This document shows positions 1-64,000 of a DNA stretch of 64,000 bases, one piece after another. The notes beneath the pieces are model-generated. The model made no database searches, was not told the DNA's origin, and saw nothing but the letters and a program-made list of their open reading frames with translations. Made by a program: the position numbers and the translations under genes. The first letter of the stretch is position 1. The number at the start of each line of letters is the position of its first letter. This stretch comes from a virus. Location of the stretch: positions 1-64,000 of the IMG/VR virus record IMGVR_UViG_3300012582_000004. The stretch is one strand, 5' to 3'.

Positions 1-2192
1 GCACCATTAATAACATTTGAATTTGCATTTACTCTTACATCGGTATAATAAAAGTTAGTTCCTTCATTAATATTAGATGTTGTTAAAGTGAAATTAGTAC
101 CACTAGAACCATTTATTGTAATAGTATTTATTTTATTATTGAATGTGTTCCAATCTGTAGAAGTTAAATAACCACCAGATGTAGAAGTTGATTGAAAAAT
201 TGATATAACACCAGTTGAGTTATTATAACTTAATGGATTAGTTGCACTTATAGAAGATCTAGCTCTACTATCCAAATAGTAAAAATTAGTTCCTTCTGTT
301 ATGTTAGATGTAGTTAATGTTATTGTTGTTCCAGTTAAACCATTAACATTTTTTATATATCCTGATGTATTGTGATTTCCCCACGAATAAGCAGTAACAC
401 CATTTATAACATTAGTGTTTGCGCTAACTCTAACATCAGTATAGTAGAAGTTAGTACCTCCTTCTAGTATATTATCAGTTGTTAAATTAAAATTAGTACC
501 GTTAGACCCATTTATTGTAATACTTGTTTCTGTTATGTCAGATAGCATTGCAAATGTTTGATTTGACGATTTATCTGGAAATTGCACTATATATTCAGCG
601 GTAACATCATCATTTTTTATATAAGTGTTAAGTAATGTGTTACCATTAGTTTGTAAATAAACACCCGATAAATTATCTAGTCCTAAAGTTAATAATTGAT
701 CTGTCGATGATTCAATTTTAAATCCACCATAATTATAAAACGATGCTGTTGTTCTAAATGCTGATAAAGGACTGTATGAATTTAGAACAACATTAGGAAA
801 TAAGTTTATAGAACCTAATCCACCGTCACCAAGTGATACTCTGTGAAGAAAAACACCATTTTCATAATCTAAACCCACATCACCATCTTTTTTATAAAAT
901 ACTCTATCATTTACATTGTATGATAAATCACCATCAAAATCAGTGATATTATTTACTCTAAGTAATGAATTGGTGTTAATATCAATATTACCAAACATAA
1001 TACCACCCGATAATGGAAGATAAGTTGATAAATCGGATAACATCGCAAAAGTACCACCTGTACCATTTTTATTAGGAAATAAAAAAGTATCATTTGATAC
1101 AACATTAGAAGTATTGAGCCAAATTTGAGAACCATTATTATTTGTGCTATTAATACCAATACCCAGTAAAGAATCTAAATATATTTTAGCAGTATTATTA
1201 TCAGAATCTATAGTATACCAATTAGAAGAACCGCTACTAGTAGAATTTAAACCAAAGAAAACTTCTGTATTAGATGAAGATGTACTAATTAAATTTATAA
1301 ATTGTCTATTTATTGATTGAATATTAGTAGAACCATATCCAATAAAAGCTACATTTGTTATAGAATTATTTCCCATATTCCAATTTCCTGTCGCTGGTCC
1401 ATAAGAACCATCAGCTTTCCAATTACCACCAGTTAAATCAGATAACATAGCGAAAGTTTGTATTCCATTTTTTGATGGTAAATTATAAATTGTACCATCA
1501 ATAACATTAGTTCCTCTTATGTAAGCTGCACCACTATTAATATCTGTAAATTTTATACCACCATTTATTAATAATTCAAATTTATTTTTATTACCTAAAG
1601 AATTTCTAGTTATAACTTTAAAACCATCTATTACATTACCCGATACTACTGTACTAACATTACCTGATAATTCGATGACATTAAAAGAAAAACTATCAAC
1701 ACTATAATTAAGTGTACTGATAGTAGAATTATCGGTATTGGAAATTGATAAATTTGTATTAATATTTTGAATAGATGTTAATTGTGTAATGTTATTGAGA
1801 TTCATATCAATATCACCAAACATTATACCACCAGATGTAGATAAATAACCAGAACTACTTCCACCTAAATCTATTATAGTATTAACTATTTCAGTAACAT
1901 CTTCTACAAAATCATGTTGTTTTTTATTATTAATATTTTGTCTAATTTTAGCAAATTCTACATTTAATATACTAAGTACTTGAACTGCTTCAATTCTAGT
2001 AGAGAAATCTAAAACTATATCAGATAAATCACCCTCTGTTCTGATAATAACTCTATTATCGCTTACAAAAAAGGTAGTTTCACTATTATTGTAAATAGTA
2101 TATTTTATGTTATTTTTAATATCCCTTATTTTAATGGATGTTGAATCATTCGTTGTAGGGACATAAAAGTTTGATTTACTATAATTAGCCAT
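1..2192 (-). CDS. Tail-fibre-like structural protein (partial, C-terminus outside window)
   Basis: An open frame runs from the ATG at 2192 to the window edge, about 730 residues without a stop, so the C-terminus lies upstream of position 1. The protein is rich in Ser, Thr, Asn and Gly and built from repeats. FAMLSD occurs three times and SGGIMFG twice. Near the edge, motifs such as EGTNFYYTDVRV and SWGNHNTSGY recur, which are typical of long phage fibre and appendage proteins. No chaperone or peptidase domain is visible in the part present. It is divergent from the plus-strand gene at 2299, with the promoter region between them. Fibre role is inferred from composition and repeats; the receptor is unknown. 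Confidence 0.8.
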   Translation of the reverse strand, partial: MANYSKSNFYVPTTNDSTSIKIRDIKNNIKYTIYNNSETTFFVSDNRVIIRTEGDLSDIVLDFSTRIEAVQVLSILNVEFAKIRQNINNKKQHDFVEDVTEIVNTIIDLGGSSSGYLSTSGGIMFGDIDMNLNNITQLTSIQNINTNLSISNTDNSTISTLNYSVDSFSFNVIELSGNVSTVVSGNVIDGFKVITRNSLGNKNKFELLINGGIKFTDINSGAAYIRGTNVIDGTIYNLPSKNGIQTFAMLSDLTGGNWKADGSYGPATGNWNMGNNSITNVAFIGYGSTNIQSINRQFINLISTSSSNTEVFFGLNSTSSGSSNWYTIDSDNNTAKIYLDSLLGIGINSTNNNGSQIWLNTSNVVSNDTFLFPNKNGTGGTFAMLSDLSTYLPLSGGIMFGNIDINTNSLLRVNNITDFDGDLSYNVNDRVFYKKDGDVGLDYENGVFLHRVSLGDGGLGSINLFPNVVLNSYSPLSAFRTTASFYNYGGFKIESSTDQLLTLGLDNLSGVYLQTNGNTLLNTYIKNDDVTAEYIVQFPDKSSNQTFAMLSDITETSITINGSNGTNFNLTTDNILEGGTNFYYTDVRVSANTNVINGVTAYSWGNHNTSGYIKNVNGLTGTTITLTTSNITEGTNFYYLDSRARSSISATNPLSYNNSTGVISIFQSTSTSGGYLTSTDWNTFNNKINTITINGSSGTNFTLTTSNINEGTNFYYTDVRVNANSNVING

Positions 2193-2236
2193 TTTAGCTT
2201 CATTATTTTCTTTATATATTATTTTTTATAAATTAA

Positions 2237-2268
2237 TTTGGAGATAATGTTAATTTATTGTATATTTG
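2237..2268 (+). promoter_or_regulatory. Bacteroidetes-type sigma promoter
   Basis: TTTG at 2237-2240, 20 bases, then TATATTTG at 2261-2268, matching the TTTG / TAnnTTTG consensus of Bacteroidetes housekeeping promoters. It lies about 30 bases before the gene at 2299. Confidence 0.7.
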
Positions 2269-2298
2269 AGCAAATTATACCAATAAAGTAAAAATATA

Positions 2299-2865
2299 AT
2301 GGAATCAACACTAACTCAAGAACAGAGAGATAAGCTTTCAACTTTAAGATTTGATGCAGATAAAGAATTGGTAGAAGCTGTTAAAAATGCTAAAAATAGA
2401 CTCAAGCCTAAGCCTTTGCTCATAAAAAGATATAATATTGGTGACAAAATTACAATAATCAATTCTAAAGAGAATGGTACTATTACTAAAGTGATAGAAA
2501 ATAATAAGTATGAAATAACTACTACAACTAAACAGGTAGTAACTAAATATCATAATAATTTAAGGCGTAGAGTTGTTATAGATTATTCTGATGTTAATAT
2601 ACCAGATGAATTGAAAAAAATTAACGATAATAGACTTTTAGACATTTTAAAAAGATGTCGATTTAAAGGACATCCTAAATTTAGTTTAATTGAAATTAAA
2701 GCTGAATTATTACATCGAGGGCATGTAAAAAGAAAATCTGAGAAATTGGAAGATAAAAAACAAGAGAAAATTAATAAATTAAAAGCAATCGTTAAGAAAC
2801 AAAAAAAAGCAGGTAAAACTGATACTAAACAAATTCAAGAATTAAAAAAAATGTTAGATAAGTAA
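2299..2865 (+). CDS. Basic protein with SH3/KOW-like segment
   Basis: 188 residues, not assignable to a named family. Residues about 45-72 (YNIGDKITIINSKENGTITK onward) look like an SH3 or KOW-type beta barrel, and the last 50 residues are a Lys/Glu-rich helix that could form a coiled coil or bind nucleic acid. First gene after the promoter at 2237. The next gene starts 1 base after the stop. Confidence 0.75.
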   Translation: MESTLTQEQRDKLSTLRFDADKELVEAVKNAKNRLKPKPLLIKRYNIGDKITIINSKENGTITKVIENNKYEITTTTKQVVTKYHNNLRRRVVIDYSDVNIPDELKKINDNRLLDILKRCRFKGHPKFSLIEIKAELLHRGHVKRKSEKLEDKKQEKINKLKAIVKKQKKAGKTDTKQIQELKKMLDK

Positions 2866-2866
2866 T

Positions 2867-3007
2867 ATGAAAACAAATTTAATTGTTGCCTCTGTTTGGA
2901 TAGGAATAAATACGATAGCATATTTATTTGGTGGTTTGTTTGCAACTATAGTTGCTACATATACATGTATGGTAATTCTTTGGATTTTTAGAAATAAAAT
3001 TAAATAA
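2867..3007 (+). CDS. Small two-helix membrane protein, 46 aa
   Basis: ATG at 2867, stop TAA at 3005-3007, 46 residues. Two hydrophobic stretches (about residues 5-20 and 23-40) are followed by a basic tail (FRNKIK). It fits exactly between the genes at 2299 and 3009 with 1-base gaps, which supports it as real. Function unknown; it may act with the membrane protease that follows. Confidence 0.65.
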   Translation: MKTNLIVASVWIGINTIAYLFGGLFATIVATYTCMVILWIFRNKIK

Positions 3008-3008
3008 T

Positions 3009-3644
3009 ATGAATGTTTTTTACATTATAATATCAGGAATTATTTACGGTTTAATAAGCTATTCAGCTTTTTCGTATTTAATGTTTCCTGTAGAAATGTT
3101 ATGTACATTTTTACATGAGTTTGGCCATGCTATATTCTGTGAATTGAGTGGTGGTGATGTTGAGTCGTTATGTGTAAATACAGACGGTAGTGGCGTTACT
3201 TATTGTAGAGGCGGTAGTAACGGATTAACTACAATAGGTGGGTATGTAGGTAGTGCGATATTTGGAAATGTAATGTTATATTTATCATCAAGAGACAAAT
3301 ATGGAATTACATTAAAAATTCTATCAGCATTAATGATTATTTCATCTTTAATATGGTTCAGTAATATCACTACGTCATTTATTTTAATTGTATTCGGGAT
3401 AATTTTATTTTTATTATCAAGAACAAAACTTAAAAGTTTCACATTAGCTTTTTTAGGAGTAGCATCAATAATTTATATTATTCAAGACTTCAATGTTGGA
3501 CCAACTTCTGATTTACAATCATATGAAAAATTAGTTGGTATATTTCCTACATTATGGTGGATGTATATTTGGTTAGGTATGGTTATTACTATAACATCAA
3601 TCACATTTTATTTAATATTTAAATCTAAAAAATCATGGGCTTAA
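3009..3644 (+). CDS. M50-like membrane zinc metalloprotease
   Basis: 211 residues with five or six hydrophobic segments. HEFGH at residues 36-40 is the HExxH zinc site inside a membrane helix, as in the M50/M50B peptidases that cut within membranes. The second canonical M50 motif (NxxPxxxxDG) is not seen, which fits the short M50B-type relatives. The substrate is unknown. Cotranscribed with small membrane proteins on both sides and overlapping the next gene by 10 bases, which suggests a membrane-associated cassette. Family likely; protease activity inferred. Confidence 0.65.
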   Translation: MNVFYIIISGIIYGLISYSAFSYLMFPVEMLCTFLHEFGHAIFCELSGGDVESLCVNTDGSGVTYCRGGSNGLTTIGGYVGSAIFGNVMLYLSSRDKYGITLKILSALMIISSLIWFSNITTSFILIVFGIILFLLSRTKLKSFTLAFLGVASIIYIIQDFNVGPTSDLQSYEKLVGIFPTLWWMYIWLGMVITITSITFYLIFKSKKSWA

Positions 3645-4009
3645 TTAATAAAACAATGAATAATGTTTCAGAAAGAAAACGAAGAATTTATAATTTAAAT
3701 TCTAAATTACCAAGAAAAGGAACTATAAAAAAGACAATTTTTAGTATTTTATTTATAGCCTATGCATATTTAAATTATAAAGCAATAAGTTCATTACCAG
3801 TTAGTTTTTTCGATTATATGAGTATGTCTATATCAGAAGCTAATTCTATTGGTATATCAACAATGTTTTATAATTGTTATATACTTTTATATGTGTGTAA
3901 TACTTTAGTAATAGTGGCATTAGTTGTATTATTCATAATAAATGGTAAACCACTTATCGAAAAGTGTGAATTATATTTAAAAAAGGCGTGGAATATTTTC
4001 CCTGATTAA
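3635..4009 (+). CDS. Small membrane protein
   Basis: 124 residues. A basic N-terminus (about 30 residues) is followed by two hydrophobic helices (about 32-50 and 85-108). The start overlaps the end of the M50-like gene by 10 bases, so the two are probably translationally coupled. No recognised family. Confidence 0.7.
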   Translation: MGLINKTMNNVSERKRRIYNLNSKLPRKGTIKKTIFSILFIAYAYLNYKAISSLPVSFFDYMSMSISEANSIGISTMFYNCYILLYVCNTLVIVALVVLFIINGKPLIEKCELYLKKAWNIFPD

Positions 4010-4130
4010 AAAATTATTTGAAATTATATAACCTTTTTTGGGAACATACGTTATAAGATATATAAACAAAACAAATACAAAAATGACATAGATTACAAAA
4101 CAACCTATTGAAAGCGACATAAGACTAGTC

Positions 4131-4505
4131 GTGATAACACGAGAAAATATTTCTCCTGGATATCAATTAACACAGTCCATACATTCTATTGTTGAATTTA
4201 TTTTTGAACACCCTGTTCTTGCACAGCAATGGAAAAAGGAATCTAACGCAATTATAAGTCTATCTGTTCCCACAGAAGACGTGTTAGTAGGATTATTCAA
4301 ACAACTTAAATCCAAAGGATATTACGTTTCAGAATTTTATGAACCTGATATAAATAATCAGCTTACGGCTATTTGTGTCTATGCTACACCAGAAGTCCGT
4401 AAAGAACTCTACCATTTACCTTTAACTTTGAAAAATTATAAAAAAAGTAAATCTTTGAATGGCGAAGCTATATCTAAAAATCAATGTGCAAAAACTATAA
4501 ACTAA
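4131..4505 (+). CDS. PTH2-like peptidyl-tRNA hydrolase
   Basis: The product resembles PTH2-type peptidyl-tRNA hydrolases, which recycle peptidyl-tRNA dropped from ribosomes. SPGYQLTQSIHSIVEF (near residue 8) matches the conserved Q/H helix, LSVPTEDVLVGLF the central strand and helix, and FYEPDINNQLTAICVY the ExD...LTA strand. The first ATG-like start is GTG at 4131, but frame upstream of it reads DIRLVVITRE, the expected first beta strand, back to a TAG at 4089. The true start is therefore probably a rarer codon (ATT 4092 or ATA nearby). It fits a phage that carries tRNAs and LysRS. Family moderately sure. Confidence 0.6.
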   Translation: MITRENISPGYQLTQSIHSIVEFIFEHPVLAQQWKKESNAIISLSVPTEDVLVGLFKQLKSKGYYVSEFYEPDINNQLTAICVYATPEVRKELYHLPLTLKNYKKSKSLNGEAISKNQCAKTIN

Positions 4506-4513
4506 AAAATAAT

Positions 4514-4987
4514 ATGAAAACTATGACAAAAACAACAACTTATGTTTATAATTCAGGAGAATTGGCAAACAAAATTACAGAAACAGTATCTAAAATTGAT
4601 ACTTTTATTAAAGAAAATAACTTTCAAGTTACAGGTGATTTATCAATAATCACAAAGGCTTCATCCAAAGGAATTTTCGGTTTATATACACAATCTAATT
4701 TAGAAAAAGGGATATCTACTCTATCTAAAAATGGATTAAAGAAAGTTAACCGTGCTATACAAAAAATTGAAATACATAATACTATGAGAACTTCAAATTT
4801 ATTCTTACATTATGTTATGAAGCAAATTCTTAAATCTGATGAAAGAATTAAAATTTCTTCATCTGCTAAAGAGCATGCTATTCAAACTAAGAGGGATGCT
4901 TGGAAGAAAGCACATTTGTTAGCAATGCAACTTCTTATTGATTATAAAGAAGAAAAAGGTGATTTTTATAAAAGGGTGAAGATTTAA
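4514..4987 (+). CDS. Hypothetical protein
   Basis: 157 residues from the ATG at 4514. An upstream in-frame ATG at 4484 would overlap the previous gene by 22 bases and is less likely. Mostly helical, with Lys-rich segments and no recognised motif. Its stop codon lies in the loop of the terminator hairpin at 4975. Confidence 0.65.
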   Translation: MKTMTKTTTYVYNSGELANKITETVSKIDTFIKENNFQVTGDLSIITKASSKGIFGLYTQSNLEKGISTLSKNGLKKVNRAIQKIEIHNTMRTSNLFLHYVMKQILKSDERIKISSSAKEHAIQTKRDAWKKAHLLAMQLLIDYKEEKGDFYKRVKI

Positions 4988-4996
4988 TTCTTCACC
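4975..4996 (+). terminator. Hairpin terminator
   Basis: Perfect 8 bp stem GGTGAAGA / TCTTCACC with a 6-base loop, followed by an A/T-rich run. It overlaps the stop codon of the gene at 4514 and would end the 2237-4987 transcript. Confidence 0.55.
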
Positions 4997-5073
4997 TTAA
5001 ATATATTTTAATCAAATAATTTGTTTTTTTATGAAAAAATGATTATTTTTGAAAAAGTATCAAATTGGTGTCA

Positions 5074-5307
5074 ATGGCAATAATGGCAAAAAACGATGAT
5101 TTAACAGAAATTATAGAAAGTATTTTAAAGATATATTTTAAAATAAAAGTTGTAAAATGGTATGACGGAACATCGTTTTATGGAAGTATAAATGGGAAAA
5201 ACAGAGATTTTACAATTGAGTATGGTGCAAATGTAAACGCTAAGTATAAATTTCATTATATGGATGAACCATTTCACATAATTGTAAAAAAACCTAAGAA
5301 AAATTAG
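5074..5307 (+). CDS. Hypothetical protein
   Basis: 77 residues from the ATG at 5074; in-frame TTG 5065 and ATG 5083 are alternatives. Small alpha/beta protein with no recognised motif. It stands alone after the terminator at 4975. Confidence 0.55.
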   Translation: MAIMAKNDDLTEIIESILKIYFKIKVVKWYDGTSFYGSINGKNRDFTIEYGANVNAKYKFHYMDEPFHIIVKKPKKN

Positions 5308-5390
5308 AAAAAAATATATTTTCTTGCTTGTATTTATACATAATTATCATTATATTTACTTTTAATATATAAAAAAATTAATTCATTTAA

Positions 5391-5930
5391 ATGCAATACT
5401 TTAAGAAATTCGAAAATATCAATAAGAAGTGTTTGTTATTACACGGTTTAGGCTCTGTACCAAATTCTAATAGACAAAGAATGCTTGAAAAGTTAGGATA
5501 TGAAGTTATTCAAGAGCTTCATGATTATAAAGTAGAATGGAATAAAGATATGGGTGAATCATTCTTTAAAACACAGTTAGAAAAAGTTAAATATGTTGAT
5601 TTAATTATTGGTGTTTCTTTTGGAGGTTATATTGCATATCATTTATCAAAAGCTACAGGAATTTCTACTATTTTAATTAACCCAGCAATTGATAGAAGTA
5701 AAAGTCAAAGTGAAATAAAGGATTATATAATGAATTATACACCACAAGAATCAATATTTGAATTATTTTGTGGTGAAAACGATAAATCAGTTCCGATGCA
5801 ATATGCTATCGATTGGATGAGCAATCATAACGAAAATTATAAATTAGAAATCATAAAGAATATGGAACACCGAGTTCCTGATGAATTCTTTACAGAGATA
5901 CTTAAAAAAAGTAATTTTATAAATCAATAA
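5391..5930 (+). CDS. RBBP9/YqiA-like serine hydrolase, copy 1
   Basis: 179 residues. CLLLHGLGS near residue 15 is the oxyanion-hole strand, GVSFGGYIAYH near 78 is the GxSxGG nucleophile elbow, an acidic residue follows in GENDKSVP, and a His is present in NMEHRVPDEF. These are the triad elements of small alpha/beta hydrolases. The N-terminus (MQYFKKFENINK) is longer than in its tandem copy and weakly resembles the head-targeting tag discussed in the findings. An AATATATA element lies at 5364. Substrate unknown. Confidence 0.7.
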   Translation: MQYFKKFENINKKCLLLHGLGSVPNSNRQRMLEKLGYEVIQELHDYKVEWNKDMGESFFKTQLEKVKYVDLIIGVSFGGYIAYHLSKATGISTILINPAIDRSKSQSEIKDYIMNYTPQESIFELFCGENDKSVPMQYAIDWMSNHNENYKLEIIKNMEHRVPDEFFTEILKKSNFINQ

Positions 5931-5934
5931 CAAT

Positions 5935-6432
5935 ATGAAAAAAGCAATATATTATCCAGGATTGGGTAGTGGTGTAGAACCAGGAATGACTCAAATTTTA
6001 AAATATTTTGGTTATAAGCTTCGTCAAAAAGAGTTAGATTACTATGATATTTGGGATGAAGACAAAGGCAAGACTTTTATGGAAAAAGAGTTTGATAATG
6101 CTAAAGATGCTGATTTAATAGTTGGTATTTCTTTCGGTGGTTATGTTGCATATCATGTTGCTAAGGCAACGGGTAAAAAGTGTATTTTAATTAATCCTGC
6201 ATTGGATAGAAAGAAAACAAAAACAGGTATTTATGATTTTGATATGGATTATGAACCTAAAAAGTTCCCATTAAATGTTTATATCTCTAGATATGATGAA
6301 GTTGTACCACCAAAATATACAACTGATTATATTAAGGATAATGCTGTAGATTGTAAAGTTTATTTCATCGATGATATGGGACATGGCTCTTCTTATGAAC
6401 ATATTGTTGAAATTTTAAAACATGCGAAATAA
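5935..6432 (+). CDS. RBBP9/YqiA-like serine hydrolase, copy 2
   Basis: 165 residues, a tandem paralogue of the preceding gene. YYPGLGSG, GISFGGYVAYHVAKATGK, the acidic SRYDEVVPP segment and a terminal MGHGSS supply the same Ser-Asp-His set. It starts 4 bases after copy 1 stops, and its stop overlaps the next start (TAATG), so it belongs to one operon. Substrate unknown. Confidence 0.7.
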   Translation: MKKAIYYPGLGSGVEPGMTQILKYFGYKLRQKELDYYDIWDEDKGKTFMEKEFDNAKDADLIVGISFGGYVAYHVAKATGKKCILINPALDRKKTKTGIYDFDMDYEPKKFPLNVYISRYDEVVPPKYTTDYIKDNAVDCKVYFIDDMGHGSSYEHIVEILKHAK

Positions 6433-6683
6433 TGGATTTTAAAGTTGGTGATATTGTTAGATTGAAATCATATCTTACTGATAGAATCTATGATGCATTT
6501 AGATATCGTTATATTACAACAGATAATAAATTAAAAATTTATAATAGAACAGAATATAATAATTATAATATTATTAGTTTAGCGTTTGAAGGTGGGTGGG
6601 AAGAGGATACTTTTTCAAGTGAGTATTTTGAATTAGCAGTTAATAGAAAATCGAGAATAGAAAACTTATATAAAAATGAGTAA
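6432..6683 (+). CDS. Small SH3-like protein, copy 1
   Basis: 83 residues. It opens with DFKVGDIVRLKS, typical of SH3-like beta barrels, and contains EGGWEEDTFSSEYFEL, which is shared with the next gene. The pair is a tandem duplication. Binding partner unknown. Start codon shares one base with the previous stop. Confidence 0.65.
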   Translation: MDFKVGDIVRLKSYLTDRIYDAFRYRYITTDNKLKIYNRTEYNNYNIISLAFEGGWEEDTFSSEYFELAVNRKSRIENLYKNE

Positions 6684-6939
6684 GTTTAAAATAGGTGATA
6701 ATGTAAAATTGAAAAGCGATATAAAACACGACAAGGTTGATAAAATCTATATCGAATTTGAAAACATAAATATCAAAAGAGATATGACGTTTGTTGTTGT
6801 TAATGTATGTGATTCTGGTGGACTTGGTTTTGAAAATGGTTGGGAGGAAAGAACATTTAGAGAAGAATTTTTTGAGTTAACAACAGGAAAAAGAAAAGAA
6901 AGAATTAATAGTTTATTTAAAGAAGATTCAAATGATTGA
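6676..6939 (+). CDS. Small SH3-like protein, copy 2
   Basis: 87 residues, a paralogue of the preceding gene: FKIGDNVKLKSD at the start and ENGWEERTFREEFFEL in the second half. It overlaps both neighbours by 8 bases, so expression is coupled with the TatD gene downstream. Function unknown. Confidence 0.65.
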   Translation: MSKFKIGDNVKLKSDIKHDKVDKIYIEFENINIKRDMTFVVVNVCDSGGLGFENGWEERTFREEFFELTTGKRKERINSLFKEDSND

Positions 6940-7714
6940 TATTGGTATTAACTTATTTAAAGAGCATTTTAAAAATGATAAAGATGAAGTAATTGCTGAT
7001 GCAATTAAGAACGGTGTAAATCAAATTATACTAACAGGTACTATATTAGATAATAGTCAAGAGTCTGATAAATTTGCATCTAAATATCCTAATGTAGTAT
7101 TTTCTACAGCAGGAATTCATCCACATAGAGCAAGCAGTTTTAATGATAAAACTATTGATGCATTAAAAATATTACTAGCAAAAAAACATGTAATTTCGGT
7201 TGGAGAGTGTGGTTTAGATTTTAATAGAGATTTATCACCACGCCATATACAGGAGAAAGTATATGATGCTCAACTACAATTAGCAATTGAGGTAAAAAAA
7301 CCACTATTTTTACATGAGAGAGATGCGTTTAAAAGGTTTATAGACATTACAAAACAATACATTGGTAAATTACCCAATGGTGTCATTCATTGCTTCACAG
7401 GTACTACAGAAGAAGCTAAAACATATCTTGATATGGGTATGCACATTGGTATAACAGGTTCTATCAGTGATAAAAGATTTCCACAACTAATGGATATTGC
7501 AAAGTATATTCCAATGGATAGATTGATGATTGAAACCGATGCACCATATATGATGCCCCGTAATATGCCAAGAAAGGATATAAAAGTAGATAGAAGGAAT
7601 GAACCTGCATACCTCCCTTGGGTAGCACAATCAATTGCAGATGCAAAGGGAATATCAATTAAAGAAGTTGATGAAGGTACTACAGAAACTACTAAGAAAT
7701 TCTTTAATATATAA
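6932..7714 (+). CDS. tatD: TatD-family metal-dependent DNase
   Basis: 260 residues, the normal TatD length. It starts MIDIGINL, like TatD proper where the first metal His is replaced. Metal-site motifs follow in order: AGIHPH (about 60), GECGLDF (about 93), LHERDAF (about 129), HCFTG (about 152), ETDAPY (about 202) and RNEPAYLP. TatD enzymes are 3'-5' exonucleases on DNA or RNA acting in repair and DNA degradation. In a phage it could recycle host DNA. All key residues are present. Confidence 0.88.
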   Translation: MIDIGINLFKEHFKNDKDEVIADAIKNGVNQIILTGTILDNSQESDKFASKYPNVVFSTAGIHPHRASSFNDKTIDALKILLAKKHVISVGECGLDFNRDLSPRHIQEKVYDAQLQLAIEVKKPLFLHERDAFKRFIDITKQYIGKLPNGVIHCFTGTTEEAKTYLDMGMHIGITGSISDKRFPQLMDIAKYIPMDRLMIETDAPYMMPRNMPRKDIKVDRRNEPAYLPWVAQSIADAKGISIKEVDEGTTETTKKFFNI

Positions 7715-7720
7715 AATTTT

Positions 7721-8434
7721 ATGAAATTCCTAATTCAAACTATAGACAATCAAATAGTACATGACTTCGCGTTTACATTAATTGAAGCAATTAGATTCCA
7801 TAAATGGAAGGGTACTAATTATGAATATATTTTATCTGATACTATATCCGAATTAGATTGTATACCTATTGGTAGCGTAGAGTTTGTATCAGAATACATC
7901 AAAAAATACTATAATATTGATATAATACCTATTAATGTACCTTATGAATTAATGTTAAATCGTGAACTAACAGGTAGATACATTTATAATGGTGATCAAG
8001 ATTATACTTTCGATAAAAGAAAATTTGTCAAATCAAATGACAAAATTAAATCATTTACAGATATTATAGAACCAAATACCAAATTACCAGAAGGAAAATA
8101 TCAATTTTCAGAATTAATTCAGATAGAATCCGAATATAGATGTTTTGTTTATCAAAATAAATTAGTTGGTATTAAAAATTATTCTGGTGATTTTACTATT
8201 TTTCCTAATATTCATAGTATCAATAAAATGATAGAATCATTTAAAAAATTAGCACCAATTGCTTACACACTCGATGTAGGTATTTTGGATAATGATAATA
8301 CAGTTGTTATTGAAGTACACGATTTCTTTAGTTGTGGATTATACGGATTTAATGATTTAAGGATATTACCATTGATGTTTATTAGATGGTTTAATGATAA
8401 TGTTGTGAATAGAAGGAGGATGACAATATATTAA
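7721..8434 (+). CDS. ATP-grasp-like protein
   Basis: 237 residues. FVKSNDKIKSFT near 108, EYRCFVYQNKLVGIKNYSGD near 145 and LDVGILDNDNTVVIEVHDFF near 187 resemble the nucleotide-binding and catalytic strands of ATP-grasp ligases of the short phage type. Such enzymes join a carboxylate to an amine with ATP; no substrate can be proposed. Six bases after tatD, so probably the same transcript. Fold assignment moderate. Confidence 0.55.
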   Translation: MKFLIQTIDNQIVHDFAFTLIEAIRFHKWKGTNYEYILSDTISELDCIPIGSVEFVSEYIKKYYNIDIIPINVPYELMLNRELTGRYIYNGDQDYTFDKRKFVKSNDKIKSFTDIIEPNTKLPEGKYQFSELIQIESEYRCFVYQNKLVGIKNYSGDFTIFPNIHSINKMIESFKKLAPIAYTLDVGILDNDNTVVIEVHDFFSCGLYGFNDLRILPLMFIRWFNDNVVNRRRMTIY

Positions 8435-8468
8435 ATTGTTTCAGTAAAAATATTTTATACGAATATTT

Positions 8469-8795
8469 ATGAAAGATAGAATAGTAAAAATTACATTAGT
8501 TAATACATTAACTAATGATTATGAAAAAGAATATTTACTTAACGTAGAAGTAGAAAATTTCTTAGAAGAAAATGAATCCGAATTGGCAGATTTTATAGAC
8601 GATGAATTATGTTGGGATCAATATGGAATATACGAATATGATGGTTGTGCGGAAGATGATAATGGTAATTATGAAATAATTATTCAAGTTAATTTAGAGG
8701 AGAATGTGAATAAAACAAAAGAAGATATTAATAATATTTATATTATAATTGAAAGTAAAGTGGAAAAATATTTACAAGATAACGAAATGTTATAA
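8469..8795 (+). CDS. Hypothetical acidic protein
   Basis: 108 residues, strongly acidic (FLEENESELADFIDDELCWD), alpha/beta. No recognised family. It ends the run of close genes that begins at 5391. Confidence 0.6.
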   Translation: MKDRIVKITLVNTLTNDYEKEYLLNVEVENFLEENESELADFIDDELCWDQYGIYEYDGCAEDDNGNYEIIIQVNLEENVNKTKEDINNIYIIIESKVEKYLQDNEML

Positions 8796-8891
8796 AAAAA
8801 GGAAGTTTTAACTCACTTTTTAATTATTTTACTTATAAATAAAGGATAATCTTTTTGAAATATATAAGTTAAATCATAGTGGGTTATAGTT

Positions 8892-9101
8892 ATGAAATCT
8901 ATAAAATTTTCAAATGATAAAAGCCAAATTTCGTTAAAAATACAAAAAAGGTTCAAAAGAGATCACATATTATTAGTAATTGATAATTGTGCTAATGATG
9001 AAACTGATGATTGTGATGCTGAAGCTCTTCTTACAATAGAAGAAGCTAGAAAATTAATGGTAGAATTACAAAAAATTATTGATTTTAGTGAGTCTAATTA
9101 A
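8892..9101 (+). CDS. Hypothetical small protein
   Basis: 69 residues with a helix at the end (TIEEARKLMVELQKIID). No recognised family. Overlaps the next frame by about 14-23 bases. Confidence 0.55.
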   Translation: MKSIKFSNDKSQISLKIQKRFKRDHILLVIDNCANDETDDCDAEALLTIEEARKLMVELQKIIDFSESN

Positions 9102-9516
9102 ATATTTAGACTATTTAAAGCCTTTAACTTCAGTAGAAAGGAGATTTGATGAATATTTTCAATATATTTTTAATAATATAGAGGATTTTCAAATAAATTA
9201 TTGGTATAATAATGGAGAAAAATCATTTGATATTAAAATTTATAAGCATAATTATAACAAAACATCATTAAATATCGTATATAATGTGAGTAGTGAAAAA
9301 ATAGAAAATATATATTGCCAATTTTTACCACACTACCTTTTAATAAATGATGTGCATTATAGAATAAATTTAAAGATAGTAAAGAAGTATAGAAAGCTTA
9401 TAAAAAAGTTATTATACAAGGGTATCGAATTGAATCATATAATTAATTCGATAGAAAAAGATTTCGGATATAATTTCAGAAGCACTAAAATAAAGAATAT
9501 ACTTAAAGGAAAATAA
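9079..9516 (+). CDS. Hypothetical protein with non-ATG start
   Basis: Up to 145 residues. The frame contains no ATG; candidate starts are TTG 9079 and GTG 9088, both overlapping the previous gene, so translational coupling is likely. Basic, Tyr- and Asn-rich, no known domain. An unusual start or an older frameshift cannot be separated from sequence alone. Confidence 0.5.
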   Translation: MILVSLIKYLDYLKPLTSVERRFDEYFQYIFNNIEDFQINYWYNNGEKSFDIKIYKHNYNKTSLNIVYNVSSEKIENIYCQFLPHYLLINDVHYRINLKIVKKYRKLIKKLLYKGIELNHIINSIEKDFGYNFRSTKIKNILKGK

Positions 9517-9587
9517 TATTTTTAATAAAAAATAAAACATTTTAATTTTAAAATACAATAATAATTAAATATTTTGGGAGTAGACCA

Positions 9588-9620
9588 CATTGATATATAC
9601 AAAAAATGTATATATCAATG
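9588..9620. repeat. Perfect 13 bp inverted repeat at HNH gene start
   Basis: CATTGATATATAC at 9588-9600 and its exact complement at 9608-9620, with a 7-base loop. Both possible ATG starts of the HNH gene (9606 and 9618) lie inside it, so a hairpin in the mRNA would hide the start. Confidence 0.75.
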
Positions 9621-10355
9621 GAATTAGAATATAACCAAAGAGAGTGTAAATTTTGTAATAAAATAATTATATTAAAAACAGGAACAAAAGAAAATAATAA
9701 AACTAAAATATTAGTAGTAGATTTAAATAGAAAATTTTGCTCAACAAAGTGTCAAATAGAATGGCAAAGAACGGTATCTTGGGAAGAAAGAGTAGGAAAA
9801 GAAGTTGCTGATAATATTAGAATAAATGTAAGTGAAAGATTAAAAGGTGATAAAAATCCATCCAAAAATCCAGAAGTTGCTTTAAAAATTTCCGAAGGTG
9901 TTAAAAAATTTCTAAAAGAAAATCCAAGAATAAATGAAAAAAATGGATTTTTTCGTAAAAAACATACAGAAGAATATAAAAAATTAGCCAAAGAAAGTCG
10001 AAAAGGTATAACATCTTATAATAATGATGGATACGAAAAACTTTTACAAAATATACCAAAGGGTGAAAAACATCCCAATTGGAATAATGGGAGTTCTTTT
10101 GAACCATATTCTAAAAAATTTAATAAATTATTAAAAATAAAAATAAAAACGATAGATAATTTTTCTTGTAGAATATGTAATAAAAATACACAGAAATTAG
10201 CAATTCACCATATCGATTATGATAAAAAAAATTCTGAAGATATTAATTTAATTTCTTTATGTATTAGTTGTCATAGTAAAACAAATTTTAATAGACAATA
10301 TTGGCAGAATTTATTCGATAATATGATAAAACCTGACAATCTATCTGACAAATAA
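9606..10355 (+). CDS. HNH homing endonuclease with NUMOD3-like repeats
   Basis: 249 residues (245 from the second ATG at 9618). A CxxC pair and a second Cys pair (CKFCN, CSTKCQ) form an N-terminal zinc knuckle. The middle (GDKNPSKNPEVALKIS, EKNGFFRKKHTEEYKK, GEKHPNW) looks like NUMOD3 DNA-binding repeats. The C-terminal CRICN...LAIHHIDYD...LISLCISCHSKTN is a complete HNH nuclease. It stands free between unrelated genes, without a visible intron, so it is probably a mobile free-standing endonuclease. Its start is buried in an inverted repeat. Confidence 0.85.
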   Translation: MYISMELEYNQRECKFCNKIIILKTGTKENNKTKILVVDLNRKFCSTKCQIEWQRTVSWEERVGKEVADNIRINVSERLKGDKNPSKNPEVALKISEGVKKFLKENPRINEKNGFFRKKHTEEYKKLAKESRKGITSYNNDGYEKLLQNIPKGEKHPNWNNGSSFEPYSKKFNKLLKIKIKTIDNFSCRICNKNTQKLAIHHIDYDKKNSEDINLISLCISCHSKTNFNRQYWQNLFDNMIKPDNLSDK

Positions 10356-10405
10356 TAAGTGGTATTATAATTGTAATATAAATTTTAAAATAAACAATAA
10401 ACAAA

Positions 10406-12283
10406 ATGAATAAAAAAAGTACACGTATAGCAGGGATAGATCTTGGAACAGGATTTAGTTGCGCATCAATTTTAGAAGGTAATGATATTGTAATCATACC
10501 CAATTCAGAAGGTAAAAGAACTACACCATCAATTGTAGCATTTACGAATGATGGTGAGATAAAAGTTGGTGATACAGCAAAAAGACAAGCTATCACAAAC
10601 CCAAAAAATACTATTTATGCTATTAAGCGTTTAATGGGTAAAACTTATGATCAAGTCAAACATTTGAAATTACCATATGATGTAGTTAATAATAATGGTA
10701 GACCAGCGGTTAAAATTAATGATAGAAATTATTCACCAGAAGAAATTTCCGCTATGATCCTCCAAAAGATGAAAAAAACGATTGAGGATTATATAGGCGA
10801 AGAAATAGAAAGAATTGTTATTACTGTACCAGCATATTTTAATAATGAAGAAAGAGAGGCAACTAAATTAGCGGCTGAAATAGCTGGACTTAAAGTAGAA
10901 AGAATAATTAATGAACCTACATCAGCTGCATTATCATACGGTATTGATAAAAAAGATAAATCAGAAAAAATATTAGTATTTGATATTGGTTCTGGTACAT
11001 CAGATTTTTCAGTACTAGATTTTGGTGATGGTGTTTTTGAAGTATTATCAACAGATGGTAATGTGTTTTTAGGCGGGGAAAATTTTGATGATAACATAAT
11101 TGATTGGTTATGTGAAGAATTTAAAGCTGATAAAAATATAGATCTTAGAAAAGATCCTATGGCATTACAAAGAATAAAAGAATCTTCCGAAAAAGCTAAA
11201 ATAGAATTGTCGTCTTCTGTAACAACTGATATAAATTTACCATATATTACAGTTATCGATAGTATACCCCAACATTTAGTAAAACAATTATCAAGAGCTA
11301 AATTTGAAGAACTTAATAATGATTTGTTTGATAAAATCAATCATTTGGCATTATCTGCTTTAAATAAATCAGGTTTGAAAAAATCAGACATTAATGAAGT
11401 AATTCTTGTTGGTGGTTCTACACGTATTCCAAAAATTCAATCAGATGTTGAAAAAGTATTCGGAAAAATACCAAATAAATCAGTAAATCCTGATGAAGCA
11501 GTATCTATTGGTGCTACTATTCAAGGCGGGATTTTATCAGGCAATAATAGTGATATTCTTCTTCTTGACGTACTACCTATGTCACTAGGTATTGAAACAT
11601 ATGGTGGTGTATTTACTAAACTTATCGAAGCCAATACAACAATTCCTACTACGAAATCACAAATATTTTCGACTGCTTCTGATAATCAACCATCTGTAGA
11701 AATTCATGTTTTACAAGGTGAAAGAGCGAAAGCATCTGATAATAGAACACTCGGTAAATTCCACTTAGATAGTATTCCTCCATCACAAAGAGGTGTTCCT
11801 CAAATTGAAGTTGAGTTGAATGTTGATGCTAATTCAATTCTTTCTGTTAAAGCTAAAGACTTAGGCACTGGTAAAGAACATACAATTAGAATAGAAAATT
11901 CTGGTTCTTTAAGTAAAGAGGAAATTGCGAGAATGAAAGCAGATGCAGTAGCAAATGAAGAAGCAGATAAGAAATTTAAAGAAGAAGCAGATAAGATGAA
12001 TCAGGTAGAAACCTTAATCTTTACTACAGAAAAATCTCTTAAAGAACATGGTGATAAAATTAAATCCGAAACAAAAAGTAAAACAGAAGAACTTGTTACA
12101 AAATTAAAAGAAGCTAAAGAGCAAAAAGACTTTGCTTCTATTGATAGTACAAGTGCTGAATTACAAACAGTACTTTCTACTTTTTATCAAGAAATTCAAG
12201 ATAATAGTAAAGCAGAAGGTGAACCATCAACATCCGATGATGGTGGAACAACTGACGCAACTTACGAAGAAGTGAAAGAATAA
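10406..12283 (+). CDS. dnaK: DnaK, Hsp70 chaperone
   Basis: 625 residues, full length. ATPase motifs are intact: GIDLGTG (10-16), [11 protein letters not shown] (169-179), [10 protein letters not shown] (191-200) and LVGGSTRIP (334-342). The linker [13 protein letters not shown] (385-397) precedes the substrate domain, and the C-terminus is acidic and ends EEVKE, like cellular DnaK. It should bind unfolded proteins in an ATP cycle with a J-protein and exchange factor. No DnaJ or GrpE gene is in the window, but two proteins with DnaJ-type zinc fingers are at 41-44 kb. A phage-borne full DnaK is uncommon and probably helps fold virion proteins. Followed by a strong terminator. Confidence 0.95.
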
Positions 12284-12314
12284 GAAAAAGGGAGATTTAA
12301 AATCTCCCTTTTTC
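12284..12314 (+). terminator. Rho-independent terminator after dnaK
   Basis: 14 bp perfect stem (12284-12297 with 12301-12314), 3-base loop, ending in a T-rich run, directly after the dnaK stop codon. Confidence 0.85.
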
Positions 12315-12432
12315 TTTAAACACATGTTAAACGATGTTCAGTTAAATTATATATTATTTTTATATGAAAAGATACACTGAATGTCGATAGTAGTTTATAT
12401 TGCGTAAAAATAGCTATTTTAAAAATAAAAAT

Positions 12433-12858
12433 ATGAAGATTAGTAAAATAGTTGGAAATGTATCATATTTAATGTTTAATTGTGATATAATCTTTTGTAA
12501 AGAAGAATTTAACTATAGTGTCGGTAATTTAAAAATAAAAATAGCAGAAATAATTACAGATAACATTTTGATGGAGTTACCATTTAAAACTGAATATACA
12601 TGTGAAATTAATCACAGGAAACAATATAAAAACAACTACCTTAATAGAGAAAAATTCTTATTTAATTCTTCAAATAAAGTAATTATTAAAATGTTGAGCG
12701 AGTTATATTTTATAGAAATTTCAGAAGTTAATATTGAATACGATTATAAAAAGATAAACAATAAAAACATAAACATACCTAAAAATATTAGAGTATATTG
12801 TAATGAAGATGTAAAAATTGTTAGAAGAAAAGTAAATTTAAAAAAATTAGATATATGA
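12433..12858 (+). CDS. Hypothetical protein
   Basis: 141 residues from the ATG at 12433 (TTG 12400 would add 11). Lys- and Asn-rich alpha/beta protein with no recognised family. Its stop overlaps the start of the YqeY gene (ATGA). Confidence 0.6.
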   Translation: MKISKIVGNVSYLMFNCDIIFCKEEFNYSVGNLKIKIAEIITDNILMELPFKTEYTCEINHRKQYKNNYLNREKFLFNSSNKVIIKMLSELYFIEISEVNIEYDYKKINNKNINIPKNIRVYCNEDVKIVRRKVNLKKLDI

Positions 12859-13292
12859 GTTTAAAATTGCAAGTACAAAAAGATTTAACAAAAGCTATTA
12901 AAGAAGGAAACAGAGTTTCTATTGATAGTTTAAGAAGTGTAATTTCAGCTATTACAGTTGGAGAAAAAGCACAAGGTAAATCATTGGAAGATTCCGAAAT
13001 CATTAAAATTTTCGCAAAGCTTGTGAAAGATAGAAAAACATCTATTGAAATGTTTGAAAGTGGTGGAAGAAAGGATTTAGTTGAAAAAGAACAAAGTCAA
13101 ATAACTATACTCGAAGTATATTTACCTAAAGCCATGTCGCTCGAAGAAATCACTTCAATTATAAAAAATATTATATCAACAAATGGATATTCTAAAGCTG
13201 ATATGGGTAAAGTTATGAAAGATTTTAATTCTAAATATGCTGGTCAAGCAGATGGTAAAACAGTAAGTGAAATAGTTAAAAACACATTATAA
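12855..13292 (+). CDS. GatB/YqeY-domain protein
   Basis: 145 residues, the usual YqeY length. Characteristic stretches are IDSLRSVISAI near 23, FAKLVKDRKTSIEMFESGGR near 52, EVYLPKAMS near 86 and DMGKVMK...YAGQADGK at the end. YqeY proteins resemble the tail domain of GatB and are thought to contact tRNA, but their role is not established. Start and stop both overlap neighbours by a few bases, showing an operon. Confidence 0.85.
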   Translation: MSLKLQVQKDLTKAIKEGNRVSIDSLRSVISAITVGEKAQGKSLEDSEIIKIFAKLVKDRKTSIEMFESGGRKDLVEKEQSQITILEVYLPKAMSLEEITSIIKNIISTNGYSKADMGKVMKDFNSKYAGQADGKTVSEIVKNTL

Positions 13293-13702
13293 TGATGGAA
13301 GGTAGAATTACACCTGATGAAATTACTGAATTAAAAACACATGAAGTCTTTATATTCGGATCAAATTTATCAGGGAGACACTCTAAAGGTGCTGCTAAAA
13401 CAGCATTAACTTGGGGTGCTATTTATGGTAAAGCATCAGGACTACAAGGTAGAACTTATGGTATACCGACTAAAGACAAATCTATCAAAAGAGTTCTGTC
13501 TCTAAATGAGATAAAACATTTTGTTGATGAATTTATTATATTCGCAATCGAACACCCCGAATTAACATTTTTAGTAACTGAGGTTGGGTGTGGATTATCT
13601 AAAATGAAGCCTAAAGATATAGCACCATTGTTTGAGAAAGCAATAGATATTAAAAATATCCATCTTCCAAGTAGATTTTGGCATAAATTAAAGTTAAAAT
13701 GA
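13292..13702 (+). CDS. A1S_2505-like phage non-structural protein
   Basis: 136 residues. VFIFGSNLSGRHSKGAAKTA near 20, QGRTYGIPTKD near 52 and FLVTEVGCGLSKMKPKDIAPLF near 92 match a widespread family of phage and plasmid proteins of unknown role whose glycine-rich loops resemble macro or nucleotide-binding folds. The start shares a base with the YqeY stop. Family recognition is good; function unknown. Confidence 0.75.
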   Translation: MMEGRITPDEITELKTHEVFIFGSNLSGRHSKGAAKTALTWGAIYGKASGLQGRTYGIPTKDKSIKRVLSLNEIKHFVDEFIIFAIEHPELTFLVTEVGCGLSKMKPKDIAPLFEKAIDIKNIHLPSRFWHKLKLK

Positions 13703-13719
13703 TATAAAATATAAATATT

Positions 13720-13751
13720 TTTGGATATATCTCAAATTCTGCTTATATTTG
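13720..13751 (+). promoter_or_regulatory. Bacteroidetes-type sigma promoter
   Basis: TTTG at 13720-13723, 20 bases, TATATTTG at 13744-13751. The gene start at 13768 is 17 bases further on, leaving a very short leader. Confidence 0.75.
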
Positions 13752-13767
13752 TATAAATTAAAAATTA

Positions 13768-14358
13768 ATGAAAGCAAGAGTTAGATTTAATACTAAAGTA
13801 CAAGCTTGGGAGTGTAAATTCGATGAAAATGGTAGTTGGTATCTTACTGGTAAAGATCAAAATCAGGATAATATATGGAAATATAAGTACAGAGTATTGA
13901 AATACCAAGTAAAGCGAGTAATGAATACTCTTGCTATATGTGATTTTGATATTTATCCATTCGCATTAAATTTAAAAGAGGACTTAGGCTTTGATAAAAC
14001 TGCACATAATGTGAAAGCTGTTGTAAGAATTAAAGAAATTGAAGTAGAAAGAAGTAAAGATGAAGAATTAAAAAAAGAAGAAGATGCTAAAAAGCGTGAA
14101 GTTGATAGAATAGAAAGGGAGAGAAAAAGACTTGAATCTGCAAATCAGAGAAACAATAAAAGAAATAATAAACACAATAATCAAAACCAAAATAGAGTAG
14201 TTCACCAAAAATTAGAAACTACTACTTTTGAATTGAATGTAAGAAAAGACATTATTAATGGTATGACCAAGAGACAAATTAAAATAAAATATAAGATTTC
14301 TAATGATGAATATCGTAGATATAAACAAAATGCAATAACAGATAAAAATCAGAGATAA
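13768..14358 (+). CDS. Hypothetical protein with coiled coil and C-terminal HTH-like segment
   Basis: 196 residues. N-terminal alpha/beta region, a charged helix at about 90-125 that is probably coiled coil, an Asn-rich linker, then a short helical unit (VRKDIINGMTKRQIKIKYK) resembling a helix-turn-helix of the resolvase type. It could be a DNA-binding protein; this is inference. First gene after its own promoter. Confidence 0.65.
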   Translation: MKARVRFNTKVQAWECKFDENGSWYLTGKDQNQDNIWKYKYRVLKYQVKRVMNTLAICDFDIYPFALNLKEDLGFDKTAHNVKAVVRIKEIEVERSKDEELKKEEDAKKREVDRIERERKRLESANQRNNKRNNKHNNQNQNRVVHQKLETTTFELNVRKDIINGMTKRQIKIKYKISNDEYRRYKQNAITDKNQR

Positions 14359-14360
14359 AC

Positions 14361-14744
14361 ATGAATTTTTTCAAAAAAGTTAAATATAGAGATGTAGAAA
14401 CGCCTTTAGTTCTTATAAACTATTTTAGATTAGATGAAAATAATTCAATAAGTGTAATATTCGAAAATAGTGATATTTCTTTAATAAGAAACTTTCAAAG
14501 ACTTAGAGAATATTTTTCGCTATGGTTACACGGTGAACGTAAATATGATGAAAGAGATATTATATTAAAAATAGAAGAATCTAGCGGAAGAAAATATCTT
14601 TTTTTAGAAAAAGCTAGATGGGATACTGTATATGGTGATGTCAATGAAGAAGATTATTATATAGCAAACTTGTATTATGAGAGCATGATAGATGTTACTA
14701 AAAATTTTGATAGAATGAGAAAAATAAATGGTGTCGGATTATAA
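14361..14744 (+). CDS. Hypothetical protein
   Basis: 127 residues, charged alpha/beta, no recognised motif. Two bases after the previous stop, so cotranscribed. Confidence 0.6.
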   Translation: MNFFKKVKYRDVETPLVLINYFRLDENNSISVIFENSDISLIRNFQRLREYFSLWLHGERKYDERDIILKIEESSGRKYLFLEKARWDTVYGDVNEEDYYIANLYYESMIDVTKNFDRMRKINGVGL

Positions 14745-14782
14745 AATTTTAAAAATATTAGTTTACAATAAAATATAAAAAT

Positions 14783-14974
14783 ATGAGAAGTGTAATTTTA
14801 TTTATCTTATTTGCAATGAACATGATGTCTATCTTAGGTTTGTCCACTACAGTAATGGCAAAAAATATAGATGGACATTTTTACTCAGTTAATGAAAATA
14901 TAGTTTATTTTTGTTTAGCTACGATAATATTTAACGTAATATCATTAATATTTTTAATTGAAAAAAAGCCATGA
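14783..14974 (+). CDS. Small membrane protein
   Basis: 63 residues with two hydrophobic helices (about 3-25 and 40-58). Its stop overlaps the ATG of the IscA-like gene. Function unknown. Confidence 0.6.
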   Translation: MRSVILFILFAMNMMSILGLSTTVMAKNIDGHFYSVNENIVYFCLATIIFNVISLIFLIEKKP

Positions 14975-15297
14975 TAGAAATAACAGAAAAAGCTAAAGAG
15001 AAAATACTTAGTCTCCGCCAAGAAGAAGGTAAAGATGATACATGGTATTTGAGAGTTGGTGTGCATGGTGGTGGCTGTTCTGGATTGAGCTATGACATAA
15101 AATTTGATAATATCGTACAAGATGGCGATACAATTGTCGATTTTTATGAAATTAAAATACATATCGATAAAAAAAGTCTTTTATATTTAGTCGGCACACA
15201 GCTTGATTACGAAGATGGTTTAAATGGTAAAGGATTTGTATTCAACAATCCTGCTGCAAAAAGGACTTGTTCTTGCGGTGAAAGTTTTTCAATATAA
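14971..15297 (+). CDS. IscA/HesB-type iron-sulfur carrier
   Basis: 108 residues, the normal A-type carrier length. Three conserved cysteines are present: Cys36 in HGGGCSGLSY and Cys100/Cys102 in KRTCSCGESF at the C-terminus. Such proteins hold and pass on Fe-S clusters. In this phage possible clients are the Rad3/DinG-type helicase at 44.3 kb, which has an Fe-S Cys cluster. Translationally coupled to both neighbours (ATGA and TAATG overlaps). Confidence 0.9.
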   Translation: MIEITEKAKEKILSLRQEEGKDDTWYLRVGVHGGGCSGLSYDIKFDNIVQDGDTIVDFYEIKIHIDKKSLLYLVGTQLDYEDGLNGKGFVFNNPAAKRTCSCGESFSI

Positions 15298-15674
15298 TGA
15301 AAAAAATTAATATTATATTTATAAATGCTGTTATTAGTATTGGCGAATTTATTGATGATAATTTCGATACAATTATGGTATGCTTTTTATTTTTAGGATT
15401 TATAACACAAATGGTATTAATATATGTATTTAGTATATATGGACTTTTGTGGTATGCTGTAGGATTTACAATGAGTTTATTTTATATAATTATTGATGAA
15501 CATCACCATTATAATAAAACTGATATATTTCCACAATTAATTATAAGTATATGTATACATTATGTTTCAATCATTATTTTAATAAAAATGTTAAGTAATT
15601 ATTTTAAATCTATAAAAAATAAATGGAAAAATAAACATTATAGACGAAAAAAAATTATTGACAATTTATTGTAG
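15297..15674 (+). CDS. Membrane protein
   Basis: 125 residues with three hydrophobic helices (about 1-15, 25-60 and 75-100) and a strongly basic tail (KSIKNKWKNKHYRRKK). Start overlaps the iscA-like stop. No family recognised. Confidence 0.65.
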   Translation: MKKINIIFINAVISIGEFIDDNFDTIMVCFLFLGFITQMVLIYVFSIYGLLWYAVGFTMSLFYIIIDEHHHYNKTDIFPQLIISICIHYVSIIILIKMLSNYFKSIKNKWKNKHYRRKKIIDNLL

Positions 15675-15713
15675 TTTTTATTAAACATATATTATATTTT
15701 TCATATAATATTT

Positions 15714-16832
15714 ATGAAAAATATTATTGTATTAGGTGCAGGCCTTGTCGGAAAAGCAATAGCAATTGATTTAGCTAAAAATCATAGGGTAACATCAGCA
15801 GATATTAATGATGAAGCTTTAGAACAATTAAAACCATTTGGTGTAGAAACTAAAAAAATGGATTTGTCAGATTTAGAAAATCTAAAGTCATATATTCAAG
15901 AATTTGATTTAGTAGTTGGTGCAGTACCAGGATTCATGGGCTTTAATACAGCTAAAGCTGTTATAGAAGCAGGAAAGAATATGGTAGACATTTCATTTTT
16001 TCCAGAAGATTCATTTTTACTTGACGAATTAGCAAAAGAAAAAGGTGTTACTATTGTTACTGACTGCGGTGTAGCACCAGGTATGTCAAACATCATCTTA
16101 GGCTATCATAATCAAAAAATGAAAGTAGAGAACTATGTATGCCTTGTAGGAGGTCTACCATTAGTTAGAGAGTGGCCATACGAATACAAGGCTGTATTTT
16201 CACCAATTGATGTAATAGAAGAATATACGAGACCAGCAAGATACGTACAAAATGGTACTATTGTTGTTAGAGAAGCTTTATCGGATGCTGAATTAGTAAA
16301 CTTCGATAAAATAGGCACATTAGAGTCATGGAATTCTGATGGATTACGTTCTCTTATTCAAACAATGCCTAACGTTCCAAACATGATTGAGAAAACTCTT
16401 AGATATCCAGGGTGTGTTGAGTATTTAAAAGTATTAAGAGAAACTGGTTTCTTTTCCTATGAAGAAGTAGATGTAAAAGGTATTAAAATTAGACCAATTG
16501 ATTTAACTGCTAAATTATTATTTCCTAAATGGAAATTAAAACCAGGTGAAGAAGAGTTCACTATCATGAGTGTTAAAATAGAAGGCTTCGAAAATGAAAT
16601 TCCAACATCCTATGAATATATAGTTTTGGATAGAACAAATAAAGAAACAAATACTATTTCAATGGCCAGAACTACTGGATATACTTGTACAGCAGCAGTT
16701 GAATTGGTATTAAACGGCAATTTTAATAGAGTTGGTATATGTCCTCCAGAATATTTAGGTGAAGATGAAAATAACTTCAAATTTATTTTATCGCATTTAA
16801 GAGATAGAGGAGTTATATATGATGTTAAGTAA
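15714..16832 (+). CDS. Saccharopine-dehydrogenase-like NAD(P) oxidoreductase
   Basis: 372 residues. IIVLGAGLVGKAIA at 4-17 is a Rossmann dinucleotide site; DLVVGAVPGFMGFNTAKAVI near 63, NMVDISFFPED near 89 and TDCGVAPGMSNII near 115 are conserved in saccharopine and lysine 6-dehydrogenase relatives. Known enzymes act in lysine metabolism or on carboxynorspermidine. The length matches the lysine-6-dehydrogenase branch better than the two-domain enzymes. Such a gene is unusual in a phage, and the substrate is not determinable here. Confidence 0.8.
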   Translation: MKNIIVLGAGLVGKAIAIDLAKNHRVTSADINDEALEQLKPFGVETKKMDLSDLENLKSYIQEFDLVVGAVPGFMGFNTAKAVIEAGKNMVDISFFPEDSFLLDELAKEKGVTIVTDCGVAPGMSNIILGYHNQKMKVENYVCLVGGLPLVREWPYEYKAVFSPIDVIEEYTRPARYVQNGTIVVREALSDAELVNFDKIGTLESWNSDGLRSLIQTMPNVPNMIEKTLRYPGCVEYLKVLRETGFFSYEEVDVKGIKIRPIDLTAKLLFPKWKLKPGEEEFTIMSVKIEGFENEIPTSYEYIVLDRTNKETNTISMARTTGYTCTAAVELVLNGNFNRVGICPPEYLGEDENNFKFILSHLRDRGVIYDVK

Positions 16833-16852
16833 AAAATAAAATAACAATAAAT

Positions 16853-17533
16853 ATGAAAAAAATACTATTTTTATTATTTATAATCCCTTTATTTGGTTAT
16901 TCTCAAGTAGATACTATTATCAAAAATAAAATTTACAAATCTTATTTCTCATATAAATATCACAATCCGCTTTATGTTACTTATAAATTATATAAAGGCG
17001 GTGGGGAATGTAGTAGAACTATCGAAGATTTACACTTTTTTGTAGATACTATTCCAAATCATGGAAAATCGAGTAATCATGTATACTTTCCAAAAAATTC
17101 AGCAACACCAGCAGACTATGCTGGTAGCGGATATGATATAGGACATATGTGTAATGCCGAAGATTTCGCATATAATTGTGACTCGGAAAGCAAGACATTT
17201 AGATTTTATAATGCATTACCACAAACACCTAATTTAAATAGAGGTATTTGGAAACATTATGAAACAGAGATTCGTAAATACTCTCAACATGATTCATTAT
17301 TAATTTTATGTGGTGGTACATTTTCAACACACAAAATGCATAATTCAAATGTTTATATTCCAGATAACTGCTGGAAAGTAGTTCAATCTTTATCCACACA
17401 TCAAGTAATATATTGTTTATGGTTTACCAATAATGAAAAAACAAATTCAGTTGAAATTATTACAATAGCACTTTTAGAAAAAAGACTGGGATATAAGCTA
17501 CCTTTATCAAATTCAACAAAAATTAAAAAATGA
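16853..17533 (+). CDS. Secreted DNA/RNA non-specific endonuclease (NUC family)
   Basis: 226 residues. MKKILFLLFIIPLFGYSQ is a Bacteroidetes-style signal peptide. YDIGHM at 94-99 is the DRGH-type catalytic site (His98), and FYNALPQTPNLNRGIWKHYE supplies Asn129 and Glu137, spaced as in Serratia nuclease, forming the His-Me finger. It would cut DNA or RNA outside the cytoplasm, perhaps degrading periplasmic DNA or excluding other phages. The signal peptide suggests acquisition from a Bacteroidetes host. Confidence 0.88.
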   Translation: MKKILFLLFIIPLFGYSQVDTIIKNKIYKSYFSYKYHNPLYVTYKLYKGGGECSRTIEDLHFFVDTIPNHGKSSNHVYFPKNSATPADYAGSGYDIGHMCNAEDFAYNCDSESKTFRFYNALPQTPNLNRGIWKHYETEIRKYSQHDSLLILCGGTFSTHKMHNSNVYIPDNCWKVVQSLSTHQVIYCLWFTNNEKTNSVEIITIALLEKRLGYKLPLSNSTKIKK

Positions 17534-17535
17534 CA

Positions 17536-18000
17536 TTAATTAAAAAATACTTTCATATTATCTCTATTTAAAGGCTTCTGTATGAAAATGTAATCCTTAA
17601 TGCCTTTTGTTTTTACGGACTCTGTATTTTTGTAATTATCCGAGGTAAGAAATGCTATTGTAACATCATCTGTTATAAAATTACAAAATATAGCTAATTC
17701 TAAAAAATCAAAACCATCGGTAATATGAATTGACGCATCAATTAAAATTAATAATGGAAAATGTTTAAGCTTTACCTTTTTAAGAAAGCGCAAACCTTTT
17801 TCACCCGATGAAACATGTTTTATCTTATTTGATATTTGTAGGGACTCTATTGTTTTCTTATTGAAGAAATTTATCATCTCTTCATCGTCAACCATTAGTA
17901 TACAAGAATATTTTTTAAAAAATGGACTTAAATCAGAAAGTTCTTCTTGTATTAAAGCATTTTTCTTTAGTATTTCATCGCGTAGCTTTTTAAGGTTCAT
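17536..18000 (-). CDS. CheY-like response-regulator receiver domain
   Basis: 154 residues from the ATG at 18000; the TTG at 18018 would overlap the upstream stop. A short N-terminal helix precedes a full receiver: acidic pocket VDDEE (37-41), phospho-acceptor Asp88 in LLILIDAS, Thr119-Ser120 in IAFLTS, and Lys142 in IQKP. All residues needed for phosphorylation are present and there is no output domain. Likely intercepts host two-component signalling. It follows the gene at 18012 in one transcript. Confidence 0.8.
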   Translation of the reverse strand: MNLKKLRDEILKKNALIQEELSDLSPFFKKYSCILMVDDEEMINFFNKKTIESLQISNKIKHVSSGEKGLRFLKKVKLKHFPLLILIDASIHITDGFDFLELAIFCNFITDDVTIAFLTSDNYKNTESVKTKGIKDYIFIQKPLNRDNMKVFFN

Positions 18001-18011
18001 TAACCTATATA

Positions 18012-18524
18012 TTAACAATCACCGTAAAATTTCAAATGAAATTTTGAATAACTAATATGATTTATTTCAAATTCATGAAAATCTTCAATATTTAAACATT
18101 TCTTCCACACTTCACCATACTTCATACCATAAAATTTAAAATCATTGAAATCAGTGATCATATATCTAAAACCATTTTCTTTATTTGTAGCAGTAATATG
18201 GAAATTACAATTTAAAAATTCTTCCATATCTTCGTCACCTGGACATTCATTTTGTATTTTATAAAAACGTTTTATTTTCTCACTTCTTTTACCATCACCA
18301 CAAACACATTCCAAACCATACTGTTTAACTTCATTGATAAAAATATGTGCCTTTTCTACTGCGTTATCACCATTAATTTCTATCGTAGTTTCTTTATCAT
18401 GATATCTGAAATCATCATACAAAGTTTTGCTATATTTTAATCCTTGTTCAGTAAAATTCATAATAGCTTTTACAATAGCTAAACTTTGTGGTTTGTCTAT
18501 GATATTTTTAAATGTTACTTTCAT
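18012..18524 (-). CDS. Hypothetical protein
   Basis: 170 residues, alpha/beta, with three Cys (ECVCGDG and ECPGDED). No family recognised. First gene after the promoter at 18529 and just upstream of the receiver gene. Confidence 0.65.
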   Translation of the reverse strand: MKVTFKNIIDKPQSLAIVKAIMNFTEQGLKYSKTLYDDFRYHDKETTIEINGDNAVEKAHIFINEVKQYGLECVCGDGKRSEKIKRFYKIQNECPGDEDMEEFLNCNFHITATNKENGFRYMITDFNDFKFYGMKYGEVWKKCLNIEDFHEFEINHISYSKFHLKFYGDC

Positions 18525-18528
18525 ATTA

Positions 18529-18560
18529 CAAATTTAGTTAAAATTGTAGATAAATACAAA
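18529..18560 (-). promoter_or_regulatory. Bacteroidetes-type sigma promoter
   Basis: On the minus strand TTTG (18560-18557), 20 bases, TAAATTTG (18536-18529), five bases before the ATG at 18524, so the mRNA is nearly leaderless. Confidence 0.7.
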
Positions 18561-18594
18561 TAATTTATAACTAAAATTAAACAAAAACGTTTTA

Positions 18595-18614
18595 TATAGT
18601 GTATAAGCACTATA
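18595..18614. repeat. Inverted repeat between divergent genes
   Basis: TATAGTG at 18595-18601 and CACTATA at 18608-18614 with a 6-base spacer. It sits between the minus promoter at 18529 and the plus gene at 18628 and could be an operator. Confidence 0.4.
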
Positions 18615-18627
18615 AATAAATAAAAAT

Positions 18628-18861
18628 ATGACAAATACTGAATATTTAGTCGATTGGACAGGGGTTAAAGGCATCTATATCAGAGCATTTCTAAATAAAA
18701 GCGGTGATATTCTTGGTTGGGGTATATTTGAAGGACAAAATTTTATATTGTCAAAAAATTCAAAAAAATTCACTTGTATGCCGATTGATAAAGTCGAAGA
18801 ATTTTATAAAGAGTTTACTTTTAATACTGCTGAAGAAGCTATGAGTTTTTATAAATTATAA
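18628..18861 (+). CDS. Hypothetical small protein
   Basis: 77 residues, alpha/beta (LVDWTGVKGIYIRAF...GDILGWGIFEGQNF), no recognised family. It converges on and overlaps the end of the phosphatase gene by 6 bases. Confidence 0.6.
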   Translation: MTNTEYLVDWTGVKGIYIRAFLNKSGDILGWGIFEGQNFILSKNSKKFTCMPIDKVEEFYKEFTFNTAEEAMSFYKL

Positions 18862-19191
18862 ATATCTTTCAACCTTTTCAATTAATATTTCAATTAATTC
18901 TTTTTGATAATATTTATAAACATCATTAATATTTAGTACAATCAATTTATTGTTGTATTTATTTGAAGTGTGCTGCTTGATAAATTGTCTATGTTTATCT
19001 TCCATAGCAAATATTATATCAGACCATTCAAGTAAATCTTCTGTTAATGGTGTAGTTCCTTCTTTTTCACATAATTTAATATTTGTTCCTGCTGACATAA
19101 AATTCAAATCAGTATATACTTCACTGAAATAATCTTCACCAGTCTTAGAGCGTTGTTTATTAGCAGAACATACAAAAAGAATATTTTTCAT
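18856..19191 (-). CDS. Low-molecular-weight protein tyrosine phosphatase-like
   Basis: 111 residues. ILFVCSANKQRSKTGEDYF carries the C-x5-R phosphate loop (Cys8, Arg14). MEDKHRQFI and the ending INDVYKYYQKELIEIL match the short predicted tyrosine phosphatases of the COG4551 type. The usual DP general-acid motif is replaced by ND, as in this short group. It may reverse host tyrosine or arginine phosphorylation. The gene starts just after the terminator following the nucleotidyltransferase gene. Confidence 0.8.
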   Translation of the reverse strand: MKNILFVCSANKQRSKTGEDYFSEVYTDLNFMSAGTNIKLCEKEGTTPLTEDLLEWSDIIFAMEDKHRQFIKQHTSNKYNNKLIVLNINDVYKYYQKELIEILIEKVERYL

Positions 19192-19201
19192 AATAAATAA
19201 A

Positions 19202-19224
19202 ATGGTGAGAATTAACTCACCATT
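19202..19224 (-). terminator. Hairpin at end of nucleotidyltransferase-like gene
   Basis: Stem AATGGTGAG / CTCACCATT (19202-19209 region with 19216-19224) around the stop codon at 19212, followed on the minus strand by a T-rich run. Partial termination before the phosphatase gene is likely. Confidence 0.6.
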
Positions 19225-20213
19225 TTTTCTTTAAATTTTAAAATTTCATTCTCTATATTTTCCGTATCACTATCTTCTACCCATTGTGCGAAGTTATCTT
19301 TGGTAGATTTAAATTCTGTCATAAATTTACCTAATCTAATACCTTCTAATCCTGGTACTAATTTCTTAATTAAATCACCATTGAATTTTTGAGCCAAAGT
19401 TTTTCTAAACGCAACTTTAGTATTTAATTTTTCAACTTCAATACCGATATTAATTTTAAAGAAATCTTCGATAGAATTATGATAGAATGAGACATCCTTT
19501 CTCCATCTAAATTTCTTATTGATTTTATTTTCATCAAGCCAAGATAAAAATATAGAGTATGTTTTTCTTTTTTTATTTCTTGTTCTATTTTTAGAATCTA
19601 AATTTTCGTATTTAAAGATACTTGTAGTAAAATATCTACTCGAAATAACATACTTGAAAACATCTTCAATACTATTAAATCCTTCTAAATATCTTTCAAA
19701 ATTTAAATCTAAGAACTCATAAATTTTTCTTGGTTCTCTTGAAATTACAAGTTTACTATGTTCGTTATTAGTATAATCACTAAGAAAAATACTAAGCCCA
19801 TCAAATCCTAAGCTTAACCCCAATTGTCTCGCAAATGTACCAACTAAATTATTTAAATCATTGTAACTAAAATAAAAGTGAGCAGTTTCTAATTCTGATT
19901 CTTTAACTAAAATTAAATCAATTTGAAAATCTTTATATTCAAAGCTTACAACACCTGTATTAAAGAAAATATCCTTTGTATCAAATGTTTCTTTAATATA
20001 TTGTGTCATTTCAGCTTTCTCTGCTTCATAAACAATAGGTTCACCGACAATTATTACATCCAAATCACCAAAATCCTTCTTGTTAGAAAAATATTTTGTA
20101 GGTTTGGCCATAGGATATTTAGAAAGTAGTTTTTCCACTACTTCTTTTTCGATTAAAAGAAATTCATCAACTTCTAATCTTTTAGTTGCGATATGCAATG
20201 CTTTTCCACCCAT
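19212..20213 (-). CDS. Nucleotidyltransferase-like protein
   Basis: 333 residues. FGDLDVIIVGEP near 48 gives the GxxDxDxx-like metal site, and FQIDLILVKESE near 96 gives the third acidic strand of the pol-beta nucleotidyltransferase fold. SYNDLNNLVGTFARQLGLSLGFDGLS follows. It could modify tRNA or nucleotides; the tRNA-Lys gene and LysRS just upstream make tRNA a reasonable but unproven partner. Own promoter at 20227. Confidence 0.65.
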   Translation of the reverse strand: MGGKALHIATKRLEVDEFLLIEKEVVEKLLSKYPMAKPTKYFSNKKDFGDLDVIIVGEPIVYEAEKAEMTQYIKETFDTKDIFFNTGVVSFEYKDFQIDLILVKESELETAHFYFSYNDLNNLVGTFARQLGLSLGFDGLSIFLSDYTNNEHSKLVISREPRKIYEFLDLNFERYLEGFNSIEDVFKYVISSRYFTTSIFKYENLDSKNRTRNKKRKTYSIFLSWLDENKINKKFRWRKDVSFYHNSIEDFFKINIGIEVEKLNTKVAFRKTLAQKFNGDLIKKLVPGLEGIRLGKFMTEFKSTKDNFAQWVEDSDTENIENEILKFKEKMVS

Positions 20214-20226
20214 AGTAAATTATATA

Positions 20227-20258
20227 CAAAGATACTAAAAAGTTTGGACATATCCAAA
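20227..20258 (-). promoter_or_regulatory. Bacteroidetes-type sigma promoter
   Basis: Minus strand TTTG (20258-20255), 20 bases, TATCTTTG (20234-20227), 14 bases before the ATG at 20213. It lies just downstream of the tRNA-Lys(CTT) gene. Confidence 0.75.
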
Positions 20259-20265
20259 AATATAG

Positions 20266-20337
20266 TACAATCGGTGAGAATTGAACTCACATAATACTGG
20301 TTAAGAGCCAGTTGTGTAACCATTCTACCACAATTGC
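20266..20337 (-). tRNA. tRNA-Lys(CTT), copy 1
   Basis: 72 bases. Acceptor GCAATTG / CGATTGT pairs over 7 bp with two wobbles; anticodon arm ACTGG-CTCTTAA-CCAGT gives CTT; T-arm GTGAG-TTCAATT-CTCAC is perfect. The D-arm pairs poorly. CCA is not encoded. It lies 11 bases downstream of the LysRS gene. Confidence 0.85.
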
Positions 20338-20348
20338 ATACCTTTCCT

Positions 20349-21485
20349 TTAACAAGGGAAAGTAATAACATCTGAAATATTTCTGTAATTTAATGCTAAC
20401 ATAATTAATCTATCAATTCCGATGCCTACACCACAAGTTTGAGGCATACCATATGATAATGCTTGTAAATAATCTTCATCTACATTATTCATACGTTCCA
20501 TCATTTGTCTTTGTACTACAGCATCATTTTGTTCAGTATAACCATTGGCTATTTCCATACCATTTATATACAGTTCAAAACGTTCTGCTATACCATCAAC
20601 AGAAAATGCCAAAGGAGACATTTCTGATGGATGTCCACATACAAATGTAGGCTCTGTTAAAGACGGTTCAATTCTTTCAGAAAATAAATCATCCAATTGC
20701 TCTACTGTTAATCCATTTATATCAATACCAATTTCTCTTAACGAATCAATAAAATTAATTCTTCTAAATGGTGTAGTGATATTTAATATTTCAGAAACAA
20801 TTCTTTCTGTGAATTCTATACCCCATGTCCAATCAGAATCTAATCTATAAAATTCTAATAATGTGAATTCAGGATTATGATTTCTATCAATACCTTCGTT
20901 TCTAAAGCATCTGCTTATCTCATATACAAATGGTAAACCACCAACAATTAATCTTTTTAAATATAACTCAGGTGAAATTCTTAAATAAAAATTTCTATCT
21001 AACGTATTATGATTAGTTATAAATGGTCTAGCTGATGCACCACCATATTGTGGTTGCAATATAGGAGTTTCAACTTCTATAGCATCATTCGATTCCAAAT
21101 AATTTCTAAGTGTTCTAACTATTCTACTTCTTTCTCTAACTACATTTAATGATGTTGGATTTACTATCCAATTAAGTACTCTATTTCTTCTTTGAATATC
21201 AGTACCAACTTGTCCGAATGTTGCTTCATCATTAGATACTACTAATGGTAAGTTGTGTGGACATCTTGTAATTAATTCAAAATCAAATATCCTCCATGTT
21301 GGTTCACCTGTTCTTGTTATAAAATCTTCGTAAGAAGTTATTCTAATAATATCTCCTCTATTAAGTGTTCTAACTAATTCGAAGTTATTTGTTGTACCAG
21401 CATTTAAATATATTTGCTGATCATTTTGAAGATTCATAAAAATGGATCTACCCATTTCTCTGATATTATAAATTCTGTGTATCAT
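20349..21485 (-). CDS. lysS: Lysyl-tRNA synthetase, class II, shortened
   Basis: 378 residues against roughly 500 for cellular LysRS. A short anticodon-binding OB region remains (IHRIREMGRSIF-like start, GDIIRIT), then the catalytic core: VETPILQ (motif 1), FYLRISPELYLKRLIVGGL, SRCFRNEGIDRNHNPEF (motif 2, with the Lys-type ending), and GVGIGIDRLIML (motif 3). NGMEIANGYTEQN is the lysine-site strand. It should charge tRNA-Lys with lysine using ATP. It is flanked by tRNAs with CTT and TTT anticodons, so the phage carries both enzyme and substrates. Confidence 0.93.
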   Translation of the reverse strand: MIHRIYNIREMGRSIFMNLQNDQQIYLNAGTTNNFELVRTLNRGDIIRITSYEDFITRTGEPTWRIFDFELITRCPHNLPLVVSNDEATFGQVGTDIQRRNRVLNWIVNPTSLNVVRERSRIVRTLRNYLESNDAIEVETPILQPQYGGASARPFITNHNTLDRNFYLRISPELYLKRLIVGGLPFVYEISRCFRNEGIDRNHNPEFTLLEFYRLDSDWTWGIEFTERIVSEILNITTPFRRINFIDSLREIGIDINGLTVEQLDDLFSERIEPSLTEPTFVCGHPSEMSPLAFSVDGIAERFELYINGMEIANGYTEQNDAVVQRQMMERMNNVDEDYLQALSYGMPQTCGVGIGIDRLIMLALNYRNISDVITFPC

Positions 21486-21504
21486 AATAAATTATTTTTT
21501 TTAG

Positions 21505-21576
21505 TGCCTCCAGAAAGGATCGAACTTTCATAAACGGTTTAAAAGACCGTCGTATTAACCATTATACGATAGAGGC
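21505..21576 (-). tRNA. tRNA-Lys(TTT)
   Basis: 72 bases, full cloverleaf: acceptor GCCTCTA / TGGAGGC, D-stem GTAT / ATAC, anticodon arm ACGGT-CTTTTAA-ACCGT (TTT), T-arm GAAAG-TTCGATC-CTTTC, discriminator A. Confidence 0.92.
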
Positions 21577-21580
21577 AATG

Positions 21581-21668
21581 TGTATCGAGTGGGATTCGAA
21601 CCCACGTTGGAGATTTCTCTCATCAGATTAAAAGTCTGAACCGTTCGACCAACTACGGAAACCGATAC
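21581..21668 (-). tRNA. Class II (long variable arm) tRNA with anticodon TTT
   Basis: 88 bases. Acceptor GTATCGG / TCGATAC, anticodon arm TCAGA-CTTTTAA-TCTGA, variable arm GAGA-gaaa-TCTC, T-arm GTGGG-TTCGAAT-CCCAC. The D-loop contains GTTGGTCGAA as in Ser tRNAs. The anticodon loop is a standard lysine TTT loop, but long variable arms belong to Ser, Leu and bacterial Tyr tRNAs. Amino-acid identity is uncertain. Confidence 0.8.
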
Positions 21669-21675
21669 AAATATG

Positions 21676-21747
21676 TACGTCTGATAGGACTTGAACCTAT
21701 AACCCATCGGGTAAGAACCGATTGCTCTACATTGGAGCTACAAACGT
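21676..21747 (-). tRNA. tRNA-Lys(CTT), copy 2
   Basis: 72 bases with a clean cloverleaf: acceptor ACGTTTG / CAGACGT, D-stem GCTC / GAGC, anticodon arm ATCGG-TTCTTAC-CCGAT (CTT), T-arm ATAGG-TTCAAGT-CCTAT, discriminator A. Confidence 0.9.
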
Positions 21748-21761
21748 ATAAAATAAAAAAT

Positions 21762-21842
21762 CATCTCAAAATTACTTATGAGATGCTATACCTAAAGACA
21801 AAAAGATTCCTTTCTACTCTATTTTTATAGGTATAGCATCTC
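21762..21842 (-). promoter_or_regulatory. Two mutually exclusive hairpins upstream of a tRNA run
   Basis: A perfect 15 bp inverted repeat (21780-21794 with 21828-21842) shares its CATCTCA arm with a second 7 bp hairpin (21762-21768 with TGAGATG at 21779-21785). On the minus strand the second hairpin is followed by a T-run, like a terminator. It lies between the HNH gene and tRNA-Lys(CTT) copy 2 and may end HNH transcription or act as an attenuator. Confidence 0.55.
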
Positions 21843-21880
21843 TTTTCTTTTTCTTTATAATTAATATAGTTCTCATAATT

Positions 21881-22741
21881 TTAATTTTGTTTTTGATATT
21901 GTTTAATCCATTTTCTAATAGAATTGTCTGATACTTCGTATTTTCTACCAGTTGCAGAATAACCAATATCAGATACTTCTTTTAATAATTGCTCTAATGG
22001 AGGTCTTTCTACTTTTCTTCGTTTAATTTTAATACACTTGGAACATAATATACTACAATTGCGTATATTATTACCACATTCACATTTACCAACTTCTAAA
22101 TTTAAATTGTATTTAGCTTTTTTTATATTTCTATTTATTTCATCATTAGATCCAATAAATTTTAATTTATGATAACATTCAACACATGTTTTACTATCAC
22201 TATTAATCATTTTTTCACAATTAATTCCACCACATTTTTTATTCTTTTTTACATATTTTACATAATTTAAATCTAAGCCTTTATTCCCTCTACAATGTGT
22301 CGGTAATGTAGAATTACAATTTGCACAAACTATTCTTAAATTCTCTAATCTATTATCATCGGGTACACCATTTATGTGATCGAGAATTAAACTCATAGTC
22401 TTACCTTTCCAATTTTCATCTTGACCACATAATTCACATTCTCTATTTTTAATACCTTCCTTATATAATCTACATTTTAATTTGGAAATACTAACATATG
22501 GTGAATTTTCGATTAATACATCATTTATATTTAGATATTTTACTCCTTTTGATGTAGATTTTTTTGTTGATGCTTTTGGTTTAAAATGCTTAATATCAAT
22601 ATCGTATTTTTTAATATATCTTGTAAGAGTATTAAAATTCCCTCCAAAATTATTTAAACCTAATTCCATTAATACATCAGATTTATTACTATTTCTTTTT
22701 ATTATTTCTTTTAAATATTCTTCATTTTCCCAATAAAACAT
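21881..22741 (-). CDS. HNH endonuclease with extra zinc knuckles
   Basis: 286 residues. CELCGQ...LILDHINGVPDDNRLENLRIVCANCNS (about 100-145) is a complete HNH nuclease with its CxxC zinc ligands. Two more Cys clusters follow (CGGINC, CVEC; CECG, CSKC), and the C-terminus resembles the recognition helix of a helix-turn-helix (YSATGRKYEVSDNSIRKWI). It splits the tRNA array, a usual place for a free-standing homing endonuclease. Confidence 0.85.
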   Translation of the reverse strand: MFYWENEEYLKEIIKRNSNKSDVLMELGLNNFGGNFNTLTRYIKKYDIDIKHFKPKASTKKSTSKGVKYLNINDVLIENSPYVSISKLKCRLYKEGIKNRECELCGQDENWKGKTMSLILDHINGVPDDNRLENLRIVCANCNSTLPTHCRGNKGLDLNYVKYVKKNKKCGGINCEKMINSDSKTCVECYHKLKFIGSNDEINRNIKKAKYNLNLEVGKCECGNNIRNCSILCSKCIKIKRRKVERPPLEQLLKEVSDIGYSATGRKYEVSDNSIRKWIKQYQKQN

Positions 22742-22801
22742 GTTTGATATTTATTTTTATATATTAAATATCGAACCTTCTCGTCTTAAACTATCAATCT
22801 G

Positions 22802-22873
22802 TTATCCTGCTACGATTCGAACGTAGAACAAGTGAGCCAAAATCACTTATGATGCCAATTTCACTACAGGATA
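22802..22873 (-). tRNA. tRNA-Gln(TTG)
   Basis: 72 bases: acceptor TATCCTG / CAGGATA, D-stem GTGA / TCAT, anticodon arm AGTGA-TTTTGGC-TCACT (TTG), T-arm CTACG-TTCGAAT-CGTAG, discriminator A. Confidence 0.92.
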
Positions 22874-22874
22874 G

Positions 22875-22963
22875 TGGAAGTAGAGAGATTTGAACTCTCT
22901 GCGTTTCTTTAAATGTACAAGTTTTACAGACTTGTGCTAATCCGCCATCTTAGCAGTACTTCC
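22875..22963 (-). tRNA. tRNA-Tyr(GTA), copy 1
   Basis: 89 bases, class II as expected for bacterial Tyr: acceptor GGAAGTA / TACTTCC, anticodon arm CAAGT-CTGTAAA-ACTTG (GTA), long variable region, T-arm GAGAG-TTCAAAT-CTCTC. One base from tRNA-Gln. Confidence 0.9.
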
Positions 22964-22969
22964 TTATTG

Positions 22970-23054
22970 TGGGAGCAGATGGAGTCAAACCACCCGAAGT
23001 ATTTATACTAATCGCTTTACAGGCGATCCCGCTATCTCTACGGTATATACTCCC
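22970..23054 (-). tRNA. tRNA-Tyr(GTA), copy 2
   Basis: 85 bases: acceptor GGGAGTA / TGCTCCC, anticodon arm ATCGC-CTGTAAA-GCGAT (GTA), variable arm AGTAT-aa-ATACT, T-arm GGTGG-TTTGACT-CCATC. Its sequence differs from copy 1, so it is not a recent duplication. Confidence 0.88.
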
Positions 23055-23059
23055 TTTTG

Positions 23060-23133
23060 TAGCATGGGTGAGAATCGAACTCACTAATCGAATCTTCCAA
23101 TGATCCGATGCTTATAACCTTAGTCACCACGCT
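23060..23133 (-). tRNA. tRNA-Pro(TGG)
   Basis: 74 bases: acceptor AGCGTGG / CCATGCT, anticodon arm GGATC-ATTGGAA-GATTC (TGG), T-arm GTGAG-TTCGATT-CTCAC, discriminator A. The D-arm is weakly paired. Confidence 0.85.
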
Positions 23134-23145
23134 ATTCAATAAAAA

Positions 23146-23170
23146 ACCCAAAGCTTATTCAACTTCGGGT
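23146..23170 (-). terminator. Rho-independent terminator after micro-ORF 1
   Basis: Minus strand ACCCGAAG, 9-base loop, CTTTGGGT, then TTTTTT. It follows the 27-residue ORF and precedes tRNA-Pro. Confidence 0.75.
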
Positions 23171-23202
23171 ATATATTCTTATCTCATAATATTCTTGAAC
23201 TA

Positions 23203-23286
23203 TTACGTTCCGAATAGAGAATATACACCCATTACAGTTTTATACTGCGGCTGATACTGCTTATATTGTTGTTTTTTAGTTTTCAT
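23203..23286 (-). CDS. Micro-ORF 1, 27 aa, with KQYQPQY and GVYS motifs
   Basis: ATG at 23286, TAA at 23203. The peptide contains YKQYQPQYKTVMGVYSLFGT. Its core KQYQPQY-x4-GVYS is identical in the ORF at 23487, although the DNA differs at third positions (CGGCTG against CGGTTG), which indicates selection on the peptide. Each ORF is followed by a matching terminator. Function unknown. Confidence 0.65.
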   Translation of the reverse strand: MKTKKQQYKQYQPQYKTVMGVYSLFGT

Positions 23287-23349
23287 ATTTTATATTTACT
23301 TTCTAATTTTTTAATATCAATTATTTAGCCTCCCATAAGGGAATTGAAG

Positions 23350-23422
23350 CGGTACGTATCGGGTTCGAACCGATGTTCTTCTAGGCGACAGCTAGACATG
23401 TTGACCACTACACCAACGTACC
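23350..23422 (-). tRNA. tRNA-Asp(GTC)
   Basis: 73 bases: acceptor GGTACGT / ACGTACC, D-stem GTGT / ACAT, anticodon arm TCTAG-CTGTCGC-CTAGA (GTC), T-arm ATCGG-TTCGAAC-CCGAT, discriminator G as expected for Asp. Confidence 0.93.
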
Positions 23423-23435
23423 GTATATAAAAAAA

Positions 23436-23461
23436 AACCCCGAAGTTTTTAGCTTCGGGTT
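23436..23461 (-). terminator. Rho-independent terminator after micro-ORF 2
   Basis: Minus strand AACCCGAAG, short loop, CTTCGGGGTT, then a long T-run. The stem sequence CCCGAAG repeats that of the terminator at 23146. Confidence 0.85.
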
Positions 23462-23486
23462 GTATATCGTAAGAGAATCTTTACTC

Positions 23487-23594
23487 TTAAATTGCTATAA
23501 TATCTAAAGCAAAACTATATACACCCGAAGTACAATCATACTGCGGTTGATATTGTTTGTCTTGTTTTGCGATATTTGAAATTACAGTTCTCAT
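23487..23594 (-). CDS. Micro-ORF 2, 35 aa, paralogue of micro-ORF 1
   Basis: ATG at 23594, TAA at 23487. The peptide contains KQDKQYQPQYDCTSGVYSF and ends LDIIAI. It shares KQYQPQY-x4-GVYS with the ORF at 23203 and has the same downstream arrangement of stop, AT-rich spacer and CCCGAAG terminator. Function unknown. Confidence 0.65.
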   Translation of the reverse strand: MRTVISNIAKQDKQYQPQYDCTSGVYSFALDIIAI

Positions 23595-23773
23595 TGTTTT
23601 AGTCTTTGTATTATTATAACGTATATATTAGGAAAATGTTTTCCCTTTTTTAAATTATTTTAAAAAACTTATAAAATTGCTATCAGGATTGAATTTCAAT
23701 TTCGCATACAATAGTAATTACTCTATCAGTTATTCTCAAAACCATGAACTTAATCATGCTATTTACAAGTTTG

Positions 23774-23959
23774 TAGCGTGTACAGGATTCGAACCTGTGT
23801 TACCCAACCGAAAAGAAGGGTGTCCTAAATTAGTTAAACCGTAGTTTACAAGACTTCTAAATGTTTATGTCAGGAACGAACTGACAATTTCCACTACGGG
23901 TGTGTTACATTACACTAATAAACGAAATACTAATTCGGTGTCCGCTAGACGAACACGCC
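23774..23959 (-). tRNA. Glu-type tRNA interrupted by a 112-base insert in the D-loop
   Basis: The 5' part (GGCGTGT TC GTCT AGCGG, from 23959) and the 3' part (from TTTAGGAC to the discriminator A at 23774) together make a 74-base cloverleaf with a fully paired acceptor GGCGTGT / ACACGCT. About 112 bases lie between them, including a T-arm-like hairpin (GTCAG-TTCGTTC-CTGAC). Loop CTTTTCGG suggests TTC. It could be an intron or a disrupted gene. Confidence 0.6.
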
Positions 23960-23961
23960 TG

Positions 23962-24036
23962 TAGCCCGTGTAGGATTCGAACCTAACGTTTTCTACCTGA
24001 AAAGGTAGTCGTCCTGAGCCTATAGACGAACGGGCC
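23962..24036 (-). tRNA. tRNA-Glu(TTC)-like with 8-base anticodon loop
   Basis: 75 bases: acceptor GGCCCGT / ACGGGCT, D-arm TCGTCTATAGGCTCAGGAC as in Glu tRNAs, anticodon arm ACTAC-CTTTTCAG-GTAGA with one more loop base than normal, T-arm with a bulged T. Two bases from the interrupted tRNA. Confidence 0.75.
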
Positions 24037-24107
24037 ATGTCTCAGTTTATAAATCTTCTCCATCTAAGTGAAGGAGTCAACAAAACTCCACTGAGTAGTT
24101 TAGTTAG

Positions 24108-24181
24108 TAGCCCATGCAGGATTCGAACCTACGTTTACAATCTGAATAGAAAGTCGTCCTAAGCCTCTAGGCGAATGGGCC
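24108..24181 (-). tRNA. tRNA-Glu-like with 8-base anticodon loop
   Basis: 74 bases: acceptor GGCCCAT / ATGGGCT, Glu-like D-arm, anticodon arm ACTTT-CTATTCAG-ATTGT with two U-U mismatches and an 8-base loop, T-arm GTAGG-TTCGAAT-CCTGC. Anticodon TTC, or ATT if read from the usual offset. First tRNA after the promoters. Confidence 0.7.
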
Positions 24182-24196
24182 ATATAATCTTTTTTA

Positions 24197-24267
24197 TAAG
24201 GAAGTTTTCAGATTCAGGGGGTTCAGCTACTTAGTTTCACTTCCTTGCCTAACCTTAAACTTCCTTA
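24197..24267 (-). ncRNA. Structured leader RNA of the tRNA transcript
   Basis: An 11 bp perfect inverted repeat, TAAGGAAGTTT (24197-24207) and AAACTTCCTTA (24257-24267), encloses a 49-base G/C-richer segment. The promoter at 24268 would start transcription at or just inside its right arm, so the hairpin would form the 5' end of the tRNA transcript. Between 24275 and 24465 no gene is seen, only the two promoters. Confidence 0.5.
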
Positions 24268-24299
24268 CAAAGTTAGTTATTATTTTTCAATATTCCAAA
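24268..24299 (-). promoter_or_regulatory. Bacteroidetes-type sigma promoter P1 of tRNA array
   Basis: Minus strand TTTG (24299-24296), 20 bases, TAACTTTG (24275-24268). About 55 bases around it are imperfectly repeated at 24367, giving tandem promoters for the tRNA array. Confidence 0.75.
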
Positions 24300-24366
24300 T
24301 TTTTGTGAAGTATTTATAAGAATTTTTAACTTTTTCTTCTGTTATATTCCCGTCTGAAATACAATA

Positions 24367-24398
24367 CAAAGTTAATTCTTATTTTTGAATTTTCCAAA
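24367..24398 (-). promoter_or_regulatory. Bacteroidetes-type sigma promoter P2 of tRNA array
   Basis: Minus strand TTTG (24398-24395), 20 bases, TAACTTTG (24374-24367), the same elements and spacing as P1 99 bases downstream. The two copies are a duplicated promoter block. Confidence 0.75.
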
Positions 24399-24465
24399 TC
24401 ATTTCAAAATATTTATTAAATGATTTGTATATAGAGAACGAATGCGAACTTAAAATGTTATATTT

Positions 24466-24927
24466 TTAATAAGAAAGATTTACATTTAAATATTCAGGTT
24501 TACCAGAAACATCTTCTAATACCCATATAGGTTTATCAAATTCAAATCCTTCAAATGGTACTTCTATTTCTGCTACTACGAGTCCATCATTTTTTTCTTT
24601 AAAGAAATCTATTTCCCATTTTAGATTATCATTTATTTTAATAACAAATCTCTCTTTCATTAATTTTTTAGAACATAATGATAACATAGCGATAGCATCA
24701 GTATAAGGTATTTCATATTCAAATTCTTCTCGACTAATTAATCCTTTACCTTTAACTGTAATGAAACCTTGATTACTACCATATGATTGTAATGGGTGTT
24801 TAGTACAAATCCTAACCCTAACAGTTGGATTATCTGAAAGATAACCCTGTACTATAGTAACACTATTGTCCAATTCAGGTAAAAGCTCTTTATTTACTAA
24901 AAACTTATATTCTATTTCTTTTGCCAT
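24466..24927 (-). CDS. CYTH-domain (triphosphate tunnel) protein
   Basis: 153 residues, the length of a single CYTH domain. EIEYKFLV at 4-11 is the ExExK signature; VRVRI, FITVKGKG, REEFEYEI, WEIDFF and VAEIEVP supply the alternating charged strands of the tunnel. These enzymes hydrolyse triphosphate or thiamine/RNA 5'-triphosphates with metal. All signature residues are intact. Last protein gene before the tRNA promoters. Confidence 0.88.
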   Translation of the reverse strand: MAKEIEYKFLVNKELLPELDNSVTIVQGYLSDNPTVRVRICTKHPLQSYGSNQGFITVKGKGLISREEFEYEIPYTDAIAMLSLCSKKLMKERFVIKINDNLKWEIDFFKEKNDGLVVAEIEVPFEGFEFDKPIWVLEDVSGKPEYLNVNLSY

Positions 24928-24937
24928 ATACTTTAAA

Positions 24938-25468
24938 TTAAGGAACTAAAAGTTCATTATTGTTTGCACCTCTTATACGTTTTATATCATCCTCTGATAA
25001 TACTTTACCTTTGATTTTATTCATTACTTCTTTAACTTTTTTAGTATCTATTTTATTCACTTTTTCAATTAATACACTGCTATCATATTCATTTTCAACA
25101 ATATCAATAGGGATTGGAAAATAATTCATTAAGAAATCTTTTTCGGTATACCAGTTTTTACAATCAACGCCAGTATCACTTATTTTTCTAATGTAGACTT
25201 CGACACTACTTGATGTTCTATTGGTTATGATACAAATCCTATTAGTTTTTAAATCAACGCAAATGCCGTAAGCGGGTAAGATAGTAAAATGTGTATTAGT
25301 TTTAACATATTCAGTTGTAATTCTAATCATCATTCTTCTTTGTGGCGCAATACTTAAATTTTCAAGTCTCCACCAACCAAAATCTTCATCATCAACTTTT
25401 ACATATAGATGTTCCCAATTGTTATGACTTAAGAATCCAACCGTACCTTTTTTAAAATTATTACTCAT
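24938..25468 (-). CDS. Hypothetical protein
   Basis: 176 residues, mixed alpha/beta, with a helical C-terminus (KVKEVMNKIKGKVLSEDDIKRI). No recognised family. Ten bases upstream of the CYTH gene and probably cotranscribed. Confidence 0.65.
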   Translation of the reverse strand: MSNNFKKGTVGFLSHNNWEHLYVKVDDEDFGWWRLENLSIAPQRRMMIRITTEYVKTNTHFTILPAYGICVDLKTNRICIITNRTSSSVEVYIRKISDTGVDCKNWYTEKDFLMNYFPIPIDIVENEYDSSVLIEKVNKIDTKKVKEVMNKIKGKVLSEDDIKRIRGANNNELLVP

Positions 25469-25518
25469 TTTTATATAATTTTTAATTAAATGTAGCTATT
25501 TCTTTTTATTTTTCCAAA

Positions 25519-26340
25519 TTAAACTTTAATAAATTGAAAAAGATTAGGATAATCGGTGATAATACCATCAACGCCTTGTTCTATAAGACTTTCCATTATA
25601 TTTAAATCGTTTACAGTCCAAGGAATAATACCCATCTTATTATTTTTACAGAATTTAATGCTGTCTTCTGTAATTAATTTATAATTAGGACTATAAAAAT
25701 CAGGAGTAAATCCTAATATAGATAAATTTGTTTCCATAGTTAAATCATTCTCTACTAATAATGCAATTTTTATTTCTGAATATTTATTTTTTAAATATTG
25801 AAGTGGTTTAACATCAAAAGAACGAATAATAATCCTATCTTGAATTTTAAACATATAAATTATAGGAATTAGTAAATCAACAATTTCTTCTGGTGAAGGT
25901 TGTGATATATCATATTCATTAAGGCTTGATTTAACCTCAATATCATAAGTTATAGATGCTATACCATACTTCTTAGTATATCTCTCAACTTCTTCTACAA
26001 CATCGTATAATAAAGGTTTAAATGCTTTAAAATTCATTTGTGTGTCAAAATCAGGATGCTTTTTTAATCCAACATCAAATTTTTTTATTTCTTCGTATGG
26101 CATTTTATAGAGATTAAACATTTTATCATTATCAATCTCTTTTCCATCTGATGTAAGACAAAATTTAGAATTCATATATGGTTCATGTGAAACTACAAGT
26201 TGTCTATCTTGACTTACTACAATATCAAGTTCTATCGCATTACAGCCAAGTTTAACAGCTTCTATGAATGATATAATGGTATTCTCAGGCATAAGCCCTC
26301 TACAACCTCTATGTCCAGTTTTGTAAAAATTAGTATTCAT
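25519..26340 (-). CDS. Glycerophosphodiester phosphodiesterase (GDPD)
   Basis: 273 residues, TIM-barrel GDPD. GHRGCRGLMPENT at 7-19 holds the first catalytic His and Glu, AIELDIVVSQDRQLVVSHEP near 35 holds the metal acids and second His, and the C-terminal GIIPWTVND...GVDGIITDYP is typical of the family. It hydrolyses glycerophosphodiesters to glycerol 3-phosphate. No signal peptide, so cytoplasmic. It could salvage phospholipid head groups or phosphate. Confidence 0.9.
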   Translation of the reverse strand: MNTNFYKTGHRGCRGLMPENTIISFIEAVKLGCNAIELDIVVSQDRQLVVSHEPYMNSKFCLTSDGKEIDNDKMFNLYKMPYEEIKKFDVGLKKHPDFDTQMNFKAFKPLLYDVVEEVERYTKKYGIASITYDIEVKSSLNEYDISQPSPEEIVDLLIPIIYMFKIQDRIIIRSFDVKPLQYLKNKYSEIKIALLVENDLTMETNLSILGFTPDFYSPNYKLITEDSIKFCKNNKMGIIPWTVNDLNIMESLIEQGVDGIITDYPNLFQFIKV

Positions 26341-26542
26341 CTTCTATTTCATCTAACTTATCTTCAAGTACTTTTATTTGTTCATTAAGGTCTTTAATAA
26401 TTTCCTCTAAATTTAAGCTTTCGTCAAGTAATCTAATACATTCATCATGTGAATATTTTAAATCAGATTGCAATTTTTTAATTAAATAAGATTCTTTTGA
26501 TTTATTTGATAACCTCTTGACTTCCTTTTTAAATATTTTCAT
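26330..26542 (-). CDS. Small coiled-coil protein
   Basis: 70 residues, almost wholly helical, with heptad-like NLEEIIKDLNEQIKVLEDKL. Overlaps the GDPD start by 11 bases and the upstream gene by 4, so it is part of one operon. Function unknown. Confidence 0.65.
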   Translation of the reverse strand: MKIFKKEVKRLSNKSKESYLIKKLQSDLKYSHDECIRLLDESLNLEEIIKDLNEQIKVLEDKLDEIEDEY

Positions 26543-26856
26543 AATAAATTGCTAATTTTAATTATTCGCTTAAAAGATATATTACATTCTTTATAGTCTT
26601 TCAAATATTCTCTACAAACTCTTACAGAATACACTTCATTTAATTTAAATTTATCAACTAAATGCTTCCAAAAAATTTTAACTGTATTATAATTATTATA
26701 TTCAATAGAATAAAAACCATTACCAATTTTAAATCCATAACGATTATATGTTTTACGATTTAAACCATCTTCAACATAAACATATTGATGCTTTTTGTCA
26801 ATATAACATAAAGGAAATGTCTTATATAAGTATATGTATATTTCTTCTTTAGTCAT
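26539..26856 (-). CDS. Hypothetical protein
   Basis: 105 residues, Tyr- and Lys-rich, no family recognised. Overlaps both neighbours by a few bases. Confidence 0.6.
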   Translation of the reverse strand: MTKEEIYIYLYKTFPLCYIDKKHQYVYVEDGLNRKTYNRYGFKIGNGFYSIEYNNYNTVKIFWKHLVDKFKLNEVYSVRVCREYLKDYKECNISFKRIIKISNLL

Positions 26857-27430
26857 TATTATCGTCTATTATATTACTTATAATAGATTTCCTTTTAATA
26901 GTTTTAAAAAATTCCACATTTTCTTCAATATCAAACATATTAACGTCAAGTTTATAATCAACATTTATATTTATAGTACTAATAGATTCTTTATATGGTG
27001 AATGAAATAATGAATTAGTAAAAAATATTTTTTGTGAAAATAATTGTAGTTTTTTAATATTTGTTTCATGTAATAGTGATATTTTAGTATATGATGACGT
27101 ATTTGTAGCATATAAAAAATCCATGGAATTTACCATTATAATAGTATCTTTATCATCAACATTTATATTAGATAGATTATCTATAAAATCACTGATGGAT
27201 GGTCTTGATATTATCACAAACTTATCTTTTTTCAAAGCTTTGAATTTATGTTTTTTTGCTCTACTTTCTACATTTATTGAACTATAATTCAAAAATATAA
27301 CTATTTTACCTATTGAAACGTAATGGTTTGCAATAAAAAGCAAAGCTAAAGTATAATGTCTATCTAATCCATATAATTGAATAATTTCTTTTTTAGTGGA
27401 TATAATACCATCTTGTATTCTCTCTAACAT
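26849..27430 (-). CDS. RecA-fold-like protein lacking the Walker A motif
   Basis: 193 residues. The order EIIQLYG-LDRHYTLALLFIAN-HYVSIGKIVIFLNYSS follows the RecA/RadA core, where an EIYGxxxxGKT loop and helix precede a strand ending YIDTE. KFVIISRPSISDFIDNL and DTIIMVNSMDFL match the next strands, including the position of Walker B. The phosphate loop is replaced by LDRHY, so ATP binding is unlikely. Possibly a recombination partner of UvsX. Remote similarity only. Confidence 0.45.
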   Translation of the reverse strand: MLERIQDGIISTKKEIIQLYGLDRHYTLALLFIANHYVSIGKIVIFLNYSSINVESRAKKHKFKALKKDKFVIISRPSISDFIDNLSNINVDDKDTIIMVNSMDFLYATNTSSYTKISLLHETNIKKLQLFSQKIFFTNSLFHSPYKESISTININVDYKLDVNMFDIEENVEFFKTIKRKSIISNIIDDNND

Positions 27431-27490
27431 ATGTTATATATTCAGAGAAAACAAAAAGTATTTTTATGATATAAGTAAAAATGGATATTT

Positions 27491-27763
27491 ATGGTTAGCG
27501 CAGAATTTATATTAGTATCAACTGAAATGAAAAATCCAATCTTGATACAACAGTGTATGATAGAAAATTTAATATTTAATAATGATATTATAACAATTAA
27601 GAAAGAAAATTTTGATTATGAGTTTGAAATTATATCTATGTATAATGTAATTGATAATGGTGTTCATATGATAAAATATGATGTTATTCCTTTGTATGGG
27701 GATCAAACTAAAGAAATAATAAGAAAGCTTAGAATTATTGATATTGATACAGATAGTAAATAA
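27491..27763 (+). CDS. Hypothetical protein
   Basis: 90 residues, beta-rich, no family recognised. Overlaps the following gene by 26 bases in another frame. Confidence 0.55.
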   Translation: MVSAEFILVSTEMKNPILIQQCMIENLIFNNDIITIKKENFDYEFEIISMYNVIDNGVHMIKYDVIPLYGDQTKEIIRKLRIIDIDTDSK

Positions 27764-28061
27764 ATACAAACATAAACCAACTTTAAACGACATCTATATA
27801 GGTAGAGGCTCTTTATTAGGTAATCCTTTTTCACATAAGGAGAATACTAAGGCTTTGTATAAAGTTGATACTGTAAATGAATCGATAGAAAAATATAAAA
27901 TATGGTTAATTGAAAATTTTAAAAATAATAAAGAAATTAAAAACTACATTTTATCAATTAAAGAAGATTCTGAATTATCTAATATAAATCTTGTTTGTTT
28001 TTGTAAACCTAAAGCATGTCATGGTGACATAATTAAAGATTTTATAGATAACTTAGAGTAA
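27738..28061 (+). CDS. DUF4326-like protein
   Basis: Up to 107 residues. VNKYKHKPTLNDIYIGRGS, LLGNPF near 27 and LVCFCKPKACHGDII near the C-terminus are the family's signature, including the two Cys and the CHGD motif. The first possible starts are TTG 27738 or TTG 27744; no ATG precedes the conserved region. Function of the family is unknown. Confidence 0.75.
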   Translation: MILIQIVNKYKHKPTLNDIYIGRGSLLGNPFSHKENTKALYKVDTVNESIEKYKIWLIENFKNNKEIKNYILSIKEDSELSNINLVCFCKPKACHGDIIKDFIDNLE

Positions 28062-28238
28062 CTATAGTTTCTTTTTCTTTTCTTCTTTCTTTTTAATTTC
28101 GATTATTTCATTTGAAACAGAAATTTCTGAAATTTTCTGATTAGATTTTTCTGTGAGATTTTCGATTTCTTTTGCTTTATTTTTAATCGTATCTCTTAAA
28201 TCGTTAATTAATTTTTTTCTTTCTAATTTATTTTCCAT
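28062..28238 (-). CDS. Small Lys/Glu-rich coiled-coil protein, 58 aa
   Basis: ATG at 28238, TAG at 28062. The chain (MENKLERKKLINDLRDTIKN onward) is a continuous charged helix ending KKKEEKKKKL. Its ATG overlaps the stop of the upstream 603-residue gene by 11 bases, indicating coupling. Function unknown. Confidence 0.6.
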   Translation of the reverse strand: MENKLERKKLINDLRDTIKNKAKEIENLTEKSNQKISEISVSNEIIEIKKKEEKKKKL

Positions 28239-30039
28239 TTCTTTCTACTTTTTTTACTATTAAAAATAAACTACTGTTTAGTTTTTCAAATTCACGATAA
28301 TCACCATCTAAGAAATTAAAATTAACTGTTTCTATGTGATTTTTTTTGTATAAACTTATCTCACTTCTTTCTCTTATTAAAAAATAAAATTCATATCTAC
28401 AATTTAGATTTTTAATCCATGGAGTTGTTCTAACACCAGATTTTTCCCACTTCTTATATTGACTTTCTCTTAATTTTGTTTTATCAGCATCTTTTTTACC
28501 AACAAATTGTAAATCATCTAATAGTTGTTCAGAAGAAGGGTATAAATTCATTGATGGTGTTAAATCATATTCCGTGAATATATCACCATGTAACATTAAT
28601 TTACCATTTTCACCATCTTTCTCAGGTGTTCTAAATTCTATATTAATATTCCCAATTTCAGATGGTGTTTCAACTTCTTCAACTGTTAAACCATTTTCTT
28701 TTGCAAAATCATTCACCGTATCAGTATTTTGTAATAATGGCTCTACTTTATTATCTTCTACTCCTTGTTTAATATCATTTTCTCTATTAATATCATCAGA
28801 ATTTGAACCATCAGTATTCAATATAGCATTCTTAACTGCTACAACACCAGCTCTTTTTAATAAAGATGTGGGAAGTTTCTTTAATATTTCAATAGGAAGT
28901 TTTTTAGTAGCAGATTTAAGTATAGATTCATATGGTAAATTTTTAATAGTACCCTTAGCAATATATTGTTCTATTGCTTCTTTTTCAACTGCTTTTACTA
29001 ATTGTGCTGATTCACCACCTACTAATTTATTTATTTCATTTTTTATTATTTTTAAATCAGTATTAATAACAATCATCGAACTATTACATAATTTTTCAGT
29101 GAATGTTGTTCCATTATTTTTTAAAATATCAAGAATCATATCAGGTTTTTTAGAAAGCATATCAGGTGTAATCCTTCCCATTTCTTTAGTAGTAATGGAT
29201 TTTCCCAATCTTCCAAGTTGCTCTTCATTTATCATTTTAGAAACAAGTGGGTCCAATGATTTTATTTTTGACGAAAATATTTTTTCAGATTCTAATATAA
29301 CTGCGTTTTTAAATATGATAAAGTCTTTAGCAATATACTTTTCAGTATTAGACAGTATTACACCTAAATCATTTTTTATAAAATCAATGATTTGTTTAAT
29401 ACCTGGTAATTTATATAACATTTTAAAAATCCATGTGTCTTGATACTTTAAAATTGTTTCTAAAAATATTTTTCTAACTGGCTGTAAATTAAATAAAAAT
29501 TTAAATAATCTTTTAAACAAACCTATAGGTAAGATACTAGCACCTACTTTAAATAATGTTTTAAAGAATCCACCAGTTATTTTTGATATTGTAGATATTA
29601 ATCTTTTTATTATAGAACTACCAACCGATTCTGCACCGAATGCAGGAATTGGCGCAAATAAAGCAGTTATTACACCACAAATAGATAAACCAAATGCTTC
29701 ATTAGGCTTATATTTAGCTTCTACGAAATAGGAAGAAGAGTGTAGAATATCAACAATCATTCCAATACCTACGAATTTACCACCCAAAGCAGAAACAATT
29801 GCACTAACACCATCAACACCTAAATGTACCCAATCACTAGATGTTTGCGGAATTAAATCAGACCATCCAAATTCTTCATTTAATCTACCATCACCTTCTT
29901 CTAACATCAACTCTTTTTCAACAAATAAATAATATTTATCTACTTTTAGACATTTAGTTGCCTCATTCCATGTAAAATCAGGTCTTTTGAAACCATTTTC
30001 ACCATCTTTATAAGAATCATACGATAATAAATAATCCAT
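28228..30039 (-). CDS. Large protein with hydrophobic domain, putative virion protein
   Basis: 603 residues. DWVHLGVDGVSAIVSALGG near 69 and GIGMIVDILHSSSYFVEAKY near 91, followed by a hydrophobic hairpin (GLSICGVITALFAPIPAFG), resemble the pretoxin region before toxin domains in polymorphic toxins and some phage structural proteins. More amphipathic helices occupy 150-300. The C-terminal 170 residues are alpha/beta and unassigned. Possibly a head or tail protein that enters the host membrane. Cotranscribed with the gene at 28062. Confidence 0.55.
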   Translation of the reverse strand: MDYLLSYDSYKDGENGFKRPDFTWNEATKCLKVDKYYLFVEKELMLEEGDGRLNEEFGWSDLIPQTSSDWVHLGVDGVSAIVSALGGKFVGIGMIVDILHSSSYFVEAKYKPNEAFGLSICGVITALFAPIPAFGAESVGSSIIKRLISTISKITGGFFKTLFKVGASILPIGLFKRLFKFLFNLQPVRKIFLETILKYQDTWIFKMLYKLPGIKQIIDFIKNDLGVILSNTEKYIAKDFIIFKNAVILESEKIFSSKIKSLDPLVSKMINEEQLGRLGKSITTKEMGRITPDMLSKKPDMILDILKNNGTTFTEKLCNSSMIVINTDLKIIKNEINKLVGGESAQLVKAVEKEAIEQYIAKGTIKNLPYESILKSATKKLPIEILKKLPTSLLKRAGVVAVKNAILNTDGSNSDDINRENDIKQGVEDNKVEPLLQNTDTVNDFAKENGLTVEEVETPSEIGNINIEFRTPEKDGENGKLMLHGDIFTEYDLTPSMNLYPSSEQLLDDLQFVGKKDADKTKLRESQYKKWEKSGVRTTPWIKNLNCRYEFYFLIRERSEISLYKKNHIETVNFNFLDGDYREFEKLNSSLFLIVKKVERNGK

Positions 30040-30138
30040 TATACTCTATTATTTTTAATAGATTATATATTATTTTTTAAATACCGTAAATGATTGTATG
30101 TAATAAAATATTTGCGTATTATGTTTAATATATAATTT

Positions 30139-30375
30139 ATGGAAATTTTAAAACATGTAATTACTGGTAATTTAGAAATTATGGTAAAAAGAATAGAACA
30201 TCAAAAAATAGAAATACTTTCTACTGAAAATGTTCAAATAACTCAATCATCAGTTGCATGGGCTAAAAAAGCAGATAATCCTATTACTGCATCATATGAA
30301 TCAAAAAATGTATCCGTTAAAACATCAACAGGTGATATTAATTTCGGAATAGCTATCACAAGAAGTAATAGATAA
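30139..30375 (+). CDS. Hypothetical small protein
   Basis: 78 residues, beta-rich, no recognised family. AATATATA lies at 30127, just before the start. Confidence 0.55.
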   Translation: MEILKHVITGNLEIMVKRIEHQKIEILSTENVQITQSSVAWAKKADNPITASYESKNVSVKTSTGDINFGIAITRSNR

Positions 30376-30381
30376 GTTATT

Positions 30382-30738
30382 CTATTCAACACACCATTCA
30401 ACAAAATCTGGGAGATTTTCAATAGATTCAGAAGCTTCTTTTATTGTAGATGATGTGATATAAATATATTTTACTTGTAGTAATGCTACACCCATTCTAT
30501 CTTCCATTCTTTTTCTTAATTTCTGCTTTAAATCTATTACATTAAATGTTGGTATTATTAGTTGAATTTCCTTTAATCTAATTTCATAATCATTCCATTC
30601 TATCTGAGATAGTTCTTCTATATTATCCATAGAAACAACAATACCCGTATCTATATGATACGGGATAGTTATTGTTTTAGTTGTTTGATTATCAAGAATT
30701 TCTTGATAAGTTTTAGATTGTGTTAATATTTTAATCAT
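30382..30738 (-). CDS. Hypothetical protein
   Basis: 118 residues from the ATG at 30738. The open frame extends upstream into uvsX, but that part (Met- and Leu-rich) is the uvsX antiframe and is not counted. Alpha/beta, no known domain. It follows uvsX after 34 bases and is probably in the same transcript. Confidence 0.6.
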   Translation of the reverse strand: MIKILTQSKTYQEILDNQTTKTITIPYHIDTGIVVSMDNIEELSQIEWNDYEIRLKEIQLIIPTFNVIDLKQKLRKRMEDRMGVALLQVKYIYITSSTIKEASESIENLPDFVEWCVE

Positions 30739-30772
30739 TAATATATTGAAATTTTTATATTCCACCACAATT

Positions 30773-31993
30773 TTAATTAAATAAATCTTCGGCAGAAACA
30801 TCATCAGATGATAAATCCAAAGTATCATAATCACCTTCTGAAATTGAACCATCCATAATACTATTAATTTCTTCAACTTCATCAACTGAACCATAACTAA
30901 AATATTTATTAATAATTGGCTCTAAAGCATCTATTACATCTTGTGTAAATACCGCTTTTGTGAAAATTTGTTTTTCGTATAGAGATTTATCTAAATGCCT
31001 AACATACCATTTAATTCCACCTGGTTTGAAAAACATTTCACCTGTAGATTTATCAACTTCCATTTTACCCTGTGCAATACCAAGCTTATCAAAGTTTTCA
31101 GGAGTACAAAAAAAATCTAAACCATTAAATGGATTGGATCCAGATACGAAACTAAGTTCGAATTTATTCTTCTTAGGTCTAGCTAATCTATTTTTAACTG
31201 CTTTAGCTGTAATAATAATACCAGATTGTCCTAAATCCATCTGATCTTCCAAGCCTGTTTTAAGTTTAGCTTTAGATAAATAAACTACTGTCGTGGCAGA
31301 ATATGCCAGAGCTCTACCACCTTTCATAATTTCTTGTGGGAATAAATCCATTGAAAGATATGTATGATTGGTTACTACCAGTGGCATATCAAGATATCCT
31401 AAGTCGGCATTAATACTTCTAAATAATGATCCAATAGCTTTAGCCCTTGTCATATCTTGTTTAATTTTACCACCAAGTAAATCTTCTTTTTCTTTATTAG
31501 ATGCCAATTGTCCAATAGAATCAAGGAAGAAAATCATTTTAGGTAATTCAACATTCTTTTTCTTTTGTTCTTTTAAACCATCTAATACTTTAGTCAAAGT
31601 GATATTTAAATCTTCTACTTTATTAGATCTAAGTAAGATAAAATTATTATCAACATCAATACCATATTTAACCATATCCGATCTTTCAATAGCATTCTCA
31701 GTATCAATGTATACTATAACATAATCTTTTTTCTGTGCTTCTCTCGCAACATTAAAGCATAGATATGATTTACCTACACCAGATTCACCCGCAAATACAG
31801 TAATTCTATTATTTAAAATACCACCATTTTTAATTGATGCACTTAGAACAGCATCTAGCATATAGATACCTGTAGAGATGAATTCTTTTGGTTTATTATG
31901 CTTTTCAATTACAACAGATGTAGATTGAACAGATTCATCGAACAATTTTCCAATATCAGTAAATGTAAAGCCAATTTCTTTCTTTTTAGCCAT
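30773..31993 (-). CDS. uvsX: UvsX-like RecA recombinase
   Basis: 406 residues, close to T4 UvsX length. FAGESGVGKSYLCFN at 67-81 is the Walker A loop, IVYIDTENA near 94 the next strand, PKMIFFLDSIGQLAS near 151 Walker B, and PLVVTNHTYLSMD near 205 the sensor region; KNRLARPKK follows. The C-terminus is acidic (SDDVSAEDLFN), as in T4-type recombinases. It drives strand exchange in recombination-dependent replication. Both ATP-site motifs are intact. Confidence 0.95.
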   Translation of the reverse strand: MAKKKEIGFTFTDIGKLFDESVQSTSVVIEKHNKPKEFISTGIYMLDAVLSASIKNGGILNNRITVFAGESGVGKSYLCFNVAREAQKKDYVIVYIDTENAIERSDMVKYGIDVDNNFILLRSNKVEDLNITLTKVLDGLKEQKKKNVELPKMIFFLDSIGQLASNKEKEDLLGGKIKQDMTRAKAIGSLFRSINADLGYLDMPLVVTNHTYLSMDLFPQEIMKGGRALAYSATTVVYLSKAKLKTGLEDQMDLGQSGIIITAKAVKNRLARPKKNKFELSFVSGSNPFNGLDFFCTPENFDKLGIAQGKMEVDKSTGEMFFKPGGIKWYVRHLDKSLYEKQIFTKAVFTQDVIDALEPIINKYFSYGSVDEVEEINSIMDGSISEGDYDTLDLSSDDVSAEDLFN

Positions 31994-32185
31994 TTCAAAA
32001 ATTTATTTATTATTTATATAAATAATTCACTTTTTGTTTTGAAAAAAATATAACTATTTATAGAATTTAATATATAGATAAAATAGGGTTAATCATTATA
32101 AAAAATACTTCAATAAAACAGCAATTTATTATAAAAATGTTGTTTTCTGATGATAAAAGCCAATTAATAATTAATAAATACTAAG

Positions 32186-32881
32186 ATGAAAAACGTTTTA
32201 AATTTTGAGCAATTTGTAAATGAAAATTGGGATTTTCCTGGATATGGTGTTGCTATGAATGGTAATGGTGTGACACCAAATGACCCGACAACGAGCGTAA
32301 ATGCTTATGATAAATTTAAAGCTGATGCTGAAAATCAAATTGCACGTCTTAGATTTATTTTACAAAATGCTTTTGCTGATGCATCTACATTGGATAAATC
32401 TAAATTTGATTTTGTTATAGAAAACTTAAAGGTATTTAGAATATTACCTAATAATAATGGATTTTTAGATATTTACATCAAATTTATATTAAATGAAACT
32501 AATTACATGGGATGTTTTAAAGATTGGGGAAGTAAAAATTGTAAATTTGAAAGTGCTGTACTCGCAGTTCCACAAATAAGAATACATTTAGAAAATAAAA
32601 TAAAACTTGAAGGAATATTCAAAAAATGTTTAACTGAATGGTTTATTCCTAATAATGGTGAATATAAAGCATTAACTAAAATAAAAGTATATGATTTTAT
32701 GGGTGACATTTTTTATATCCCACAAGATGCAAACATAGTAGTTGATGAAGTTGTAACAGAAGATGATAAACCAACAATTAATATTTTATACAAAGAAAAA
32801 ATGTATTATTTGACTAATCTTGACTATTACTTCTTTAATTGGTGGTTTGATACTAAAGAAAAACCTAAATTTTATATCTAA
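32186..32881 (+). CDS. Hypothetical protein with head-targeting-like N-terminal tag
   Basis: 231 residues. The start VLNFEQFVNEN fits the aromatic-x-x-aromatic-x-x-E pattern of T4 capsid-targeting sequences, with VNE as a possible protease site. The remainder is a soluble alpha/beta protein without known domain. AATATATA is at 32069, 117 bases upstream. Predicted to be head-packaged (inference). Confidence 0.65.
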   Translation: MKNVLNFEQFVNENWDFPGYGVAMNGNGVTPNDPTTSVNAYDKFKADAENQIARLRFILQNAFADASTLDKSKFDFVIENLKVFRILPNNNGFLDIYIKFILNETNYMGCFKDWGSKNCKFESAVLAVPQIRIHLENKIKLEGIFKKCLTEWFIPNNGEYKALTKIKVYDFMGDIFYIPQDANIVVDEVVTEDDKPTINILYKEKMYYLTNLDYYFFNWWFDTKEKPKFYI

Positions 32882-33120
32882 ATCTTTTTAACTTGTTTTA
32901 GATTGGATGGATTAGTTACCCTTGATGGAATAATTTCATTATCATATTCATTTACTGCAACTTCTAATTTAGTGATTGCTTCAGAGAAAAACTTATTCGA
33001 TACATTTATAACATATTTAGATGCTAATATTAATTTGTTAGCTCTATGAATTTTTTCTTTTAGAGAATCTATTTCTGCTTTTTGTTTTTCGATAAGGTTT
33101 ATTAAATCTTGCTGATTCAT
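32878..33120 (-). CDS. Small coiled-coil protein
   Basis: 80 residues. The N-terminal half is a heptad-rich helix (LINLIEKQKAEIDSLKEKIH). Converges with the gene at 32186, overlapping by 4 bases. Function unknown. Confidence 0.6.
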   Translation of the reverse strand: MNQQDLINLIEKQKAEIDSLKEKIHRANKLILASKYVINVSNKFFSEAITKLEVAVNEYDNEIIPSRVTNPSNLKQVKKI

Positions 33121-33132
33121 ATATTAATGTGT

Positions 33133-34299
33133 TTATATGTCCATATGACCACTACTCCATCCATTATAAGCATCTTGATCCCATTCCATGTGTGGTGAAG
33201 TTGACATTCTCGCTGGGGGTAATAGAAGTGGTGCTTTAGTTATAGTACTAGAAAAAGGGCTATTATTTAAATTCCTTTTTTTAGATTGCTTATAATCTTT
33301 TTTTTCTTTTCTTGACATTTTATTCCAATTTGGTGGAAAATAAGCAGTTGATATTTTAACATTATTATTAAATGTAATAATAGTCTTACTTCCGTCCGCA
33401 TGGTGAACTATGTCCTCTCTTTTGTCGTTATTTTTCTTTTTAATTTCTACAGGGCGACCTGCATAAAAATCATCTAAGTCTTTTATTGTATATTTTGAAT
33501 AACTCGTTGGTTTTTTAGCAAATTCGTGTTTATAAATCTTTGTAGATAAATCATTGATTATATCATATACAAGTCCTACACAACGTTCAACATCATCTAG
33601 TCTAATAAATTCTGTTGCAGTATGTGGCATATAATAACCACAAGACATATTGAAACAAGCGACATTTAAACCCATTTCTTTTAATTCAACAATATCGGTT
33701 TGTCCACCCATTTCAATTTTATAACCCCATTTTTCCAATAAAGGTTTTAAATCATCTTCAAAATCTTCATTAAATAGCTGAATTCCATGTCCATATTTAA
33801 TGAAATCATCAGCACCTCTTCTATCACACTGAATTAAGAAAGCAGAATCGTTAAAAAATTCCATTCTACATGCACTAGAGCCCACACAACCAATTTCTTC
33901 TCTAGAAAAGAAAGCCACTTTAATGTTATCTAATTTAGATAACATATCTAAGCAGACATATACACCTACTTTATCATCACCACCAATACCATATTGTTCA
34001 TTTTTAACAGTATCAAATGCAATTAAATCACCATTTTCGTTAAATCTAACTTCTACATTCATATTAACATCATGTACAGTATCAATATGAGATACAACAG
34101 TCGGGTAAAAATCGGCTAATCCCTTAGTGACATAAATATTGCCTTCTTCATCATATTCAATGAAAATATCAGCCCCCATTTCAATCATTTTAAGTATTTT
34201 ATCAACGAGGTATTGAACCATCCTTGATTCATCTTTGGAATGTGATTGAATTTTTAAGACTTCAACTAACTTTTCAACATTTATGTTTTGATATGGCAT
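33133..34299 (-). CDS. M20-like metallopeptidase
   Basis: 388 residues. VVSHIDTVHD near 67 and GIGGDDKVGVYVCLDML near 101 hold the first His and bridging Asp; SREEIGCVGSS near 133 the catalytic Glu pair; QCDRRG near 155 an Asp; MPHTATEF near 220 the last His. This is the dizinc set of PepT/M20-type exopeptidases. About 100 C-terminal residues are an extra basic, low-complexity extension not usual in the family. Cytoplasmic. May release amino acids during infection. Confidence 0.82.
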   Translation of the reverse strand: MPYQNINVEKLVEVLKIQSHSKDESRMVQYLVDKILKMIEMGADIFIEYDEEGNIYVTKGLADFYPTVVSHIDTVHDVNMNVEVRFNENGDLIAFDTVKNEQYGIGGDDKVGVYVCLDMLSKLDNIKVAFFSREEIGCVGSSACRMEFFNDSAFLIQCDRRGADDFIKYGHGIQLFNEDFEDDLKPLLEKWGYKIEMGGQTDIVELKEMGLNVACFNMSCGYYMPHTATEFIRLDDVERCVGLVYDIINDLSTKIYKHEFAKKPTSYSKYTIKDLDDFYAGRPVEIKKKNNDKREDIVHHADGSKTIITFNNNVKISTAYFPPNWNKMSRKEKKDYKQSKKRNLNNSPFSSTITKAPLLLPPARMSTSPHMEWDQDAYNGWSSGHMDI

Positions 34300-34315
34300 T
34301 TTGAATATTTTAATA

Positions 34316-34346
34316 CAAATATAGTGATTTTTTTTATATTGTCAAA
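34316..34346 (-). promoter_or_regulatory. Bacteroidetes-type sigma promoter
   Basis: Minus strand TTTG (34346-34343), 19 bases, TATATTTG (34323-34316), 17 bases before the M20-like gene. It separates this gene from the homing endonuclease upstream. Confidence 0.72.
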
Positions 34347-34484
34347 CAAATATTGTTTTAAAAATGAAAAATTTGAATAAATAGGATTTTATAAAGCATT
34401 TCTTCTTTTTTGAATGAATTTTACGGTAAAATTATATAATATAGAGTTATTCTAATTGATGTAGTTGAATTTATGATATAGTAA

Positions 34485-36038
34485 TCATGTTTTATATATG
34501 AAATTTATATTTCCAGAATCATAAATCCTAAATATCTTTCTTTCTAACATTATCTCTTTTTCTGTTTTATTTGTATCGTACCCACTTTTAATTAGAATGC
34601 TTTTTCTATATTTAGATTTATTTTCTTTTTTATGATTAAGTACATAGTAATAATCAGGTTTTGTATTTGATATAAATTTAAAATTTAACTTTTCGTATAG
34701 TTTACCTATACTCCAATTTCTATCTACGCTTGTTATTATTTTTGATGGGTTATATCTTTTCAAAAAATAGTTAAATAATTTTGACGCACCACCAATTACA
34801 GTATAGTTTAATTTACTACAAAAATAAATCATTTTATACATATTAGCATCATTTTTTATATTTTTAAATGTCATTACTGTTGTTAACTCATCATTATAAT
34901 ATAAAGCAATATTTATTTTAGAACATGTATATCCTTGTAAATTATTATTTTCTAAAAACAATTTACTTTCTTTATTATTAATTTCTTTTATTTCACATTT
35001 TCTAGCATAAATTTTATTTGGTGTTTTCCCTAATAAATTTAATATCATAGATTTTACTATATCTTTTTTAAAAAGCCAATCATCTTCGTAAATATGAATT
35101 AATTGTATATTATTTCTTAAACAATCCTCTGTTTTATTTAGATGATAGTCATTATTTTTATCTAATTCACAATGCCAATATAGTCCATTAATTTCAAATG
35201 CAATATTTAAATCAGGTAGATAAATATCCAACTCTTTCCCTTTTAAAATTTTTCTATTAGATTTTATAATATTTAAAGTATAATATTTTTTTATAAAAAT
35301 TATAATTTCGTTTTCAATACCAGATAAATTACTAAATTTTGGATAACAATTTGTACATACCTCAATGTTACTTTTAATTCTATTATAAAATAGACCCATT
35401 GTAATAGTAAAGTCACTATTACAAATTAAATGATGTAATTTAATTTTTTGATAATTTTTATACAGTATCTTGTAATTTATTAAATAATTTTCATTTTTAT
35501 TTAAAAATACATTCGTACTATTTCTCAATGATGAATGATTTTCAACACCATATTTTTCTAAATTAGTGATTTTTATTTTATTTTTTATGTTGTTATCTTG
35601 CACACCATATTCAACACCATATTTTTCTAAATTAGTGGTTTTTATTTTATTTTTTATATCATTATTACTTAATGGATGTCCACCCCAATTTTTAATGAAT
35701 GTGTCTTTTCTTTTTTCTTGAAATTTTTTTATATTAGATGGATTTATTTCGCCATATTTACTATATAAAGTTTTTTTAGATTTTATAATGTTACATTTTG
35801 AACAAACATATGATTTATCACCATTATTTATGCTGTTAAAATATGATGCGTATGAAACATATGTTAAATTTTCACAATTAGAACATTTGCAATTTACTTT
35901 TATTTTACTATAAGGTTTTAAATGATGTGGTAACACATCTATCATATCGCCAGATTTTTCGAATACATAATTTAAATTTTTCCAATATTTACATGTTTTA
36001 TTATGTACAACAACTTTAATAAATTCATCTATAATCAT
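34485..36038 (-). CDS. Homing endonuclease with zinc fingers and Vsr-like (EDxHD) nuclease
   Basis: 517 residues. N-terminal CxxC knuckles (CKCSNC, CSKC) and two LEKYGVE repeats resemble DNA-binding modules of phage homing endonucleases. A Vsr-like core follows: GKELDIYLPDLNIAFEINGL, then YWHC...YHLNKTEDCLRN and IHIYEDDW. These are the E, D, H and D positions of the EDxHD family. It directly follows the helicase gene, a target often invaded by this family, and is probably free-standing because the helicase is intact. Confidence 0.78.
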   Translation of the reverse strand: MIIDEFIKVVVHNKTCKYWKNLNYVFEKSGDMIDVLPHHLKPYSKIKVNCKCSNCENLTYVSYASYFNSINNGDKSYVCSKCNIIKSKKTLYSKYGEINPSNIKKFQEKRKDTFIKNWGGHPLSNNDIKNKIKTTNLEKYGVEYGVQDNNIKNKIKITNLEKYGVENHSSLRNSTNVFLNKNENYLINYKILYKNYQKIKLHHLICNSDFTITMGLFYNRIKSNIEVCTNCYPKFSNLSGIENEIIIFIKKYYTLNIIKSNRKILKGKELDIYLPDLNIAFEINGLYWHCELDKNNDYHLNKTEDCLRNNIQLIHIYEDDWLFKKDIVKSMILNLLGKTPNKIYARKCEIKEINNKESKLFLENNNLQGYTCSKINIALYYNDELTTVMTFKNIKNDANMYKMIYFCSKLNYTVIGGASKLFNYFLKRYNPSKIITSVDRNWSIGKLYEKLNFKFISNTKPDYYYVLNHKKENKSKYRKSILIKSGYDTNKTEKEIMLERKIFRIYDSGNINFIYKT

Positions 36039-36055
36039 TTAAATATAATATTTTT

Positions 36056-37399
36056 TTAATCAAATCTCTTATCATTTATTATAGCAAGATATTTAATATC
36101 TAATTCAAAATGCGTTCTTTCCCATTTGAATCCACCATCTCGCATTTTTAATAGTTTGAGAATGTATTTATTTTCTTTTCTCATAGCATCGGTTCTAATA
36201 ATTCCAAGTACTAAATCCGAAGTTTCAACTATTGCCTTACTTTCAGAAATATCTTGTAAAGTTATATCACCTGCACCAAAATTATCCTTACCAACTTGCA
36301 TTGCAGTTACCATTGCTAAGTCGTATTTTTGTGCAATTGCTCTTAAACCTTCTGATAATTGTTTACCATTACTGAAAAGATTACCTTGTTTATTATCAGG
36401 ACACATAATAGTAAGATAATCAACAATTACCATATCAATTTTAATACCCTTTTTATCTTGTAGCATTTTAATATGATTATCTACATCAGATATAGTAGCA
36501 GAACCAGCAGGGAATTCTTTCACGAAGAATTTACCCATTGGATTTTCAAATAAACTAGAATCCTTTGTAAATTGAGCATTTCTACTTCTACGCTCTTTTA
36601 TTTTAGATTCAATATACTTTATATCTTTACTTCTATGATCATATTCTTCTATAGGAATTTTTAAACTAATTGCACCATATCTCTTCATTACTTTTCTATC
36701 AGACATTTCAAGAGATACATAAAGAACGTTCTTACCATAATTAGTAGCATTAACAGCTATATTTGATAACCATAATGATTTACCTGAGTTAGATGGACCA
36801 ATTATGATAGAAAGTGTTTTTAAATCAAATCCACCCGATGTTAATTCATCTAATGTTTTCCAACCAGTAGGAATTTTATTCTTTAGAGTATCTTGTATGT
36901 GTGATTTAGGATCATCAAAATCTAACCCTAAATTTTCATCATCAAAATTTAATAACATTGAATTACCAAATAATTCTTTCAACTTTGATGCTGCTAATTC
37001 AACGTTATCGTAATCAGCAGGATTTAAATTTCTAACATAGTCAACAGCTTCTTGCATTCTTGATCGAATGTTAGTTGTAGTAGACCATGATTGAATATTT
37101 TTTCTCAACCATTCATCATCTTTCCCTTGTTGATATTGAGATAGATCAACAGCTAGTAATGTTTGTAAATAATCATCTGAAATTTTTCCATGTGGATCAT
37201 CAATTCTAACTATTTGTCTAATCATTTGTGGTGTAGGCACAATAGGTTTTTTAGAACCAATAAAATGATTTCTTATTCTCTGATAAACGAATTGTATTTG
37301 TGCATTCTTAAATGCTATTGGTTCTACTCTATGAAAGTAGGATGGATTATCTAAAATGTAGTTAAAAAAAATTGGTTCTAATGTCTCTAAGTTTTGCAT
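36056..37399 (-). CDS. dnaB: Replicative DNA helicase, DnaB/gp41 type
   Basis: 447 residues, near T4 gp41 length. An N-terminal helical region is followed by a RecA-type motor: IIIGPSNSGKSLWLSNIA at 198-215 (Walker A), VLYVSLEMSD near 225 (motif H1a), DMVIVDYLTIM near 326 (Walker B) and VTAMQVGKDN near 365 (H3). DISESKAIVETSDLVLGI is the arginine-finger region. It unwinds the phage fork as a hexamer. No intein or intron interrupts it. Confidence 0.95.
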   Translation of the reverse strand: MQNLETLEPIFFNYILDNPSYFHRVEPIAFKNAQIQFVYQRIRNHFIGSKKPIVPTPQMIRQIVRIDDPHGKISDDYLQTLLAVDLSQYQQGKDDEWLRKNIQSWSTTTNIRSRMQEAVDYVRNLNPADYDNVELAASKLKELFGNSMLLNFDDENLGLDFDDPKSHIQDTLKNKIPTGWKTLDELTSGGFDLKTLSIIIGPSNSGKSLWLSNIAVNATNYGKNVLYVSLEMSDRKVMKRYGAISLKIPIEEYDHRSKDIKYIESKIKERRSRNAQFTKDSSLFENPMGKFFVKEFPAGSATISDVDNHIKMLQDKKGIKIDMVIVDYLTIMCPDNKQGNLFSNGKQLSEGLRAIAQKYDLAMVTAMQVGKDNFGAGDITLQDISESKAIVETSDLVLGIIRTDAMRKENKYILKLLKMRDGGFKWERTHFELDIKYLAIINDKRFD

Positions 37400-37501
37400 C
37401 TGTATCTATATTTATTCTTGTGTTAATTATAGATAAATTGTGTGATCGGTTTTAAAACTGGTTGATATTTTTCTATATAAGTAAAAAGAATAGTTAAAAA
37501 T

Positions 37502-37699
37502 ATGGATAATTTATTTCCAATAGCACAAAGAATACAATCAAAAATTATAGGAATTGAATTAGTATCGGTTCAACCTTTAGCAACACCAAATTATTATCCT
37601 TACTGGAGGAATATAGTATACGACAGAAAATCTAAAATAGATAGAATATTTAAAAGTCCTGAATGGAGACAACATAAAATAGAAGAATTGTTAAAATAA
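37502..37699 (+). CDS. Hypothetical small protein
   Basis: 65 residues, basic, Pro/Tyr in the middle (PNYYPYWRNIVYDRK). No family recognised. Divergent from the helicase gene. Confidence 0.5.
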   Translation: MDNLFPIAQRIQSKIIGIELVSVQPLATPNYYPYWRNIVYDRKSKIDRIFKSPEWRQHKIEELLK

Positions 37700-37796
37700 T
37701 TACAAAAAATGGTAAATTCATCTTTGAAAAATACAACATTTATTATTTTTAGCGTATAATAGTTACCTAAAATAGGTAAAAAATTAAACTTTAAAC

Positions 37797-38477
37797 ATGT
37801 TAGAAAATGAAAAGAATGAACCTACCGATGATTTAGAAAGCGAAGAAAATTTACCAGGTGATGAATTAGATTCTGATATTTACACCGAATCAGATGGTAC
37901 AGAAGAGCAAGATAATGCAGTGCTTGATGAAGAGCTGGCTGAATTATCAGAAAAAACTGATGAAACTAAATTAGCTTCCGAAGAAGAGTCCAAACACAAA
38001 ATAAAAGGAAAACATTCATTAACACACGATTCAATTTTTAAAGGTAAAAAAAAGAAGGATGAAAACGGTGATGATGATGAATTCTCCGCAGATTTTTTAG
38101 TTCCAAAACAAGATAATTTTGATTTCGATGTTTCATCTGGATACCATGAAGAAACAAAAGATCCTGAAGAATACGTAAGACTTAAAAAGCTTAAAGAAGA
38201 AATTTATATTATTATTATTGAGAAAACTGATATAAATATTAAGAATTCGAGAAGAAAGCCAGGTAGATTAGATTTTAATAAATATTATGGTGTTATGGTA
38301 GAAAACTTAGATACTAAAACATATAGTTATGGTGAAATATTCATAGAATTGTCTTTTTATTTTAGTGATAATATTTTTAATATGTTCAAACTTTTAGATA
38401 AGAAATGGGGAGGAAAGATTATTAAAGAATTAGCAAAGAAAAGAAATATTAGAATAGATCAAATGGATTTTTTATAG
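37797..38477 (+). CDS. Protein with long acidic N-terminus
   Basis: 226 residues. The first 75 are very acidic and probably disordered; a Lys patch (GKKKKDENGDDDE) follows; the last 100 form a compact alpha/beta domain (DFNKYYGVMVENLDTKT onward). No family recognised. Such acidic tails occur in scaffolding and DNA-mimic proteins; role not determinable. Ends in a strong terminator. Confidence 0.65.
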   Translation: MLENEKNEPTDDLESEENLPGDELDSDIYTESDGTEEQDNAVLDEELAELSEKTDETKLASEEESKHKIKGKHSLTHDSIFKGKKKKDENGDDDEFSADFLVPKQDNFDFDVSSGYHEETKDPEEYVRLKKLKEEIYIIIIEKTDINIKNSRRKPGRLDFNKYYGVMVENLDTKTYSYGEIFIELSFYFSDNIFNMFKLLDKKWGGKIIKELAKKRNIRIDQMDFL

Positions 38478-38502
38478 AAAAAAGGGCATAAGCCCTTTTT
38501 TC
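38477..38502. terminator. Bidirectional terminator
   Basis: 11 bp perfect stem GAAAAAAGGGC / GCCCTTTTTTC with loop ATAA, between convergent genes ending at 38477 and 38503. Confidence 0.88.
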
Positions 38503-38835
38503 TTATATTAAATTTTTTATCTTTCTTCTCCTTATAAAATTTGTAAGAATACCTAGTTGATATTCAGTAATTAAAGGTTTACCATTACTGAAACACAATA
38601 CAATTATATCTAATGATTTTTCACTTATATAACATAATACATCGAATGTGTAGAAATCTTTCCAACCTTTTATTACTACATTTTCATATTTATTGTAATA
38701 TCCAACTTCCTCTATAGTTATAGTAATATCATCATAGATACCTTCTTTATTCAATTCAGTTTCCATTTCTAATTTATCTTTACCTTCAAGATAAATTAAT
38801 TCATCAAATATTCCTCTAACAATTATATTTCTCAT
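38503..38835 (-). CDS. Hypothetical protein
   Basis: 110 residues, alpha/beta, no recognised family. Separated from nrdB upstream by a terminator. Confidence 0.6.
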   Translation of the reverse strand: MRNIIVRGIFDELIYLEGKDKLEMETELNKEGIYDDITITIEEVGYYNKYENVVIKGWKDFYTFDVLCYISEKSLDIIVLCFSNGKPLITEYQLGILTNFIRRRKIKNLI

Positions 38836-38842
38836 AATAAAA

Positions 38843-38880
38843 CCCCCTTCAGTTTAATTTTTAAGTTAAACCAAAGAGGG
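38843..38880 (-). terminator. Terminator after nrdB
   Basis: 15 bp stem allowing three G-U pairs (38843-38857 with 38866-38880), 8-base loop, followed on the minus strand by TTTTATT. It lies 25 bases after the nrdB stop. Confidence 0.75.
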
Positions 38881-38905
38881 AAAAAATTAAGTCTAAATTA
38901 TTTAA

Positions 38906-39889
38906 TTAAAAATCTTCATCAAATTTTATTTGATTATCTTCTACACTTTTACCTGTAGAAGCTCTCTTATATTCTGAAACTCTTTTTTCAAAGAAATTAT
39001 TTTTTCCAGATAATGATAACATTTCCATAAAATCAAATGGGTTTGTTACATTATATACTTTAGAATAACCTAATCTTTGTAACCAAAAATCTGCTATATA
39101 TTCTATATATTGTGTCATTAAATTTGAATTCATACCTATCAGTGATACTGGTAACGATTCCGTAATAAATTCCTTTTCTATTTCTACAGCACTTATAATA
39201 ATCTCTTTAACCTGTTCTTCTGATAGTTTATTTACTATATGATTTTTATACAATAAACATGCAAAATCACAATGTAATCCTTCATCTCTGGAAATTAAAT
39301 CATTAGAAAATGATAATCCTGGCATCAATCCTCTTTTCTTTAACCAGAAAATCGAACAAAATGCTCCTGAGAAAAATACGCCTTCTATGGCAGCGAATGC
39401 AATAAGTCTCTCTACGAAAGAGCCGTTATCAATCCAACGCATAGCCCACTCGGCTTTCTTTTTAATTGCTGGTATAGTGTCGTGAGCATTAAATAATCTA
39501 TCTTTTTCAGCAGGATTTTTAATATAAGTATCAATTAAGAGTGAATATGTTTCGGAATGTATATTTTCCATCATAATTTGAAAGCCATAATAGAATTTAG
39601 CTTCTGCGTATTGTACGGAATTAACCATATTACTACAGAGATTTTCATTTACGATGCCATCGGATGACGCAAAGAAAGCTAATATCATTGATATGAAATG
39701 TCTTTCATTATCAGTAAGACTCTCCCAATGTTTTATATCTTCCGATAAATCAATTTCTTCTGCCGTCCAAAACATTGATTCAGCAGTTTTATATGCTTGC
39801 CAAATATCATCATGTTTTATAGGGAAAATAACAAATCTATTTGGATCTTCAACAAGAATTGGTTCAATTTTTTCTAAATTTTTATTCAT
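38906..39889 (-). CDS. nrdB: Ribonucleotide reductase class I small subunit NrdB
   Basis: 327 residues. Metal ligands Asp47 (WTAEEIDL), Glu108 and His111 ([11 protein letters not shown]), Glu169 (AAIEGVFF), Glu203 and His206 (RDEGLHCDF) are present, with the radical Tyr115. The ENIHSETY context is of the eukaryote- and virus-like type. The C-terminal tail ends FDEDF, which would dock on NrdA. With NrdA (58.4-62.7 kb) it makes deoxynucleotides. Its gene is almost 20 kb from nrdA and on the opposite strand. Confidence 0.95.
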
Positions 39890-39964
39890 TCTATAATATA
39901 CTTATTTTTTTATCTTAATTATTATATTATAAATGATATAATAGTTTAGTTAAATAAGAATAAA

Positions 39965-40003
39965 AAAATCCACAGCTTTAGTAATTCTAAAATTGTGGAT
40001 TTT
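39965..40003 (-). terminator. Hairpin terminator
   Basis: Stem AAAATCCACA / TGTGGATTTT (39965-39974 with 39994-40003) with an inner TTAG/CTAA pairing. It follows the gene at 40024 on the minus strand. Confidence 0.7.
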
Positions 40004-40023
40004 TATTTAATTATAAAAATTGT

Positions 40024-40995
40024 TTATAACATAGTTACCTTGAATGATCTAGTTTTAGTATAAACTATGTAATTTTTACCAATTACTGCTTTATATTTAA
40101 AAAAGTTTAATAGAATACCTTGATATACAAAATTTCCTTGAAAGTCATATATGTTTGCATCTTCTTGTAGATAATTAGTAGCAACATAAATAATATTAGT
40201 ATATGTAGTAGCTCCATCATAGTCAACTTGTTTTATTCTATAATAAAGAACTGGTTCAACTACATTGTGTTGTGTAAATGTATATTGATTATATTTGATA
40301 TTTATACCACTAACTTCACCAATATCAGTAAAAACTTTTCCATCAATTGAATTTTCAATTACATATTTATCATTATTTACTTCATCCGCAACAGTCCAAT
40401 TAAGGATAACATCACCATTATTTTCTTTACCTGTAAATGAAATAAATTTAACTGGTAATGAACCTACACACGAAACAACACTACCACTTGATGATGTTGG
40501 TGCTACTATAATAATGTTATCAATTAAAATATTATAATCTGAATAATTAGTAGCGAATGCAATTTTAAATATACCTTGTCCAGTAGAAGTAGGTGTAAAT
40601 GTAGTTGTGTACAAAGTCCATCCAATATTTGATTTACTTACTGTTGTAGGGTTACTATATGTACCACTAATATTAGTAGATACTGTTATACTATTGGTGC
40701 TTGGTATTGTTTCTATATCATAATAAAATGATATTGTATAGGGTTTACCAATTTCAAAGTAATATTTTTGACTAATAATATATTCACCATCTTTAGCCTC
40801 AGCGTATTGATATCCTTCTTGTGCTCTCCCATCAGGAGTTTTTCTAACTTGAACATTAGAACTACTTGGATCCCAACATGCATCATCTCTTAAATTTCCA
40901 GTATATACATTTTCAAAACCATCGACAAATTGTGTTGTTTGACCAATACATAGCGATGTACATAATAATACGAATAGAAATGTTATTTTTTTCAT
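40024..40995 (-). CDS. Secreted protein with Bacteroidetes T9SS-cargo architecture
   Basis: 323 residues. MKKITFLFVLLCTSLCIGQ is a signal peptide. Residues about 25-165 look like a carbohydrate-binding or jelly-roll beta domain. SLPVKFISFTGKENNGDVIL begins a domain very common before sorting signals in Flavobacteria (VNNDKYVIENSIDGKVF, YYRIKQVDYDGATTYTNI). The end (NIYDFQGNFVYQG, NYIVYTKTRSFKVTML) resembles a type A T9SS sorting domain. It is probably host-derived and cell-surface or secreted. Role in infection unknown. Confidence 0.7.
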   Translation of the reverse strand: MKKITFLFVLLCTSLCIGQTTQFVDGFENVYTGNLRDDACWDPSSSNVQVRKTPDGRAQEGYQYAEAKDGEYIISQKYYFEIGKPYTISFYYDIETIPSTNSITVSTNISGTYSNPTTVSKSNIGWTLYTTTFTPTSTGQGIFKIAFATNYSDYNILIDNIIIVAPTSSSGSVVSCVGSLPVKFISFTGKENNGDVILNWTVADEVNNDKYVIENSIDGKVFTDIGEVSGINIKYNQYTFTQHNVVEPVLYYRIKQVDYDGATTYTNIIYVATNYLQEDANIYDFQGNFVYQGILLNFFKYKAVIGKNYIVYTKTRSFKVTML

Positions 40996-41099
40996 TTTAG
41001 TGATTTTATTTTAATTCTTTGATTATAGAATAACTAAATAAAAAAGTTTTAAAAATAGAGAATTATATTATTAAATAATGTTAAAAGTCTGTTTTTTAG

Positions 41100-42659
41100 C
41101 TAATTACACACAGGACAATCTCTTTCACCTTGTCCACCACATTCATAACATTCCCTGCTTCCTTCATTACAATAATTACAATATACTTTACCATCATTAC
41201 AGTCGGAATTAGTACAATCAATTTTACCTATACCTTCACAGTTGTGGCATGTATTATGACCATCTGTACAATATGCACAAGGTTCATATCCAATACCATC
41301 ACAATCCTCACATTTTTCAATATTAAGCTTCCCAATACCTTTACATGTCTTACATTTAACTTCAATTTTCTTTTGCTCACCTATGCCATTAATAGTAAGT
41401 TGTGGTTCATCGATTAGTATAACACCTTTTCCTTTACAATCCACACATTCATCATAAGTTTCACCTACACCATTACATGTGTCACATTCAGAACCTCTGC
41501 CTGTTCCATCACATTTTTCACAGTCTATTTCACCAGTTCCACTACAATCAGAGCATTCAATTTTTTCTGTTCCATCACAATAAGGACAATCTTGGTAACC
41601 ATCACCATCACACTCATCACATTCATAAGAACCGTTATCACATTCACATGTAATAGTACCATCACCCCCACATCTTTCACATTTATTATTAGGGCCGCCG
41701 TCAGTTTCGGACCATTTTTGAACATGACTCCTTGTGCTTGAATTGGTTAAATAATAACCATCTGCGTCCTCACATAGAAATTTTATAGTATCCATGTATG
41801 GTTTTTCTACTTCTATCCAATCAATGCCTTTTGGTAAATTTATATCAAAATTTAGCTGTTTTACTCCATCTGAAGTATTAAATCTTTGACATGTGTATGA
41901 TTGCTCAGTTTTATAAACCCATCCTTTTGTTTTAGCGTAATCAACCATCATATGAAGAGTTTCATCATCAATACTATAAACTCTATCCATAAATGTATAT
42001 GTTTCTCCTTCGAAATCTTTAATATCTTTCCATATAATAGCTCTCGCCATTAATGTATTACTTTTAATATCTATAAGAGCTAATAAATAAACATTAGGTG
42101 TTTTTGTATAAACTGTAAAATAATCTTCACACGATTCATATCTCATGCACGAATTATAAAGAGAAATGCTATCAGTTTTTCCATCTGGCCTAATGTAGTA
42201 TTTATTTTCATTATACCATTTACTAATAACATCACCATGAAATAATTCAAATTTTGTTTTTTCTGAATCAGAAAACATTTTGTTGTGTGCTATCTTAAAT
42301 TTATTAACAAAATCTTCTATTGCTTTATCATTAACGTCTACACCTTTTTTAAGAAGTAATGCTCTAAGTAAACGTCCAATTTTAGTTGATTGTCTTTTCT
42401 TTGATGTCCATTCAGTTTCACCTTCACTTGGTAATGTTTTACCAATATATGATACAAAATCATTTTTATCACGTAAAATATCAAGATAGCTATCGCCTAA
42501 ATCATCTTTTCCTTGATGTGCATCTAATAAAAATTTAGCTAATGGATCATCTATTTTTTCTAAAAGTTGTATTAAAGAATGGCTTAATACCAATTCTTTT
42601 TCAGAAATCATACCATTTAAAAAATTAAGGAATTCAACTAAAATTTTATAGTGATTCAT
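41100..42659 (-). CDS. SCM-motif protein with DnaJ-type zinc-finger array
   Basis: 519 residues from the ATG at 42659. The frame continues to 42791, but a terminator at 42712 lies in between. Residues 1-330 share a domain with the next gene (KIGRLLRAL, SLYNSCMRYESC, VYLLALIDI, MARAIIWKD, TFMDRVY). The last 190 residues carry about 17 CxxC knuckles of the CxxCxGxG kind found in DnaJ (CERCGGDG, CDECDGDG, CSDCSGTG). No J domain (HPD) is present. It may hold or deliver proteins, perhaps with phage DnaK (inference). Confidence 0.65.
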   Translation of the reverse strand: MNHYKILVEFLNFLNGMISEKELVLSHSLIQLLEKIDDPLAKFLLDAHQGKDDLGDSYLDILRDKNDFVSYIGKTLPSEGETEWTSKKRQSTKIGRLLRALLLKKGVDVNDKAIEDFVNKFKIAHNKMFSDSEKTKFELFHGDVISKWYNENKYYIRPDGKTDSISLYNSCMRYESCEDYFTVYTKTPNVYLLALIDIKSNTLMARAIIWKDIKDFEGETYTFMDRVYSIDDETLHMMVDYAKTKGWVYKTEQSYTCQRFNTSDGVKQLNFDINLPKGIDWIEVEKPYMDTIKFLCEDADGYYLTNSSTRSHVQKWSETDGGPNNKCERCGGDGTITCECDNGSYECDECDGDGYQDCPYCDGTEKIECSDCSGTGEIDCEKCDGTGRGSECDTCNGVGETYDECVDCKGKGVILIDEPQLTINGIGEQKKIEVKCKTCKGIGKLNIEKCEDCDGIGYEPCAYCTDGHNTCHNCEGIGKIDCTNSDCNDGKVYCNYCNEGSRECYECGGQGERDCPVCN

Positions 42660-42711
42660 TTGAAATAATAATACATTTTGATTATATATATTAATTAATT
42701 GATATAAAACA

Positions 42712-42740
42712 AAAAATCCTCTAAAATATAGAGGATTTTT
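42712..42740 (-). terminator. Terminator between the two SCM-motif genes
   Basis: 11 bp perfect stem AAAAATCCTCT / AGAGGATTTTT with a 7-base loop. It follows the gene at 42760 and supports 42659 as the start of the next. Confidence 0.82.
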
Positions 42741-42759
42741 AAAAATAGCTATTAACTTA

Positions 42760-44298
42760 TTATCTTCTTCCGACACCTTTACAATATTCACAAGTCATAG
42801 TATCACCATCTTCTTTATGATGTCCTACGCCATCACATTCTTCGCAAAAACCACCATGATTGTATGACCAATTATCATCCCACTTTTGATTTTCATCATT
42901 AGTAAGTCTCGGAACTAATTTACCTGTTTCAACATCTTTAAAATATTTAAAAAATTTCAATGTATCTAAATAAGGAAATCTAGTATTTTTCCAATCAGAC
43001 CAATTAATATCATTTATAATAAATGCTTGTAATACAGATTGTTTTACGATAGCACCATTTGTAATAGGTGTATATGGTTTAGCGTTTTGTGTAGCTTTAT
43101 ACCACCAACCTCTTTTTTCAGCATATAGTTTAAACAATTCATCTAAAGGACCTTCAACACAATAGATTCTATCCATAAAAGTAGCTATTTCACCATCAAT
43201 TAGAATATCATTCCAAATTAATGCTCTACCCATTAATAATCCATTTTCTTTACTTATTAAAGTAAGAAGAGATATAAAAGGAGTATGTGTATAAACATGA
43301 AGATAATCTCCACATTTATCATAACGCATACAAGATTTATTTAGTGTGTCACCACCATCAATGGGTTGGTGATATGAATTACCATTATACCATTTGATAA
43401 TTTCTTCACCTTTTGTCATTTTCCAATCAGCAAATTCTAATTGCTCAGAATCGTCTACTTTTTGAATCGATCTGTATTTAGCAACGAAGGTATCTATCTC
43501 AGGCTGTGTGAATTGAACACCCCTTTCGTTGGCTACAGCAGTAACTAATCTACTAATTTTAGTTTTTTGTCTACTTGGATGTCTCCATACATCTCTTTCA
43601 TTACCAATATCTTTTTTCTTTATTGGTAGATATGAAATAAATCCTTCTTCTGATGCAGTATCAATATAACTAAAATCAATATTTAATACTTCTGAACTAT
43701 TATGTAAATCTAAAAGAAATCTTGAAATAGTACCACCCATTCTTTTCAATTTATGTGATAGACTTTTACCTAAAACAATTTCTTTTTGCTCCATTATAGA
43801 AAATAAGAATCCTCTTAATTGATCCATATCAGTTATAATAGAAGCTGGTGTTTTTTTAGAAGAAGTGGATTTTTTATCAGAAGAAGCAACTTCTGAATAC
43901 CTATTCTTTATTACTTTTTTAGGAGTAAATGTAGCACCACCTATACCCCAATCATTTATATTAATTGGTTGTTCTAAAAATTGTCGTTGCCTTTCAATAT
44001 GTTCAGCAATCACTCTTTGTCTATCACCCTCATTATCACCCTCATTGTTATTTACATCAGGAATAGGAATACCCTCAGTAAAAAGCAACCAAACACCACC
44101 ATTTTGATGTTCTTCTGCACCCACTTCCATATCTCTTCCTTTTTTTTGGGACACCCTTTTTTTATTTAAATAATCTTGGAAAGATCCTCTTTCGTTATCA
44201 CCAGTTGGCATATTTTTCTTTTTAATTGCTTTTTTAATCAATTTAATGTAAAAAATAATAATTTTCTTACATTTTTTTATAAATTTGAAAATTTTCAT
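42760..44298 (-). CDS. SCM-motif protein with one zinc-finger pair
   Basis: 512 residues; ATG 44211 (483 residues) is an alternative that removes a very Lys-rich leader. The central domain is paralogous to the protein at 41100: KTKISRLVTAV, LNKSCMRYDKCGDY, ISLLTLIS, MGRALIWNDIL, TFMDRIYCVEG. The C-terminus has a single DnaJ-like pair, CEECDGVGHH and CEYCKGVGRR. Starts 1 base after the upstream helicase gene ends. Function unknown. Confidence 0.65.
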   Translation of the reverse strand: MKIFKFIKKCKKIIIFYIKLIKKAIKKKNMPTGDNERGSFQDYLNKKRVSQKKGRDMEVGAEEHQNGGVWLLFTEGIPIPDVNNNEGDNEGDRQRVIAEHIERQRQFLEQPININDWGIGGATFTPKKVIKNRYSEVASSDKKSTSSKKTPASIITDMDQLRGFLFSIMEQKEIVLGKSLSHKLKRMGGTISRFLLDLHNSSEVLNIDFSYIDTASEEGFISYLPIKKKDIGNERDVWRHPSRQKTKISRLVTAVANERGVQFTQPEIDTFVAKYRSIQKVDDSEQLEFADWKMTKGEEIIKWYNGNSYHQPIDGGDTLNKSCMRYDKCGDYLHVYTHTPFISLLTLISKENGLLMGRALIWNDILIDGEIATFMDRIYCVEGPLDELFKLYAEKRGWWYKATQNAKPYTPITNGAIVKQSVLQAFIINDINWSDWKNTRFPYLDTLKFFKYFKDVETGKLVPRLTNDENQKWDDNWSYNHGGFCEECDGVGHHKEDGDTMTCEYCKGVGRR

Positions 44299-44299
44299 C

Positions 44300-45946
44300 T
44301 TATTTTTTGTTAATCTTCTTCAAGGCATCTATAAAATATTGTGGAAACATTTTAGTATTTCCAACTAAAATATCACCAAAACAGCTATCTAATATGAATG
44401 TATCGCAATAATCATCATTATTTCGCACACTTCTACCATAACTTTGAATTATAGTCTGTATAGTCTTTAACGCATACCACGAAGGTTTGTTCTTCAAACG
44501 GACTTGATTTACTTTAGAACTTAGACTTGGATATGGAACTTTTATTATAATTTGGAATCTAGACAAGTCATCTTTTAAGTCAATTCCTTCACTCATGGAA
44601 GCTGAAACCAGGACACAATCATCAATTCTATTAATATGCTCATTAAGTTTAACATCTCTTTTATCAGGATCCACGAAAATTAATCGTTCATCTTTAATAT
44701 CTCTTCTAACGTATTCTAAAAATTCATACGAATTCGTATGAATTATTCCTTTTTTACCTTTATACTTTTTTAATATTTGCTTTATTACAGGTACAAAATT
44801 CCCCCAAGAACTCTCTTTATGTTGATATGATAACTTTCCTAATGGGTAATAATAAATAGGTCTTTTTGATGCATCGAATGGTGATGTTTGAGAAAAGAAT
44901 GAGAAATCATTTTCAGGTATACCATTCAGAAACGAAAATGTATTTCCATCAATAATAGTACCTGACATGAATATAATATGTTTATACTTACCCCAAACAT
45001 GTTTAGCTAATATATCACCTGTCCACAATGGTTGAATAGTCCACGTAATATCACCTTTAATAATTTTTCTATCTGCTACCCATTCAGAAGTATTACTTCT
45101 AAAGTCTTCTAAAAACTTTTTTAATTTAGAAGTTAATTCTGATATGTATTTTATAGTTCTTAGCCTTTCTTCCCATTTCTTATCCTTTAATGATGGTAAA
45201 ACTGCTCTGTGTGCTCCTTCTGAAATAGCTAAATCAGCCAATAATGTATTTTCAATCCAATTTGCAATTTCTTCAATTCTTTCAAATTTAGCTAATTCAA
45301 ATTCATACTTAGAATCCCTACCACCTACTATTAAACCTCTCCATGTTTTTGGACCTAACACAAAAGTTACGAAATCATTAATAATAGATTCAAAATTGTG
45401 ACATTCATCTATTATCAGAACATCAGATTTTCTAACATCTAAAATTTCACTATTAAATAATGCATATAATCCTATTAAATGAAAATTAGTTAAACTGATT
45501 TTACCATCAAGCCATTTACTTTTAGCTTCTTCGTATGGACATTCTTCACATTTTTGTTTTTTATTGCTCTGATTGCATATATTTCCGAATTCACATGTTC
45601 CACTCCATCTATCACATTCGTAATTTGATCTACCCCATAGATTATTGATATAATCAAATTCGTTAACATATTGTGTTTGAAGAATTTTACTATTGGTTAA
45701 AATATCAAATTTTGCATTACCATTTATTCTCTCTAAATATCTCTTACATAAATACATCGAATAAATACTTTTGCCGCTACCTGTTGGTAGTTCTAAGGCT
45801 AAAAATTTATTACCACTTTCTATACTTGATATAGACCACTCTATTGCATTTTCTTGAATTGGTCGTAATGTATAATCCATAGAATCAAAAAGCATTTCTT
45901 TGACTACTCTATCCCTTTTTTTGACAATTTTCTTAAAGTTTTTCAT
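44300..45946 (-). CDS. Rad3/XPD/DinG-type DNA helicase
   Basis: 548 residues from the ATG at 45946 (TTG 45985 is possible). LRPIQENAIEW, LELPTGSGKS (Walker A), four Cys in CDRWSGTCEFGNICNQ and CEEC that would hold a 4Fe-4S cluster, LIIDECHNF (DEAH-type box), FMSGTI, SASMSEGIDL and QSYGRSVRNNDD (motif VI) are all in the family order. It should move 5' to 3' along DNA in repair or replication. The IscA-like protein at 14.97 kb could help mature its cluster. Confidence 0.9.
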   Translation of the reverse strand: MKNFKKIVKKRDRVVKEMLFDSMDYTLRPIQENAIEWSISSIESGNKFLALELPTGSGKSIYSMYLCKRYLERINGNAKFDILTNSKILQTQYVNEFDYINNLWGRSNYECDRWSGTCEFGNICNQSNKKQKCEECPYEEAKSKWLDGKISLTNFHLIGLYALFNSEILDVRKSDVLIIDECHNFESIINDFVTFVLGPKTWRGLIVGGRDSKYEFELAKFERIEEIANWIENTLLADLAISEGAHRAVLPSLKDKKWEERLRTIKYISELTSKLKKFLEDFRSNTSEWVADRKIIKGDITWTIQPLWTGDILAKHVWGKYKHIIFMSGTIIDGNTFSFLNGIPENDFSFFSQTSPFDASKRPIYYYPLGKLSYQHKESSWGNFVPVIKQILKKYKGKKGIIHTNSYEFLEYVRRDIKDERLIFVDPDKRDVKLNEHINRIDDCVLVSASMSEGIDLKDDLSRFQIIIKVPYPSLSSKVNQVRLKNKPSWYALKTIQTIIQSYGRSVRNNDDYCDTFILDSCFGDILVGNTKMFPQYFIDALKKINKK

Positions 45947-46052
45947 TCTTAAAAATATTTGATTTAAAATATCATTTATTGACAAATATTGGCATTTTTC
46001 AAAATAATATCTATATACGAATATAATATATACTAAAAAGTATTAAAGTTTA

Positions 46053-46307
46053 ATGCAAAATAGAGTTTTATCTTTTTCTGATTATACAAAAGAAAGCACT
46101 TATAAAATGGGTGCTAATGGTATGGAATTACAGGAATGGTCATATTACAAAGATCATTATCCAGAAAAATATGATATGCCCAAAGAGGAGCAATTTGTAT
46201 GGATTATTAAACATAAAGAAAAGAAGATGATAATAGTTAACAGTACTATATCAGAAGACAAAGTTAAAACTATTTTAGAAGAAATGAAAAAAGCAACGCT
46301 TTTATAA
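46053..46307 (+). CDS. Small protein with head-targeting-like tag
   Basis: 84 residues. The start RVLSFSDYTKES fits the tag pattern shared with neighbours (aromatic-x-x-aromatic-x-x-E). The rest is small alpha/beta. AATATATA lies at 46025. Its stop overlaps the next start. Function unknown. Confidence 0.6.
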   Translation: MQNRVLSFSDYTKESTYKMGANGMELQEWSYYKDHYPEKYDMPKEEQFVWIIKHKEKKMIIVNSTISEDKVKTILEEMKKATLL

Positions 46308-46816
46308 TGAATATCTTCAATTTTGATAAATGGAATGATTTAAATGAGGAACGAATAACTCCCATTGGTATAGAGAAATTCAACGAATTACTTATTAAAT
46401 ATGCTCATTCTAATCAAAATGCTTTTTTATACAAAAAGATAATTAATCCTAAAACTAAAGTTGGTATTTTTTTTAAAACTACTAAACAATTTGAAAATCA
46501 TGTTAATGAGCTTAAAACAGGAGAAAAACAAGAATGGAATGGATTTCCATTAAGAGATATGAGTTTAGTTTGCTATAATTACATTGAAAAAGAAGAAGGT
46601 GAAACATTCATGGTATTTCCTTTTAAATCGTCTCTATTTACAATATCTTCAAAAAAAGAGTGGGACACAGATGTAAATAGTGAAAATTGTAATAAAGGAT
46701 ATTGGACAGATAAAATCAAATGGTTAGAAAACTTAGATCAAAGGGAATTATGGACTGAATCACCATGTTTAATAATTTCCAAAAAGATGTGGGATTCATT
46801 AAATAAAAAATCTTAA
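46307..46816 (+). CDS. Hypothetical protein with head-targeting-like tag
   Basis: 169 residues. The N-terminus MNIFNFDKWNDLNEER carries aromatic residues and an LNE site like the tagged group. The remaining chain is alpha/beta and unassigned. Second gene in a three-gene tagged cluster (46053, 46307, 46833). Confidence 0.6.
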   Translation: MNIFNFDKWNDLNEERITPIGIEKFNELLIKYAHSNQNAFLYKKIINPKTKVGIFFKTTKQFENHVNELKTGEKQEWNGFPLRDMSLVCYNYIEKEEGETFMVFPFKSSLFTISSKKEWDTDVNSENCNKGYWTDKIKWLENLDQRELWTESPCLIISKKMWDSLNKKS

Positions 46817-46832
46817 TTTTTATATATACATT

Positions 46833-47555
46833 ATGAAATTTTTAAAGGATTATAAATTATTTGAAAGTTATAATGAGGTTAAATCATTATTGATTAATCC
46901 TACAAGTAATATGAGAAGCAATTATAATAATATAATTAAAGCTATTAATGCGGTTTGTACAGGATTTGGATTAAATACGGGTAAAGAATTACTAAAAGAG
47001 ATCGCTATGGTTGAAACAAGACTCGGTACATTACCTGGTTCTATAAGAACTACAGGTAGAGGTGGTAGAGGTCCATGGCAAATTGATGAAATTGCATATA
47101 GAGATATTATTTCAAGAGGAAAAAAAGAATTCAAAGTATTTTTCAATAAATTTAAAATTTATACAGGTATAGACTTATCACAAGTGCAATGGAATGAATG
47201 TAATCAATTTTTAATAGGATGTGCATTTGCAAGATTGATAATGCAAGAAAGAGGTATTAGTGATAATATTAAAGATAGAGCGGATAGAGCACTTGCTTGG
47301 AAAAAGTATTATAATACTGTTGCAGGAAAAGGAACACCACAAAAATACTGGGAAATAGTTTCAGATTGTAATAAAGCATTAGCAATAAATGATCCATTAG
47401 CGGGTAAAACGTATAATGATTATATAGAAGAAAAAGATCAAATTTTAGCAGCACCTGATACAGAATCAATTATTCAATCACCACTTTATAAACAAAATGA
47501 TGCATCAGAAATTGATTCTACTTATGTTGCGAAAAAGCCATATATTAGTAAATGA
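46833..47555 (+). CDS. Lysozyme/transglycosylase-like protein with head-targeting-like tag, paralogue 1
   Basis: 240 residues. Tag MKFLKDYKLFES with an LFE site. Residues about 45-100 (LLKEIAMVETRLGTLPGS, GRGGRGPWQIDEIAY) resemble the catalytic Glu helix and the glycine-rich QI strand of lysozyme-like transglycosylases, with E probably catalytic in MVETRLG. ALAWKKYYNT...KYWEIVSDC follows. A paralogue is at 63306. It likely cuts peptidoglycan; if head-packaged, it could act during entry (inference). Confidence 0.68.
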   Translation: MKFLKDYKLFESYNEVKSLLINPTSNMRSNYNNIIKAINAVCTGFGLNTGKELLKEIAMVETRLGTLPGSIRTTGRGGRGPWQIDEIAYRDIISRGKKEFKVFFNKFKIYTGIDLSQVQWNECNQFLIGCAFARLIMQERGISDNIKDRADRALAWKKYYNTVAGKGTPQKYWEIVSDCNKALAINDPLAGKTYNDYIEEKDQILAAPDTESIIQSPLYKQNDASEIDSTYVAKKPYISK

Positions 47556-47920
47556 AGAAAAAGGAATTTAAAGAAATTTTAGATTACCTTTTTGGTGAAA
47601 TACATGGAATAGATACACATCGAATATGTTATGATGATTATAGCTATGATGAAAACATCAATATAATTGTGAATTATCTTAGAGACGAAGAAAATACTTT
47701 AAGAGTTATATTTCCTGAATATGATGTATTAACAACAGAAAATTCCCAATTAAATAGTCTTCTATCTAAATTATCATCAGCTTCAATTTTATATAAAGAA
47801 ATTGATAATACATATTTTTATCATGAAATGTTATTAAATAAAGAAATTATTGGTAAAATTATTTTTCATAAAATTCTTAAAGAGAATAGAAAATATAAGA
47901 TAAGTAATTTATTATTCTAA
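47552..47920 (+). CDS. Hypothetical protein
   Basis: 122 residues, alpha/beta, no family recognised. Overlaps the lysozyme-like gene by 4 bases and the convergent gene at 47912 by 9. Confidence 0.6.
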   Translation: MKKKEFKEILDYLFGEIHGIDTHRICYDDYSYDENINIIVNYLRDEENTLRVIFPEYDVLTTENSQLNSLLSKLSSASILYKEIDNTYFYHEMLLNKEIIGKIIFHKILKENRKYKISNLLF

Positions 47921-49180
47921 TATACTTTCAATTTCTTTGAAGAAAATTGTCTCCACTCTTTCTTTAAAATGTGTTGGATAGTATATGGAATCATGTACGG
48001 TGAACATTTTAATGTCAGGCATCTCTTTTTTTATCTTAATACAAATATTTTGAAAAATTAATTTCGATTCAATAATTTGTAACTTGTGTGCCAGCACTTT
48101 ACTATCATCTTTTTTATATTGCTTCATCCATTCAAATATTCTTGGATATAAATTCTTAAAAATTTTATTCAATCTACATGTTTCATAATTCTTACCAAAA
48201 AATACTTTGTAAATTAATGTTTTTGCTTCCGCTCTTGTTAGAGATGAACACTCCATTATTTCTTCATATATAAGTCCATTTTTTACAGTTTCAAAATATC
48301 TTTTGAATTCTATAGGTTCTTTTTTATCAAAACCAGTTTCTTTTAAAAGTTGAATTAATAATCGTGGTTGAGAATTTTTAATATCCGTTTCACATACAGC
48401 ATGACCATCAATTTTTAAGAATGATGATCTAATATGACTTTTAAGAGTCGTGAAATTTGTGTGAAATCTACCATACTTATCTTCGGTAAAATATGGTTGT
48501 TTATGTGCAATTTCTTCAACACTCATTAAATTTTTATTATAAGCCAAATCTTGAATTTGCCCCGATTTATATAGATAATCTAAATATCTTTTTGACTCAT
48601 GTATATCAATTTCTACAAATAATAAGTCATGTGCTAATAGTTTTTTAATAGGACTTAATGTAGTTATACTCTGCGATTCATCCGCACATAAATCAATAAA
48701 TTGAGAATTATAAAAAGTCCTTTTATATTTATTCAGTATAGTTTTATTAGTATTATATATTCTAATTTTTGAATCAGGTATATTAAATAAATCCTTATTT
48801 ACTTCATATTTTCTAGAGCTTTTTCCAGCACAATGATTCTTTACTTTTTTCAAAAAACCAACATTAACTAAAAATTGTACAACATACTTATAATTAGCAC
48901 CATAAAGTTTTCTAAATACCGTAGAGTTTAAATAAAATATATTATCATCGGTTCTAAATACTTTACATATCAATTTATGTGTTAAATCAAATATAAAATC
49001 TGTATTAACTTCCATATTTCTACTAAGTATATTTTTATTACCATCTTTTGTTGTATATTTACATTCAACAGTTAAAAATTCTTTATTTACATAAGACTCA
49101 AATGATTTAGGAATCCATTGTAAGATACTTTCTCTATTTTCTATAGCTTCTATAACTTCATTTGAAATAATTTTCCTCAT
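47912..49180 (-). CDS. Divergent family-A DNA polymerase-like protein
   Basis: 422 residues from the ATG at 49180. The C-terminal half shows family-A polymerase landmarks in order: GRFHTNFTTLKSHIRSSF, CETDIKNSQPRLL near 262 (motif A), RAEAKTLIYKVFFGKN near 313 (motif B with Lys and aromatic-G) and MFTVHDSIYYP near 392 (motif C, HDS in place of HDE). No 3'-5' exonuclease signature is seen, and the N-terminal 230 residues are unassigned. Could be a lesion or initiation polymerase. Remote similarity. Confidence 0.55.
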   Translation of the reverse strand: MRKIISNEVIEAIENRESILQWIPKSFESYVNKEFLTVECKYTTKDGNKNILSRNMEVNTDFIFDLTHKLICKVFRTDDNIFYLNSTVFRKLYGANYKYVVQFLVNVGFLKKVKNHCAGKSSRKYEVNKDLFNIPDSKIRIYNTNKTILNKYKRTFYNSQFIDLCADESQSITTLSPIKKLLAHDLLFVEIDIHESKRYLDYLYKSGQIQDLAYNKNLMSVEEIAHKQPYFTEDKYGRFHTNFTTLKSHIRSSFLKIDGHAVCETDIKNSQPRLLIQLLKETGFDKKEPIEFKRYFETVKNGLIYEEIMECSSLTRAEAKTLIYKVFFGKNYETCRLNKIFKNLYPRIFEWMKQYKKDDSKVLAHKLQIIESKLIFQNICIKIKKEMPDIKMFTVHDSIYYPTHFKERVETIFFKEIESILE

Positions 49181-49248
49181 ATACACAATATTTACTATTA
49201 TTATAAGAAAGTTATTCTAGTTTTAATATATACTTTAAAATATTTTTT

Positions 49249-49491
49249 ATGGCTAAAATTGTAAATAAATATTCAGATTATATGAAATCCTTAAATAAGG
49301 ACTATGATTGGGATCCTATACCAACTAGGGATATATCACATCAAAAATGGAATCCAAATGCAGACATTAGAGAAATTGGAATAGGTGATGCTGATCCAGT
49401 GTTAAAATTTAAAGATTGGATTGGTCAATATTGGTTAAAAAAACAAGATGTTTCTAAAATCAGAAGAAAGAATAAGAATAAGAAAAAATAA
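49249..49491 (+). CDS. Small basic protein
   Basis: 80 residues with aromatic-rich start (IVNKYSDYMKS), Trp-rich middle (KDWIGQYW) and a basic tail (RRKNKNKKK). AATATATA at 49225. The start partly fits the tag pattern but lacks an LxE. Function unknown. Confidence 0.6.
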   Translation: MAKIVNKYSDYMKSLNKDYDWDPIPTRDISHQKWNPNADIREIGIGDADPVLKFKDWIGQYWLKKQDVSKIRRKNKNKKK

Positions 49492-49526
49492 TGCTATTTT
49501 TTGATATATAGTCAAAAAGGTATAAA

Positions 49527-49799
49527 ATGGCAAACAATAATAGTACAACAAGAAGAGGAAATTACATCTGTAAAGTAGGTGATTTAGATATTTATCAAAA
49601 GACTACACACGAAACATCAGGAAAAGGTAAAAGTGATGTTACTAATTTAAAGATTGTATCAAGAATATTATCAATTTATCACGCAAAGAAACTCTTAATT
49701 GGTGGATTTAAAACTAAAGATTTAGCCGTAGCGAAAGCCACTGAAATTATGGATGGTGGTATGAAAGCTGTCAATAATTTAAAGAAAGGTAAAAAATAA
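49527..49799 (+). CDS. Small basic protein
   Basis: 90 residues, basic ends (RRGNYICK; NNLKKGKK), helical middle. No family recognised. Followed by a terminator. Confidence 0.6.
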   Translation: MANNNSTTRRGNYICKVGDLDIYQKTTHETSGKGKSDVTNLKIVSRILSIYHAKKLLIGGFKTKDLAVAKATEIMDGGMKAVNNLKKGKK

Positions 49800-49803
49800 T
49801 ATA

Positions 49804-49835
49804 AAAAGGGTTTTTCTAATTAGAGAAGCCCTTTT
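49804..49835. terminator. Bidirectional terminator
   Basis: 14 bp stem with three G-U pairs (AAAAGGG... / ...CCCTTTT) and loop AATT, between the convergent genes ending at 49799 and 49820. Confidence 0.78.
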
Positions 49836-50080
49836 ATTTTTCTATTCCTACACCAAGCCAAATAAGAATTTTTATGCTCATTCATTAACACATTCGTTAA
49901 ATCTTCTAATGTATTCATATCATCAGATGATAAATCATTATTTAAATATCTTTTACTAATAGCCTCAAAGTAACCCCAAAGGTATTCATTATCCTGAACA
50001 TTTAACATAATACTTTTATATTTTGAGAATTCGATAATTAAATCCAATTCATCAAACAAGTTCTTTGTTTTTTTTGTCAT
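49820..50080 (-). CDS. Hypothetical protein
   Basis: 86 residues, helical. No family recognised. Overlaps the upstream gene by 29 bases; the 3' end reaches into the terminator. Confidence 0.58.
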   Translation of the reverse strand: MTKKTKNLFDELDLIIEFSKYKSIMLNVQDNEYLWGYFEAISKRYLNNDLSSDDMNTLEDLTNVLMNEHKNSYLAWCRNRKIKGLL

Positions 50081-50741
50081 TAATGTATATATCGATAATA
50101 GTGGATATTTTGTTATAAAATGGTGATGGTTCTATCCAGAAATTCTCTTCGCCTTTACCATATAATTTATTCAAAATTTGTTTTAATTTTATGGAATTAA
50201 TGGCTATTTTTGAATTACTCTGAACAGTTAAATAATAATTATCCACCGAATTACATTTTATTATTAATTGAACATAACCAAGGCTAATTAACATAGTGAA
50301 CATATCATTTCTATTCTTAATTAATTTTTCTATTATTATACCATAATTCTTAAAAAAATTAACAATTTCTCTAACTTTATTCGAAAGTGTAAAATCTAAA
50401 TTTTCTGCTATAAGTTTGTTATTAAGATATTCATCATTATAAAAACCATTTTTTAAAATGATTTCTTTAGAGTAAACTAATATTTTATATCTACCCTTAT
50501 ACTTAAAAAATTCTCTGTCTTCACTCAATTTAGACTCTATTTCAATAAATTTATTCCAAAAGATTAGATTGAATGCATTATTTTCATAAACTTTTAATAT
50601 AAAATCATCATTTAAAATGGACTCCACTTTAAATTTTCTAAATACTTTATAATCAGGTATTTCCTCAAGAAAAATACCATTTAACTTTAAAAAATCAACA
50701 ATTTTGCTTATTCTATCCACTTCAATTATAGTTAAAGACAC
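50052..50741 (-). CDS. Hypothetical protein, GTG start
   Basis: 229 residues from GTG 50741; no ATG occurs before the middle of the protein. Lys/Asn/Ile-rich, alpha/beta. No family recognised. Divergent from the HD gene. Confidence 0.58.
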   Translation of the reverse strand: MSLTIIEVDRISKIVDFLKLNGIFLEEIPDYKVFRKFKVESILNDDFILKVYENNAFNLIFWNKFIEIESKLSEDREFFKYKGRYKILVYSKEIILKNGFYNDEYLNNKLIAENLDFTLSNKVREIVNFFKNYGIIIEKLIKNRNDMFTMLISLGYVQLIIKCNSVDNYYLTVQSNSKIAINSIKLKQILNKLYGKGEENFWIEPSPFYNKISTIIDIYINDKKNKELV

Positions 50742-50761
50742 AAAAATGTTTATAATTAATA

Positions 50762-50791
50762 TTGTATATTTGATAATTTTTATTATATTTG
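50762..50791 (+). promoter_or_regulatory. Bacteroidetes-type sigma promoter
   Basis: TTG at 50762-50764, 19 bases, TATATTTG at 50784-50791. It decides the start of the next gene: TTG 50789 lies inside the promoter, so ATG 50810 is used. Confidence 0.6.
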
Positions 50792-50809
50792 TTATTAAAC
50801 TTTAAATTA

Positions 50810-51634
50810 ATGGGTGTTGTTATTATACTAATACTTGTATCTTTACTTATTTATGTTACCCTATCAGATGATAAAAAATCACCTTATAGAAATTATGATG
50901 ATATTTCAAAAGTAGAAAGAGATGATTATTTCAGAAAAACTACTTTGAGAATAAGAATTAAAAAAAATCTATCCGTATACTTTAAGGCAAATTTCTTAAA
51001 TATGATCACAAATATGATAATTGAAAGGCACACAGAACCTTGGAGAGCGTATCATACTATGAAACATATTAACTCTATTCTTGATATGTTAGAGGATAAT
51101 GCTGTAGTATTCTCTAATAGAGATGTATATGGTCAATTATTTTTAGTAGCTGTATATCATGATATTGTTTATAAACCTTGGAGAAAAGATAATGAAAAAA
51201 TGAGTGCCGAACTTTTTAAAAAGCATTGGACTAAATATGCAAAGAAATCGCCCAATAAAAACATAATTGAAAATTTTGTATATAATTGCATAACACAAAC
51301 AAAAAATCATGATGGCGAAAAACATTTAGAACATGTATTTAATTCTTTAGATATGTCTATAATAAGTGGAACTAAAGAAGAAGTTATGTTATGGGAGAAA
51401 GAAATAGCGAAAGAATATAGCTTTATCCCATATAAAATATACAAAAAACATAGATTAGAATTTTTAGAAAAATTCAGTCAATATGGAAATATAATCAAAG
51501 TTATAGAATATGTTAAAAATACTAAAAGTACTAATAATCCACTTTTATATTTCTTAAATAGCTATTTTAAGTTATATTCACATAAAATCAGCAAATTTTT
51601 CACTATAGATATGGATTTCGATATAGATATTTAA
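50810..51634 (+). CDS. Membrane-anchored HD-domain phosphohydrolase-like protein
   Basis: 274 residues. An N-terminal membrane helix (GVVIILILVSLLIYVTL) is followed by RAYHTMKHINSILDML near 77 and VAVYHDIVYKPWRKDNEKMS near 105. These are the H...HD motifs of the predicted metal-dependent phosphohydrolases of COG4339 type. The usual later Asp may be in SLDMSII. Substrate unknown. The anchor is an unusual addition. Confidence 0.75.
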   Translation: MGVVIILILVSLLIYVTLSDDKKSPYRNYDDISKVERDDYFRKTTLRIRIKKNLSVYFKANFLNMITNMIIERHTEPWRAYHTMKHINSILDMLEDNAVVFSNRDVYGQLFLVAVYHDIVYKPWRKDNEKMSAELFKKHWTKYAKKSPNKNIIENFVYNCITQTKNHDGEKHLEHVFNSLDMSIISGTKEEVMLWEKEIAKEYSFIPYKIYKKHRLEFLEKFSQYGNIIKVIEYVKNTKSTNNPLLYFLNSYFKLYSHKISKFFTIDMDFDIDI

Positions 51635-51683
51635 AACATAGGCTTTTAATTTTGCTATAATAAGCAGATAAAATATAAATTTT

Positions 51684-52253
51684 ATGAGAAATTCAATAAT
51701 AGAAGAAGTAACAGAAGCAACTGCTGTATTATATAGATTTGCAAGCAATGAGAAGAACATTGCTAAAATAGAAGCATCTGCATCAATTCTGATAGATGCT
51801 TTTAAAAAAGGTAATAAGGTAATAACTTGTGGTAATGGTAGCTCTCATTGTGATGCTATGCACTTTGCAGAAGAGCTAACTGGTAGATATAAAGAAGACA
51901 GAAAACCTTTACCAGCAATTGTAATATCAGATACATCATACATATCATGTGTATCTAATGATTACGGTTATTCAGAAGTATTTAGTAGATATGTAGAAGC
52001 ACTCGGAAAAGAAGGAGATGTTCTTTTTGCTATATCTACATCTGGAAATTCTGAAAATATTATTAAAGCTATAGAAGTAGCTAGAAATAAAGGCATGAAA
52101 GTTATAGGATTAACTGGTAAGCATGGTGGTAAAATGAAAGGTGTGTGTGATATTGAAATAAGAGTACCACATTTTAAATATGCTCATAGAATTCAAGAAG
52201 TACATATAAAAATTATTCATATTCTAATAAATTTGATAGAAAAATCATTATGA
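51684..52253 (+). CDS. gmhA: SIS-domain sugar isomerase, GmhA-like
   Basis: 189 residues, full GmhA length. [27 protein letters not shown] near 42-68 and [16 protein letters not shown] near 110 are the SIS sugar-phosphate loops; LTGKHGGKM and the terminal [15 protein letters not shown] fit GmhA, where Glu and His are catalytic. GmhA makes heptose 7-phosphate for LPS or nucleotide-heptoses. The stop overlaps the next start (ATGA). Confidence 0.88.
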
Positions 52254-52924
52254 AAGTAATTACTATTGGAGATATTCATGGTAGAGATCATTGGAAAAAA
52301 ATAAATCCATATGAGTGGGATTTAATTATATTTATAGGTGATTATGTGGATTCTTTTAATCATAGTGGACAAAGATGTTTAGAAAATTTAAGAGAGATTA
52401 TAGAATTTAAGGAGATGTATAATGATAGAGTTATACTACTTTTAGGTAATCACGATATTCATTATTTATACTTAGATACTCAATGGAGAGGTGCTGGTTT
52501 CGATGCAGAAATGATTCCTTATTATAGACACATCTTTAGTAATTACTATAATTTTCAAATAGCATATCAAAAAGATAATTATTTATGGACGCATGCGGGT
52601 GTAAATAAATGTTGGTTTGATAAACACATACCAAATACATCTAATTTGGAAATAGCTAATGTTATTAATGAATTACAGATAACTCAGGAAGGTAGAGAAG
52701 CTTTATTTAATATGGGATATGCAAGAGGTGGGATTGGATATGGTGGTCCTATTTGGTGTGGTAAAAAAGAAATGTATAGAGACCCTCTTACAAATTTCAT
52801 ACAAATAGTCGGCCATACACCTGTTAAAGAAATTGAGCAGGAAAATAGCAAGGAAGATAATAGCACAATTTATTACATAGATTGTTTGCGTGATAGAGTA
52901 GACTTCTTACAACTAACAATTTAA
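52250..52924 (+). CDS. Calcineurin-like metallophosphatase
   Basis: 224 residues. Motifs in order: GDIHGRDHW (7-15), FIGDYVDSF (about 27-35), LLGNHDIHY (about 67-75), WTHAGV and VGHTPV. These give the complete two-metal site. Similar to PrpE/serine-threonine and Ap4A phosphatases. Coupled with gmhA; together they may act on a sugar phosphate, or the pairing may be fortuitous. Confidence 0.88.
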
Positions 52925-52925
52925 A

Positions 52926-53315
52926 ATGGGAAAGATTTTACAAAATGCAGCATATTGTTTAAAATGTGATACTTATATCATTTCTACACATACACACGAT
53001 TATATAACATGTTATTGTGGTAATATTGCTGTAGATGGTGGAAGTGAATATTTAAAGCGTTCTATTGATGAAAAAGAATCTTACGATGATTTCAGCTTAA
53101 ATACCGAAAGTATCCCAGAAGAAATTAGAGCAAAATTGTTATGGGGCTCAAGAGGTAAGGATGGTACAGAACCGTTAAAATTTTTACCAATTGGACAAAG
53201 AGAAACTGATCATTTAGAGGCTATTTTGAAAACACAAACTCAAATAAATGAGTTATATAAAACTGCAATAAGAACAGAATTAAGAATAAGAAAAATATCG
53301 AACGCATCATTCTAA
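52926..53315 (+). CDS. Zinc-ribbon-like phage protein
   Basis: 129 residues. CLKC...HTHDYITCYCGNIAVDGG near 12-40 forms a two-CxxC/CxC zinc ribbon of a kind common in phage proteins of unknown function. The rest is helical (HLEAILKTQTQINELYKTAI). One base after the phosphatase stop, so same transcript. Confidence 0.68.
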   Translation: MGKILQNAAYCLKCDTYIISTHTHDYITCYCGNIAVDGGSEYLKRSIDEKESYDDFSLNTESIPEEIRAKLLWGSRGKDGTEPLKFLPIGQRETDHLEAILKTQTQINELYKTAIRTELRIRKISNASF

Positions 53316-53603
53316 TTCAGATTCATCCGTTCCATCATCTTCAATTTCTTCCTCTGACATTTGAATTAGATATAAAGTTAATTCTTGAAATATTTCATTC
53401 ATCTGTGTATAATCGAACCATGTTGTACTATTTTCAAGAATTTCTAAAAATTCAACAAATGTATCTGTATCTGGCTGAAAATGAATAAATGCTTTATCAT
53501 AGTCTAATCCTCTTTGATTAACGTATTGACAGAAGATAGAGTAAAAATCTTCTTCTTGTTCGGATGGTAATCCTTTATATTCTTCCCACTCGCTATAGTT
53601 CAC
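53307..53603 (-). CDS. Hypothetical acidic protein, GTG start
   Basis: 98 residues from GTG 53603, very acidic, ending EEIEDDGTDESELE. Overlaps the upstream gene's stop by 11 bases, so translation is probably coupled. No family recognised. Confidence 0.58.
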   Translation of the reverse strand: MNYSEWEEYKGLPSEQEEDFYSIFCQYVNQRGLDYDKAFIHFQPDTDTFVEFLEILENSTTWFDYTQMNEIFQELTLYLIQMSEEEIEDDGTDESELE

Positions 53604-54666
53604 TTTCTTTATTCTCTTTAATTTTACACTTTATATTTAAAAGACTTGGTGCTAAATGCTTTAAAGCGATAAGAATTTTTATATCATTACCATCAACTAC
53701 TAATTCAACTATAAAATCTTTATTTTCATTAACTAAGAATCTTTCTTTAATATTAGTACTTGATTTTTCGATCCATTCTGATTTAGATGGAATATTAATT
53801 ATATTCATTTTAGAATCAAATCTGAAATAAGATTCATCTGATATTGCATGATATTTCAATAAAATATTATGTACATCATCATATCTTTCATCATGTTCTT
53901 TAACAAGAGGGTATAATACATCTTTATTAAGAATATCATTCTTTATATTTAGATATTGAGATTTGAATGTGCTGAAATCATTGAATGCATCAGGGGTTTT
54001 AGATAAATCAACATTCAAGTCATAAAAAGAACTGTAATATAATTTAGGTAAAGCTTCTATTTTAATTCCCAATCCTTTCATTTTAAAATTTCTATAAGTT
54101 TCCCAAGTTATTTCACCAATAATGTCTAAGAAATTAATATAATGCTTTAAAAATTCATCTTTCAAATTAGCTTTTACTAATTCTACCCATTTAGTAATTA
54201 ATACATCCCAATTATCATGTGTATAAATTCTTCTAGCTGTAAATCCTAAGAATTTCTCTATATCAGTAAGTGATACTTTATCATCTACATTTTTGTTTCT
54301 TATTACATTATTATCAATTATTATACCACCATTATTTAAAATTTTAATAGATGATATATCTGCGAATTTTTCTTTTATTTTTAAAGATGCTTCAAAACAT
54401 TTCTTTAACTTAGCCCAATCAGATTCAATATTTATACCTTTGATATTAATTAAATGTTGCTTTTCAATTTTTATTTCAGGAGTTTTTTTAATTTCAATTA
54501 TAAGTCCTTGCCAAAATGAATTATCAGTTAAAAAGAAACGATTTTTCATAGAATTTAAAAAATCAAAATACTCAGGTTTAAATACAGCTAATGCAGTTAT
54601 AACCGAATAAATTAAAGGGAATTCACTTTTTCCTTCAGTTAAATATTCATTATATTTCTTAACCAT
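53593..54666 (-). CDS. Hypothetical protein with head-targeting-like tag
   Basis: 357 residues. Start MVKKYNEYLTEGKSE has the aromatic-x-x-aromatic spacing and an LTE-G site, the closest match in the window to the T4 internal-protein cleavage site. The rest is alpha/beta without known domain. Predicted head-packaged (inference). Confidence 0.65.
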   Translation of the reverse strand: MVKKYNEYLTEGKSEFPLIYSVITALAVFKPEYFDFLNSMKNRFFLTDNSFWQGLIIEIKKTPEIKIEKQHLINIKGINIESDWAKLKKCFEASLKIKEKFADISSIKILNNGGIIIDNNVIRNKNVDDKVSLTDIEKFLGFTARRIYTHDNWDVLITKWVELVKANLKDEFLKHYINFLDIIGEITWETYRNFKMKGLGIKIEALPKLYYSSFYDLNVDLSKTPDAFNDFSTFKSQYLNIKNDILNKDVLYPLVKEHDERYDDVHNILLKYHAISDESYFRFDSKMNIINIPSKSEWIEKSSTNIKERFLVNENKDFIVELVVDGNDIKILIALKHLAPSLLNIKCKIKENKESEL

Positions 54667-54743
54667 TTAGAGCATTGTTTTTGTTATATATTAATTTTTA
54701 CAGTTGTATTGATAGTTTGAATAGAAAAAATAATATATAGAAT

Positions 54744-55376
54744 ATGAAATATTTGAAAAGATTTAAGTTGTTTGAGAAATCATTGGAAGAAGCGGTAGAA
54801 GAATTAAAAGACTTTCAAAAGGAATTAGACATTAACTCAAATCTTACTAAGCTCATAAAATCTATAGATGGCATCGAATTAGAACTTAGTACGATATTCG
54901 AACATTTATTAGGCGATGAAGATATTACGGAATTAGAAGATGATCCTAAATTTAATAATGAATTATCCGATAGAAATTTAAAAATTAGTGAATTATTTGA
55001 TACAGAGGAATCAGCCACTTTAATAAAGCTAAGACTTAAATACTATTGGATTTATACAACAGATTCAACAGAATTGGATACACCTGTTTATATTCTACTA
55101 CAATGGGTAAATAAAGACAACACACTATCAAATATAAGACTTTTTTACGTACAGAAAGATATAACAAATTTCTATGATGAATTATCAACTGTTAAAATGA
55201 TAGTGAAACAAAAAGATAAAAAAAGCAATAAATGGATTTACATTAGTAGTAATTCTGGACAAAATTGGGTATTACAAAATGCCGAAAATGCTACAACAAC
55301 TTTTAAACAGACTTTAAATGCTGAAGATGTTGAAGAGCTATCAAAACACCCCGATGTTATAGTAGTTTTTGAATAA
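54744..55376 (+). CDS. Hypothetical protein with head-targeting-like tag
   Basis: 210 residues. Start MKYLKRFKLFEKSLEEAV has the tag and an LFE site, almost identical to the lysozyme-like protein's start (MKFLKDYKLFES). Next to the divergent tagged gene at 53593. The rest is acidic, unassigned. Confidence 0.65.
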   Translation: MKYLKRFKLFEKSLEEAVEELKDFQKELDINSNLTKLIKSIDGIELELSTIFEHLLGDEDITELEDDPKFNNELSDRNLKISELFDTEESATLIKLRLKYYWIYTTDSTELDTPVYILLQWVNKDNTLSNIRLFYVQKDITNFYDELSTVKMIVKQKDKKSNKWIYISSNSGQNWVLQNAENATTTFKQTLNAEDVEELSKHPDVIVVFE

Positions 55377-55412
55377 TTTTTACTAATATATATAGCTAAA
55401 TAGTAGATAGTT

Positions 55413-55757
55413 ATGTTTAAAATTTTATTGTCTAAAATATCTCAATCATTAGTTGATCACTTAGGTAAAGTGAGTCAAGTTAGAGTTCAGTCGTATTTTA
55501 TTTTAGCTGAAATTATAATTACTGGATTTTTTTTCTTGGCAATAGAAGCTGCTAATGCATATCAATTTATTTTTGTAGATAATAAACCGTATGCGCCTAC
55601 TACGCAGTCTATAGTTGTTTTTGGTATGGTATTAGCGCATCATTTAGTAATGCTAGGTTTAAAGTCTGGTTCAGAAGCTACTTCTTTCCCAAGTTTAGAT
55701 AAAAAAGTCATTATTCCTAAATCCGATGATGTGTGTGATAATACGCAACCAAAGTAA
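55413..55757 (+). CDS. Small membrane protein, possible holin
   Basis: 114 residues with two hydrophobic helices (about 27-48 and 68-85) and polar ends. Size and two-helix layout fit a holin, but many phage membrane proteins look similar and no endolysin is adjacent. AATATATA at 55385. Confidence 0.55.
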   Translation: MFKILLSKISQSLVDHLGKVSQVRVQSYFILAEIIITGFFFLAIEAANAYQFIFVDNKPYAPTTQSIVVFGMVLAHHLVMLGLKSGSEATSFPSLDKKVIIPKSDDVCDNTQPK

Positions 55758-55782
55758 GATATATAAAAAAAGGTTATGATAA

Positions 55783-56121
55783 ATGAGTAAAATACAACCA
55801 AAACAAATTGATTTATATACCGATCCTAACTTTACTTCATCATCGGATCAACTCATACCATCTCAAAAAGCAACTAAGATTTATGTTAATACTCAAATAC
55901 AGAGTAATAAATATCATGCTCTTCTGATATCTGGACAAAATTCATATGATGTTATTCATAATATGAATAATTATTATCTATCCATAGATGTATGGACAGT
56001 ATCAGGTATTATTCCAGTTGAAAAAATATACCCTCAAATTTTGATTATTGATAGTAACACAGTAAGAATAAATTTCAATTCTGCTACTACAGAGGATACT
56101 ATGATGGTAATAAAGGCATAA
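55783..56121 (+). CDS. Fibre-tip-like structural protein
   Basis: 112 residues. SDQLIPSQKATKIYVNTQI near 21 and the strand-rich end (VIHNMNNYYLSIDVW, RINFNSATTEDTMMVIKA) resemble the C-terminal modules of phage fibre and baseplate proteins. It may be a separately encoded tip domain. Its partner fibre is not identified. Confidence 0.6.
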   Translation: MSKIQPKQIDLYTDPNFTSSSDQLIPSQKATKIYVNTQIQSNKYHALLISGQNSYDVIHNMNNYYLSIDVWTVSGIIPVEKIYPQILIIDSNTVRINFNSATTEDTMMVIKA

Positions 56122-56126
56122 AAAGG

Positions 56127-58181
56127 TTATACCGCTCCATTTTTTTTAATTGTTTTAGAAGCCTCTTTAAGTTTTTTCTTTTCCTCTTTATTTTTAATTC
56201 TTTCTTCTTTTATAAAAGTTTTTAATTCAAGTACTGATTTAAATTTAGGTTCTATAAATTCATTTTTAACATTGACATACCCCCATAAATTATTGACTTT
56301 AAATATAGCATCGTTTGCATATAATTTTATTAAATCATAAATTGGTGGTATAACTTCTTCAAAAGTGTTTATATTTATTATACCCCGCTTACGATTACTA
56401 TGAGTAATTAAAAAATTACTTTTTTTAACTGTACGAGATGTATCAAACCAATGATAATTTCTATCAGCAGATACTACGATTTCTCCTTTTGATATATCGA
56501 ACAATTCAGCTTTTCTGGTATTGTCAACATTTTTACCAACACTAAACAAATAAGTTCCGTGAATTTGACTACAAAAATCCCATTCATTGCTGTAAATTTC
56601 ATTACCATTAGAATCTAAAAAAACTTCTACTTTTTTTTTATCTACGAATTTAGTTGCTTTATAAAATATTTTTCCTATATCACTTAAAATAACACGAATT
56701 TTATCAATTATTGTATATTTGAATTCGGTAATAAACTTCATTTGTTCAATGTCATAAATTGCATGTATTCTACAGTTGTTAATATTTTTTGAAATATTAA
56801 GATGACTATCACTAAGAAAATGTATACTATGACAAGAATCAATTATAACTTCTCCTTTTTCATTTAATATTTTTTGTTCAGTTAAGTAAGAAGATACATT
56901 CGATACAATAGAAAATAATACTTTATCATTTGGACATATAATAGCATTTATATAACTACCATTAATAGATTTGAAATCAAACAAAAACTCTTTTGTTTCA
57001 ATATTGAAAATAGTAGTTACATTATTATTCTTAGCAAACACCAAATTTTTAGAATTTCCTGCTTTATAAATATTTAAATATTTATTTTCTAATATTATAT
57101 TATTATCTACATCAATAATGCCATATAAACCTTTTTCGTTGCAATTAATAGCATATTTTTCCGAAATAACTTGTAAATTATTAAAATAGATAATTTCAAT
57201 AGCATTGACAACTTTACCATCTTTATCTAAAAAAATACCACCATAAAGATTTTTACCACTAACATTTCTTTTCATAAGTTTGTAAAATGTTGTAGATTTA
57301 ATGTTATTATCCACAGCAATATGATCATAATCAGCATTGATAATGAAATCTCCACTTTTATTCATTATACCATATTTATTATTTAAACTGTTAAAAATAA
57401 CTACAAAATTGTTATTCATGCTTTGTTGTATAATAGTATATGTTTTTCCTAAACCAAACATAACAGATTGCTTACCATCGTTATAAAGGCTCTTATTTAA
57501 ACTATAAACACCCCTTCTTTCGGTTTGTAGTTTATTCAACCACGCATCAATAGTCTCTTTGAATCCTGTTCTATCAGTACCATATACTCTATTTTCAGTA
57601 ACTAATAATGTATCTTTATCATTTACAAAAGGTTTAATTAATACCCTCGCAACTGGATTTTTAATGTTTAAATCATTATCTCTGATTAGATATGCAATAA
57701 GAGTTCCTACTTTAACATCTTCTGCTACATATTTTTTATTTTGTCCTGTTTGAAGGTGCATACAAGAAGTCCAACCTCTACCTGTACTCATTGACATAAT
57801 ATCTAATGGGTGTTTAGAAATAACTACTTTTAACCCACTGAGTTTAACGCCCACTCTTGTAACATCAGAATCAAATTTATTTTTTAATTCGGGATTTATT
57901 CTTTGTAATAATCTCCCTATTTTAAATTCATTCTTTGTATTTTCTTTTTTTGTCGCAACTCCCACACTATAATCTTTTAAAGAATAGCCGTTTTCCGATA
58001 AAGCTTTGGATACTATCAGTTGAATTTCTGAAATTGTTCTTTCTATAGGTTGTTCACCTATCATATTTAGATAAATTCGGTGTTTATTACCAAACCATTC
58101 AGCATATCTAGTATCCCCGTGTACAGTTTTCCATATTTTATGGTAATTTCTTATTTCATGTAGTTTTACAATAGCTTTCAT
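56127..58181 (-). CDS. SCM-motif N-terminal domain with WG-repeat C-terminus
   Basis: 684 residues. The N-terminal 215 share the layout of the SCM proteins at 41-44 kb: KIGRLLQRI, GRGWTSCMHLQTG, VGTLIAYLI, VARVLIKPF and a closing NRVYGT. From about 240, WG-type repeats recur (LNNKYGIMNKSGDFI, KGLYGIIDVDNNII, NNLWGYVNVKNEFIEP), which form a beta-propeller-like binding surface. Lys-rich tail. It probably binds another protein or nucleic acid; function unknown. Confidence 0.65.
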   Translation of the reverse strand: MKAIVKLHEIRNYHKIWKTVHGDTRYAEWFGNKHRIYLNMIGEQPIERTISEIQLIVSKALSENGYSLKDYSVGVATKKENTKNEFKIGRLLQRINPELKNKFDSDVTRVGVKLSGLKVVISKHPLDIMSMSTGRGWTSCMHLQTGQNKKYVAEDVKVGTLIAYLIRDNDLNIKNPVARVLIKPFVNDKDTLLVTENRVYGTDRTGFKETIDAWLNKLQTERRGVYSLNKSLYNDGKQSVMFGLGKTYTIIQQSMNNNFVVIFNSLNNKYGIMNKSGDFIINADYDHIAVDNNIKSTTFYKLMKRNVSGKNLYGGIFLDKDGKVVNAIEIIYFNNLQVISEKYAINCNEKGLYGIIDVDNNIILENKYLNIYKAGNSKNLVFAKNNNVTTIFNIETKEFLFDFKSINGSYINAIICPNDKVLFSIVSNVSSYLTEQKILNEKGEVIIDSCHSIHFLSDSHLNISKNINNCRIHAIYDIEQMKFITEFKYTIIDKIRVILSDIGKIFYKATKFVDKKKVEVFLDSNGNEIYSNEWDFCSQIHGTYLFSVGKNVDNTRKAELFDISKGEIVVSADRNYHWFDTSRTVKKSNFLITHSNRKRGIININTFEEVIPPIYDLIKLYANDAIFKVNNLWGYVNVKNEFIEPKFKSVLELKTFIKEERIKNKEEKKKLKEASKTIKKNGAV

Positions 58182-58445
58182 TCGGGGACAATTAAATATC
58201 TATTCACCAAATGTAAAATAAAAAAATGATATATGCAAATAAATAGCTATGAAATGTGGGAAAAATACTCATTTTTATGTTGTATATAACACATTTTTAA
58301 CGGCTTATATATTAAAAAGATACAATACCATTTTTTTGGTTTTTTGGAATCTTCCTTTTTATAGATGATATATAACATCTCTTAAAAATTTTTATCAAAA
58401 TTATATAAAACCAAACACAGAAAAAAATAATAATAGTTAAATAAA

Positions 58446-59663
58446 ATGAAAAATGATATGAATCAAATTGTAGTTGTAAAGCGAAACGGTAAAAAAGAGT
58501 CAGTTAAGCTTGAAAAAATTCTACACAGAATTGACAAAGAAAGTTATGGATTGAATTCTCAATGGATTCAACCAATGGAAATAGCAAAAAAAGTAATAGC
58601 GGGTATTTATAGTGGTGTAACTACTAAAGAACTAGATAAATTGAGCATCGAGACTGCTGCATCATTAACAACTAAACACCCAGATTATTCTACACTTGCT
58701 GCAAGATTAGCAATCACAACTTTACACAAGGACACTAAAAGATATTTTTCTGAATGTGTAGAAGACTTATATAATTTTATTAATAAGGAAACTAATAGAC
58801 ATGCGCCTTTAGTAAGTGAAGAATTTTATAATATCGTTAAAGAAAATGCTGACGAATTAGATTCTGCTATTGTTGCGTCTCGCGATTTCATGTTTGATTA
58901 TTTCGGATACAAAACATTAGAAAAATCATACTTATTAAAAATTGATGATGCTGTAGCAGAAAGACCTCAATATTTATTTATGAGAACGGCATTAGGTATT
59001 CACGGTAGAGATATTGAATCTGTATTAAAAACTTATGATTTGATTTCACAGGGGTATTTTACGCATGCTACACCAACATTATTTAATGCTGGTACAACAA
59101 GACCCCAACTTTCGAGTTGTTTTCTTTTAAAATTACATTCTGATTCAATTGAAGGAATTTTTGAAACAATTAAAGATACTGCATTAATTTCCAAAAATGC
59201 TGGTGGTATAGGCATTGCCATCTCAAATGTTAGAGCGGCTGGTTCTTATATCACTGGTACTAACGGACGCTCTAACGGATTAATACCATTCTTGAAAATA
59301 TTTGACTCATGTGCTAGGGCGGTTGATCAGTGTTTTTTAGAAGGTACTAAAATTGTAACTAATAAAGGTTTAGTAGAAATTAACAATCTTAAAGAAGGTG
59401 ATTTAGTTCTTACATCCGATGGGAAATTTAATCCAGTTGAAACTAAATTGTCATTTACAAAAGAAACAGCTAGGATAGTTAAAATTAAAACTGCTAAAGG
59501 TGAACAAGAAGTAACTGAAGAGCATAATATATTAGTTATCCAAAATATAGAAAAAGATTTAGATAAAGAAACAATTAAAAAAAGAATATTAACTGGACTT
59601 TATCCAATAGAATGGAAGAAAGCAAAAGATTTAGTTATAACAGATAGAATATTAAAATATTAA
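58446..59663 (+). CDS. nrdA: Ribonucleotide reductase large subunit NrdA, N-terminal part fused to split-intein N-half
   Basis: 405 residues. 1-295 are NrdA: an ATP-cone (VVKRNGKKESVKLEKI), THATPTLFNAGTTRPQLSSC with the first active-site Cys, and KNAGGIGIAISN. It stops within the conserved site DSCARAVDQ. Residues 296-405 are an intein N-half: Cys296 begins CFLEGTKIVTNKGLVEINNL (block A), and GEQEVTEEHNIL is block B with its His. The frame closes at 59663. The rest of NrdA is encoded at 60649-62740. Confidence 0.93.
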   Translation: MKNDMNQIVVVKRNGKKESVKLEKILHRIDKESYGLNSQWIQPMEIAKKVIAGIYSGVTTKELDKLSIETAASLTTKHPDYSTLAARLAITTLHKDTKRYFSECVEDLYNFINKETNRHAPLVSEEFYNIVKENADELDSAIVASRDFMFDYFGYKTLEKSYLLKIDDAVAERPQYLFMRTALGIHGRDIESVLKTYDLISQGYFTHATPTLFNAGTTRPQLSSCFLLKLHSDSIEGIFETIKDTALISKNAGGIGIAISNVRAAGSYITGTNGRSNGLIPFLKIFDSCARAVDQCFLEGTKIVTNKGLVEINNLKEGDLVLTSDGKFNPVETKLSFTKETARIVKIKTAKGEQEVTEEHNILVIQNIEKDLDKETIKKRILTGLYPIEWKKAKDLVITDRILKY

Positions 59664-59716
59664 AATTTATTTTTAATATTTAAAGTAATTAGTCCATAAG
59701 GATTAATTAAAAATTA

Positions 59717-60640
59717 TTGAAATTAAATATGTCAAAAATAATCACAACAGAAGATTTTATATTAAATGCTAAACAAAAACATAACGATATTTACGACTAT
59801 TCTTTAGTAGTTTATAAAAATGCTAAAGAAAAAATAAAAATTATATGTAAAATACATAATGAAATATTTACACAAACACCAAATTCACATCTACGTGGAA
59901 GTGGATGTCACTTATGTGGAAGAAAAAAAGTAGAGGATTCTATGCGATTATCAAATGAAATATTTATAGAAAAAGCTATATTAATACACGGATTAAAATA
60001 TAACTATGACGAAATAAATTATATTGATTATTATACTAAGATTAAAATAAAATGTTCTTTACATGGTGAATTTTTTCAACAACCTAGGAAACATTTATAT
60101 GGTAATGGTTGTAAAAAATGTTGTGGTTTAATAAATAATTTTATAGATTTATGTAAAGAAAAATTTTCAGAATATAACTTTGATTATACAATTACTAAAT
60201 ATGAAGGTATGCGAAATAAAATCAAAGTAAATTGTTTAAAACATGGAATATTCGAAAAAACGGCATCCAAATTCTACCACAGTAATCAAATATGTCCGAA
60301 GTGTGTCAATAGAACAATATCAAAATCTGAACATGATTGGTTAGATGATTTAAAAATACCACAAATAAATAGAAATTATTATTTATTAATAGGTGATAAA
60401 ACATATTGTTTAGATGGTATTGATTTAAAAAATAAAATTATATACGAATTTAATGGTGACTTTTTTCATGGTAATCCATCAAAATATAAAAATGATGATA
60501 TAAACCCATTACTTAAAGAAACATTTGGTGAATTATATAAAAAAACTTTAGAAAAAGAAAAATATATTTTGGAAAACAGCGATTTTAAAGTGGTATCTAT
60601 ATGGGAGAGTGAATATTTAAAAAGTAAAAATAAAAAATAG
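59717..60640 (+). CDS. Vsr-like homing endonuclease between split-intein halves
   Basis: 307 residues. Three knuckle repeats (IICKIHNEIFTQTPNSHLRG with CHLC; CSLHGEFFQ with CKKC; CLKHGIFEK with CPKC) form the DNA-binding part. The C-terminus is the Vsr-like core: CLDGIDLKNKIIYEFNGDFF, HGNPSKY and FKVVSIWESEY. It lies between intein halves in the same order as the published fractured genes with split inteins, where this endonuclease family was first described. Confidence 0.85.
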   Translation: MKLNMSKIITTEDFILNAKQKHNDIYDYSLVVYKNAKEKIKIICKIHNEIFTQTPNSHLRGSGCHLCGRKKVEDSMRLSNEIFIEKAILIHGLKYNYDEINYIDYYTKIKIKCSLHGEFFQQPRKHLYGNGCKKCCGLINNFIDLCKEKFSEYNFDYTITKYEGMRNKIKVNCLKHGIFEKTASKFYHSNQICPKCVNRTISKSEHDWLDDLKIPQINRNYYLLIGDKTYCLDGIDLKNKIIYEFNGDFFHGNPSKYKNDDINPLLKETFGELYKKTLEKEKYILENSDFKVVSIWESEYLKSKNKK

Positions 60641-60648
60641 AAATAAAT

Positions 60649-62740
60649 ATGAGTAAAGAACAAATTGAAAGTGGAATGGAGTATATAGAATCTCCAGAAG
60701 AATTAAATTTAAATTTTGATTTAATTGATTTTGAGGAAATAGAAAGTGTTTCTATTGAAGAAGTTGAAAATGTAAAAGTATATGATTTAGAAATAAAAAA
60801 TAATCATACGTATCAAGTTGATGGGCTAGGATTAGTTCATAACGGTGGTGGTAAACTGTAATTGCTTCCACATAAAAAAATTCTGTGAACTGCTGGAAAA
60901 TCCTTTAAGTTTCTAATACTACAAAGTAATCTGTGAAGATAAACTTGAATGTTTAAAAAATTAGAAAATTGGACAATCAGCATCCAAGCTTCTTAGAAAT
61001 AAGAAGAAGGTTCAACGACTACTAAAAGTAATCTAAGTTTTAAATAATATGATGAAATTGGCACGAGTGCAGAACAGTCTAAAAAACTGAAGATATAGTC
61101 TGAACTTATAAGAAATTATAAGAAATTAGGATAAAGAACCTAATGATAACAAACTGAAAAGAAAAGGTAGTTTTGCTGTATATTTAGAACCTTGGCACGG
61201 TGACATCATGGATTTTCTCGATTTAAAGAAAAACCATGGTAAAGAAGAAATGCGAGCAAGAGATTTATTTTATGCTATATGGATGTGTGATCTTTTTTTA
61301 CAAAGAGTGGAAAAAGATTTAGATTGGTCATTAATGTGTCCTAATCAATCACCAGGTTTGGATGATGTATACGCTGAAGAATTTGTTAAATTGTATGAAC
61401 AATATGAAGCTGATGGTAAATTTTTGAGAAAAGTTAAAGCCAGAGATGTTTGGCACAAGATACTTGAAGCGCAAATGGAAACTGGTACACCATATATTTT
61501 ATATAAAGATTCGTGTAATGCTAAATCAAATCAAAAAAATGCTGGAATTTTGAAGACATCAAATCTTTGTGCTGAAATATTAGAAGTAGTATCTGGTGAA
61601 GAAGACATAGATCCAGAAACTGGTGTGGCTGGACAAACTGCTGTTTGTAATTTAGCATCTATTTGTTTGCCAAAATTTGTAAAAGGTAAAAAGAATTTCA
61701 AATTTGATTTCGAAAAATTACATGATGTAGCTTACCAAGCTATTGTAAATTTGAATAAAGTAATTGATGTTAATTATTACCCAACAGAGAGAGCGAAAAG
61801 ATCAAATACTAAAATGAGACCTGTTGGTCTCGGCACACAGGGTATGGCGGATGTTTTTTTCTTAATGAATTTAGAATTTACATCACCAGAATCTAAAAAA
61901 TTAAATATAGAAATATACGAAACAATATATCACGCAGCATTACAAGCCTCTTGTGATATAGCTAAAAAAGAAGGTACATACACAATGTTTGAAGGTTCAC
62001 CAGCTTCTAAAGGTATATTACAATTTGATATGTGGAATGTTGTACCATCAAACAGATATAATTGGTATGAATTGAAAGAAGAAATTAAAAAATATGGTTT
62101 GAGAAACTCATTAACCACATGTAGTATGCCTACGGCATCAACGGCATCAATTTTCGGAAACGAAGCTTCACAAGAAGTTCAAAGTAGCAATATGTATACA
62201 CGTAAAGTTCTTTCAGGCGAATTCATTATAGTAAATAAACATTTAGTTAAAAAATTGTGCGAATTGAATTTATGGTCTGATGAAATGAGACAACAAATTA
62301 TTGTTAATAATGGATCTATTCAAAACATTACTTCAATACCTAAAGAAATTAGAGATATTTACAAAACTGTTTGGGAAACTTCTCAAAAAGATGTCATAGA
62401 TATGTATGCTAATCGAGGCTCTTTTATCGATCAAACACAATCTATGAATATATTTATGGCTAATCCTAATTATGCCAAATTAACATCAATGCATTTCTAT
62501 GGATGGGGTGGTGGAGTAACAAAAAGTTCACTGGATGAAAAATACGGAGCAACACCAGAAAAAGCATTAAAAACTGGTATTTACTATTTAAGAAGTCAGG
62601 CTGCTGCTGATGCAATCAAATTTACAATAGATCCCAATATGGTTAAAAGTGTAAAGGTTGATGGGAAAGAATATGATGCGAATGAACAAATGAGTTGTTC
62701 AATTGATAATCCTGATGATTGCATTGCATGCGGCTCGTAA
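60649..62740 (+). CDS. nrdA: Split-intein C-half fused to NrdA C-terminal part (interrupted by a group I intron)
   Basis: Exons 60649-60852 and 61157-62740. Residues 1-65 are the intein C-half, ending VKVYDLEIKNNHTYQVDGLG then LVHN (blocks F and G). NrdA resumes as GGG and, after removal of the intron, KRKGSFAVYLEPWHGDI. NLCAEI carries the second active-site Cys, and the tail DDCIACGS has the redox Cys pair. Total NrdA after splicing would be about 825 residues. The residue after the intein is Gly, not Cys, Ser or Thr. If unspliced, translation ends at 60861. Confidence 0.9.
60853..61156 (+). mobile_element. Group I intron in nrdA
   Basis: 304 bases without an ORF. Boundaries follow group I rules: the upstream exon ends in U (GGTGGTGGT), the intron ends in G, and joining restores GGG-KRKG. 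The core motifs GTTCAACGACTA (61011 region) and AAGATATAGTC (61090 region), typical of the P7/S element of group I introns, are present. AAACTG occurs at both intron ends. Confidence 0.88.
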
Positions 62741-62748
62741 ATGAAAAT

Positions 62749-62781
62749 AAAAAAGGCTTGGAATAAATCTAAGCCTTTTTT
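62749..62781. terminator. Bidirectional terminator after nrdA
   Basis: 11 bp perfect stem AAAAAAGGCTT / AAGCCTTTTTT with an 11-base loop, between convergent genes ending at 62740 and 62785. Confidence 0.88.
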
Positions 62782-62784
62782 ATT

Positions 62785-63216
62785 TTATACTGTTTCTTCA
62801 ATAAAATAATTATCAATGTGTTCAAATAATTCTTTGTTGCAACGATTCTTCATTGTTTTTTTAATTTCAGAATTATCATATTCACCATCATTCAACTCAC
62901 TATTACATTGGATATAAAAGTAAGTTTTGTTATCCCTACTACTATGAAAACCAATTGATAGAAGATATTTTTTGAATAGATGATAACTTTCATCAGATTC
63001 AAAATTAGCTTTTAAATCATTTTTAATTTCAACGAGTGAATCAACTGCTAAAATTAGCACAGGATTTACATTACCGCCTCTTAAATCTCTATGTGTGAAA
63101 TCAAGATGTCCAAAATTCTTTGAAAACCACGATAAACCCAATTGTAAGGTTGTTATAGCATTAGCTTTCTCTAAATGAGAATCTCTAATTTGTGCTATTC
63201 TATCAAGTGAATCCAT
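62785..63216 (-). CDS. Hypothetical protein
   Basis: 143 residues from ATG 63216. TTG 63246 is in frame but upstream of the transcription start expected from the promoter at 63236. Alpha/beta, no family recognised. Confidence 0.65.
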   Translation of the reverse strand: MDSLDRIAQIRDSHLEKANAITTLQLGLSWFSKNFGHLDFTHRDLRGGNVNPVLILAVDSLVEIKNDLKANFESDESYHLFKKYLLSIGFHSSRDNKTYFYIQCNSELNDGEYDNSEIKKTMKNRCNKELFEHIDNYFIEETV

Positions 63217-63235
63217 AATCCCTATTATTATAATA

Positions 63236-63267
63236 CAAAGGTACAAAAAATTGTAGTTAAATACAAA
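63236..63267 (-). promoter_or_regulatory. Bacteroidetes-type sigma promoter
   Basis: Minus strand TTTG (63267-63264), 20 bases, TACCTTTG (63243-63236), 20 bases before the ATG at 63216. Confidence 0.75.
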
Positions 63268-63305
63268 TAAATAGAAGAATAAATCTTCAAAATTATATAT
63301 ACATC

Positions 63306-63917
63306 ATGAAACACATTAAACCGATATACGAATTTTTTAACAGAAAACCTGAATATTGTATAGAAATTACAACAGCTAATATTAAGGATAATTTAAAAAA
63401 TATTGCAAATGCTGTAGTTAAAGCATTAGATTATCTAAGCGATAAAGAGATTGGTGGTAAAGAATTTCTTAAAGAAATAGCAATGACTGAAACTAAACTT
63501 GGAACTGATCCTAATACTAATAGAACAACTGGTAATGCAGGGCGTGGAGTATGGCAAATAGACGAAATTGGGTTTGATGCGACAAAAGATGTAGATTCTC
63601 ATCCAATTTTAAAGAAATATCACGAAAATTTAAAAAGAAATGGAATTGATTGGGATGATGTTGAATGGGATGATTGTAATAAGCTTATTTATGGGGCTAT
63701 AGCAGCTCGACTTTTAATAGCAGTAAAACCATTCAAGATAAATGAAAATCGTGCTTATAGAGCATATCAATGGAAGAAATACTACAATACCAATGATGGT
63801 AAAGGTACAGCCGATGATTATTGGGATAGGGTGAGAGAATGTTATAAAAAGTGTGGATTTTCTGATAAATATGCCAATATAACTTTAGCTCAATACTTGA
63901 AAAGTATTAAAAATTAG
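63306..63917 (+). CDS. Lysozyme/transglycosylase-like protein, paralogue 2
   Basis: 203 residues, paralogue of the protein at 46833: FLKEIAMTETKLGTDPN, GNAGRGVWQIDEIGF and YQWKKYYNTNDGKG match its catalytic region. The start MKHIKPIYEFFNRK is a weaker version of the head-targeting-like tag and lacks an LxE. The same TATATATACAT just before the ATG is found upstream of both genes. After 63917 nothing convincing is seen to the window end. Confidence 0.68.
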   Translation: MKHIKPIYEFFNRKPEYCIEITTANIKDNLKNIANAVVKALDYLSDKEIGGKEFLKEIAMTETKLGTDPNTNRTTGNAGRGVWQIDEIGFDATKDVDSHPILKKYHENLKRNGIDWDDVEWDDCNKLIYGAIAARLLIAVKPFKINENRAYRAYQWKKYYNTNDGKGTADDYWDRVRECYKKCGFSDKYANITLAQYLKSIKN

Positions 63918-64000
63918 TATACCAAAAGCTTAATAATAGGATGAATAGTGTACTAATTTTTAATGTGAATGGTATTTCTGAGTATATTTTATTTTTCATT

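Follow-up and report, generated by a model that had tools for sequence, protein, structure and literature searches.

Ribosome-mediated transcription attenuators are well known from the amino-acid operons of Escherichia coli, where trpL, hisL, leuL and pheL are leader ORFs of this type, and the E. coli pheST operon is attenuated via the PheM leader. The two micro-genes analysed here very probably encode the leader peptides of two tandem attenuators of the same kind, situated in a phage tRNA/aminoacyl-tRNA synthetase operon. This conclusion is drawn from the sequence and from RNA modelling, from which we infer translation, stalling and read-through of the leaders. As in trpL, hisL, leuL and pheL, there is a short leader ORF with runs of cognate codons and a choice between antiterminator and terminator hairpins, codons and structure being the features tested here, and, as in that type, stalling on a scarce charged tRNA is proposed to turn the genes on. 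However, the phage leaders would regulate viral tRNA genes (and synthetases) and each lists up to five amino acids, with seven leaders in a single genome covering all 20. The pheST operon is similar in that leader-peptide attenuation acts on synthetase genes (here those for LysRS, ThrRS, IleRS, AsnRS, AspRS and a HisRS-like protein), but it concerns a single amino acid, is on the host chromosome and contains no tRNA genes. The T-box riboswitches of Firmicutes also allow the state of a tRNA to control synthetase genes via the choice of terminator or antiterminator, but they bind the tRNA directly and do not involve translation.

Phage tRNA arrays that counter tRNA-cleaving host defences (PMC10264068, PMC11555353) are comparable in that phage tRNAs replenish or replace host tRNAs. 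The tRNA supply here appears to be controlled by demand; PMC10264068 does not deal with regulation and mentions neither leaders nor attenuation. In huge phages, a genome may encode as many as 67 tRNAs and 15 synthetases (PMC7162821, the main text of which does not mention leaders or attenuation). No description of ribosome-mediated attenuation acting on phage tRNA genes was found in the open-licence literature, although absence there is no proof. Attenuation itself is known, but the phage tRNA gene target, the multi-amino-acid leaders and the genome-wide coverage appear to be new.

The window, i.e. the whole 64,000-nucleotide stretch of DNA analysed, is part of a 347,857-base virus record, and the stretch tested is identical to LR756504.1, a 636,363-base genome from an uncultured phage (window position = LR756504.1 position minus 378,399). 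We refer to LR756504 as the home genome and take it to be part of the huge-phage genome set of Al-Shayeb et al. 2020. The minus-strand ORFs, of 27 and 35 codons, lie exactly where a sequence-only reading of the window had placed them (Table 1). The core of ORF1 is KKQQYKQYQPQYK, and the operon behind it consists of tRNA-Pro, Tyr, Tyr, Gln, four tRNA-Lys and LysRS. The ORF2 core is KQDKQYQPQYD; past its terminator, tRNA-Asp comes first and the ORF1 unit next. That reading had reported cores identical at 11 of 15 positions with silent DNA differences, and this is correct. The 11 shared core codons contain five nucleotide differences, including Ser TCT/AGT, and all five are synonymous, so there is good reason to believe that the reading frame matters. 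The putative promoter upstream of leader 2 has an exact copy before the Trp/His/Phe (FWH) leader (LR756504 309633) and a copy with 1 mismatch before the Thr/Asn/Arg leader (135640); beyond these three leader sites, the next best match in the 636 kb has 2 mismatches. The promoter pattern had 0 matches in a scan of IMG/VR.

Table 1. Features of the two leader units in the window and of the five further leaders in the home genome. Positions are those of the window except for the last five rows, which are LR756504 positions.
Feature	Position	Strand	Details
Promoter-like element, upstream of leader 2	23611..23628	-	ATATATACGTTATAATAA; putative function
Leader ORF 2	23487..23594	-	MRTVISNIAKQDKQYQPQYDCTSGVYSFALDIIAI, 35 aa
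Control codons of leader 2 (segment 1)	23535..23567	-	K Q D K Q Y Q P Q Y D
Segment 2 of leader 2	23514..23531	-	ACTTCGGGTGTATATAG, codons T-S-G-V-Y-S; pairs with terminator 5' arm
Segment 3 of leader 2	23452..23475	-	Antiterminator partner overlapping terminator 5' arm
Terminator of leader 2	23429..23461	-	AACCCGAAGC-loop-ACTTCGGGGT + U tract; stem 23461-23437
tRNA-Asp(GTC)	23349..23422	-	First gene past attenuator 2; ARAGORN
Leader ORF 1	23203..23286	-	MKTKKQQYKQYQPQYKTVMGVYSLFGT, 27 aa
Control codons of leader 1 (segment 1)	23239..23277	-	K K Q Q Y K Q Y Q P Q Y K
Segment 2 of leader 1	23212..23230	-	GGGTGTATATTCTCTATTC, codons G-V-Y-S-L-F; pairs with segment 3
Segment 3 of leader 1	23160..23184	-	Antiterminator partner
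Terminator of leader 1	23141..23170	-	ACCCGAAGTT-loop-AGCTTTGGGT + U tract; stem 23170-23146
tRNA-Pro(TGG)	23060..23134	-	First gene past attenuator 1; by eye and homology
tRNA-Tyr(GTA)	22969..23054	-	
tRNA-Tyr(GTA), second copy	22874..22963	-	
tRNA-Gln(TTG)	22801..22873	-	
HNH endonuclease-like ORF	21881-22741	-	Between tRNA-Gln and tRNA-Lys, inside the tRNA operon
tRNA-Lys, three genes (CTT, TTT, TTT)	21504..21747	-	
Lysyl-tRNA synthetase, class II	20349..21485	-	378 aa; Pfam and NCBIfam profiles
tRNA-Lys(CTT), fourth Lys tRNA	20265..20337	-	
Leu/Ser/Cys leader	588402-588491	+	MKAMILSLCLSLSLSLQKLGVVGVCKVIS, core LSLCLSLSLSL; before Leu, Leu, Ser, Cys, Ser, Ser, Leu, Leu
Trp/His/Phe (FWH) leader	309669-309752	+	MKNLTNIFWHFHFKATRRLGMENLYVS, core FWHFHF; before Trp-like tRNA, His, Phe
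Glu/Ala/Ile/Val/Gly leader	222598-222494	-	MKTVNTNIAIVEIAVIGGAEEGVMGVYCLNSKTS, core IAIVEIAVIGGAEEGV; before Glu, Ala, Ile, Val, Gly, Glu
Thr/Asn/Arg/Ile/Met leader	135606-135511	-	MTTIIRNMNNNINRTRTTLGLSDKVLSFMKR, core TTIIRNMNNNINRTRTT; before Thr, ThrRS, Asn, Thr, Arg(acg)
Arg/Ile/Met leader	133129-133070	-	MKTIAMIIRMRIIRPKMLG, core MIIRMRIIR; before Arg(tct), Ile, Met, next after the Thr/Asn/Arg cluster

The genes named earlier as next in line, tRNA-Pro and tRNA-Asp, were both recovered. The tRNA-Pro(TGG) gene was missed by ARAGORN and by Rfam, but it has a cloverleaf-like fold and matches the tRNA-Pro(tgg) of LR745206 and LR756502 in two blocks (87-90 %). The LysRS scores 240 bits with Pfam tRNA-synt_2 and 359 bits with NCBIfam PRK00484, which is under the cut-off of 468, and it is shorter than bacterial LysRS. 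Other tRNA clusters of LR756504 are, like this one, interrupted by HNH-like ORFs. Near-identical tRNA-like genes with a TTC anticodon region are found at 23961-24036 (-) of the window and at L013:16122-16197 (-); they could not be assigned by ARAGORN and have an apparent 6-base anticodon loop (CTACC-TTTTCA-GGTAG). A degenerate relative is at 24108-24181, and no leader was found for the tRNA-like genes in 23961-24181. A further segment (23773-23959, -) has tRNA-like ends, GCGTGTTCGTCTAG and ACAGGTTCGAATCCTGTACACGC, with about 100 extra bases between them, and may be an interrupted tRNA. Upstream of the tRNA array are genes for a CYTH-domain protein (24466-24927, -) and a glycerophosphodiester phosphodiesterase (GDPD; 25519-26340, -).

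An intrinsic terminator containing CCCGAAG follows each ORF, as had been reported, with this motif in the 5' arm of the stem. Both ORFs contain GVY codons, GGGTGTATAT, with complementarity to these 5' arms (ATATACCC and ATATACAACCC), and, judged from the pairing potential, transcription attenuators are laid out in this way. Each of the seven home-genome leaders (the two in the window and the five others in Table 1) has a segment 2 within the 3' part of its ORF that is complementary to segment 3, which overlaps the 5' arm of the terminator, and by complementarity the 2:3 pairing (antiterminator) and the 3:4 pairing (terminator) are mutually exclusive. The antiterminator duplex of leader 2 is predicted at -21.1 kcal/mol, a strength equalled by 1 of 300 synonymous recodings, and that of leader 1 at -20.5 kcal/mol, for which the recoding test was not significant (24/300). 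Synonymous recoding weakens the 2:3 pairing in most leaders but not significantly in leader 1 and several relatives, and this test is biased because the 46 leaders considered below were chosen partly on duplex energy. The 1:2 (protector/pause) hairpin is strong in ORF2 and the Leu/Ser/Cys, Glu/Ala/Ile/Val/Gly and Thr/Asn/Arg leaders, and weak in the Trp/His/Phe and Arg/Ile/Met leaders.

When the whole hairpin was folded at equilibrium, the terminator of the Leu/Ser/Cys leader had a probability of about 0.9, which fell to 0-0.3 with a ribosome stalled on the control codons; for ORF2 the corresponding values were 0.8 and 0-0.4. The effect was similar in the Thr/Asn/Arg and Glu/Ala/Ile/Val/Gly leaders and moderate in ORF1. 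However, equilibrium folding gave no ribosome effect for the Arg/Ile/Met and Trp/His/Phe leaders, where the terminator probability was about 0.9-1.0 at all positions. A kinetic, co-transcriptional effect would therefore be required, and for this reason a co-transcriptional model was used, in which the RNA up to segment 3 was folded with the ribosome placed at each codon in turn. For all seven home leaders, and for the HFHFHF leader described below, this model gave an antiterminator probability of about 0.5-0.9 with the A site in the control codons, collapsing, mostly to 0.0-0.3, within about two codons past the control run. For several leaders it also predicts antitermination without any ribosome or after release at the stop codon, and basal read-through may thus be high. 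Taken together, several features of an attenuator were found, namely a leader ORF with cognate codons, a terminator before the first gene and an exclusive antiterminator formed from the 3' part of the ORF, and in silico, under the co-transcriptional model, the position of the ribosome sets the structure, which switches where the control codons end.

The two ORFs had been reported as a pair, and this was incomplete, as the genome's other main tRNA clusters are also preceded by this architecture, the peptide differing in every case. The window led to the prediction that other clusters have leaders with other codons, and this was borne out when the entire LR756504 sequence was searched, yielding the five further leaders in Table 1. 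A terminator separates the ORF from the tRNA in every one of these, and they cover the 15 amino acids beyond those of the window leaders, the seven cores jointly naming all 20. The exceptions are single tRNA genes (Met or unassigned) at LR756504 280875-281120, 336529-336606 and 461088-461164, for which no leader was detected. Only one candidate tRNA-Trp (CCA) was recognised in the genome, by eye and homology, at L022:9817-9897 (+) (LR756504 309817-309897). Its anticodon arm apparently precedes a D-arm-like stretch (GTATAATTGGGTGAAAATAC), and this odd order indicates that the tRNA may be rearranged or misread. A leader-like ORF (MKTVLKFIIKTIIVSRYDRVYID) with a terminator and antiterminator pairing was also found directly before the phage EF-G gene (TIGR00484, 963 bits) at L010:7987-8058 (-) (LR756504 67987-68058). 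The codons in this leader are mixed and we would guess that it is perhaps a sensor of general translation speed.

The match between codons and operons greatly exceeds what chance would give. It was assessed against windows of the same length as the leaders, drawn at random from long ORFs of LR756504. The longest runs made up solely of residues from the downstream tRNA set were 11, 6, 16, 17, 9, 13 and 11 residues in the seven leaders, and 0 of 40000 random windows reached any of these. Leader 2 has an 11-residue run of D, P, Y, Q and K only (0/40000) and leader 1 a 13-residue run of P, Y, Q and K only (0/40000). As the tRNA sets of two leaders include the tRNA-Pro and tRNA-Trp identified by eye and homology only, these were also left out: without Pro the count for leader 1 was still 0/40000, and without Trp it was 14/40000 for the FWH leader. 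When the seven peptides were permuted over the seven operons, only 1 of 5040 arrangements, the true pairing itself, reached the observed residue match. An unbiased scan of the 636 kb, in which pairs of a small ORF and a terminator were sorted by antiterminator energy, placed all six of the non-FWH leaders within the top seven rows; the remaining row was an overlapping ORF on the terminator of one of the leaders, and the FWH leader was in row 12. A match is also seen at the isoacceptor level. Where tRNA-Ile(UAU) is the only Ile tRNA of an operon, the leaders have 14 AUA among 19 Ile codons, the other 5 being AUU/AUC, and where only tRNA-Ile(GAU) is present, 15 of 17 are AUU/AUC and 2 are AUA; Arg codon groups lean the same way, but these Ile and Arg counts overstate the number of events because homologous leaders of related genomes are not independent.

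Relatives were selected as phages sharing the DnaK-like protein and phages with related tRNA genes, and were read around their tRNA clusters. A blind rule yielded 46 leader candidates in eight genomes including the home genome. Their mean match was 0.374 vs 0.174 under within-genome permutation (0 of 20000 permutations reached the observed value), and without the home genome it was 0.365 vs 0.177 (0/20,000). The rule picked the wrong overlapping ORF in two relatives (L130 8544 and L132 15119), and both were retained in the statistics. Among the leaders found, MTTSFQQQQQQQINRTD (QQQQQQQ), at L125 7938-7991 in LR756502, precedes four tRNA-Gln, MKTTMTITISRSRSSRSLPLVV (SRSRSSRS) precedes Ser, Arg, Ser, Ser, Arg and Ser tRNAs, MTTITNIAYYYEGERSS (YYYEGE) precedes Glu, Glu, Tyr, Glu, Glu and Tyr tRNAs, and MKNLNLNIVNPQPQVVIDQDPD is found before Asp, Asp, Pro, Ser, Gln and Gln tRNAs. 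In Lak-A1, which uses code 15, MKTLNMTYGMHPVCGMVHMFPCGGGRPM precedes the tRNAs for His, Pro, Arg, Arg, Gly, Cys and Met, and matching leaders are also present in LR756500 and in the relative G007; for six further blind picks, 59 of 20,000 permutations reached the observed match. No convincing leader was seen in the scan of LR756508 and LR756511, which are richer in GC (about 0.4), or in the ThrRS region of Sinorhizobium phage Phosso, and one IMG/VR record (G006, GC about 0.4) is a doubtful case.

Where Lys, Tyr or Glu tRNAs are in a different operon, their leader codons have moved with them. G003 has its Glu/Tyr and Gly/Ile/Ala tRNAs in a joint operon with a single leader, IYIGYIAEGGYEAGS, that names all of them, whereas in G004 there are two operons and two leaders. 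In the home phage, the Lys tRNAs have moved to the Pro/Tyr/Gln operon and so have the K codons. The scan also revealed leaders with no tRNA behind them, where the next genes are translation genes. TIIIIR is found before IleRS (674 bits, over the cut-off), NNRNR before AsnRS (over the cut-off) and an ArgRS-like protein (weak, 39 bits), and KDDRY/NDDRF before an aspartate-tRNA ligase (over the cut-off in both tested); an ADDCL copy precedes a class II synthetase assigned by Pfam to the same family as the aspartate-tRNA ligase. HFHFHF precedes a short HisRS-like protein (211 aa, lacking the C-terminal part) and then a PheS-related protein that matches the 'SrmL mystery ligase' (434 bits), both encoded at L145:217-1958 (+), and this leader suggests that the SrmL-type ligase is tied to Phe or His.

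In the proposed mechanism, RNA polymerase would start at a shared promoter and transcribe the leader while a ribosome translates it. With all of the named tRNAs charged and plentiful, the ribosome would pass the control codons and move onto segment 2, blocking the 2:3 pairing, and the terminator would then form, leaving the tRNA genes off. If one of the named tRNAs were scarce (depleted, cleaved or uncharged), the ribosome would stall at its codon with segment 2 free to capture segment 3, and the polymerase would read through into the tRNA and synthetase genes. Leader 2, which names Asp plus Lys, Gln, Tyr and Pro, would gate tRNA-Asp and all genes behind it, and leader 1, which names Lys, Gln, Tyr and Pro, would gate the Pro, Tyr, Tyr, Gln and Lys tRNAs and LysRS. 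As the other five attenuators cover the remaining 15 amino acids, the phage would tune each part of its own tRNA set to demand.

The sequence-only reading had suggested an undescribed gene family, with a host-takeover peptide or a leader peptide as options. The part that stands is that the ORFs look translated, have private terminators and are undescribed, but the family is not defined by KQYQPQY-x4-GVYS. The conserved feature is a rule, by which each leader's codons spell the tRNAs behind it, in line with the leader-peptide option; the peptide itself changes completely between operons. Functional micropeptides that happen to lie in the tRNA array with their own terminators would account for those terminators and for cores conserved with synonymous changes, but this is highly improbable, as the analogous ORFs at other tRNA operons encode unrelated peptides matching their own operons, and the conserved GVYS tail is explained by the pairing of its codons with the terminator arm. 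Because the peptide changes with the operon, the host-takeover role is rejected. Nor does the peptide have a homologue in 50,697 phage records (tblastn with both peptides) or 2.9 million viral contigs, except in the same genome. In IMG/VR the pattern YQPQYx4G[VI]Y matched once, by chance, in a glycine-rich protein, both peptides found nothing in PHROGs and Pfam, and synthetase-based IMG/VR searches returned the other half of the same genome or nothing. That the elements are instead structured RNAs, either T-box-type riboswitches sensing tRNA or small RNAs with terminators, with coincidental ORFs, is barely conceivable. The leader RNAs of both ORFs are strongly folded (z -3.4 and -4.8) and T-boxes also sense tRNA upstream of terminators, but the in-frame codon runs after the ATG match whole tRNA sets rather than single specifier codons, and the changes in the cores are synonymous. 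In addition, no T-box or other known RNA family was matched at the leaders in Rfam (T-box: whole window at gathering score, 20000-25000 at E<=10), and the absence of a stem I/antiterminator covariance match speaks against a T-box riboswitch.

The same attenuator anatomy could serve a different signal, namely amino-acid starvation or a general slowing of ribosomes, with expression of the tRNAs and synthetases forming part of a growth-rate response. Classical attenuators respond to the level of charged tRNA whatever its cause, and the mixed-codon leader before EF-G suggests that general translation speed is sensed somewhere. However, extra tRNA genes are no cure for amino-acid starvation, and the isoacceptor-level match of the Ile codons points to particular tRNAs, and we consider this signal unlikely, albeit a serious contender. 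For the tandem tRNA-supply attenuators favoured here, a broader interpretation can be offered tentatively, at somewhat less than even chances: huge phages may have a complete, demand-driven tRNA supply, in which multi-codon leaders read the level of every tRNA class during infection and release only those tRNA and synthetase genes whose products are in short supply. Such a system would be both a detector of, and a countermeasure to, host or phage tRNA cleavage, besides adjusting translation to the AT-rich phage genome.

The reason for the presence of tRNA genes in phages, and the way in which they are controlled, are questions of decades' standing. As the codons state what each tRNA operon would respond to, both the 'tRNAs on demand' idea and the idea of a defence against tRNases become directly testable. 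The codon-equals-tRNA rule is also a simple rule for annotating tiny ORFs in tRNA arrays. Leader-peptide attenuation would reach beyond amino-acid biosynthesis, taking in tRNA genes as well as viruses, and the combinatorial leaders would allow several amino acids to be sensed at once. The scheme was seen in at least nine of the huge-phage genomes examined, one of them from a Lak phage of Prevotella, and regulation of this kind may therefore be general among low-GC huge phages.

Follow-up and report, generated by a model that had tools for sequence, protein, structure and literature searches.

Several proteins encoded in one stretch of viral DNA begin with similar short peptides, and the locus raises the question of whether these peptides form a tag that directs otherwise unrelated proteins into the phage head. 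The stretch (64,000 nucleotides, hereafter the window) is part of LR756504, the 636-kb genome of a huge phage with predicted Bacteroidetes hosts. A preliminary description had listed seven open reading frames (ORFs) and likened their N-termini to the capsid-targeting sequence (CTS) of phage T4. All seven ORFs were confirmed with their starts, each has an aromatic-x-x-aromatic arrangement within its first 12 residues, and five carry (L/V)-x-E in the forms VNE, LNE, LFE, LTE and LFE. Two of the listed tags, at 63306 and 46307, proved to be weak, although the aromatic pattern itself is present in both.

N-terminal tags within the window

The first tag, MKNVLNFEQFVNE (32186-32224, plus strand), contains the strict motif FEQFVNE and begins a 231-aa protein (gene 32186-32881). 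No promoter-like element was seen upstream of this gene, and its orthologues W03_272723 and W04_255747 start with LILEFTEFNLQ. The tag MQNRVLSFSDYTKE (46053-46094, plus strand) has FSDYTKE, with T replacing I/L/V, and belongs to an 84-aa protein whose gene (46053-46307) is preceded at -28 by a late-promoter-like element (A[AT]TATATA or TATATATA; 46025-46032, plus strand). The following gene (46307-46816, plus strand; 169 aa) overlaps the stop codon of its neighbour and is therefore probably carried on the same transcript. Its weak tag, MNIFNFDKWNDLNE (46307-46348, plus strand; motif score 1.8), has F-x-x-W followed at a longer spacing by LNE.

Further downstream, the type B tag MKFLKDYKLFE (46833-46865, plus strand; YKLFE, score 10.2) begins a 240-aa protein (gene 46833-47555; phrog_3108, E 5.5e-12), with an element at -12 (46821-46828, plus strand). 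The minus-strand tag MVKKYNEYLTE (54634-54666; strict motif YNEYLTE, score 11.7) opens a 357-aa protein (gene 53593-54666), with an element at -26 (54685-54692, minus strand). Likewise, MKYLKRFKLFE (54744-54776, plus strand; score 12.8) opens a 210-aa protein (gene 54744-55376) with an element at -12 (54732-54739, plus strand), and relatives of this protein with 28-29% identity, W04_556311 and W02_476705, start with MRYIKSYKTFKE and MRIKGYNKFVKE. The last listed tag, MKHIKPIYEFFNRK (63306-63347, plus strand; score 7.5), has the aromatic pair and lacks LxE; its gene (63306-63917, plus strand) encodes a 203-aa phrog_3108 protein and follows an element at -14/-12 (63292-63301, plus strand). Two borderline candidates were also found: MAKIVNKYSDYMKSLNKD (49249-49491, plus strand; 80 aa, element at -24, score 5.7), which had not been listed previously, and MQYFKKFENINKK (5391-5930, plus strand; 179 aa, element at -27, score 5.4). 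The window proteins under study gave no Pfam match and matched only phrog_3108 in PHROGs, and no relatives of the 63306, 54744 and 53593 products were found in viral contigs.

Abundance of the tag in four related genomes

A strict form of the pattern, [FYW]xx[FYW][ILVMFT]xE in residues 2-17, was compared with the number expected from shuffling within each N-terminus. The window's own contig contains six matches among 558 proteins (2.0 by shuffling), a mild excess, so the window alone is no proof of a tag. The comparison was extended to LR756504 and three relatives (635-735 kb; 880, 957, 922 and 891 proteins), which were assembled from stretches and whose genes were called with a simple custom caller. 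In these genomes the strict pattern occurs 24, 52, 30 and 28 times versus 3.3, 4.1, 3.0 and 3.6 after shuffling. When each genome was scanned with motifs trained on the remaining three, with windows behind internal methionines as the control, 86, 125, 191 and 149 N-termini were flagged, where approximately nine are expected in each. The genome-wide search proposed in the preliminary description thus establishes that the tag is real and that the set, comprising one in ten to one in five genes, is much bigger than was first seen. Sequence composition was ruled out as the cause by the within-N-terminus shuffles and internal-methionine controls.

The core of the tag is aromatic-x-x-aromatic followed by (I/L/V)-x-E, and the fitted consensus is M-K-[YH]-[LI]-K-x-[FY]-[EN]-x-F; MKNIQSFKEFLNES is one example of a huge-phage tag. 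In three of the four proteomes, the 5-mers common to the greatest number of proteins are pieces of the tag (MKYLK, MKHLK, YKIFE and KLFES). In the T4 CTS, experiments have shown that positions 4 and 7 target proteins to the head and that processing depends on positions 8 and 10, with cleavage blocked by Asp at position 10 (PMC9026906). The tag core matches these targeting and cleavage positions, with the aromatic pair three residues apart near the N-terminus as in a T4-type CTS. Moreover, (I/L/V)-x-E is enriched at residues 8-14, whereas the Asp version used as a control is flat.

Preferences around the Glu residue are also distinctive. Asn occupies P2 in 26-58% of tagged proteins (versus 7-9%), and the residue after Glu is S, A, G or N in 48-64% versus 21-23%. 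Within residues 6-20, [ILVM]xE is present in 54-60% of tagged proteins, and [ILVMFY]xE is found in 71-85% of tagged versus 22-34% of untagged proteins. The (L/I)-x-E cleavage motif is therefore a property of the tagged set and not of each member; a clear hydrophobic-x-E is missing from residues 6-20 in about 15-45% of tagged N-termini, so some of these proteins are perhaps uncleaved or not cargo. Applied as a positive control to T4 proteins no shorter than 60 aa, the strict pattern selects ipII, ipIII and one other protein. When T4 is scored with the full huge-phage motif, of which MKYLK is a part, the internal proteins do not come out on top; only the core pattern picks them.

Diversity of the tagged proteins

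The proposal that only the tag is shared among unrelated proteins holds genome-wide, where the 635 tagged proteins of the four genomes form 508 body clusters and their alignments show a consensus confined to the tag. It fails for one pair in the window, since the proteins encoded at 46833 and 63306, which both match phrog_3108, are paralogues with 39% identity. Descent from a single paralogous family was ruled out, as the largest cluster within any genome has 14 members. Both members are tagged in 88 orthologue pairs (17 expected), untagged orthologues begin at the body, and tags are gained and lost between orthologues in the manner of a module. Tagged bodies differ strongly between relatives.

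Recognizable tagged proteins are mostly enzymes for RNA or tRNA repair and metabolism, and for this reason the label 'effectors' given to the set earlier is only partly apt. Tagged enzymes include RNA ligase, CCA/polyA polymerase, PPK2, radical SAM proteins, methyltransferases and an Acb1-like 2H phosphoesterase. Glutamyl-tRNA synthetase is also tagged; like PPK2, it is not an obvious effector for the first minutes of infection.

An upstream element shared with head genes

Tagged genes have an upstream element, TAATATATA, in common with the sheath, portal and capsid genes, and in LR756501 this element also precedes the protease gene. The sequence AATATATA lies before 31 of 58, 36 of 59, 55 of 75 and 51 of 69 tagged genes with intergenic upstream regions, versus 44 of 325, 57 of 261, 64 of 278 and 59 of 260 untagged genes (p 1e-8 to 2e-15). 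Scrambled AT-rich control elements likewise show a mild excess ahead of tagged genes (p 1e-4, W01). A homologue of a late sigma factor (phrog_234, E 8e-10) was identified as well.

Because tags often follow the same AT-rich element, sometimes at a distance of just 12 bases, the shared N-termini could in principle be an artefact at the DNA level, produced by duplicated 5' ends that include the promoter or by a translation-enhancing start context. We reject this explanation as extremely improbable because synonymous codon use in the tags matches genome-wide usage and because the bodies are so diverse. It is further opposed by the three spacing and length variants of the tag, which have a protein rule but not a DNA sequence in common, by the retention of tags in orthologues, and by the head genes that have the element without a tag.

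A protease-scaffold protein with tandem copies of the motif

A gp21-type head protease, the presence of which had been suggested as a check, is encoded in all four genomes (phrog_207; E 2e-32 and 4.9e-27). Its catalytic His (GE..HP) and Ser (VSSR) are invariant, as in gp21. The match to Pfam PF03420 is below the curated cut-off, and searching PF03420 against nothing but the window's contig gave no hit, as that contig does not include the head module. The protease is fused to a scaffold-like region in which the tag motif (YSEYIAE) is repeated 11-14 times in tandem. The predicted structure of the fused protein is mostly helical and of low confidence (pLDDT 54). This protein has the most internal motif copies in each genome (11, 14, 11 and 11), and the next best has 2-7. 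For the CTS reading, this fusion with its tandem copies is the most telling observation.

Comparison with the capsid was likewise favourable. In 30-odd relatives the capsid precursor retains [IML]-[NH]-E. The sequences SLNE, KLNE and LVRE occur at protease N-termini, and the predicted (I/L/M)-x-E sites of both precursors match those of the tags. Tags and the array are both absent from Lak-A1 and cyanophage S-RIM32 (whole genomes) and from 100 kb of Ochrobactrum phage OC, and LR756500, a 462-kb relative picked for its degenerate array, has 12 strict tags versus 1.4 expected. However, close co-occurrence of tag and array is confounded by ancestry because the array-bearing phages form one group.

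Huge phages organize the host cell, and the basic, amphipathic consensus might suit another localization signal, such as a membrane anchor or an import signal for a replication compartment, that resembles the T4 CTS by convergence. We consider this quite unlikely, since it leaves unexplained the preference for Glu alone at the cleavage position, the P2 and P1' preferences that the tags have in common with the capsid and protease precursors, the tandem motif array of the protease-scaffold and the shared late-type upstream element. In addition, the known replication genes of the window (RecA/UvsX-like, DnaB-like and ribonucleotide reductase) have no tag.

Proposed role of the tagged proteins

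The motif positions, Glu specificity, tandem motif of the protease, capsid sites and promoter-like element together argue well for the original comparison with the T4 CTS, and we regard it as likely that the tag is a T4-like CTS that these phages employ very extensively. From sequence evidence, we strongly infer that tagged proteins are packaged into heads. They would be made late in infection alongside head proteins, and the aromatic-x-x-aromatic peptide would bind the growing scaffold core, built from the fused protease-scaffold, by imitating one scaffold repeat. During prohead maturation, the gp21-type protease would cut after (I/L/V)-x-E in scaffold repeats, capsid precursor and tags, thereby clearing the scaffold and releasing cargo inside the head. 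The freed cargo would then leave the head together with the DNA when the next cell is infected. Packaging more than 100 kinds of protein would be far beyond T4, which counts against the CTS reading.

Alternatively, tagged proteins might be prohead-core components or scaffold helpers that the tag brings into the prohead and that, rather than being injected, either help in assembly or disappear at maturation. Both the motif in the scaffold repeats and the effect of T4 IPIII loss on head assembly (PMC9026906) favour such a role, which we nevertheless judge unlikely given bodies that are extremely diverse, vary greatly among relatives and include enzymes without an assembly role (RNA ligase, PPK2, radical SAM and others).

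Under the CTS reading, these phages, which belong to the largest bacterial viruses known, may carry and inject at least 100 different proteins. Whether the head is a bulk protein-delivery vehicle is, in our estimation, evenly balanced. Such a vehicle would hold 90-190 different proteins in each phage, or 10-20% of its proteome, with a mix-and-match tag mimicking one repeat of the protease-scaffold docking and cleavage array, such that acquiring approximately 12 codons would turn any gene product into cargo. Among the delivered proteins would be enzymes that repair RNA and tRNA, act in nucleotide and polyphosphate metabolism, or counter host defences. If so, hundreds of huge-phage genes that now lack annotation would be predicted to encode virion cargo, the processing site of each product could be predicted as well, and a simple sequence rule would predict which proteins are delivered with phage DNA. 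Cargo could be part of the reason for the very large genomes, and presumably heads, of these phages. The old question of how the T4 core sorts internal proteins would become testable through a scaffold displaying the motif in tandem, and the tags might offer a programmable set for Bacteroidetes phages. A literature search, with subscription papers and most preprints outside its scope, turned up no account of such tags in huge phages.

Comparison with known systems

N-terminal extensions are known for phage ribosomal protein S21 (PMC7162821), but S21 frames in the four genomes (64-70 residues) leave little room for a tag and were rejected as too short. In phage P1, an N-terminal signal of DarB packages a reporter into the head, although the Dar proteins have no common N-terminal consensus (PMC9024508), whereas the huge-phage tags do. 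Phages phiKZ and SPN3US are also giant phages with many packaged head proteins and a prohead protease that cuts C-terminal to Glu, but a short common tag has not been recognized and a scaffold protein has not been confirmed in them (PMC5694885). Their cleavage motifs are S-x-E (phiKZ) and A-x-E (SPN3US), with propeptides mostly of about 80-160 residues (PMC5694885), whereas in the huge phages (I/L/V/M)-x-E occurs in the first 8-14 residues.

The closest parallel is T4, in which IPI, IPII, IPIII and Alt have N-terminal segments of 10-19 residues with aromatics three apart and (I/L)-x-E on unrelated bodies; ipII and ipIII start with MKTYQEFIAE, and gp21 cleaves after L/I-x-E. The huge phages likewise have a gp21-type protease, a T4-type portal and a Gp23-type capsid. 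However, T4 has only a handful of tagged genes versus approximately 90-190 per huge-phage genome, and most huge-phage tags add an MK[YH][LI]K lead and occur in three spacing variants. Finally, T4 encodes gp21 and gp22 separately, whereas the huge phages fuse the protease to a scaffold-like part with its 11-14 motif copies.

Tagged proteins in the window and in related genomes

The seven window N-termini (32186, 46053, 46307, 46833, 53593, 54744 and 63306) at which the preliminary description reported a short shared tag, an aromatic-x-x-aromatic core followed in five of the seven by [LV]xE, were all confirmed as given. The window's viral contig (347,857 bases) is identical to part of LR756504.1, an uncultured phage genome of 636,363 bases, where it covers 378400-636363 and then 1-89893, with the window at 378400-442399. 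Because the contig runs from the end of LR756504 into its start, this genome is circular or circularly permuted. The contig ends (LR756504 89771-89893 and 378400-378522) form a 123-base perfect inverted repeat, which is probably the point where assembly stopped. The nearest relatives by RecA similarity are LR756502 (642 kb), LR745206 (635 kb) and LR756501 (735 kb). Five genomes of more than 634 kb in the described set belong to the Mahaphage clade, with Bacteroidetes as predicted hosts (PMC7162821). All four huge phages and T4 were analysed, with genes called by a simple script.

A strict pattern, [FYW]xx[FYW][ILVMFT]xE within residues 2-17, is only mildly enriched in the window's own contig (6 versus 2.0 expected), whereas the four complete genomes yield 24, 52, 30 and 28 matches versus 3.0-4.1 in shuffles. 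An unsupervised motif fit returned M-K-[YH]-[LI]-K-x-[FY]-[EN]-x-F. With training on three genomes and scoring of the one left out, the motif flagged 86/880, 125/957, 191/922 and 149/891 N-termini, against about 9 expected per genome. Tag pieces are also the commonest 5-mers common to different proteins in LR756504, LR756502 and LR745206.

Three spacings were distinguished by eye: [FY]xx[FY][ILV]xE (MKNIQSFKEFLNES), [FY]K[IL]FE (MKYLKRFKLFEKS) and [FY]NE (MKHLKKYNES). Most tags end in hydrophobic-x-Glu, and the next residue is often Ser, Ala, Asn or Gly. The (I/L/V)-x-E element is 3 to 8 times commoner around N-terminal aromatic pairs than around internal ones, and Asp in place of Glu at the same positions shows no such enrichment. 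By position in the protein, LxE has a maximum at residues 8-14 whereas LxD has none, and Asn precedes Glu in 26-58% of strict tags versus 7-9% of internal LxE. In the proteins at LR756504 47163, 62693, 312206, 330120 and 614951 the tag leads into an acidic stretch (MKYLKLYENFSEDWDDEE...), and because this combination recurs, tags with an acidic linker may form a sub-class.

Modularity of the tag

Clustering by body divides the 635 tagged proteins from the four genomes into 508 clusters, 432 of them singletons. Both members are tagged in 88 reciprocal-best pairs versus 17 expected under independence, and an untagged partner often begins at the body. Examples of pairs with one such partner are W04_470485 (MKLFKYIEFINENSKNEYSIPSYEEAV) against W01_260965 (MIEKFHIPSYEEAV), and W03_399134 (MRRVKSFRSFKHRKSPKGKDLSIFVRFGGLDLK) against W01_16392 (MKGKSLDVFVRFGGLDLK). 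Synonymous codons in tags match genome-wide use, and thus selection acts on the peptide.

Another peptide, DPYGEExW(D/E/N), has 107 copies spread over 92 different proteins across LR756501.1 (735 kb); 46 of these lie close to C-termini and 24 close to N-termini, and the copies differ in synonymous codons. Neither T4 nor the other three genomes contain this peptide, which looks to be a short linear motif specific to LR756501.1.

Head module and protease-scaffold protein

The LR756504 head module lies at 165-191 kb, outside the window's contig. It includes a sheath-like gene (165663), the terminase (170838), the capsid protein (183588; Gp23, E 8e-26), a protease (185342-187636; phrog_207, E 2e-32) and a portal-like gene (189266; Portal_T4 confirmed in LR756501, E 1e-69). 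The phrog_207 protease is present in all four genomes and shares with gp21 the histidine in GE..HP and the serine in VSSR. The C-terminal part of this protease is scaffold-like and contains 11-14 repeats of 14 residues in tandem, of which DKNIAYSEYIAENL is an example; every repeat contains the strict tag motif. In a scan of all proteins with N-termini excluded, this protein ranks first for internal motif copies in each of the four genomes, the next best having 2-7. The capsid precursor carries a conserved predicted cleavage site of the (Y/L/M)AE(F/Y/M)H(S/Q)(I/L/M)NE|N type in most of 30-odd relatives, and the protease precursors have SLNE, KLNE, LVRE and similar predicted cleavage positions near the N-terminus.

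A candidate late promoter

Tagged genes commonly share an upstream TTTTAATATATA-like element. When only genes encoding 100 aa or more and preceded by intergenic DNA are counted, AATATATA lies upstream of 53-74% of the tagged versus 14-23% of the untagged ones (p 1e-8 to 2e-15); AT-rich controls with scrambled sequence are also enriched, more weakly. The element also precedes sheath, portal and capsid genes, and the protease gene in LR756501; other untagged genes that have it include those for very large virion-like proteins. Among the tagged window genes it is found at five of seven; it is absent upstream of 32186, and 46307 directly follows 46053. Since tagged and head genes share the element and a gp55-type late sigma homologue (phrog_234, E 8e-10) lies within the head module, we infer that it is a late promoter. 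Upstream of tagged genes in all four genomes, AATATATA favours two distances to the start codon, one of about -12/-13 and the other of about -26 to -34; the shorter would yield nearly leaderless late mRNAs.

Distribution in other phages

Neither tag enrichment nor a repeat array was found in Lak-A1 (541 kb, TAG read as Gln) or cyanophage S-RIM32, both of which have phrog_207 proteases, or in the 100 kb examined of Ochrobactrum phage OC. Among viral contigs found through the protease, 75/629 neighbouring genes are tagged where it has at least 5 motif copies, versus 17/450 where it has 0-1, a class that includes truncated members of the same group. A repeat search of annotated phages matched only the four relatives, LR756503 and LR756500. 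LR756503 has 735,411 bases, like LR756501, and the same repeat match coordinates. LR756500 has a degenerate array, 12 strict tags versus 1.4 (300 kb tested), a weak link to AATATATA (3/12 versus 28/361) and an identical LELIA sequence after several tagged N-termini.

Candidate cargo proteins

Most tagged proteins lack a recognisable domain. Those identified include RNA ligase, CCA/polyA polymerase, NUDIX, RNase T, HNH, methyltransferases, PPK2, glutamyl-tRNA synthetase, radical SAM and GNAT, together with an Acb1-like 2H phosphoesterase (LR756504 63145-63699; E 6.5e-07, narrowly above the Pfam cut-off). Some entries, such as DegT and TatD, are likely false positives judging from their N-termini, because ordinary N-termini can match by chance. 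We speculate that the RNA/tRNA repair flavour of the candidate cargo would fit defence against anticodon nucleases at entry.

The window genes at 46833-47555 and 63306-63917 are paralogues of phrog_3108, a family that also occurs in small phages of Klebsiella, Vibrio and Pseudomonas; by eye, their GxGPWQIDE stretch is reminiscent of lysozyme-like folds. A third copy, located at LR756504 254402-255166, has a hydrophobic N-terminal leader and no tag. The ribonucleotide reductase large-subunit gene (window 58446-62740) appears by eye to be interrupted: 58446-59663 ends in an intein-like N-terminal part, 59717-60640 is a separate ORF resembling a homing endonuclease, 60649-60861 contains an intein-like C-terminal end, and the remainder of the reductase follows from 61208.

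Comparison with the T4 capsid-targeting sequence

In T4, the 10 N-terminal residues of IPIII are enough for packaging; targeting involves positions 4 and 7, processing involves positions 8 and 10, and an Asp at position 10 prevents cleavage but still allows targeting (PMC9026906). The N-terminus of T4 ipII and ipIII, MKTYQEFIAE, has an aromatic residue at each of positions 4 and 7, followed by Ile at 8 and Glu at 10. The huge-phage motif has the same arrangement, usually displaced by two or three residues. The predicted mode of working and the putative family membership of the tag agree in all features accessible to sequence analysis, and the best explanation of the tag is a capsid-targeting sequence of the T4 type, which would here be deployed on 10-20% of genes.
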